NCBI GenBank assembly: GCA_028695415.1
Contig: JAQVIY010000003.1
Span: 14,271 to 47,131 of the forward strand
DNA from: Minisyncoccota bacterium
GTDB taxonomy: Bacteria > Patescibacteriota > Minisyncoccia > Phycocordibacterales > Phycocordibacteraceae
Reading direction: 5' to 3'
DNA length: 32,861 nucleotides
The notes under the pieces are model-generated. The model did no database searches, was not told the DNA's origin, and worked only from the letters and a program-made list of their open reading frames with translations. Of the stretch, positions 1-32,861 are shown piece by piece. Within the stretch, counting starts at the first letter, position 1, and the number at the start of each line of letters is the position of its first letter. A program made the translations under genes and the position numbers.

Positions 1-545
1 TTTACCCTGGTTGAAGCGCTTGTTGCCGTCTCGATTCTCACGCTTGCGGTTTCGGGGCCGCTGTTCACCGCCAACAGCGCTATCGTCGCAGCACAGAATG
101 CTCGTAATCAGCTTGTAGCCTCGTCTCTCGCACAAGAGGGTATCGAGTATGTCCGTATGATGCGCGATAACGAATTCCTCGCGGCCTTTCAGTCGGATCC
201 GACGACCGCCTCGACCGCTTCTTGGGCGGATTTCATTTCTGGAAATAGCGCTTCATCCATAACGCAATGCCGTTCGTCGGCGTGTACGCTTGATCCGGCT
301 CGCACCATGGGCACCGGGAGCGGTCTTTCGCTCCAGCCATGCTCCGGCGCGTCGTGTACGCCGCTCTATGTGGTGAACAATATCTATACTGAACAAAGCG
401 GCATAAGCGGTGCGGTACAAACACCGTTCACGCGCACGGTACAGGCCATTGACGTATCGGCACAAGACGAACGCATCGTCTCGACCGTCTCGTGGAGGTA
501 TCATGCCATCCCGTATTCGGTAACGATCTACGATCACTTCACACC

Positions 546-555
<10 letters not shown>
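1..555 (+). CDS. Type IV prepilin-like protein (PilV-like), 5' truncated by window edge
   Basis: Frame 1 opens FTLVEALVAVSILTLAVSGPLF, a typical prepilin N-methylation/hydrophobic helix; runs to TGA at 555. Confidence 0.8.
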
Positions 556-3121
<2,566 letters not shown>

Positions 3122-3217
3122 TAGTGCTAGCATAAATTGCAGATATACGCACCTTGAACCAGGGTTTGCCATAGCAGAAAGCGGCTTTAAGCATAGGCGG
3201 TTTTTTGCTGTGGCGAA

Positions 3218-3233
3218 CCGGGATGATACCCGG
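3218..3233 (+). promoter_or_regulatory. Hairpin in leader of ORF 3283 (CCGGG-atgata-CCCGG)
   Basis: Perfect 5-bp arms; lies in the 161-nt gap between ligA stop and ATG 3283; a second imperfect stem CCATAGCAGAAA/TTTTTTGCTGTGG lies upstream. Confidence 0.4.
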
Positions 3234-3282
3234 CGAGCTTGAACGGCACCTGTAAAAACGCTCTCAACCAAGGAGAAACGTC

Positions 3283-3915
3283 ATGAGCGAACAACAGATC
3301 AACACGATGGCTAGCAAGCTGGTCGAGTTCCAGGGTCACTTCAGCGGCATGTCCACGAAGGATCGTCAGTGGGTAATCCAGAATACGACGGAAGCGATCG
3401 GCCTTTTCGCCGAAGCGGTGAAGAATCGCGTCGTCGAGACGGCTAAGAAGATTCTCTCCCTCGTCACCACGGTCAAGGTTTCTGCCGTCGACCGTTTTAT
3501 CGTCGCGGAGAAGTTCCGCATCGGAGAGACGGATGGCGTGAAGATTGGATGGGTGGGTCAAAACTTCAAGGACATCTTCCTCGGCAAGACCGAAGAAGAC
3601 GTGCCCGAAGCAACACTCCGCATCCACCAGCTCGAGCAAGCATCGCTCGATGCTCCGATCACCGGAGAACTCGGCGACACTGCCAAAACCTTCCTCGCAA
3701 ACCTCTGGGAGCTCCTAAGGCGGCAGGGTCACGGCCAAGAAGGCAAGCTTCTGGTGAACGGCTACGCGAACATCTTCTACATTCGCGACGCGAATAACGG
3801 GCTCTGGGCGGTGAACGCGAGCTGGCACGCCGACAACGGCTACTGGGACGTCGAAGCCGACTCGGTCACGGACCCGAACGGGTGGCGTGCTGGCAGTCAG
3901 GTGGTCTCTCGCTGA
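3283..3915 (+). CDS. Hypothetical protein, 210 aa
   Basis: Long ORF with strong Shine-Dalgarno AAGGAG (accAAGGAGaaacgtcATG); no family recognised. Confidence 0.8.
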   Translation: MSEQQINTMASKLVEFQGHFSGMSTKDRQWVIQNTTEAIGLFAEAVKNRVVETAKKILSLVTTVKVSAVDRFIVAEKFRIGETDGVKIGWVGQNFKDIFLGKTEEDVPEATLRIHQLEQASLDAPITGELGDTAKTFLANLWELLRRQGHGQEGKLLVNGYANIFYIRDANNGLWAVNASWHADNGYWDVEADSVTDPNGWRAGSQVVSR

Positions 3916-3955
3916 TTCTCGAACCCTTTGCTCTTCTGATTCTCTTCTGAACCTT

Positions 3956-4008
3956 GAACCCTTTGAAACTTTGCACGCATGCGTGCGGAGTGGAGAAGGG
4001 TTCTTTTG
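3956..4008 (+). terminator. Probable terminator hairpin with internal GCACGCATGCGTGC palindrome
   Basis: GAACCCTT (3956-3963) / AAGGGTTC (3996-4003) followed by TTTTGTT; 14-bp perfect palindrome 3973-3986 at the centre. Confidence 0.5.
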
Positions 4009-4091
4009 TTATACGGATGCTTAGATATGGCAATACAAACAAGCTTTTGAAGCTCATTCCTGAACCAGAGCGAAAGTGATACAGTAGCAAC

Positions 4092-4418
4092 ATGGCAACG
4101 ACAGAAGAGGTGCAGAAGCTCGCGGCCTTGGCGCGCATCCGGATATCGGGCTCAGATCTCGAGAAATTCACGAGAGAGTTCGACGCTATCCTCGCGTATG
4201 TCGGTCAGCTCGAGAAGCTCGATGTGAAGGTCGGCACAGACGCGGAACGCCCAGCACTTAGGAATGTTATGCGTGCAGACGGCTCGTCCCGTTCGAAATC
4301 AGATTTCGAACGGGACGAGCCGCACGCGGCTGGCGCGTACACCGAGAAGCTCGCGGCGCAATTTCCCTCGCGCGAGGGCGATGCGCTCGTTGTGAAGCAG
4401 ATCATCACGCATGACTAA
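4092..4418 (+). CDS. gatC: Asp/Glu-tRNA amidotransferase subunit C
   Basis: VQKLAALARIRISGSDLEKFTREFDAILAYVGQLEKLDV...LRNVMR...; overlaps gatA start. Confidence 0.9.
   Translation: MATTEEVQKLAALARIRISGSDLEKFTREFDAILAYVGQLEKLDVKVGTDAERPALRNVMRADGSSRSKSDFERDEPHAAGAYTEKLAAQFPSREGDALVVKQIITHD
4280..4322. repeat. Perfect palindrome, 21-bp arms with 1-nt centre, inside gatC
   Basis: CGGCTCGTCCCGTTCGAAATC-a-GATTTCGAACGGGACGAGCCG. Confidence 0.97.
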
Positions 4419-5847
4419 GAGACCGAACGAGATGACGATAGGGGAGGCCGCCCACGCGCTTCGCGCGCGTTCTCTCACCGTCCGCGAGCTCTGGGACACG
4501 TGTGCTGAAGCCGCGCGCACGAGGAATCCGGAGCTGAACGCCTATCTCGAGTTGTTTGATGCCGATGAGGCGGTTATTGATGCAGCGCAGATTCGGATTG
4601 ATACCGAAAAAGAGGCGGCGCCTCTTCTCTGCGGCATTCCGCTCGCAATAAAAGACAACATCTTGATAGAAGGACATATCGCGAGCGCCGCATCAAAAAT
4701 GCTCGAGAATTATCGCGCGACCTACGATGCAACGGTCATCAGGAAACTGAAAGAGCGGGGCGCGCTCTTTGTCGGGCGCACCAATATGGACGAGTTTGCG
4801 ATGGGTTCCTCGACCGAACATTCCGCGTTTGGTCCGACGAAGAATCCGCACGATACCTCTCGTGTGCCGGGCGGCTCCTCCGGCGGCTCTGCTGCTGCGG
4901 TTGCCGCACATCTCTGCATCGCTGCTCTTGGAACTGATACCGGCGGCTCGATTCGCCAGCCCGCGGCGCTTACGGGTCTCGCGGGATTGAAACCGACCTA
5001 TGGCGCCGTTTCGCGTTCGGGCGCCATCGCGCTCGGCTCCTCGCTCGATCAGATCGGTCCTCTCACGAAGACGATCGAGGACGCACACATCCTCTACGAA
5101 GCGATTCGCGGCCTTGACCCGCTCGATTCAACGACCATTCCAGACGATCTGTATCCCGCGCGCTCTATTTCCGCGAAACTGCGCATCGGCGTGCCGCGAC
5201 ATCTCCTTGCTGAAAATATCACTCCCGATGTGCGTGCCGCTTTCGACGCGGCGCTCGCTGCTCTCGAGAAAGAAGGTCATACAATCGTTGATGTCGAGCT
5301 ACCGACCTCTGTACATGCACTCGCGGCATACTATGTGATACAACCTGCCGAAGCGTCGGCGAATCTTGCGCGCTATGATGGTGTGCGTTATGGGCTCGCG
5401 AAGCGAGGGGAAACGCTTCTTGACGACTATCTCGACTCGCGAACCGAAGGTTTCGGCTCTGAGACGCGGCGGCGCATCCTGCTCGGCACCTTCGTTCTCT
5501 CATCGGGCTATATCGATGCTTATTATCGTAAGGCAGATGCCGCGCGTGCGGTCTTGCGCCGCGAATACGAGAAGGCGTTTGAGAAGTGTGATGTCGTCGC
5601 GTTCCCAACGACGCTTTCTCCCGCGTTCAAATTTGGCGAGAAGGGCGACCCGGTCTCGATGTATCTCGAAGACATCTTTACGGTTACGGCGAATCTCACC
5701 GGAGCGCCCGCCATCTCTGTCCCGATGGGCACGGTCGAACGAGAGGGAAGGCGGCTTCCCGTCGGTATTCACTTCACCGCACCGCACCAAGCTGAGCACA
5801 TCCTTTTTGCCATTGGAAATGCAGTCGAGAGCGCACGAAACGCATAA
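4411..5847 (+). CDS. gatA: Asp/Glu-tRNA amidotransferase subunit A
   Basis: Amidase signature GGSSGGSAAAVAAHLCIAALGTDTGGSIRQPAALTGLAGLKPTYGAVSR. Confidence 0.96.
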   Translation: MTKRPNEMTIGEAAHALRARSLTVRELWDTCAEAARTRNPELNAYLELFDADEAVIDAAQIRIDTEKEAAPLLCGIPLAIKDNILIEGHIASAASKMLENYRATYDATVIRKLKERGALFVGRTNMDEFAMGSSTEHSAFGPTKNPHDTSRVPGGSSGGSAAAVAAHLCIAALGTDTGGSIRQPAALTGLAGLKPTYGAVSRSGAIALGSSLDQIGPLTKTIEDAHILYEAIRGLDPLDSTTIPDDLYPARSISAKLRIGVPRHLLAENITPDVRAAFDAALAALEKEGHTIVDVELPTSVHALAAYYVIQPAEASANLARYDGVRYGLAKRGETLLDDYLDSRTEGFGSETRRRILLGTFVLSSGYIDAYYRKADAARAVLRREYEKAFEKCDVVAFPTTLSPAFKFGEKGDPVSMYLEDIFTVTANLTGAPAISVPMGTVEREGRRLPVGIHFTAPHQAEHILFAIGNAVESARNA

Positions 5848-5868
5848 GTTTCGTTTATACTAGAGGCA

Positions 5869-6444
5869 ATGCCTTCTACGCAAGCAAACATCGAGTATTT
5901 CTTCCGCCTCTTCTACGATCTCTTTTACGGTCCGCACGCTTCTCTCGATTTTTCGGCGTTTGGTGCCTTCGTCGCGCATCTCTGGCTGTGGGTAATCATC
6001 GTCGGTTACGCGCTTGCCGTCATAGGGCTCTTCATCATCGTGTACTGCACAGTCCGTATTTTCGAATTGCGTAAGCGCGAAGAGGAATTTTATAGCACCA
6101 TTATTCCTTCGTCCGAGACGAAGGGTGCGATGCATCCGCGCTGGGAGCATATTCAGACCTTGCTCGAGGGTGCCGGTATGAGCGAGTGGCGCGAGGCGAT
6201 TGTCGAGGCGGATATTATGCTCGACAATCTTCTCACTAAAGAGGGCTACACGGGGGCTGGTGTGGGCGAAAAGCTGAAGAGCGTCGATGAGACGGAATTC
6301 AAGACGCTCCAAGATGCATGGGAGGCGCACAAGGTGCGCAATCAGATAGCACACCAAGGTTCGACCTTCGACCTCTCCCAAGTCGTGGCACAGCGCACCA
6401 TCGCGCGCTATGAAAATGTCTTCCGCGAATTCGGGGTGATCTGA
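5869..6444 (+). CDS. Hypothetical membrane protein with C-terminal helical domain
   Basis: 191-aa ORF with hydrophobic segment LWLWVIIVGYALAVIGLFIIVYCTVRIF; upstream TATACT-like element. Confidence 0.75.
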   Translation: MPSTQANIEYFFRLFYDLFYGPHASLDFSAFGAFVAHLWLWVIIVGYALAVIGLFIIVYCTVRIFELRKREEEFYSTIIPSSETKGAMHPRWEHIQTLLEGAGMSEWREAIVEADIMLDNLLTKEGYTGAGVGEKLKSVDETEFKTLQDAWEAHKVRNQIAHQGSTFDLSQVVAQRTIARYENVFREFGVI

Positions 6445-6509
6445 GTTGCAAAGGTTGTAAAAATTGGGTATGTTGCTAATAACGGTCTTGTGACCGTAAA
6501 GAATGATAT

Positions 6510-6827
6510 AGCGGGGTAGAGGAGAGGTACCTCGGGAGGCTCATGTGAATAACGTGACCCTATCCGGTAACGGGTAGTGGAAAAACTCTCTAAATTGCTG
6601 GAACACCGTGAGAGCTTCTTATGCTACAGCGTGATCCGAAAGGATGGGCGCGAATGCTTGAAAAATAAGAAGATTCGGCAATCAGCAGCCAAGTCTCCCG
6701 CCTTAGGGGGAAAGGTTCAGAGACTATAATGGGAGAATCCCTATGGGATTGTGGTATAGTCCATTCCTGCTGGAAACTGCAGGTGTAAAAGAACCTCCAG
6801 ACGCCGGTTCGATTCCGGCCCCCGCAA
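6510..6827 (+). tRNA. tRNA-Met(CAT), probably initiator fMet, interrupted by a group I intron
   Basis: Exons aGCGGGGTAGAGGAGAGGTACCTCGGGAGGCTCAT + AACCTCCAGACGCCGGTTCGATTCCGGCCCCCGCAA fold as a cloverleaf: anticodon stem GGAGG/CCTCC, loop CTCATAA, T arm GCCGG-TTCGATT-CCGGC. No Watson-Crick pair 1-72 (A.A), as in initiator tRNAs. Confidence 0.88.
6545..6791 (+). ncRNA. Group I intron in tRNA-Met(CAT), 247 nt
   Basis: 5' exon ends in T, intron ends in G. Core-like AATCAGCAGCCAAG, P7-like GACTATA/TATAGTC, P8-like GAATCCC/GGGATT, P9-like CCTGC/GCAGG. Confidence 0.88.
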
Positions 6828-6909
6828 CACGGTTGTGAGCTAGTGTCAAGTACCGGCGCCCATCAGAAATCTCTGAAATCTGGTACGGTACCGACAAGCA
6901 TCTGGCTCC

Positions 6910-6957
6910 GAAACAAACACGAAAGCCGCTCTTTCGAGCGGCTTTCGTGTTTGTTTC
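6910..6957 (+). terminator. Terminator-like perfect 21-bp hairpin
   Basis: GAAACAAACACGAAAGCCGCT-ctttcg-AGCGGCTTTCGTGTTTGTTTC. Confidence 0.85.
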
Positions 6958-6976
6958 AAGATATACTAGGGCAATC

Positions 6977-7546
6977 ATGACCACTGTTCATATTATTCAC
7001 GGATGTCCTTCGGACGAAGAGCGCGCAATGAATCCTGCGACGCGTACCTATGACAAGCACTGGATGCCGTGGTTAAAGGAGCAACTAACTGCGTGTGGAG
7101 TAAAAGTGAACGCACCACTTATGCCGAATCCATGGGCACCCGATTACGCTGCATTCAAAGCGGAGTTTGAAAAAACTCTAGTGTCAGAAGACGATGTTTT
7201 GATCGGTCACAGCTGTGGCGGCGCTTTCCTCGTACGCTGGCTTGGCGATTCGAAGCAGAAAGTTCGCAAGCTTATCCTTGTAGCGCCGTGGAAGATTCCA
7301 GACGCAGGAGACAAGAAGCGCGAGGAATATTACGGATACGAAATAGACAGGACAATTCCCGAACGCGTTGGCGAAATAGTGACCTTTACGTCAGATGACG
7401 AAGAGGAAGACGGAAAGAAGAGTGTAAAGATATTTCATGAGGCTCTAGGCGGAAGGGTAATAGAACTTTCACACCACGGACACTTTACGTTCGGCGATAT
7501 GGGTACCGAGGAGTTTCCAGAGTTGTTAGCGGAAATTCTCAAATGA
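6977..7546 (+). CDS. RBBP9/YdeN-like alpha/beta serine hydrolase
   Basis: VHIIHGCPSDE start, nucleophile elbow IGHSCGGAF, C-terminal HHGHFTFGD. Confidence 0.8.
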   Translation: MTTVHIIHGCPSDEERAMNPATRTYDKHWMPWLKEQLTACGVKVNAPLMPNPWAPDYAAFKAEFEKTLVSEDDVLIGHSCGGAFLVRWLGDSKQKVRKLILVAPWKIPDAGDKKREEYYGYEIDRTIPERVGEIVTFTSDDEEEDGKKSVKIFHEALGGRVIELSHHGHFTFGDMGTEEFPELLAEILK

Positions 7547-7551
7547 CGAGG

Positions 7552-7618
7552 GCAAGAATCGAACTGAAGCAGAAATAAGCAACGACGGGGACAGGAAATG
7601 GCAACCGAGGATCTAGGC
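7552..7618 (-). repeat. 67-nt imperfect repeat, copy 1 (minus strand carries a T-arm-like GTTCGATTC)
   Basis: About 55/67 identical by eye to 8883-8949. Confidence 0.85.
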
Positions 7619-7626
7619 GACGAAAT

Positions 7627-7664
7627 GACCGGTTCGTCTATGGCCCCCCGCAACACGGTTGTGA
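7627..7664 (+). repeat. Degenerate copy of the tRNA-Met(CAT) 3' end plus downstream flank
   Basis: ccGGTTCGtctatGGCCCCCCGCAACACGGTTGTGA versus ccGGTTCGattccGGCCCCCGCAACACGGTTGTGA at about 6805-6838. Confidence 0.85.
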
Positions 7665-7756
7665 CGCCAGCATTGCCCGTCCGTAGCCCTAGGCGAAGGA
7701 GGGGAACCAGTACCGACAGGGTTCAAACCCAGTACGGTACCGGCCCGGGTGTTCAC

Positions 7757-7792
7757 CAGAAAAAGCCAGCAATACGTTGCTGGTTTTTTCTG
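7757..7792 (+). terminator. Intrinsic terminator
   Basis: CAGAAAAAGCCAGCAA-tacg-TTGCTGGTTTTTTCTG, 16-bp stem with one G.U pair. Confidence 0.85.
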
Positions 7793-7815
7793 TTATGTAG
7801 CATTTACAACATATA

Positions 7816-7913
7816 GCCAGTTCGATTCCGGCTCTCGTATTCGGCATGCTTTCGTGTTGCAGTCACACTCGAAACGATCCGATTTCGAGCAGGGGCGCGG
7901 GAATCGAACTGGC
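7816..7913. repeat. 98-nt element with 14-bp T-arm-like terminal inverted repeats and an internal inverted repeat
   Basis: GCCAGTTCGATTCC (7816-7829) / GGAATCGAACTGGC (7900-7913); internal CTCGAAA-cgatccga-TTTCGAG (7868-7889). Confidence 0.85.
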
Positions 7914-7980
7914 GAAAGATAGTGAACACGTCGGTTCTTGAATTCGTGTTCCCTCATGGGTGTTGGAAATCATTGCTGAA

Positions 7981-8014
7981 TTTAAAAAAGACGGGACACC
8001 CGAAGATGTCCCGT
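7981..8014 (-). terminator. Intrinsic terminator of the minus-strand gene 8033-8806
   Basis: ACGGGACA/TGTCCCGT stem followed on the minus strand by CTTTTTTAAA. Confidence 0.85.
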
Positions 8015-8032
8015 TGATTGGGTTTGCTTGAA

Positions 8033-8806
8033 TCACTCGCCGAACAAAGCAAGGGCTTTGATGAGGTACTCCTCCGCCATATCCCAGTCGATCGGATCGA
8101 GTGCACTGCCGCTCGGGCGCAGTTTCCCTTGAGCATCGATGCTCAGGTCAGGAAACTCCATGACAAGCGGTTCGACGAGGTTGATGCTCTGCGGCCCGAG
8201 TCCGCCTGCGGCGACCAAGTCGAGACCGGGAAACCGTTCTCGGATCGCGTGAGCGAAGGGCAGGAGTGCCGCGGCATCCATACCAAGGCCTCGACCCATG
8301 CTTCTGTCGAGCAGGACACGATGAATGACGCCTTCGTAATCCTCAAGCCTCCGGACGACCTCATCGGGATCGTCGCCAACCTCTTCGATCGCGTTCTTGC
8401 CGACCTGGAGGATGACCTCGATGTTCCTGCGAGAGGTGTGGATACCGTGTGCCACTTGTCCCGGATCGGGCCAGGGCATGTCGAGCTGCACCGCGTTGAT
8501 GCCAATGCCGCCATAGGAGATGGCGCGCGAGAGGCTGTCCCAGAGATTCGGGGTGTGGTCGTAGTCCGCGTAGTGGAGGCAGTTGAAGGTTTCGTCAGAA
8601 CCGAAGATGCTGGCGATGGTCTCCTTGGGAGGGAAGGCTTTTGCCCACTTCGTTTCGATGCCGTTGAGCGTCTTGTAACTCATCATGACGCCGACATGGA
8701 GCCTTCGGTCGGACCCAGGTTGCTTATGGGCGCTGAACGCCGTGAGCATCCGGGCGACCTGTTCGAATGACATAAAGTCGGTGATGCCTATGTACGGAAA
8801 GAGCAT
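8033..8806 (-). CDS. Probable TIM-barrel protein, possibly phosphoribosylanthranilate isomerase-like
   Basis: 257-aa ORF with strong SD (AAGGAGGATTCACCATG); internal pattern VAAGGLGPQSINLVEPLVMEFPDLSIDAQGKLR resembles the TrpF C-terminal barrel. Family call tentative. Confidence 0.6.
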   Translation of the reverse strand: MLFPYIGITDFMSFEQVARMLTAFSAHKQPGSDRRLHVGVMMSYKTLNGIETKWAKAFPPKETIASIFGSDETFNCLHYADYDHTPNLWDSLSRAISYGGIGINAVQLDMPWPDPGQVAHGIHTSRRNIEVILQVGKNAIEEVGDDPDEVVRRLEDYEGVIHRVLLDRSMGRGLGMDAAALLPFAHAIRERFPGLDLVAAGGLGPQSINLVEPLVMEFPDLSIDAQGKLRPSGSALDPIDWDMAEEYLIKALALFGE

Positions 8807-8882
8807 GGTGAATCCTCCTTGCTTGATTGAGTTTCGGAATCTAGGGTGACAATACTTGTGCTTGAAGGCGGAGTCAACGGGC

Positions 8883-8949
8883 GCAAGAATCGAACCGAAT
8901 CAGGAATAAGCAACGACGGAAGTAAGAAATGGCAATTGAGGATGTAAGC
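8883..8949 (-). repeat. 67-nt imperfect repeat, copy 2
   Basis: GCAAGAATCGAACCGAATCAGGAATAAGCAACGACGG... matches 7552-7618. Confidence 0.85.
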
Positions 8950-9015
8950 CGTATTTCATTCCTGTGAACAAACTTGTCCCAAAATCCAAGACGTGTATAA
9001 TAAAGGTCTAACCTC

Positions 9016-9043
9016 ACCACCTCTGTCCTCGGGCAGGGGTGGT
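9016..9043. terminator. Possible weak terminator hairpin
   Basis: ACCACCTCTG-tcctcggg-CAGGGGTGGT followed by TTGTTTA. Confidence 0.45.
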
Positions 9044-9065
9044 TTGTTTATGGGCGGGAGATAGA

Positions 9066-9090
9066 ATGAGCAAGGGTAACCCTTGCTCAT
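9066..9090. repeat. 25-nt palindrome
   Basis: ATGAGCAAGGGTAACCCTTGCTCAT; reverse complement differs only at the central base. Confidence 0.9.
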
Positions 9091-9148
9091 GATAGGCTCA
9101 ATAGAGCGAAAAGTGCCCGGAAACCCCGAATGGTGGTATACTCCCCTC

Positions 9149-9385
9149 ATGAGGGGGCCCGATCTAGATAAGGAGCGCAGCGAAGAGAAGCATTCTCTCG
9201 CGGATTTCGTGAAGTTTTATAATGCTGGTTTGCCGGCGGGGTTCCCGCGTGCTACTGCCGCGCTTCTTACTGAATATCGCAGCAAGAACAAAGACCAATT
9301 CAAAGGCGGTTTCTGGTCCCTCGATCTCCACCGCAAGAAGTTCATGGATTGGTTGCCTGGCCACCTGAAATCGCTCAAGGCATAA
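9149..9385 (+). CDS. Small hypothetical protein
   Basis: ORF MRGPDLDKERSEEKHSLADFVKFYNAGLPAGFPRATAALL...; alternative start 9083 lies in the palindrome. Confidence 0.55.
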   Translation: MRGPDLDKERSEEKHSLADFVKFYNAGLPAGFPRATAALLTEYRSKNKDQFKGGFWSLDLHRKKFMDWLPGHLKSLKA

Positions 9386-9416
9386 AAAGGCTTGCGGGCG
9401 CGCGGCGATGCTGATA

Positions 9417-9435
9417 TACTTAGAGTATCTAAGTA
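9417..9435. promoter_or_regulatory. Probable MarR-type operator overlapping the -10 of the efflux operon
   Basis: TACTTAGA-gta-TCTAAGTA, 8-bp perfect arms, overlaps TATACT (9415-9420), 10 bp upstream of ATG 9446. Confidence 0.7.
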
Positions 9436-9445
9436 ATTCATAGCT

Positions 9446-10726
9446 ATGCACGAACGAATCAGTGCCGTGTCGAACCATCTTTCAAAGCCCGTCGTCGCTC
9501 TTGGCGGCGCGGGCCTTATCGCTCTCGCCGCCATAGGCATCGCCTGGCAGGCGAGTGCGGTCACTCCCTCGGGGCAGTACGCCGCTGCGACCTTCGCTCC
9601 GATCACGGCTGTCGGCGGCGCGAGTTCCGACCTGTCATTCCAGATATCGGGACAGACGGTGAGTATTCCCGTGGTGATAGGGCAGAAGGTTTCTTCAGGC
9701 ACGACGCTGGTCGTGCTCGACCAATCGGCGCTTCTTGCGGGACGCGCGGGAGCGGTCGCGAATCTTGAGGCGGCACAGGCGCGGCTCGCAGCGCTCAAGG
9801 CGGGCACGCGCCCTGAACAGCTCGCTATCAATCAAACGACGGCAACTCAGGCCGAAGAGTCACTTCGAGATGCCGTGAGAAGCGCGTATATCGGTGCGGA
9901 TGACGCTATTCATAATAAAGCTGATCAATTTTTCACCGATCCGCGCACATCCTCAGCGGCGTTCTCTTTCACAGTTTCCGACAAAACACTTCAAAATACG
10001 GTCGAGACGGGGCGTGTCTCACTCGAGCCGATCTTGAGTGCGTGGAGCGCGCAGGTCAATAGTCCCGCATTTGCGACCAGCGACCCTCTCGCGGATGCAA
10101 AGCTCGCTCAGGCTAATCTCATACAAATCTCAGCATTCCTTGATACGGTTGCGTCAGCGCTCGCGAGAACTCCATCATCTTCTGCAGTACCTGCCGCGAC
10201 TCTTCAGGGGTATCAAACCACCATCAATACCGTACGCTTGAGCATCTCTAACTCCCTCAGTGCTATCACCGGTTCGGTAACGGCTCTCCAGAATGCGCAG
10301 GGTGCACTCGTGCTCGCACAGGTCGGTCCCACGGCACACGACATTGCGGCGGCACAGGCGGCGGTCGACGCTGCACAGGCGGCACTCCGCGGTATCGATG
10401 TCTCTCTGCGGCAGTCAGTACTGAGCGCACCGATCGCAGGCACTATTACCGCGCTCAATGTACACCTTGGTCAAACGGTTACTCCCGGACAGATCATCAT
10501 CTCGATAGAATCTTCCGGCGGAAGCTCGGACCGCGCGCTCGTCGTGCCCGCCAGCAGCATCATCAGAGATGGTGACCAGGTATTCGTGCTCGCACGAAGC
10601 GCTACTGGCTCTCCGGTCAAGACGATCGTCAGCGCTGGTCTTGTCGGCGATGACGGCATGACCGAGATCGTCTCCGGCTTGAACGAGGGGGATGAGGTTC
10701 TTACTTTTGGCTCAGCTGCAAAATAA
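9446..10726 (+). CDS. HlyD-family membrane fusion/adaptor protein
   Basis: N-terminal TM, lipoyl-like SIPVVIGQKVSSGTTLVVLD, long Ala-rich coiled coil, second lipoyl half APIAGTITALNVHLGQTVTPGQIIISI. Confidence 0.8.
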   Translation: MHERISAVSNHLSKPVVALGGAGLIALAAIGIAWQASAVTPSGQYAAATFAPITAVGGASSDLSFQISGQTVSIPVVIGQKVSSGTTLVVLDQSALLAGRAGAVANLEAAQARLAALKAGTRPEQLAINQTTATQAEESLRDAVRSAYIGADDAIHNKADQFFTDPRTSSAAFSFTVSDKTLQNTVETGRVSLEPILSAWSAQVNSPAFATSDPLADAKLAQANLIQISAFLDTVASALARTPSSSAVPAATLQGYQTTINTVRLSISNSLSAITGSVTALQNAQGALVLAQVGPTAHDIAAAQAAVDAAQAALRGIDVSLRQSVLSAPIAGTITALNVHLGQTVTPGQIIISIESSGGSSDRALVVPASSIIRDGDQVFVLARSATGSPVKTIVSAGLVGDDGMTEIVSGLNEGDEVLTFGSAAK

Positions 10727-10727
10727 T

Positions 10728-11345
10728 ATGACTTCTTCCCGAAAACGTCTCATCATCGTCATCTCCGGTGCGCTCTGTATCATTGCGGCCGGTGTAACCG
10801 CTGCATTCTTTATCACGGCGAACGGTCGTGTGGCGGTTGATACCGCAAGCATACAGGCGCCGCTTATCGGCCTCACTTCGACCGTGCCGGGGCGTCTTGA
10901 TGCGATATATGTGCACACGGGTGACACGGTCGCCGCGAACCAGCCGGTAGCCTCGGTCGGGACACAGGTCATAACGAGCAAGGTCGCCGGGCTCATCGTA
11001 TCGGTCAGCGATACGGTCGGTGCTCCGGTCGGTGCAGGGACGCCGATCGTTACGATGATCGACCCGACACAGTTGCGTGTCGTCGGGCGCATTGACGAGA
11101 CCAAGGGGCTCGCCGAGATACGCGTCGGCAACCCGGTCACCTTTACGGTCGATGCGTTCGGCGGTAAGGAGTTCACCGGCGTCATTGATGAAATAGCGCC
11201 GACCTCTAATCAGTCGGGTATCGTGTTCAATATCTCGAGTCAGCGGCAGATCCAGCAGTTCGATATCAAGGCGCGCTATGACACGAGTGCGTATCCGGAA
11301 CTGAAGAACGGCATGTCCGCTCGTTTGTGGGTGCGCACGAACTAA
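10728..11345 (+). CDS. Short HlyD/EmrA-like adaptor protein
   Basis: N-terminal TM, VPGRLDAIYVHTGDTVAANQPVASV lipoyl-like domain, beta-barrel LRVVGRIDETKGLAEIRVGNPVTFTVDAF. Confidence 0.75.
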   Translation: MTSSRKRLIIVISGALCIIAAGVTAAFFITANGRVAVDTASIQAPLIGLTSTVPGRLDAIYVHTGDTVAANQPVASVGTQVITSKVAGLIVSVSDTVGAPVGAGTPIVTMIDPTQLRVVGRIDETKGLAEIRVGNPVTFTVDAFGGKEFTGVIDEIAPTSNQSGIVFNISSQRQIQQFDIKARYDTSAYPELKNGMSARLWVRTN

Positions 11346-11352
11346 GAACGCA

Positions 11353-12879
11353 ATGAAGGGAGCACCTGAAACAAGAGCGGCTCATCGGCTCACTGGTCAT
11401 CCGTGGCTTGTTCTCGCGACGGTGATGGTGGGGACACTCCTCATCGGTCTCGATCGTACCGTCGTGAATCTTGCGATGCCGAAGATTATGGGTGATTTCG
11501 GCATCTCGGTCTCTACCGCCGCGTGGATCGCGACCGCCTACATCATCAGCAACGCCATTTTCGTGCCGGTGTTCGGCAAGCTTGGCGACCTCTACGGCAA
11601 CCGTATCATTTATCTCTGGAGCTTCATCGGCTTCATTATCGTCTCGGTGCTCGCCGGCCTCTCGTGGGATTTCAATTCGCTCGTCTTCTTCCGCGTGATC
11701 CAAGGGCTCGTCGGTGCCGCGGTCTATCCGGCCGCGATGTCGCTCATCGCGAAGTCGTTTGCCGACCCAAAGGCGCGTGCGCAAGCGCTCGGCATCTGGT
11801 CGTCGTCGTTTGCGGTTTCTGCGGTCATCGGCCCCTTGCTCGGCGGCTATCTCGTTGATAACTTCGCGTGGCGCTCGGTCTTTTTTATAAATCTTCCTAT
11901 CGGCATCCTAGGTCTCGCGATGACACTTTTCTTCCTCCCTCACGACCGACCGGGAGAGAAAGGCACCTTCGACTGGTTCGGTGCGATACTCCTCTCCGTA
12001 GCTATCACGAGCCTCGTACTCGTCGTTGATCGCGGGCAGGATTGGGGCTGGCTTTCCGCGGCAAGCACCCTCTGTTATGTGCTGACACTTGTTTTTGGTA
12101 CACTCGTGTACCTCTGGGAGACGCGGCACACGCACCCCATCATTGATTTCAAACTGTTTAGCAATCCGGTCATCGTCTCAGTGCTCGCCGTCTCCTTTAT
12201 CTCATTCGGCGGGATGATGGGCGCGATGTTTCTCCTGCCGGTCTTCGCACAAACATTTCTTCACTATTCCGCGACGCAAAGCGGCTATCTGTTCGTGCCG
12301 ATGGCGCTTTCGCTGCCGATCTTCGCACCTCTTGGAGCGAAAGCGGCACAAGCCTTCAATCCCCGATATTCGGTCGCATTCGGAATGGCGCTCTCTGCGC
12401 TTGGACTCTTCTTACTCGTGAATCTCGACCCAGCGATGACCTCGGTTGATTTTATTTTGCCGCTCGTCCTCTTCGGCGCGGGGCTCGGGCTCGGCATGGC
12501 GCCGCTTACGAGCGCGGCGACGAACGCCGTCCCGCTGGGTGAGGTCGGTATGTCCTCGGGGCTTTTGAACCTCACCCGCAACATAGGCGGCGCATTCGGT
12601 ATCGCTATCTTCGGCACCATTCTCGCCAATACGACCGAAGCGAATGTGCTTATGGTCGCACAGAACTCGCACATCATCGGCTCGACGCCGCTTATTCGCG
12701 CCGAGGCGGCTGAGCTTATCATCTTGAAGGCGGATATTCTCGCCTACAGCACGGTCTTCGTATACGCAGCGGGCGCGATGCTTCTCGGAGCACTGGTCGC
12801 TTTCTTTTTCTTGCGCACGACATCAAGCAAGGAGAGAGATATACCCGCAGAAGTGCTCGCCGAGGCTGCAGCAGGTTGA
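11353..12879 (+). CDS. MFS drug efflux transporter, DHA2 (EmrB/QacA) family
   Basis: LLIGLDRTVVNLAMPKIMGDFGISVSTAAWIATAYIISNAIFVPVFGKLGDLYGNR; about 14 hydrophobic segments. Confidence 0.92.
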   Translation: MKGAPETRAAHRLTGHPWLVLATVMVGTLLIGLDRTVVNLAMPKIMGDFGISVSTAAWIATAYIISNAIFVPVFGKLGDLYGNRIIYLWSFIGFIIVSVLAGLSWDFNSLVFFRVIQGLVGAAVYPAAMSLIAKSFADPKARAQALGIWSSSFAVSAVIGPLLGGYLVDNFAWRSVFFINLPIGILGLAMTLFFLPHDRPGEKGTFDWFGAILLSVAITSLVLVVDRGQDWGWLSAASTLCYVLTLVFGTLVYLWETRHTHPIIDFKLFSNPVIVSVLAVSFISFGGMMGAMFLLPVFAQTFLHYSATQSGYLFVPMALSLPIFAPLGAKAAQAFNPRYSVAFGMALSALGLFLLVNLDPAMTSVDFILPLVLFGAGLGLGMAPLTSAATNAVPLGEVGMSSGLLNLTRNIGGAFGIAIFGTILANTTEANVLMVAQNSHIIGSTPLIRAEAAELIILKADILAYSTVFVYAAGAMLLGALVAFFFLRTTSSKERDIPAEVLAEAAAG

Positions 12880-12889
12880 TACTATATCT

Positions 12890-13348
12890 ATGACGAAACA
12901 CGCTGTTCACAAACATCAACATTCTCCTCGCGATATTGCGCGAGTGATAGCGCTGTTCTCCTCGGTGCGACGTACGATGCGCACCAGGCTCTTGCGCGGC
13001 AGGAAACTCGATCCCTCGACGTGGCTCCAGGTAGAGACGATGAAGTTTATCGCCGATACTGATGCGCCGAAGATGAAAGAGGTCGCTACGTATCTCTCTA
13101 TCACCGCACCGTCGGCGACAGCGCTCATCACCGAGCTTGTGAAGGGAGGGTTTGTCTCCTGTGCCGCTGACACAAACGATCGTCGCGCTTCGCGTCTCTC
13201 GCTTACTATGAAAGGGAAGACCGAGGTCAAAAAGGCTATCGCGCGCGGCAAAAAACTCCTCGAAGGTATGTTTTCCGGACTTTCGAAAACAGAACTCGAT
13301 GCGCTTATTCGCGCGCTCGAACAAATACAGAAGACTACCGAGAAATAG
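12890..13348 (+). CDS. MarR-family transcriptional regulator
   Basis: KEVATYLSITAPSATALITELVKGGFVSCAADTNDRRASRLSLTMKGK winged HTH and DxRRxxxLxLT wing. Confidence 0.9.
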   Translation: MTKHAVHKHQHSPRDIARVIALFSSVRRTMRTRLLRGRKLDPSTWLQVETMKFIADTDAPKMKEVATYLSITAPSATALITELVKGGFVSCAADTNDRRASRLSLTMKGKTEVKKAIARGKKLLEGMFSGLSKTELDALIRALEQIQKTTEK

Positions 13349-13350
13349 CG

Positions 13351-14865
13351 CTAAGCAAAGCCGGGGAAATAATCGGTTTTGATATTGAAGCGAGAGACGC
13401 CCATATCGCGAAGCATCTTCTCAAAGGCAGTCACCATGCCGTGCGGGCCGCTAATATAAAATACGCGTTCCTTGTAGTCAGGCACCTCTTGCTCAATGAG
13501 CGCACGGTCTATGAATCCGTTGTGGGTGCCGAGGAGAGGGACCGGCTCATCGGTAAGCGCATACACCGTTTTCATTCCAATCTCCTGTGCGGCGCGATCG
13601 AAGACATTGCGATACGCGACTTCAGAAGCAGTTTTGTTCGAGTAGAGGAGCGTGACAGGACGCGTATCTTTCGTGTCGATAAGGTACTGCACCATGCTGC
13701 GGAAGGGGGTGACGCCGATGCCGCCAGCGATGAATACGAGTTTTTTCTTCTTGTCATTCGGCAAGACGAAATCGCCAGCAATGTGTGAGGCAGAGAGAGA
13801 CTCATTTGCGCGCATGCTCCAGAGCGCTCGCTTGAAGCTGCTTTCCGGCGCATAGAACTTCACCCCGAGACGAACGACCTTCTCAGTGGGCGAGGAGGCG
13901 ATAGTGAAGAAACGACGATTGCCACGATCGTCAGCAAACCGGTGTCCGAGCGTCCATTCCATATATTGACCCGCCTTGAAGCGGAGCGGCCGGTCGGGTG
14001 CAAAAATGAATTCGTACGTGCCCTCGGCTATCTTCGATCGTTGGACGAGCGTGAGGATGGGACGTCCCTTCGGGCTTACCGCATAGACGAACACATTACC
14101 GATAAGGAGCGCGAGCTCCGGCGAGAAGTAGAACGAGCCGAGGTGGATGTTCGGGGCGAAGAGAAAACCGACTATCGCTGCGTACGTGACGCGGAGCCAC
14201 CTCGAGGGAGGCATGGTCAACGGCTCGGTGAGCATGACGAGCGCGAGGAAGAAGAAGGCGGAATGGGACAAGGTTTGGAGGACCGGAGTAACAAGATTAC
14301 CCGTCGGTGCAGTGGCGAGAATAGTCGCGAATGCGACGAGTGTAAAAGAGGCAACAAGATCTTCACGGCGTATCTTTCGAACGATAAGGAACCCGCCAAG
14401 GATGACCAGCGGCAAGAGTGCCATACTGCCGCTTATCCACCATGTTGCAGACTGGTTCAATAGGAATGCGGAGAGCGTGACGCCGAATGCTGCGGGGTTG
14501 AAAATGTGTTTTTTCTCGAGAGCGAAGATATATTTCGATGCCATCGCCCACACCGAGGCGAAGATGAGGAATCCAATACCAGCATAATTGTCCGGACTGA
14601 CGGGCGTGATGATGAGCGCGAGGATGAGTCCGGTGATGTACACCGATTCCACGTTTGGTTCCGCAGAGAACACGCGTGCGAATAGCGCGTTGGTGAGCCA
14701 ACAGGTCGCGAGAATGAGTAGAGTCGAGAAGGCGAGATTTGCGGGATTGAAGGAGAGAAGCCCGAAGAAGCTCGCAAAAGCTGCGGCGATAAGCAACACG
14801 GCAAGGTACTGCAGGACGAGGCGGTACATCGTTATCTTGTTGAGAAAATCGTCAATGAATTTCAT
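13351..14865 (-). CDS. NqrB/RnfD-like membrane domain fused to FNR-like FAD/NAD(P)-binding oxidoreductase
   Basis: Polytopic N-terminus with KHIFNPAAFGVTLSAFLL and MLTEPLTMP; C-terminus with GQYMEWTL, RRFFTIASSP, GGIGVTPFRSM, YISGPHGMV. Confidence 0.85.
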   Translation of the reverse strand: MKFIDDFLNKITMYRLVLQYLAVLLIAAAFASFFGLLSFNPANLAFSTLLILATCWLTNALFARVFSAEPNVESVYITGLILALIITPVSPDNYAGIGFLIFASVWAMASKYIFALEKKHIFNPAAFGVTLSAFLLNQSATWWISGSMALLPLVILGGFLIVRKIRREDLVASFTLVAFATILATAPTGNLVTPVLQTLSHSAFFFLALVMLTEPLTMPPSRWLRVTYAAIVGFLFAPNIHLGSFYFSPELALLIGNVFVYAVSPKGRPILTLVQRSKIAEGTYEFIFAPDRPLRFKAGQYMEWTLGHRFADDRGNRRFFTIASSPTEKVVRLGVKFYAPESSFKRALWSMRANESLSASHIAGDFVLPNDKKKKLVFIAGGIGVTPFRSMVQYLIDTKDTRPVTLLYSNKTASEVAYRNVFDRAAQEIGMKTVYALTDEPVPLLGTHNGFIDRALIEQEVPDYKERVFYISGPHGMVTAFEKMLRDMGVSRFNIKTDYFPGFA

Positions 14866-14866
14866 G

Positions 14867-15478
14867 TTATTTTTTCGCGAGCGCGAGCGCTGAAGTGAGC
14901 GACTCTTGGAATGCTTGGCTGGTGAACGTTGCGCCTGAGACGCCATTCACCCTTGCGCTCTGCGCCTGTATCGCTTCTTGAGTCAGAAGCGGCATTGCCT
15001 GATCATTGATATAGCGCGAGGTGCTGCGGTCGCTCGGATGTTGGAGGAACTGCACGTCGGCGAGCCTTCCGCTCGTTATAACCGCTTTTACCTGCACCGT
15101 GCCGTAGTACGCATCGACAGCATTGCCGACATAGGTGCCGTTTGCGTATTGGCCATTCGATTGTTGTGGTACCGGTGCTGGCGATGGTGTCGGAGTTGGG
15201 GCAGTCGTTGGGGAGGGAATGGGAGACGCGCCCGGCGCAGACATATTCAGTTCAGCGACCGTCTGCAAAAGCGCATCGTTTGCTGCCTTGTAGGATTGCG
15301 CAGGCGTGGTCGCCGCCGTTTGCGAGATGGGAGATTCAGCGCCCGCCGTGCTCTGCCATACGGCATACACAACAGAGACGATGATGAGTCCGAACGAGAG
15401 CACGAATTTGCTCACGAAAGAATCTTTGGTAGGAGGCATGCTTATATATATACGCTCGGAAAGCCCGTCACGTTTCAT
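14867..15478 (-). CDS. FMN-binding domain protein, membrane-anchored
   Basis: N-terminal TM, Pro/Thr-rich linker, FMN_bind-like domain ending NGVSGATFTSQAFQESLTSAL; SGATxT is the flavinylation motif. ATG overlaps upstream stop (TAATG). Confidence 0.85.
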   Translation of the reverse strand: MKRDGLSERIYISMPPTKDSFVSKFVLSFGLIIVSVVYAVWQSTAGAESPISQTAATTPAQSYKAANDALLQTVAELNMSAPGASPIPSPTTAPTPTPSPAPVPQQSNGQYANGTYVGNAVDAYYGTVQVKAVITSGRLADVQFLQHPSDRSTSRYINDQAMPLLTQEAIQAQSARVNGVSGATFTSQAFQESLTSALALAKK

Positions 15479-16488
15479 TATGCGGCACTTTTGACGATAT
15501 TTGTAGGCGTTCCCGCTCTAAAACTGCGGATATTCTCGGTCGTGGTCGAGAGGATACGCTCAACGGCTTCTTGCGTATTGAAGGCGAGATGCGGCGTCAC
15601 GATGACGCGCGGGTGCTCAATGAGATAATGATTTTCAAGCAGAATACGCAATTCTTCTTCTTTCGGGTGAGGTGAGGCGAGAAGCGCTGTCGGGTCGGCG
15701 AGATCGCCTTCCTCTTCGAGCACATCGAGCGCGGCACCGGCGAGCGTACCAGACTTGAGCGCCTCGACAAGCGCGTCGGTCTCGACGACTGCGCCGCGTG
15801 CGGTATTGATGAGATAGGCGCCTTTTTTTATCGAACCGATATTTTCTTTGTTGATGAGGTGGTGGGTGTGTTCGTTGTAAGGGACATGGAGCGTGATGAT
15901 ATCAGACTGTGCGAGAAGCTCGGAGAGAGGGGTATAGGTAAAGTGCGCCGCTTTCGCCTTCGCTTCGTCGGGATGCGTTTCAAAGCCGAGCACGTTCATA
16001 CTGAACCCATTTGCCATCTTGATGACATGCATGCCGATATGACCGCAGCCGATAACGCCGAGCGTCTTGCCCGCGAGGTCGAAGCCGCGCAGATCTTTTG
16101 GCGAGAAGGTGCCGGCGCGCACACGCTCATCCGCGTCGATAATGCGGCGCGAGAGGGCGAGAAGGAGAGCAAACGCGAACTCGGCGACGGTGTTCTCGCC
16201 GTAGAAGGGGACGTTCACGACGGTGATACCTCTCGCCGCCGCTCTCGCGAGGTCGATGTGGTCGTAGCCGGTCGAGCGGGTGGCGATGAGTTTCAGAGCG
16301 GGGAACCGGCTCATCTCTGCTTCGCCGATAGGCGACTCGATAAACGTACAAAGCACGTCAGCATCGGAATCAGCGAGGTCGGGAAGCGCACCGAGCGATT
16401 CGGCATGGAAAACGACATTCTCTCCCGCCAGCTTCTCTCGTATAAACGTCTCTTCCCACGCTTCGCCCGAAAAATAATGAATCTTCAT
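15478..16488 (-). CDS. D-isomer 2-hydroxyacid dehydrogenase (D-lactate dehydrogenase-like)
   Basis: LGVIGCGHIGMHV, ATRSTGYDHIDL, NTARGAVVETDALVEAL, VIVTPHLAFNTQEA. Confidence 0.9.
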   Translation of the reverse strand: MKIHYFSGEAWEETFIREKLAGENVVFHAESLGALPDLADSDADVLCTFIESPIGEAEMSRFPALKLIATRSTGYDHIDLARAAARGITVVNVPFYGENTVAEFAFALLLALSRRIIDADERVRAGTFSPKDLRGFDLAGKTLGVIGCGHIGMHVIKMANGFSMNVLGFETHPDEAKAKAAHFTYTPLSELLAQSDIITLHVPYNEHTHHLINKENIGSIKKGAYLINTARGAVVETDALVEALKSGTLAGAALDVLEEEGDLADPTALLASPHPKEEELRILLENHYLIEHPRVIVTPHLAFNTQEAVERILSTTTENIRSFRAGTPTNIVKSAA

Positions 16489-16497
16489 GAGCACAGT

Positions 16498-17697
16498 TTA
16501 GCCTACTTTTGCTTCCTGCTCGATAGCGAGCAAACGATCATATTTCGCAAGGCGCTCGCTTTGGGCAAGGCCGCCGGCCTTGATGCCGTGAGCGCCGACT
16601 CCATACGCGAAGTCTGCGATGAAGGTGTCGCTTGTCTCGCCCGAACGGTGCGACGCGATGGCGGCAAAGCCTTCCGTATACGTCGCTTGTACTGCCTGAA
16701 GCGCTTCGCGCACGGTGCCTATCTGATTGGGCTTGATAAGTACCGCGTTTATCTCTTTGCGCCCCGCTGCTTCACTGATGCGGGAAGGATCAGTGACCGT
16801 GAGATCGTCGCCGATGATAAGCACTTTCTCGCCGAGCGCCGCAGTGAGGCGTGTGAAGTCGTCTGCAGATTCTTCATCAAACGGATCCTCGATAGAATGG
16901 AGCGGATAATTTGCAGTGATGTTGGCATAAAGGACAGTAAGCTCTTCGGCAGAATACGACTTATCGAGCAACTCGTAGGTTCCATTTTTGAAGAGTCCGC
17001 TCGCGGCGGCATCGAGCGCAATAGACGTACCCGGGAACTCCCGTACGAGTTCGGCGAGAAGTTCAAAAGGTTTTTCAAGCGTATCGAACGAAGGCGCATA
17101 ACCGCCCTCGTCGCCCATGGAGACGTCTCCCAAGCGTTCACCCAACTTTATAAATGCTTCGTGCGCGACGGGGAACGCGGTGCTTGGCGCGCCTTCGACG
17201 ACGAGCAGGTATTCCTGGAAGGGAAGCTTGAAATCAGCGTGAGCGCCGCCGTTCATCATATTGATATAGAGGCGCGGCGCGGCGGGCGTCGTGCCGGCGC
17301 GCCGAGCGATAGCGCGCCAGAGCGGGATGCCGGCAGCCTCTGCGAAGAGGCGCTGTGCGGCGATAGAGACCGAGAGGAGCGCGTTTCCGCCGAGGCGCGA
17401 CTTATCTCGCGTCCCATCAAGCGCAATAAGGAGCGAATCTACTTCATCGGCAGAGGCGAAGTCGTGATCCTTGAGTGCGCGCGCGATCTCGCCGGTTATA
17501 TTTGCCAGTGCACCCGCAACACTTCCGTCGGCGTCGCGCAGTTCAATCGTCTCGTGGCTTCCCGTCGATTTACCGCTCGGCACACTCGCACAGGCAGACA
17601 CGACGTGCCCATCCGTTTCTGAGGCGAGCGTCGTTTCGATTGTTGGGCGTCCGCGTGTGTCGAGTATCGCTCGGGCAGAGACGGAATTGATTTTCAT
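16498..17697 (-). CDS. eno: Enolase
   Basis: ARAILDTRGRPTIE, SVPSGKSTGSHE, SIEDPFDEE, IGDDLTVTDPSRI, VLIKPNQIGTVREAL, ASHRSGETSDTFIADFAYG. Confidence 0.93.
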   Translation of the reverse strand: MKINSVSARAILDTRGRPTIETTLASETDGHVVSACASVPSGKSTGSHETIELRDADGSVAGALANITGEIARALKDHDFASADEVDSLLIALDGTRDKSRLGGNALLSVSIAAQRLFAEAAGIPLWRAIARRAGTTPAAPRLYINMMNGGAHADFKLPFQEYLLVVEGAPSTAFPVAHEAFIKLGERLGDVSMGDEGGYAPSFDTLEKPFELLAELVREFPGTSIALDAAASGLFKNGTYELLDKSYSAEELTVLYANITANYPLHSIEDPFDEESADDFTRLTAALGEKVLIIGDDLTVTDPSRISEAAGRKEINAVLIKPNQIGTVREALQAVQATYTEGFAAIASHRSGETSDTFIADFAYGVGAHGIKAGGLAQSERLAKYDRLLAIEQEAKVG

Positions 17698-17698
17698 A

Positions 17699-20119
17699 CT
17701 ATCGGCCGATTTTCTCTTCGAGTTCGGCGACTGCCTCAATGGTTTTCAGTACCGAATCAGGATTGAGCGACATACTCTCGATGCCTTCTTTGACGAGGAA
17801 CGCGGCGAAGTCGGGCAGGTCGGAAGGACCCTGGCCGCAGATGCCGATGTATTTTTTCTTCGCGACGCACTTGCGGATGACGCTCGAGATAAGCGCGCGC
17901 ACCGCCTCGTCGTTCTCATTGCTGATGTGCGTGACGATGCCGGAGTCGCGGTCGAGACCGAGCGTGAGCTGAGTGAGGTCGTTTGAGCCGATGGACATTC
18001 CATCGAAGAGATCAAGGAATTCTTCAGCGAGAAGTATATTCGACGGTATCTCGCACATCATGTAGACCGGTGTCGCTGTCTCTTTATTTTTCGCGAGTGA
18101 CGGTGCAACGAGTCCGTGCTTTGCCATCACGCCGAGCACACGCTCCGCCTCGGCGACAGTGCGGCAGAAGGGAATCATTGGAATAACGTTCGTGAGTCCC
18201 ATGTCTTTACGCACCTTCACGAGCGCGCGGCACTCAAGCACGAACGCATCTTTGAACTTCGGGTCGTAGTAGCGCGAGGCGCCGCGCCAGCCTATCATCG
18301 GATTCTCCTCTTTGGGCTCATACGTCTCGCCGCCGAGAAGCGTGCGGTACTCGTTCGTCTTGAAATCGGAGAAGCGTACGATAACCGGCCGCGGAGCGAA
18401 AGCGGCGCCTATCTTTGCGATGCCGTAGGCGAGATTGTCGACATAGAACTCGACGGGATCCTCCCATCCGGCTATCTTTTCATGGATAGCGGCGCGGATG
18501 TGAGGCTGCTGCTTCTTATAATTGAGAAGTGCGAGCGGGTGTATGCCGATGGTCGAGGCGATGATGAACTCCTCGCGTGCGAGCCCGACACCTCGTACCG
18601 GCAGAAACGAGGTCTCAAAGGCGATATCGGGCGACGCGACATTTACCATAATCTTCGTCCGCGTCTCGGGCAGTTTGCCGAGCGAATGTTCCTTTGTGGT
18701 TATTTTCGCCTTACCGGCGGTGACGATGCCGGCGCTGCCGGTCGTGTCGACGGTCACGAGCGAGCCGGTCTTCAAAACGCGCGTCGCGTTACCCGAGCCA
18801 ACGATAGCGGGGAGACCGAGCTCGCGCGAGACGATAGCGGCGTGGCTCGTGCGTCCGCCCTTGTCGGTTACGATGGCGCTCGCCATTTTCATGATGGGTT
18901 CCCAGTCAGGATCGGTCATCGTCGTGACGAGTACCTCGCCCTGTTTGAATTCCCGTATTTGCTTCGGGTTCACTATAAGATGCGTCTTGCCGGTTACGGC
19001 CTTGGAGCCGACCGAGATGCCGCGCACGAGCTCTTTGCCCGCACCGCTCACTTTGTATTCGATTATCTTCGAGAAGTCTCGTTCGGCCTGCACGGTCTCG
19101 GGGCGCGCCTGCACGATGTAGAGCTCGTCGGTCTCACCGTCCTTCGCCCACTCCATATCCATCGGTGTCCACTTCTTCGCGCGTTTCGTGTAGTGCTCTT
19201 CGATAAGGGCTGCCCATGATGCGAGCGTGATGACCTCGGCATCGGTAAGTACGAACTGTCTCGTGAGCGCTACGGGCGTCTTGATTACTTTGGTCTGTTG
19301 GACGTTGGTACGGCCGGTATCATAGATCATTTTCTTGTGATTCGTACCGAGCTTTTTCAGCAGGATAGGAGATTTCACTTTGCCGATACGCGACTTCGAG
19401 ACGAGGTACTCGTCCGGCGTGACGTGGCCCTGGACTATCATTTCGCCGAGACCGTAGGTCGCATTCACCACTACCACGTCGCGAAAACCGCTCTCCGTAT
19501 CGACCGAGAACATAACACCCGAAGAGGCTTTATCCGAACGAACCATCTTCTGCACGCCGACCGACAGCGCGACTTTCATGTGGTCGAACCCTTTATCGGC
19601 ACGATAGGAAATGGCGCGATCGGTGAAGAGGGAAGCCATCGTCCAGATGGTCGCGCGTATGACGCTCTCAGTGCCGCGAATGTTGAGATACGTCTCTTGT
19701 TCGCCTGCAAACGATGCGCCGGGCAGGTCTTCTGCGGTCGCGCTTGAGCGCACCGCGACGTCGACATTCTTGCCGTACTGCTTCTCCATCTTTGCATACG
19801 CATCGGCGATTTCTTTCTCCAAATCTTTCGGGAGATGCGTCGAGCGCATCTTTTCTCGCACGAGCTTTCCGCATCGTGCAAGCGCCTTCAGGTCTCTCGT
19901 GTTGAGCCCCTTGAGTGTTTTCTCTATAAAAAGATCGAGCCCTGTTTCTTTGAGGTAGTCGTAGTACGCTTCGGCGGTGACGCAAAATCCTTCGGGCACC
20001 CGCACGCCTTTCGGTACGAGCGACTGTATCATCTCACCCAGTGAGGCGTTCTTGCCGCCCACCTGACCGACGTCGTCCATGCCGATGCGGTTCATCCAGA
20101 GTATGTGGGCGTTTTTCAT
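17699..20119 (-). CDS. ppsA: Phosphoenolpyruvate synthase (pyruvate, water dikinase)
   Basis: VGGKNASLGEM, AVRSSATAEDLPGASFAGEQETYLN, VTDKGGRTSHAAIVSRELGLPAIVG, SIGSNDLTQLTLGLDRDSG, ICGQGPSD. Confidence 0.97.
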   Translation of the reverse strand: MKNAHILWMNRIGMDDVGQVGGKNASLGEMIQSLVPKGVRVPEGFCVTAEAYYDYLKETGLDLFIEKTLKGLNTRDLKALARCGKLVREKMRSTHLPKDLEKEIADAYAKMEKQYGKNVDVAVRSSATAEDLPGASFAGEQETYLNIRGTESVIRATIWTMASLFTDRAISYRADKGFDHMKVALSVGVQKMVRSDKASSGVMFSVDTESGFRDVVVVNATYGLGEMIVQGHVTPDEYLVSKSRIGKVKSPILLKKLGTNHKKMIYDTGRTNVQQTKVIKTPVALTRQFVLTDAEVITLASWAALIEEHYTKRAKKWTPMDMEWAKDGETDELYIVQARPETVQAERDFSKIIEYKVSGAGKELVRGISVGSKAVTGKTHLIVNPKQIREFKQGEVLVTTMTDPDWEPIMKMASAIVTDKGGRTSHAAIVSRELGLPAIVGSGNATRVLKTGSLVTVDTTGSAGIVTAGKAKITTKEHSLGKLPETRTKIMVNVASPDIAFETSFLPVRGVGLAREEFIIASTIGIHPLALLNYKKQQPHIRAAIHEKIAGWEDPVEFYVDNLAYGIAKIGAAFAPRPVIVRFSDFKTNEYRTLLGGETYEPKEENPMIGWRGASRYYDPKFKDAFVLECRALVKVRKDMGLTNVIPMIPFCRTVAEAERVLGVMAKHGLVAPSLAKNKETATPVYMMCEIPSNILLAEEFLDLFDGMSIGSNDLTQLTLGLDRDSGIVTHISNENDEAVRALISSVIRKCVAKKKYIGICGQGPSDLPDFAAFLVKEGIESMSLNPDSVLKTIEAVAELEEKIGR

Positions 20120-20124
20120 AATGA

Positions 20125-21417
20125 TTATTTCTTAAGAGCAATAATAAGGTCGGATATATTAGAACCAGTATAGCCGGTCACGAGCGCGTCGCCGCTTGAG
20201 GTGAAGAAATCATAGGCGCGGTAGCCATCAAGGTACTCCGGTATCGAGAGGCCCTTCGTAAGCGCGTGCTCGCGGGTTATCGCGTCAGCAATAGCTCCGG
20301 CATAGTTCGTATTGTCGTGTCCGTCGGAGGCGAAGGGCAGTACAAGTTCGTCATCGCGAATATCGGCAAGTATCGCGAGCGCCATCTCCTCATTGCGGCC
20401 TCCGGTGCCGTGCGTGGCCGGCAGGGTGACGGTGCTTTCGCCGGCGTAGAGAAACGCGGTCTTTGCCGGCTTCGTGTGCAGGTTCTCTACGATAGCGCGC
20501 CCGGTCTCGCGCGCCTCGCCGTCGAAGCGATCGTCGGCTATCAGGGCGGAATATCCCAGCTTCTCCGCCGCTTCTTTCATCGCGGCGAGCGCGTGCTGGC
20601 CCGAGAGGAGCAGGAAGTTCTGTACGCGTTCAAAATATTTCTGCTCCTTTGGCGTCTCGAGGAATTCAATATTCGCCGCCGCGACCACACCGTATTTCTC
20701 AAGTACGGCACGAGCGTCTTCGACGGTCGAGGTGTCGAGTACGGTGGGGCCTGATGCGATGACGGCGAGATCGTCTCCCGGTACGTCAGAGACGATGAAC
20801 GCAGCGACTTCGGCGGGGTATGCCGCTTTCGCGAGATTACCGCCGCGCGCTTGCGAGATGTGCTTGCGCACGATATTGATGTTGCTTATCGGCGCGCCGC
20901 GCGCGGTGAGCTCTTGGAACAGCGTGCTCTCGTCGAAGCAGGTCATCGACGCGGTGTGAAGACAGAGGAGTGTCGAACCGCCGCCCGAGATGAGCATGAT
21001 GACGAGATCGTCTTCGCGGCAGGTGGAGAGGAATTCGACGATGTGCTTGGTCGCGCTCTCGTTCACTTCGCTCGGGAGCGGGTGCGAGCCGACATACGTT
21101 TCGATAATCGAGGGCATCGCGCCCTCGATAGGGGACACATCGAGCGCGACGCCGCCGGTGAGCCGGCCATCGAGCACTTGTTCGACGGCTCCGGCGGCGG
21201 CAAAAGCGCACTTGCCGACGCCGACGAAGAAGATGCGCCGCTCTTTGATAGGGTACGTCCTCTCTCCAATATGAAGCGTGTCGTTTTCTATCCGCAGGTT
21301 GCGCGCAATGGCGGCGCGCACGTCGATAGCCTCATATCCCGCCTCTGCGATAGTAAGCGCATCACGGCGCAGGTCGGTCGTGGCGAGCGCCTCGAAGTTC
21401 TGAATCTCTTGGTTCAT
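20125..21417 (-). CDS. Glycerate 2-kinase, GckA/MOFRL type
   Basis: VGVGKCAFAAAGAVEQVL, GSHPLPSE, LISGGGSTLLC, RGGNLAKAAYPAEVAAFIVSDVPGDDLAVIASGPTV, GTGGRNEEMALA, FASDGHDNTNYAGAIAD. Confidence 0.92.
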   Translation of the reverse strand: MNQEIQNFEALATTDLRRDALTIAEAGYEAIDVRAAIARNLRIENDTLHIGERTYPIKERRIFFVGVGKCAFAAAGAVEQVLDGRLTGGVALDVSPIEGAMPSIIETYVGSHPLPSEVNESATKHIVEFLSTCREDDLVIMLISGGGSTLLCLHTASMTCFDESTLFQELTARGAPISNINIVRKHISQARGGNLAKAAYPAEVAAFIVSDVPGDDLAVIASGPTVLDTSTVEDARAVLEKYGVVAAANIEFLETPKEQKYFERVQNFLLLSGQHALAAMKEAAEKLGYSALIADDRFDGEARETGRAIVENLHTKPAKTAFLYAGESTVTLPATHGTGGRNEEMALAILADIRDDELVLPFASDGHDNTNYAGAIADAITREHALTKGLSIPEYLDGYRAYDFFTSSGDALVTGYTGSNISDLIIALKK

Positions 21418-21425
21418 GGATGTGC

Positions 21426-21965
21426 TTATGATCGGCGGTGCAAAGGACAGTGCCGTTTCAGATAGGGCATCGCGTAGCGATCGAGTCCCCAATGTCCGGC
21501 AACGCGATGGGCGAGCATGATGCTAAGCGCGAGCACGAGCAAGATAGGGTTCACGCTCACGGAACCGGCAAGTAAGAAGTTGAGATTCATAAAGAAACCG
21601 AAGAAGGCTGCAACGCCGGTGAAGAGTCCGACGATAAGCCCGAGGCCTATCGCTATCTCACCGAGCGTGACGGCGTTTGACCAGCCGACCAAGTGGGGCA
21701 TCACTGTGCTTTGGAGGAACGACGCGTACCACGATTGCACGTCGGGGTGTGCGCCGACCGTCTTGCCAAGGGCACCCTGCACGAATCCTTGGAGTGCGGC
21801 TCCGGCATTGCTGCCAAACCACGCGGGATTGACGAGCTTCTCATAGCCCACCATGAGCCATTCGTAGCCAAGGTAGAGGCGGACAACAAACCACAAGGGC
21901 GCACTTGCGGTGTTTACCGTGAGGAAACGAGTAAGGGCAGATTGTTCTATTTGATAGGTGGTCAT
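21426..21965 (-). CDS. DoxX-like membrane protein
   Basis: WFVVRLYLGYEWLMVGYEKLVNPAWF; four hydrophobic segments; GEIAIGLGLIVGLFTGVAAFFG. Confidence 0.8.
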   Translation of the reverse strand: MTTYQIEQSALTRFLTVNTASAPLWFVVRLYLGYEWLMVGYEKLVNPAWFGSNAGAALQGFVQGALGKTVGAHPDVQSWYASFLQSTVMPHLVGWSNAVTLGEIAIGLGLIVGLFTGVAAFFGFFMNLNFLLAGSVSVNPILLVLALSIMLAHRVAGHWGLDRYAMPYLKRHCPLHRRS

Positions 21966-21975
21966 ACTCCTATTC

Positions 21976-21992
21976 TAGGGCATACAGCCCTA
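21976..21992. promoter_or_regulatory. Inverted repeat in the doxX/apbE divergent promoter
   Basis: TAGGGC-ataca-GCCCTA between divergent starts only about 50 bp apart. Confidence 0.45.
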
Positions 21993-22015
21993 CGGAAAAA
22001 TATCGGGTGGGGAGT

Positions 22016-22810
22016 ATGATGAGGCGTATGAAAGACACGCGGATAGGAATGGGTATGCCCATCGAGATAGAAATCGTGGGCCCTACTTCGCTAAAGCTAC
22101 GAAGGGCAAGCGAGGATGCTTTTGAATATCTAATGAAAGTGGAGGCGCGATTCAGTGTATATAAAGAAGACAGCGAGATATCGCGTATCAACCGCGCCGC
22201 GCCCTTCGTAGCTTCAAGCGGAGAATGGGGCGAATTATCGCTTACTGATGCAAGCGCGGAAATGAAAGAGGTTTTTGCAATCGGCGAGAAAACGAAGAAG
22301 GAGACACGTGGGTATTTCGATATACGCCGCCCCGATGGGAGCATTGATCCCTCCGGCGTCGTAAAGGGGTGGGCGATACGCAATACCGCCGCGCGGGTAC
22401 GCGCGGCGGGGCACGAGAACTATATGGTGAATGCAGGCGGCGACATCGCGATGAATGGAAAGAATGCAGAAGGCGAAGAATGGAATGTTGGCATCAGGAA
22501 CCCGTTCAATATCCACGAGATTGTGAAGGTCGTATATCCGCGGGGGAAGGGTATCGCGACTTCAGGCTCCTACATTCGCGGCGACCATATCTATAACCCG
22601 CACGAGCCGGAGGAAAAGATACGGAACATCGTGAGCGTCACGGTCATCGGTCCCGATGTGCTCGAAGCTGACCTTATCGCGACGGCGGCTTTCGCGATGG
22701 GGACGAGCGGCGTTGCCTTTATCGAGTCGCTCTCCGGCTTCGAGGGCTACGCCATCGATACAAACGGCATCGCCACCTTCACGAGCGGTTTTGGTGAATA
22801 TTTGAAATGA
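22016..22810 (+). CDS. apbE: FAD:protein FMN transferase (ApbE)
   Basis: GMPIEIEIVGP, EARFSVYKEDSEISRINRA, GYFDIRRPDGSIDPSGVVKGWAI, NYMVNAGGDIAMNG, DHIYNPHEPE, DLIATAAFAMG. Exact start uncertain (22016 or 22028). Confidence 0.92.
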   Translation: MMRRMKDTRIGMGMPIEIEIVGPTSLKLRRASEDAFEYLMKVEARFSVYKEDSEISRINRAAPFVASSGEWGELSLTDASAEMKEVFAIGEKTKKETRGYFDIRRPDGSIDPSGVVKGWAIRNTAARVRAAGHENYMVNAGGDIAMNGKNAEGEEWNVGIRNPFNIHEIVKVVYPRGKGIATSGSYIRGDHIYNPHEPEEKIRNIVSVTVIGPDVLEADLIATAAFAMGTSGVAFIESLSGFEGYAIDTNGIATFTSGFGEYLK

Positions 22811-22869
22811 AAAACCGGAACGACGTGCTTGTAATTATCTACAGCCGGTGTCATGCTTGACTATATTTC

Positions 22870-23787
22870 ATGAATCACTGGTTCTTATTGGCGACGATGG
22901 CTCCGCTCTTATGGGCGGCCTGCAACCACATCGACAAGATTCTCCTCGAGAAGTATTTCAAGGAGGGGGGTGTCGGTGCGGTGCTTATCGTTTCGGCGCT
23001 TGCATCGAGTCTTGCGATACCGTTCCTGTATCTCGCCAACCCGGCAGTTCTTGAAGTGGATTCAGGGAACTTCGACATCATCATCGTCACTGCGATACTC
23101 GATATTGTTGTTCTCTGGGCGTATTTGAACGCCGTCCAGAAGGACGACCCTTCGCGAGTCGTGGTCTACTATCAACTCCTTCCGGTGCTCGGCATCGGGA
23201 CAGGTTGGCTCTTCCTCGGGGAGACCATAACCGGTCACCAGTTGATTGCGATGGCAATCGTACTCCTCGGTACCACAATTCTTTCCTTCGATGAGGCAGG
23301 GGGGGTCGTGAGCTTCAAGTGGAGGACAGTCGGGTACATGCTTCTCGCGGTCTCTGCCTGGGCGATGGAGCTCGCGATATTCAAGGCCATAGCGATCGAA
23401 GAAGACCCGTGGCGAACACTCTTCTGGAAGCATGTGGTTCTGGTGACTCTGGGCGTTCTCATGTATGCCCTGATCTCCAAGTACCGCAAGAGCTTCCTTG
23501 CCGTCATGCGGGAGAACTCCACGGTTGCGCTCGGGCTAGCCGTCTCGAACGAAGTGTTGTACATGACCGGAACGATCTTGTATGGACTTGCGGCGATGTC
23601 TGCTCCGGTCGCGCTGGTGCTTCTCACGGAAACCTTCCAATCGGTCTTCGTGCTTATCATTGCGGTCGCTCTCGCTTGGTTCCTCCCGCAGTTCGCGACA
23701 GAGAATGTTGAGATACGGCATCTCGCGAGGAAAGCGGTCGCTATTGGTATTACGGGGCTCGGCACCTACCTCCTTCTCGTGGCCTGA
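22870..23787 (+). CDS. EamA/DMT-family transporter
   Basis: About 10 hydrophobic segments in two EamA-like halves; QLLPVLGIGTGWLFLGETITGHQLIAMAIVLLGTTIL. Confidence 0.85.
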   Translation: MNHWFLLATMAPLLWAACNHIDKILLEKYFKEGGVGAVLIVSALASSLAIPFLYLANPAVLEVDSGNFDIIIVTAILDIVVLWAYLNAVQKDDPSRVVVYYQLLPVLGIGTGWLFLGETITGHQLIAMAIVLLGTTILSFDEAGGVVSFKWRTVGYMLLAVSAWAMELAIFKAIAIEEDPWRTLFWKHVVLVTLGVLMYALISKYRKSFLAVMRENSTVALGLAVSNEVLYMTGTILYGLAAMSAPVALVLLTETFQSVFVLIIAVALAWFLPQFATENVEIRHLARKAVAIGITGLGTYLLLVA

Positions 23788-23899
23788 ATAAATAAGCTCA
23801 ATTTGCAACTTTGCACGGTCTCTCGCGGGGCCATGCTTTCTTTTTCCATCTTGGCAGTAGGCCAGAGCCTCTTATTTTTATGCTACCATTCCATCCTAT

Positions 23900-24778
23900 A
23901 TGAGCGTTTCGCGCGGGACTCATCAGAAGCCCTCCCTGTTCCATTCGGTCTCGAGGTCAGTTTCCTCTCTTTTCCACCGGAGGAGCGCGCGAGATGACGC
24001 CTCCGATATGACCCTCGCTCCGTTTGAAGCGATAGCAGAGCTCGAACGGCGGCAGAAAGATCCGGAAATAAAGAAAAAAGTGGAGAAATATTTAGCCGGA
24101 GACATCCCAGAGTATTTCAAAGACGGCCCAATCCTCTGTTTAGCGCGTCACATCATCACTCCCAACTTCGAGACTCTAAGGTTCGTACACTTGACGTGGC
24201 AGTTAGGGATGAAGCCCGTGATAACCCAAGATTCGAAAGGAATGTTCGTCCCGTTCAATCAGGTGAAGAAAGCGCTTTGTAAACTCCCCGTTTGTCGCCG
24301 GCTCTCGCAGAAAAAAGGAACATTGCATGAGCACTACGAGAACGTGACGATAGTCGATTTCAATAAGGCAGACGGCAAACCATTTTCAGAGATTGAGACG
24401 CTTTGGGGGGAGAAACTGACAGATTTTCATATGCGGTTATTTTCAGAATTTATAGACAAAGAGATTGATCTGCCGGACGATGCGGCGTGGATAGATCGGC
24501 ACCATCGCGATAATTTATTAGAACACTACAAGCATCTGCTCGCCCTTTTTGTCGCGCACGGCATCTTTTTTGAGAATTACGATATGAACGATCCGCACGA
24601 GGTCCACTTTGTGCGGCACATTCTGCGCCCCGCCTTCCGCTTCGTGGAGAAGAAGTTCGGCTATCGCCCGCTCATCGTGCAGGTATTCCCGACAAGCTTC
24701 GAGAGCACCCGCTTCTGGATCAGTTATCCAAAAAGAGTTCTCGATATTGTTCGAGAGAGCATGCACAAACAGGGTTGA
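23900..24778 (+). CDS. Hypothetical protein, 292 aa
   Basis: Long ORF, no recognised family; a later start near 24009 is possible. Confidence 0.7.
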   Translation: MSVSRGTHQKPSLFHSVSRSVSSLFHRRSARDDASDMTLAPFEAIAELERRQKDPEIKKKVEKYLAGDIPEYFKDGPILCLARHIITPNFETLRFVHLTWQLGMKPVITQDSKGMFVPFNQVKKALCKLPVCRRLSQKKGTLHEHYENVTIVDFNKADGKPFSEIETLWGEKLTDFHMRLFSEFIDKEIDLPDDAAWIDRHHRDNLLEHYKHLLALFVAHGIFFENYDMNDPHEVHFVRHILRPAFRFVEKKFGYRPLIVQVFPTSFESTRFWISYPKRVLDIVRESMHKQG

Positions 24779-24828
24779 TTGAGGGTGGTCTAATCGAGCC
24801 TCTGATATACTACGGATAATCACTTGCC

Positions 24829-25194
24829 ATGAGATTGAGTAACAACATCCTTGTCTCCATCCTTGTCCTGCTCATCGGATTCTGTTTGGGATATGCGTAT
24901 TTTCGGTTCATGATCGTCCGGGACTACATGGTTGCGTACGAGGGGGAGTGCGACCCTGCCGCGCAGAGCTGCTTTGTTGGGTGCGACGATAGTGCGTGTA
25001 CGAGCGAGTACTATTATGCCAAGGTGCAGAAATACGCGGTGCACCTGCAGGCCGAGTGTGGTCCCGACATAACTAACTGCGACGCGGCGAGTGTTTGCCT
25101 CCCCGAAGATGAGGGGAAGTGTCTTATTACATACTGTGATTCGGAGCTTGATGGGGTTACCTGTACAGAAACCGCAGCCCAAAGTACCCCATGA
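24829..25194 (+). CDS. Cys-rich single-TM hypothetical protein
   Basis: N-terminal TM then about 10 Cys; TATACT-like -10 upstream; stop overlaps next ATG (ATGA). Confidence 0.75.
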   Translation: MRLSNNILVSILVLLIGFCLGYAYFRFMIVRDYMVAYEGECDPAAQSCFVGCDDSACTSEYYYAKVQKYAVHLQAECGPDITNCDAASVCLPEDEGKCLITYCDSELDGVTCTETAAQSTP

Positions 25195-26834
25195 TCTGCA
25201 ACTTTTTCGTAGAACCATCCTATTTTCTATTCGCTCCCGATATACCGGGACTCCTCTACTATTCTCACATACCGACAGCTATAATCGCGCTCCTGGTCGG
25301 CGGGTTCGTCTTCCTAAAGGGTAGACAGTTCTTGCTGAATCGGCTCTTGCTCGTTATTGCCATCTGCTTCGCGCTCTGGACATTCACGAATCTAGTTCTG
25401 TGGACGAATATTCATAGTGATTTCTTGCTTTTTATATGGACCGGCTATGTCGTGCTCTTCAGTTTCATTTCAATATCTTCTGTCTACTTCGTGTATGTAT
25501 TCCTCGAAGGGAAGGACGTGTCGTTGTGGCTCAAGGGCGTTTTCCTCGCACTCCTTACGCCAGTTCTTGTTTTGGCTCCGACATATATAAATCTCGGCGG
25601 ATTCAATATAACAAGTTGCGATGCTTTCGAGTTCGAGGGTTTCGCGTACAAGTTTTACTATATTGCGCTTGCGGTGCTAGCGATGATTTGGATCCTCGTT
25701 CTTCTCATCAAGAAATACCGGGCGATCTCGGGCGATTTTCGTAAACAGATTGTGCTTATGGGAATCGGGATTGAGTTTTTCCTCTTCTCATTCTTTACGA
25801 TCACTTCTGTGGCGAGCTACCTCACGGACATCGGTGTTTTGTCTGACTCGAGACTCGAGTTTTACGGTCTCTTCGGGATGACCGTGTTCATGGTATTCAT
25901 CGGGATCCTCATGGTTCGATTCAAAATCTTCCATGTCGGCCTCATTGCCTCTCAGGCACTCGTTGTCGCGCTTGTCATTCTTGTAGGATCGCAATTCACG
26001 TATGTGAATACGACGACGGGTGTCATCCTTACCGCGGTAACCCTTTTGTTTACAGGACTCGTAGGCATCTTGTTGATGAAGAGCGCGAGGAAAGAGATTG
26101 AACAGCGCGAGAAGATAGAGAAGCTCGCGGGAGAGCTCGCGGCGACCAACGAGCGCCAGGAGACGCTGATCCACTTCATCGGGCACGAGGTCAAGGGATT
26201 CCTCACCAAGGCGGCGGGCTCCTTCGCCTCGCTCGCCGAGGGCGACTTCGCGCCCCTTCCCGAGGCGTTGAAGCCTTTTGTCGGGCAGGCGCTTGCCGAG
26301 ACGCGAGGCGGCGTCGACTCGGTGTCGAATATCCTGAAGGCTTCGAATCTGAAGAAAGGGACGGTGACCTACACTAAAGAGCCCTTCGATATGAAGGCGC
26401 TCGTGACAGAAGCGGTCGGTCGGGCGAAGCTGACCGCAGAGCAGAAGGGGCTTACGATACGTTTCGCTGCTGATGACGCCTCGTATCAGATGACCGGCGA
26501 TAAGGCACAAATCAATGATCACGTGCTGCGCAACCTTATCGACAACGCAATCAACTATACCCCCTCTGGTTCAATCGAGGTTTCGCTCAAGCGGCAAGGG
26601 ACGCGGATCATCTTCGCGGTCAAGGATTCGGGTGTCGGCATCACCGAAGAAGATAAGAAACGTCTCTTCACCGAGGGCGGTCATGGCGCGGATTCGCAGA
26701 AGATCAATGTGCACTCGACCGGCTACGGGCTCTATATCGCGAAGCAGATCGTCGAGGCGCACGGCGGCACCATCCGCGCCGAAAGCGAAGGAGCGGGGAA
26801 GGGCTCGACCTTTATCGTGGAGCTGCCAGTTTGA
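25191..26834 (+). CDS. Sensor histidine kinase with N-terminal 7TM-like region
   Basis: H-box LIHFIGHEVKGF, N-box HVLRNLIDNAINYTPSG, DSGVGITEEDKKRLF, STGYGLYIAKQIVEAHGG. Confidence 0.92.
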   Translation: MICNFFVEPSYFLFAPDIPGLLYYSHIPTAIIALLVGGFVFLKGRQFLLNRLLLVIAICFALWTFTNLVLWTNIHSDFLLFIWTGYVVLFSFISISSVYFVYVFLEGKDVSLWLKGVFLALLTPVLVLAPTYINLGGFNITSCDAFEFEGFAYKFYYIALAVLAMIWILVLLIKKYRAISGDFRKQIVLMGIGIEFFLFSFFTITSVASYLTDIGVLSDSRLEFYGLFGMTVFMVFIGILMVRFKIFHVGLIASQALVVALVILVGSQFTYVNTTTGVILTAVTLLFTGLVGILLMKSARKEIEQREKIEKLAGELAATNERQETLIHFIGHEVKGFLTKAAGSFASLAEGDFAPLPEALKPFVGQALAETRGGVDSVSNILKASNLKKGTVTYTKEPFDMKALVTEAVGRAKLTAEQKGLTIRFAADDASYQMTGDKAQINDHVLRNLIDNAINYTPSGSIEVSLKRQGTRIIFAVKDSGVGITEEDKKRLFTEGGHGADSQKINVHSTGYGLYIAKQIVEAHGGTIRAESEGAGKGSTFIVELPV

Positions 26835-26869
26835 GGTTGGGCTGATATATCCATCGTCGACTCCATAAC

Positions 26870-26898
26870 ACAAAACACGCCTCATCGGCGTGTTTTGT
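26870..26898. terminator. Bidirectional terminator hairpin between histidine kinase and tRNA-Asp
   Basis: ACAAAACACGCC-tcatc-GGCGTGTTTTGT. Confidence 0.8.
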
Positions 26899-26904
26899 TG
26901 ACTG

Positions 26905-27185
26905 CGCGAGGGACGGGACTCGAACCCGCAACCTTCCGCGTGCACGATATCCACTATTTTCATAATGGCGTGGACTATATCTTCACCATGGGTCGCCCTG
27001 TAGGTGCTCCGGTATCTAGTCTCTACGGCGCCCCCTCTCCGTATGAGAAGGGTTCCCTCGGTATTCGCATATCCCGCATTAGCGAGACTTAGCCTCCACC
27101 GATATCCCGGAGAGTTTCAATCCCGATTTCTCGGGAAAGCTGCACGTCTACAGGCGGATGCTCTAACCAGTTGAGCTACCCCCGC
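26905..27185 (-). tRNA. tRNA-Asp(GTC) interrupted by a group I intron
   Basis: Minus-strand exons GCGGGGGTAGCTCAACTGGTTAGAGCATCCGCCTGT + CACGCGGAAGGTTGCGGGTTCGAGTCCCGTCCCTCGCG: acceptor GCGGGGG/CCCTCGC, anticodon stem TCCGC/GCGGA, loop CTGTCAC. Confidence 0.92.
26943..27149 (-). ncRNA. Group I intron in tRNA-Asp(GTC), 207 nt
   Basis: 5' exon ends in T (U35), intron ends in G. P7-like GAGACTA / TATAGTC, terminal P9-like hairpin TCCAC...GTGGA. Confidence 0.9.
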
Positions 27186-27853
27186 AGTAATATGTACTTT
27201 TCGAACACTCTCTTCTTCCGTTCAAGAAACAAGCTTCCTATTGAGGAAGCAGGTTGATTATACATCAAATCATATAATTTCAAAGAATCGTTTACCGAGA
27301 GTTGCAGACGAGCATATCCCTGTTTCGCTTTATATATCGAACCGCCCTTAACATCACTTTTGGCGAGACGCAGATGCAGCCTCTCAAGAAACTCAAATGA
27401 GCACGAGGTAAACATCGTTATAATCGCTAGATTTGAAGCACCATTTCTTTTCTTTACACGACCAACCCATACATTTCCATCACCATCAAAATAACCCCGG
27501 ACAAAATGTGAGAAATACTTTTCGGGGACGTGCGGGATTGTCATACTTTTAGTTTTTCGCTCTTTCATTCCAAGATGGCGCAAGTCGTCGCACATCTCTT
27601 TACTGCCGATTTGGAGACGATAAATCGTGTTCTCGTTTCCAGAACGCTTCCGCACGCTTATTGCGTGTTCTGAACCGACTGCTTCTTTTATCGCCTCAAG
27701 AAGAAGTTTGTCGGTAATCTGGATGCACCAGAAATGAGCACTGCGCTTATTTAGAGTAATGTAGCCGTCCGCTGCGAAGAAACCGAGCACATACGCCATC
27801 TCGGGTGCCCATTTCTTGAAGAAGTCTTTGTTGACCCTCTTAAATACTGGCAT
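27176..27853 (-). CDS. LAGLIDADG homing endonuclease
   Basis: Two motifs: YVLGFFAADGYI and FVRGYFDGDGNV; 225 aa; last 10 nt overlap the tRNA-Asp 5' end. Confidence 0.92.
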   Translation of the reverse strand: MPVFKRVNKDFFKKWAPEMAYVLGFFAADGYITLNKRSAHFWCIQITDKLLLEAIKEAVGSEHAISVRKRSGNENTIYRLQIGSKEMCDDLRHLGMKERKTKSMTIPHVPEKYFSHFVRGYFDGDGNVWVGRVKKRNGASNLAIITMFTSCSFEFLERLHLRLAKSDVKGGSIYKAKQGYARLQLSVNDSLKLYDLMYNQPASSIGSLFLERKKRVFEKYILLRG

Positions 27854-27911
27854 TCACTCAGTATATCTCGTGACAGTGCAATATACTGACCTTGTCTACG
27901 TCTTATCTAAG

Positions 27912-27983
27912 TGCCGATGGGTGGAATCGGACCACCGTCTAGGGCTTATGAGTCCCTCGTTCTAACCATTGAACTACACCGGC
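27912..27983 (-). tRNA. tRNA-Met(CAT) elongator or tRNA-Ile2(CAT)
   Basis: GCCGGTGTAGTTCAATGGTTAGAACGAGGGACTCATAAGCCCTAGACGGTGGTCCGATTCCACCCATCGGCA; acceptor GCCGGTG/CATCGGC. Confidence 0.9.
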
Positions 27984-27992
27984 GAGTGAGGA

Positions 27993-28028
27993 AGTATGTG
28001 CATGAATGTCTGCATTCGTGCACATACT
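27993..28028. repeat. 16-bp hairpin upstream of tRNA-Met
   Basis: AGTATGTGCATGAATG-tctg-CATTCGTGCACATACT, one G.U pair. Confidence 0.85.
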
Positions 28029-28076
28029 CTCCGAGCGAGCCGTATGAAAGCCGACCGAAGGGAAGGCTTACACCCA

Positions 28077-28120
28077 GCGAGTGAGAACAAGAGCATTTAC
28101 ACTCGTGTGTTCACACTCGC
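28077..28120. repeat. Inverted repeat in the tRNA-Met/csoR intergenic region
   Basis: GCGAGTGAGAACA / TGTTCACACTCGC, 12 of 13 pairs. Confidence 0.75.
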
Positions 28121-28183
28121 AACAGTAACAAAATTGCCGCGCCGAGACAATGCGCTCCTTCAGTATCCACACCTTGCGCCCCG

Positions 28184-28200
28184 ATACCCCTAGGGGGTAT
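28184..28200. promoter_or_regulatory. CsoR operator
   Basis: ATACCCCTAGGGGGTAT just upstream of csoR; matches the established pseudo-palindromic G/C-tract CsoR operator form. Confidence 0.85.
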
Positions 28201-28211
28201 CATACGCGCAT

Positions 28212-28475
28212 ATGAAGATACCAAAAGCGAGATTAGTGAAGCGGCTGAAGATTGTCGAGGGGCAGGTGCGCGCTCTCCAGGGGATGCTCGAGAAGGACGC
28301 CTACTGCATCGATATCATCACGCAGACCTCGGCGGTGAAGCAGGCGCTCTCGAGTATCGAGGACGCGCTTATGGAGAGCCATCTGAGCACCTGCGTTGTT
28401 CATCAGATACAGAAAGGGAAGGAGAAGACAGCGATAGGTGAGATACTGAAGGTATATCAACTCAAGCGCAAATAA
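28212..28475 (+). CDS. csoR: CsoR-type copper-sensing repressor (DUF156)
   Basis: RLKIVEGQVRALQGMLEKDAYCIDIITQTSAVKQALSSIEDALMESHLSTCV; Cys-His-Cys ligand pattern. Confidence 0.92.
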   Translation: MKIPKARLVKRLKIVEGQVRALQGMLEKDAYCIDIITQTSAVKQALSSIEDALMESHLSTCVVHQIQKGKEKTAIGEILKVYQLKRK

Positions 28476-28476
28476 T

Positions 28477-28616
28477 ATGCCCAGTAGAACAACATGGCAT
28501 CGTGTCATTGCCGTTTGTAACGGAAGTAGTGTGATTACCAACGTGCATAACATGAGACAACGGCAGGCAATTCCCTCGGACACGCAGGGCAATGCCTTGT
28601 TGTTCTAACTGGGTAT
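28477..28616 (+). ncRNA. Long imperfect hairpin element spanning the whole csoR-transporter intergenic region (RNA element or MITE-like)
   Basis: ATGCCCAGTAGAACAACATGGCAT (28477-28500) pairs with 28592-28616 (22 WC + 1 G.U, one bulge, one mismatch); CGTGTC/GACACG (28501-28506/28579-28584) and TGCCGTTTGT/ACAACGGCA (28509-28518/28557-28565) continue the stem. Confidence 0.7.
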
Positions 28617-29655
28617 GATCCAAACGCAAACCTACCGGGTCCGGGGAATGCACTGCGCCTCCTGCGCGGGCGTCATCGAGAAGTCGCTCAAGAAGATTGA
28701 CGGTGTCGAAACCGTCGAGGTGAACATCGGCACCGAGAAGGCGAAAATCTCTTTTGATGAATCGAAGACAAACGCAGAACAGTTCTCAAAGGTCATCGCG
28801 CCGCTCGGGTATACCCTTGTCGTGTCGGAAGCCGCTCCCTCAGCCATCGCGATAGAGAAGCAGAGCGAAGAAAAGAAGTGGGCAGAGCTCGCGACCGCAG
28901 CGCCTATCGCGCTCGTGTTTATCGCACTTTTCGTCCTCCTTCAGAAGCTCGGCATCGTAAATCTCATCACCACAAGCGATGTTTCCTACGGAACCGCTTT
29001 TATGATCGGCATTGTCGCGTCGCTCTCGACCTGTATGGCGGTCGTAGGCGGGCTTGTGCTCTCGATGTCGGCGACCTTTGCGAAGGAGGGAGACAGGGTA
29101 CGGCCGCAGGTACTCTTCCATCTCGGGCGCCTCGTCTCGTTCTTCATTCTCGGCGGAGTCATCGGTGCGCTCGGCTCGGCGTTCACCCTCAATACGGTCG
29201 GCACATTCGTGTTAGGTCTTCTTGTCGCTGTCGTGATGCTTCTTCTCGGTATCAACCTCCTCGACCTCTTCCCTTGGGCGAAGCGATTCCAGCCGGCGAT
29301 GCCGAAGTTCCTTGCGCGGCACGCGCTTGGCGTCTCAGAGTTTACCCACTGGCTCACGCCGCTTCTCGTCGGTGTCGCGACCTTCTTCCTCCCATGCGGC
29401 TTCACCCAGGCAATGCAGCTCTATAGCCTCTCGACGGGCAGTTTCCTCTCGGGCGCGCTCACGATGTCATCGTTTGCTCTCGGCACGCTGCCAGTTTTGG
29501 CACTTATCGGCTTCAGCTCCTTTAGCGTCAAGAACAGCCCGAAGGCGGGCATCTTCTTCAAGACAGCGGGACTTATTGTTATCCTCTTTGCGATGTTCAA
29601 TCTTATCAATAGCTTGGTAGTCATCGGGCTCATATCGCCAGTCTTCAACTTCTAG
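28615..29655 (+). CDS. HMA domain fused to TauE/SafE (DsbD/UreH-like) membrane protein, probable copper handling
   Basis: N-terminal HMA motif GMHCASCAGVIEKSL; membrane domain with ASLSTCMAVVGGLVLSMSA and GVATFFLPCGFTQAMQLYSLSTGSFLSGALTM. Confidence 0.88.
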   Translation: MIQTQTYRVRGMHCASCAGVIEKSLKKIDGVETVEVNIGTEKAKISFDESKTNAEQFSKVIAPLGYTLVVSEAAPSAIAIEKQSEEKKWAELATAAPIALVFIALFVLLQKLGIVNLITTSDVSYGTAFMIGIVASLSTCMAVVGGLVLSMSATFAKEGDRVRPQVLFHLGRLVSFFILGGVIGALGSAFTLNTVGTFVLGLLVAVVMLLLGINLLDLFPWAKRFQPAMPKFLARHALGVSEFTHWLTPLLVGVATFFLPCGFTQAMQLYSLSTGSFLSGALTMSSFALGTLPVLALIGFSSFSVKNSPKAGIFFKTAGLIVILFAMFNLINSLVVIGLISPVFNF

Positions 29656-29670
29656 CAGTATTAAACCGAT

Positions 29671-30069
29671 ATGAAACCAATGCATCTCGCGCTCATCATT
29701 GCAGCCGCACTCATCGTCGGGGCAGTCTTCCTCACGACAAATAACGGAGGTGCGTCGGGTGCGCCACAAGCGCCTTCGGCTGATAATGTCAGTGTCGTGG
29801 ATGGTCAGCAGATCATCACTATTGACGCGAAGGGCGGTTATTCGCCGCGCGTAACGACGGCGAAGGCGGGTATCCCGACCATTATCCGTTTCCGTACGAG
29901 CGGCACGTTCGATTGTTCATCGTTCATCCGTATCCCCTCTATGGGTGTGAGTCGGAGCCTCCCATCGACTGGTACGACCGACATCGCGATTACGAATCCG
30001 CAGGCAGGACCCCTGCAAGGTATGTGCGGCATGGGGATGTACCCCTTCCAGGTGAACTTCGAGAACTGA
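29671..30069 (+). CDS. Cupredoxin-like secreted/anchored protein
   Basis: N-terminal TM/signal; GGYSPRVTTAKAGIPTIIRFRTSGTFDCSSFIRIP...GMCGMGMYPFQV, Cys/Met-rich cupredoxin-like pattern. Confidence 0.8.
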   Translation: MKPMHLALIIAAALIVGAVFLTTNNGGASGAPQAPSADNVSVVDGQQIITIDAKGGYSPRVTTAKAGIPTIIRFRTSGTFDCSSFIRIPSMGVSRSLPSTGTTDIAITNPQAGPLQGMCGMGMYPFQVNFEN

Positions 30070-30071
30070 GG

Positions 30072-30425
30072 TTAGGAGCGGCCGTACTTATCTTCGAGAC
30101 GCTCGATATCCTTTTCATCGAAATCGCCGAACGCTATCTCAAGAAAGGTCGTCCCGTTCGGGCCGCCGCTCACTCGGTGTTCCGTACCGCGCGGACAGAA
30201 GAACGAACCGCCTTCGTGCGCCTGGTGCTCGGTGCCGCCGATATGGATGATGCCCGAACCTTTGAGAACGTGCCAGAATTCGTCACGATGTTCGTGGGTC
30301 TGCAGACTGAAATATTCTCCGGCATTGACCGTGATTATCTTGACCGTCGTCTTCTCGTTGAGGGTGAAGCGTTCGAAGTTTCCCCACGGGCGGACTTCTT
30401 TCAGATAATTCGCAAGACCTTCCAT
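30072..30425 (-). CDS. Cupin, mannose-6-phosphate isomerase type II-like
   Basis: EVRPWGNFERFTLNEKTTVKIITVNAGEYFSLQTHEHRDEFWHVLKGSGIIHIGG...FFCPRGTEHRV. Confidence 0.88.
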   Translation of the reverse strand: MEGLANYLKEVRPWGNFERFTLNEKTTVKIITVNAGEYFSLQTHEHRDEFWHVLKGSGIIHIGGTEHQAHEGGSFFCPRGTEHRVSGGPNGTTFLEIAFGDFDEKDIERLEDKYGRS

Positions 30426-30508
30426 ATAGCGCTTAGTATAGCATCGCGTTTCTCTGTGCGGTTTCCTTTTTGCGAAAATGATGAAAGTCGGCTAGGATGC
30501 ACTGGAAC

Positions 30509-30583
30509 GAGTCGCCGCGATAAGCGTTGCTTGCACGCTTTCCTCGGCTCGTTCGACACGCGAAGAGTGAGTCGCCGCGATAA
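30509..30583 (+). repeat. Two exact 15-nt direct repeats 60 nt apart upstream of tRNA-Thr
   Basis: GAGTCGCCGCGATAA at 30509-30523 and 30569-30583. Confidence 0.9.
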
Positions 30584-30603
30584 AAGTGAATAGTGCGACA
30601 TTT

Positions 30604-30857
30604 GCCGAGATAGCTCAGTTGGTAGAGCAGCGCCATGGTGGGACGCAGTCCCTGCCCACTCTCCTGGTAACAGATGAGTGAATCCCGAATAACGGTCAAT
30701 AGCTCCACAAGCCAAGACCGTGGCGCGTAAGCGCCCGAACGACTGACAAGGGTACCCCTCGCGGGTAAAGATACAGTCTAGCCCTCTTTAGGTGGCGAAG
30801 AAGAAGAGGTGTAAGCGAAGGCGCAGGTCGTCGGTTCAATCCCGACTCTCGGCTCCA
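30604..30857 (+). tRNA. tRNA-Thr(GGT) interrupted by a group I intron, CCA encoded
   Basis: Exons GCCGAGATAGCTCAGTTGGTAGAGCAGCGCCATGGT + AAGGCGCAGGTCGTCGGTTCAATCCCGACTCTCGGCTCCA: acceptor GCCGAGA/TCTCGGC, anticodon stem GCGCC/GGCGC, loop ATGGTAA. Confidence 0.92.
30640..30817 (+). ncRNA. Group I intron in tRNA-Thr(GGT), 178 nt
   Basis: 5' exon ends in T (U36), intron ends in G. P7-like GACTG/CAGTC, P8-like TACCC/GGGTA, P9-like CCTCTT/AAGAGG. Confidence 0.88.
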
Positions 30858-30944
30858 GATTTGACGGCGTAAGATACGTAGGTATATTCAAAAAGGACCT
30901 GCTCGTTTTTGGCAGGCGCACCTTTGTCTTTCTGGAGAGAATCG

Positions 30945-31298
30945 ATGGAACACCATATATACTGGGTCGTTGCTGTAGGAGCTGTTTGTTTCGTTGGTTG
31001 CGGGGCTCTCTTGGCGCATGTGTACAAGTGTCGAGCGCGCACATACGCGCTTGAAAATGCGAAAGTGCTCAAGACGCGCCTCAAGAGACTCGAACAGCGG
31101 GCGAAGGTATCGTCGATTTGGAATAAGACAGAGATACTTTCGGACATCAAGGGTTTGAAGGCAAGGCTTGCCCTGTTTGATACCTTGGACGATGCGGAAA
31201 AACCGGTCAACTGGGTTGAAGAGCGGACGAGAATTGAAAGGATCGGCGTCGATACTCAGGCCGTTTATCGGCGCATACTCGACAATCAGCAGCGCTAA
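30945..31298 (+). CDS. Small membrane-anchored hypothetical protein
   Basis: GGAGA SD, N-terminal TM IYWVVAVGAVCFVGCGALLAHVY, then charged helix. Confidence 0.65.
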   Translation: MEHHIYWVVAVGAVCFVGCGALLAHVYKCRARTYALENAKVLKTRLKRLEQRAKVSSIWNKTEILSDIKGLKARLALFDTLDDAEKPVNWVEERTRIERIGVDTQAVYRRILDNQQR

Positions 31299-31317
31299 AG
31301 AAATAGGGACTGCATCA

Positions 31318-31353
31318 GGCCCTCGGAGAAAGTTCCGAGGGCCTTAGCTTTTT
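31318..31353 (+). terminator. Intrinsic terminator
   Basis: GGCCCTCGGA-gaaagt-TCCGAGGGCC then TTAGCTTTTT. Confidence 0.88.
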
Positions 31354-31392
31354 CGGGAAGAGTTTTTATGGTAGAAAGATAGGTACATATTT

Positions 31393-31465
31393 GCCGGGGT
31401 AGCTCAGTTGGTAGAGCGAGGGTATCGTAAACCCTAGGTCGTCGGTTCAATCCCGACCCCCGGCT
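31393..31465 (+). tRNA. tRNA-Thr(CGT), intronless
   Basis: GCCGGGGTAGCTCAGTTGGTAGAGCGAGGGTATCGTAAACCCTAGGTCGTCGGTTCAATCCCGACCCCCGGCT; anticodon stem AGGGT/ACCCT, loop ATCGTAA. Confidence 0.95.
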
Positions 31466-31542
31466 CAAAATAATGCGTCCCCGACGCCTTGGTCGGCAAA
31501 GCATCGGCTTGCAGGGTTAGCAGGACGTCGTACACTGGAGAT

Positions 31543-31821
31543 ATGGCTATGGAATCATTCGGGGGAAAAGCGCGGCGAGGGCCTTCAGAGGCGACTCGTT
31601 TTCATGCCGCCGAGCATCTGGCAAACAGGGAAGAATTGATTACGAGACTTATGAAAGAGCTTCGAGAAGTGCAGGAACAGATTGATGTGCTTACGGGAGG
31701 TGCGAACAAAGACATTTCAGATATACGGGATACTATCGTTCTTGAAGAATTGGAACCTTTGGTAACGCGAAGGGCAGAGCTTCGTAACCAAATCGAGCAA
31801 GGGAAGATGTTCATCCAATGA
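31543..31821 (+). CDS. Small hypothetical coiled-coil protein
   Basis: 92-aa ORF upstream of prfB; LITRLMKELREVQEQIDVL...LRNQIEQGK. Confidence 0.6.
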   Translation: MAMESFGGKARRGPSEATRFHAAEHLANREELITRLMKELREVQEQIDVLTGGANKDISDIRDTIVLEELEPLVTRRAELRNQIEQGKMFIQ

Positions 31822-31833
31822 ACGATGTGAACA

Positions 31834-32712
31834 ATGGCTGACGGTAAGGAGATACGTCTTGCAGAACTCGAAGCGATGATGGCATCGCCCGACTTTTGGG
31901 CAGATAAGGACGCGGCGCAGGTCGCTGTGCAGGAATACCAGAGCCTGAAAGAGGGCGGTACGGGCGACCCGCACGACGCCGGCAACGCGACGCTCGCGAT
32001 ACTCGCGGGTGCGGGCGGCGACGATGCCGAGGACTTCGCGCGGATGCTTCGCCGGATGTATGAGGGATATGCGGCGAAAAAAGGGTGGCGCGTGCGCGAG
32101 CTCCACGCAAACGAGAATGATCACGGAGGATATCGAAACGTGATGCTCGAAATATCCGGCTCCGGCGCGTACGGTCGCTTGAAACACGAGGCGGGTGTGC
32201 ACCGGCTCGTGCGGCAGTCGCCTTTCAACGCGAACGCGAAACGCCAGACAAGTTTCGCGCTCGTCGAAGTACTGCCGACCCTGGTCGCAAGCGACAAAGT
32301 CGAACTCAAGCCGGACGAGATCGAGATACAGTTCGCGAAGAGCGGCGGCGCGGGTGGACAGAACGTGAATAAGCGCGAGACGGCGGTGCGCATTATCCAC
32401 AAGCCGACCAATCTTTCCGTACACGTCTCGAGCGAGCGGAGTCAGCTCGCCAATCGTGAGAAGGCGCTCGAGCTCTTGAAAGCAAAGATATATGCGAAAG
32501 AAGAAGCGGAGCGCGAAGCAGCGGCGAAGGGTCGTTCTATCGCCGCCACGACCGCGAACGAGTGGGGGAGTCAGATCCGCTCCTACGTCCTCCACCCGTA
32601 TAAGATGGTCAAGGATCACCGTACCGAGTACGAATCGGGCAATCCAGAGAAGGTGCTCGAAGGCGACCTTGACGGCTTCATAGACGCCGCGGCCGTGAGT
32701 GCGGTAGAATAG
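31834..32712 (+). CDS. prfB: Peptide chain release factor 2, shortened N-terminal domain
   Basis: GGQ motif ([18 protein letters not shown]) and RF2-specific SPF ([24 protein letters not shown]); 292 aa. Confidence 0.92.
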
Positions 32713-32721
32713 GAGAGACGC

Positions 32722-32861
32722 ATGATTTATTTCGACAAGGTGACGAAGCAGTACGGGGATATGGCGGCACTCGAAGGAGTCACGCTCTCAGTCGCCCCCA
32801 AAGAATTCGTCTCTATTGTTGGCCACTCAGGCGCGGGCAAGACCACGCTTCTCAAGCTCCT
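32722..32861 (+). CDS. ftsE: ABC transporter ATP-binding protein, FtsE-like, truncated by window edge
   Basis: [47 protein letters not shown] (Walker A). Confidence 0.75.

Follow-up and report, generated by a model that had tools for sequence, protein, structure and literature searches.

The question raised by this locus is how small introns without reading frames of their own come to reside in the tRNA genes of a bacterium, and how they spread. The window (the whole stretch of DNA that was analysed, 32,861 nt from a Minisyncoccota bacterium) contains five tRNA genes, three of which are interrupted when predicted by ARAGORN with introns allowed, and four of which form a Met-Asp-Thr-Thr cluster. 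The host is an ultra-small bacterium. The introns measure 247 nt in tRNA-fMet, 207 nt in tRNA-Asp(GTC) and 178 nt in tRNA-Thr(GGT), lengths that the initial annotation had given correctly to the base. The explanation that on balance appears probable is that three unrelated introns are spliced from these tRNAs and that the one in tRNA-Asp homes by way of a linked endonuclease gene. The tRNA features of the window are as follows.

6510..6544, + strand: tRNA-fMet 5' exon (ARAGORN -i; initiator-like, with A11-U24 and nt 1 unpaired)
6545..6791, + strand: tRNA-fMet group I intron, 247 nt, at site 36/37, after anticodon nt 36 (RF00028 and covariation)
6792..6826, + strand: tRNA-fMet 3' exon (ARAGORN with introns)
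26905..26942, - strand: tRNA-Asp(GTC) 3' exon (ARAGORN with introns; empty-site relatives)
26943..27149, - strand: tRNA-Asp group I intron, 207 nt, between anticodon nt 35 and 36 (CTGT|C) (RF00028 and covariation)
27150..27185, - strand: tRNA-Asp(GTC) 5' exon (ARAGORN with introns; empty-site relatives)
27911..27983, - strand: intact tRNA-Met(CAT), the upstream neighbour of the endonuclease gene
30604..30639, + strand: tRNA-Thr(GGT) 5' exon (ARAGORN with introns)
30640..30817, + strand: tRNA-Thr(GGT) group I intron, 178 nt, at site 36/37, after nt 36 (covariation; missed by Rfam)
30818..30857, + strand: tRNA-Thr(GGT) 3' exon, encoded CCA included (the ARAGORN exon ends at 30854)
31393..31466, + strand: intact tRNA-Thr(CGT), an uninterrupted tRNA gene

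ARAGORN labels the third interrupted gene Arg(GCG), a reading that arises from a 2-nt ambiguity in the placement of the splice site; Thr(GGT) is favoured by the U at the 5' splice site and the G at the intron end, and also by the near-identity of this gene to the intact tRNA-Thr(CGT). The assembly (728 kb in 16 contigs, 96.8% complete) holds 43 uninterrupted tRNA matches above the RF00005 threshold, which with the three interrupted genes makes 46; the proportion of three in five given in the initial annotation therefore describes the window, and the genome-wide share is 3 of 46. No second copy of tRNA-Asp, tRNA-Thr(GGT) or the initiator tRNA occurs among these 46 genes of the 96.8%-complete assembly, so that one ground for rejection named in the initial annotation, intact copies elsewhere with the interrupted genes as pseudogenes, fails, and a scan of the genome for canonical 5' halves returned the known genes only and no further hidden interrupted tRNA. 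The three interrupted genes are apparently single-copy. No gene for tRNA-Asn(GTT), Gly(TCC) or Ala(GGC) turned up in the assembly, perhaps owing to assembly gaps.

All three interruptions are almost certainly group I introns with exact borders, a judgement drawn from alignment and comparative folding, and the common architecture that had been noted at the outset holds in each. A search with RF00028, proposed in the initial annotation as a check, recovers the fMet intron above threshold (66.5 bits) and the Asp intron below it (38.2 bits), and gives no match in Rfam for the Thr intron. Explicit P1-P9 models, in which P7 was treated as a pseudoknot, served to score alignments of 15 fMet, 11 Thr and 6 Asp genes. 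Pairing reaches 97.8% over 49 pairs in the fMet intron (17 pairs with double changes, 15 genomes), 95.6% over 47 pairs in the Thr intron (19 pairs, 11 genomes) and 97.3% over 57 pairs in the Asp intron (20 pairs, 6 genomes); none of 500 shuffles reaches the observed values, and slid controls pair at 32-48%. The P3-P9 core with its P7/P3 pseudoknot is complete in all three. P7 itself is invariant in the alignments and is therefore neutral for the fold, speaking neither for nor against it. A U-G pair in P1 marks the 5' splice site in 14 of 14 fMet, 11 of 11 Thr and 6 of 6 Asp rows. Bacterial tRNA group I introns are known to be small and ORF-less, to lie in the anticodon loop, to follow a U at the 5' splice site and to end in G, and the introns described here do likewise. 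An archaeal-type (BHB) tRNA intron was considered and rejected on the presence of the group I core in all three. The predicted introns would presumably self-splice, and without their removal the initiator Met, Asp and Thr tRNAs would not function; for the initiator tRNA, tRNA-Asp and tRNA-Thr(GGU), no copy was found that could do without that predicted reaction.

Uninterrupted relatives place the borders exactly. The tRNA-Asp gene is uninterrupted in about 70 relatives and the fMet or Thr gene in many, and in these the exons are joined precisely at the predicted borders; intronless fMet orthologues, for example, align without gaps to nt 1-35 and then 283-317 of the gene. Because the uninterrupted genes join at the same borders and covariation backs the fold, chance is excluded. 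Among 106 species of the family the fMet intron is carried by at least 19, the Thr intron by about 22 and the Asp intron by 6, and the introns are polymorphic for presence and absence inside one genus. The "unusual tRNA maturation economy" that the initial annotation attached to these genes is unsupported; close relatives live without each intron.

The three introns are also mutually unlike, with local alignment scores equal to those of shuffles except along a short P7 stretch, as the initial remark on their scant common sequence had it. When 380 genomes of the phylum were searched with a string conserved in the core of the Asp intron, 13 introns emerged, three in tRNA-Asp (the present genome included), seven in tRNA-Asn and three in tRNA-Tyr, so that its nearest kin lie in the tRNA-Asn and tRNA-Tyr of other Patescibacteria. 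All 13 are inserted after CTGT, a stretch paired in P1 (exons read by hand), and the family therefore uses the CUGU common to GUN anticodons. Five intron-bearing genes labelled Thr(TGT) by ARAGORN were re-read as tRNA-Asn(GTT) with insertion after CTGT. Two of the Asn introns contain an HNH-like reading frame, seen by eye only. A second, different tRNA-fMet intron occurs at 33/34 in three relatives. Given the Asn and Tyr kin of the Asp intron and this second fMet intron, the sequence comparisons fit separate, ORF-less lineages, each of which would have been repeatedly gained and lost in the genus.

The initial annotation did not mention a gene that overlaps tRNA-Asp.

27176..27853, - strand: free-standing two-motif LAGLIDADG homing endonuclease, 225 aa (Pfam, AlphaFold, Foldseek)

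Its stop codon, TAG, is formed by nt 8-10 of tRNA-Asp, an overlap of 10 nt, and it adjoins an intron that is itself ORF-less. Pfam identifies LAGLIDADG_3 (1.2e-11) and LAGLIDADG_1 (3.9e-5), and the two motifs, LGFFAADG and VRGYFDGDG, include the acidic residues D29 and D125, which are invariant in 31 rows. The AlphaFold model (pLDDT 91.9) has a meganuclease fold, for which the best Foldseek match is I-Tsp061I (2dch, E 4.5e-10), with I-AniI and the bI3 maturase also among the resemblances; a PDB sequence search with the first profile gave no match where a deeper profile and the fold search did.

The position of the gene is stereotyped. Of 51 homologous loci in the family, 47 have the stop of the endonuclease gene between -90 and +24 nt relative to the start of a same-strand tRNA (Asp, Cys or Leu). 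In the broader sets, which include some duplicates, 92 of 109 loci have it between -45 and +56 nt, 84 of these 92 being Asp, with -10 or -15 as the commonest offsets; seven further loci adjoin interrupted Asp genes missed by ARAGORN, bringing the total to about 99 of 109. Hosts of the homologues include Yonath-, Vogel-, Nomura-, Taylor-, Zambryski-, Campbell-, Moran-, Wolfe-, Harrison-, Yanofsky- and Liptonbacteria.

The Asp intron is nested within the presence of this gene. More specifically, among 92 tRNA-Asp genes that cover the family almost completely, it occurs in 6 of the 19 accompanied by the endonuclease gene or a remnant of it and in none of the 73 without (Fisher p 3.8e-5, with related genomes treated as independent). 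In the 380-genome sample all three Asp introns of the family, that of the present genome among them, have the endonuclease directly upstream, and none of the ten intron relatives in tRNA-Asn or Tyr has one there. A route by which the intron may spread can be proposed from these patterns. The endonuclease would cut tRNA-Asp genes that lack the intron, repair from the donor would copy the endonuclease gene, the 36-nt exon and the intron together (co-conversion), and the ORF-less intron would thereby be moved by a free-standing enzyme, which is collaborative homing; the host tRNA-Asp would be protected either by the intron or by an altered tRNA. That the Asp intron homes collaboratively through the adjoining endonuclease is a proposition for and against which we consider the evidence about evenly balanced.

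Other histories would produce parts of the same picture. An incomplete assembly of 16 contigs, from which tRNA-Asn is also missing, might raise the suspicion that the interrupted genes are assembly artefacts or pseudogenes and that intact copies exist elsewhere, but the same interrupted genes recur in many independent genomes, and the acceptor, anticodon and T stems of the exons stay paired across the intron with compensatory changes, making this explanation scarcely credible. Old introns inherited vertically, with a patchiness that reflects mostly loss, would account for the fidelity of each to one site and one tRNA within the genus. Against this stand at least 19 changes of Asp-intron state on the tree of 93 endonucleases, a count in which gains and losses are taken together, and the occurrence of introns of its family in tRNA-Asn and tRNA-Tyr; we regard this history as unlikely. 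The initial annotation had offered "repeated invasion or old families" diversified with their tRNAs, and what is seen is separate lineages polymorphic within a genus, for which repeated gain and loss fits.

The role of the LAGLIDADG protein may likewise be read otherwise. It could be an independent selfish element parked at tRNA 5' ends (intronless homing, as with phage T4 SegB), next to which the Asp intron is coincidental. Paralogous endonucleases do adjoin Leu, Cys and Phe tRNAs, in which no intron was seen, and 63 of the 93 Asp-linked loci are intronless, so the gene persists without the intron; against coincidence stand the absence of the intron from all 73 family tRNA-Asp genes lacking gene or remnant and its three-for-three association in the phylum sample, and we hold this reading to be possible but rather doubtful. 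A protein serving mainly as a maturase that aids splicing of the Asp intron is far less probable: the modelled fold resembles those of I-AniI and the bI3 maturase, yet most copies adjoin intronless tRNA-Asp genes, no LAGLIDADG gene lies within 1.5 kb of the fMet or Thr introns, and among intron-bearing genomes the gene is broken in one and reduced to fragments in two others. Such decayed copies are what a homing cycle predicts.

On the proposed route, carriers of the endonuclease that lack the intron would be protected by an altered tRNA, and their tRNA-Asp sequences are of interest in this respect. In the family, a non-canonical D-arm is found in 11 of 12 tRNA-Asp genes with the endonuclease and no intron, against 21 of 73 without the endonuclease (p 5.4e-5, kinship ignored; four of the 21 differ in nt 7 only) and 1 of 6 with both endonuclease and intron. 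In the first comparison, which used a set picked by similarity to the present gene, the neighbouring tRNA-Met exhibited no such difference; on the near-complete family set the D-arm effect is weaker yet still present. In the wider set, in which all genes have the endonuclease, the D-arm is canonical in 13 of 30 with the intron vs 4 of 63 without (p 4.5e-5, kinship ignored), and three of these four intronless exceptions carry T32. By a post hoc definition, fully canonical sites make up 52 of 73 genes without the endonuclease, 13 of 30 with endonuclease and intron, and 1 of 63 with the endonuclease and no intron. An independent-pair test on the endonuclease tree points in the same direction with too few supported pairs. 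The short D-loop type (AACGGTAGAGC) is found with and without the intron, and in L183 and L202 the spliced tRNAs are identical while the intron state differs; deviance alone is therefore not decisive. Because the deviant features were chosen after inspection, relatedness was not removed and this pair exists, the pattern is a lead, not proof. Tentatively, and as a possibility to which we give less weight than to homing itself, the endonuclease might cut canonical tRNA-Asp, and its carriers might survive interchangeably by the intron, which would split the target in the anticodon loop, or by a recoded tRNA-Asp that escapes recognition by the enzyme (for instance through a bulged TTAGTAGC in the D-arm, or through T32), in which case homing endonucleases would be a driver of tRNA sequence evolution as well as of intron spread.

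The linked endonuclease provides an explanation, open to testing, of the way in which tRNA introns without ORFs may move in bacteria, and it points to selfish endonucleases as a possible force in the shaping of tRNA gene sequences across Paceibacteria. If immunity of the two kinds exists, a group I intron would serve a bacterial chromosome as an antidote, and an essential tRNA gene would be held hostage by a homing endonuclease.

To our knowledge, the phage T4 endonuclease SegB is not fused to the 5' end of one particular tRNA. As described where it is cited in PMC3984707, SegB, which affects the inheritance of a tRNA region, is like the present enzyme free-standing and tRNA-associated, and differs in belonging to a phage and in having no intron. 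Both collaborative and intronless homing have been described in phages (reviewed in PMC3984707), whereas the present case, with its predicted cleavage, concerns bacterial chromosomes and a tRNA gene. The cyanobacterial tRNA-fMet intron enzyme I-Ssp6803I (Bonocora and Shub 2001, as cited in PMC3984707) is likewise aimed at a tRNA anticodon region; by that account it is intron-encoded, whereas the Asp-linked enzyme is a LAGLIDADG protein encoded outside the intron. The LAGLIDADG enzymes of CPR rRNA introns, such as I-ShaI (PMC11270868, in the text of which "tRNA" does not occur), come from the same phylum and are single-motif dimers inside rRNA introns, unlike the two-motif, free-standing protein described here.

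Group I introns in tRNA genes of Patescibacteria have already been reported in a preprint (Nakagawa et al. 2025, 10.1101/2025.07.03.662931, cited in PMC12641178) that, to judge from its title, treats the same phylum and gene class and announces a new insertion site in tRNA, which may be the 35/36 site found here; tRNA group I introns are also mentioned in PMC8172020. Compared with the bacterial tRNA introns of Azoarcus (Ile) and Anabaena (Leu) (PMC3984707), those of the present genome occupy other tRNAs, and that in tRNA-Asp has a linked endonuclease adjoining it. A literature search, with preprints and most subscription journals outside its scope, returned no LAGLIDADG gene that is fused to tRNA 5' ends and linked to a tRNA intron. 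Relative to the literature searched, what is new here is the fusion of a LAGLIDADG gene to the 5' edge of tRNA-Asp and its link to a tRNA intron; the placement of the gene beside tRNA-Asp recurs in many relatives and may explain the spread of the Asp intron.

The rRNA region of the bacterium's own genome (stretch L036, on contig C2) also contains intron-like elements. The 23S rRNA gene contains, in its 3' portion, a group I-like intron core (L036:1580-1850), and a whole tRNA-like gene (L036:1693-1769) seems to lie inside that core. This tRNA-like gene caps a long hairpin (fold z -8.2), and its anticodon loop comprises 8 nt, CUUUCAAA. No match to the element at L036:1580-1850 was found among the other 105 genomes of the family. 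Additional elements occur elsewhere on L036:

L036:2140-2950 and L036:16496-17273, further group I-like introns with LAGLIDADG reading frames, which lie within or close to the 23S and 16S rRNA genes

Immediately after the 5S rRNA gene is a 102-nt tRNA-like match (L036:3618-3722, 39.9 bits) with an oversized anticodon arm.

Another LAGLIDADG gene, of the same family as the one at tRNA-Asp, is located at C2:6969-7577 on the minus strand and terminates 44 nt into tRNA-Leu(CAG). The tRNA complement of this genome includes an Ile(TAT) gene; genes for tRNA-Asn(GTT), Gly(TCC) and Ala(GGC) were not found in the 96.8%-complete assembly. Among relatives, the fMet introns of L061, L063 and L064 are 336-341 nt long and have approximately 95 additional nt in the P6 region, and the tRNA-Asn introns of the phylum-sample loci L331 and L334 (517 and 542 nt) carry a reading frame that looks HNH-like by eye.

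Within the window, repeated fragments similar to the 3' end of tRNA-fMet and to the flank downstream of it are found at 6803-6838 and 7546-7926, including an exact 20-nt copy at 7645-7664. These repeats are perhaps traces of an element that integrated at the tRNA 3' end.
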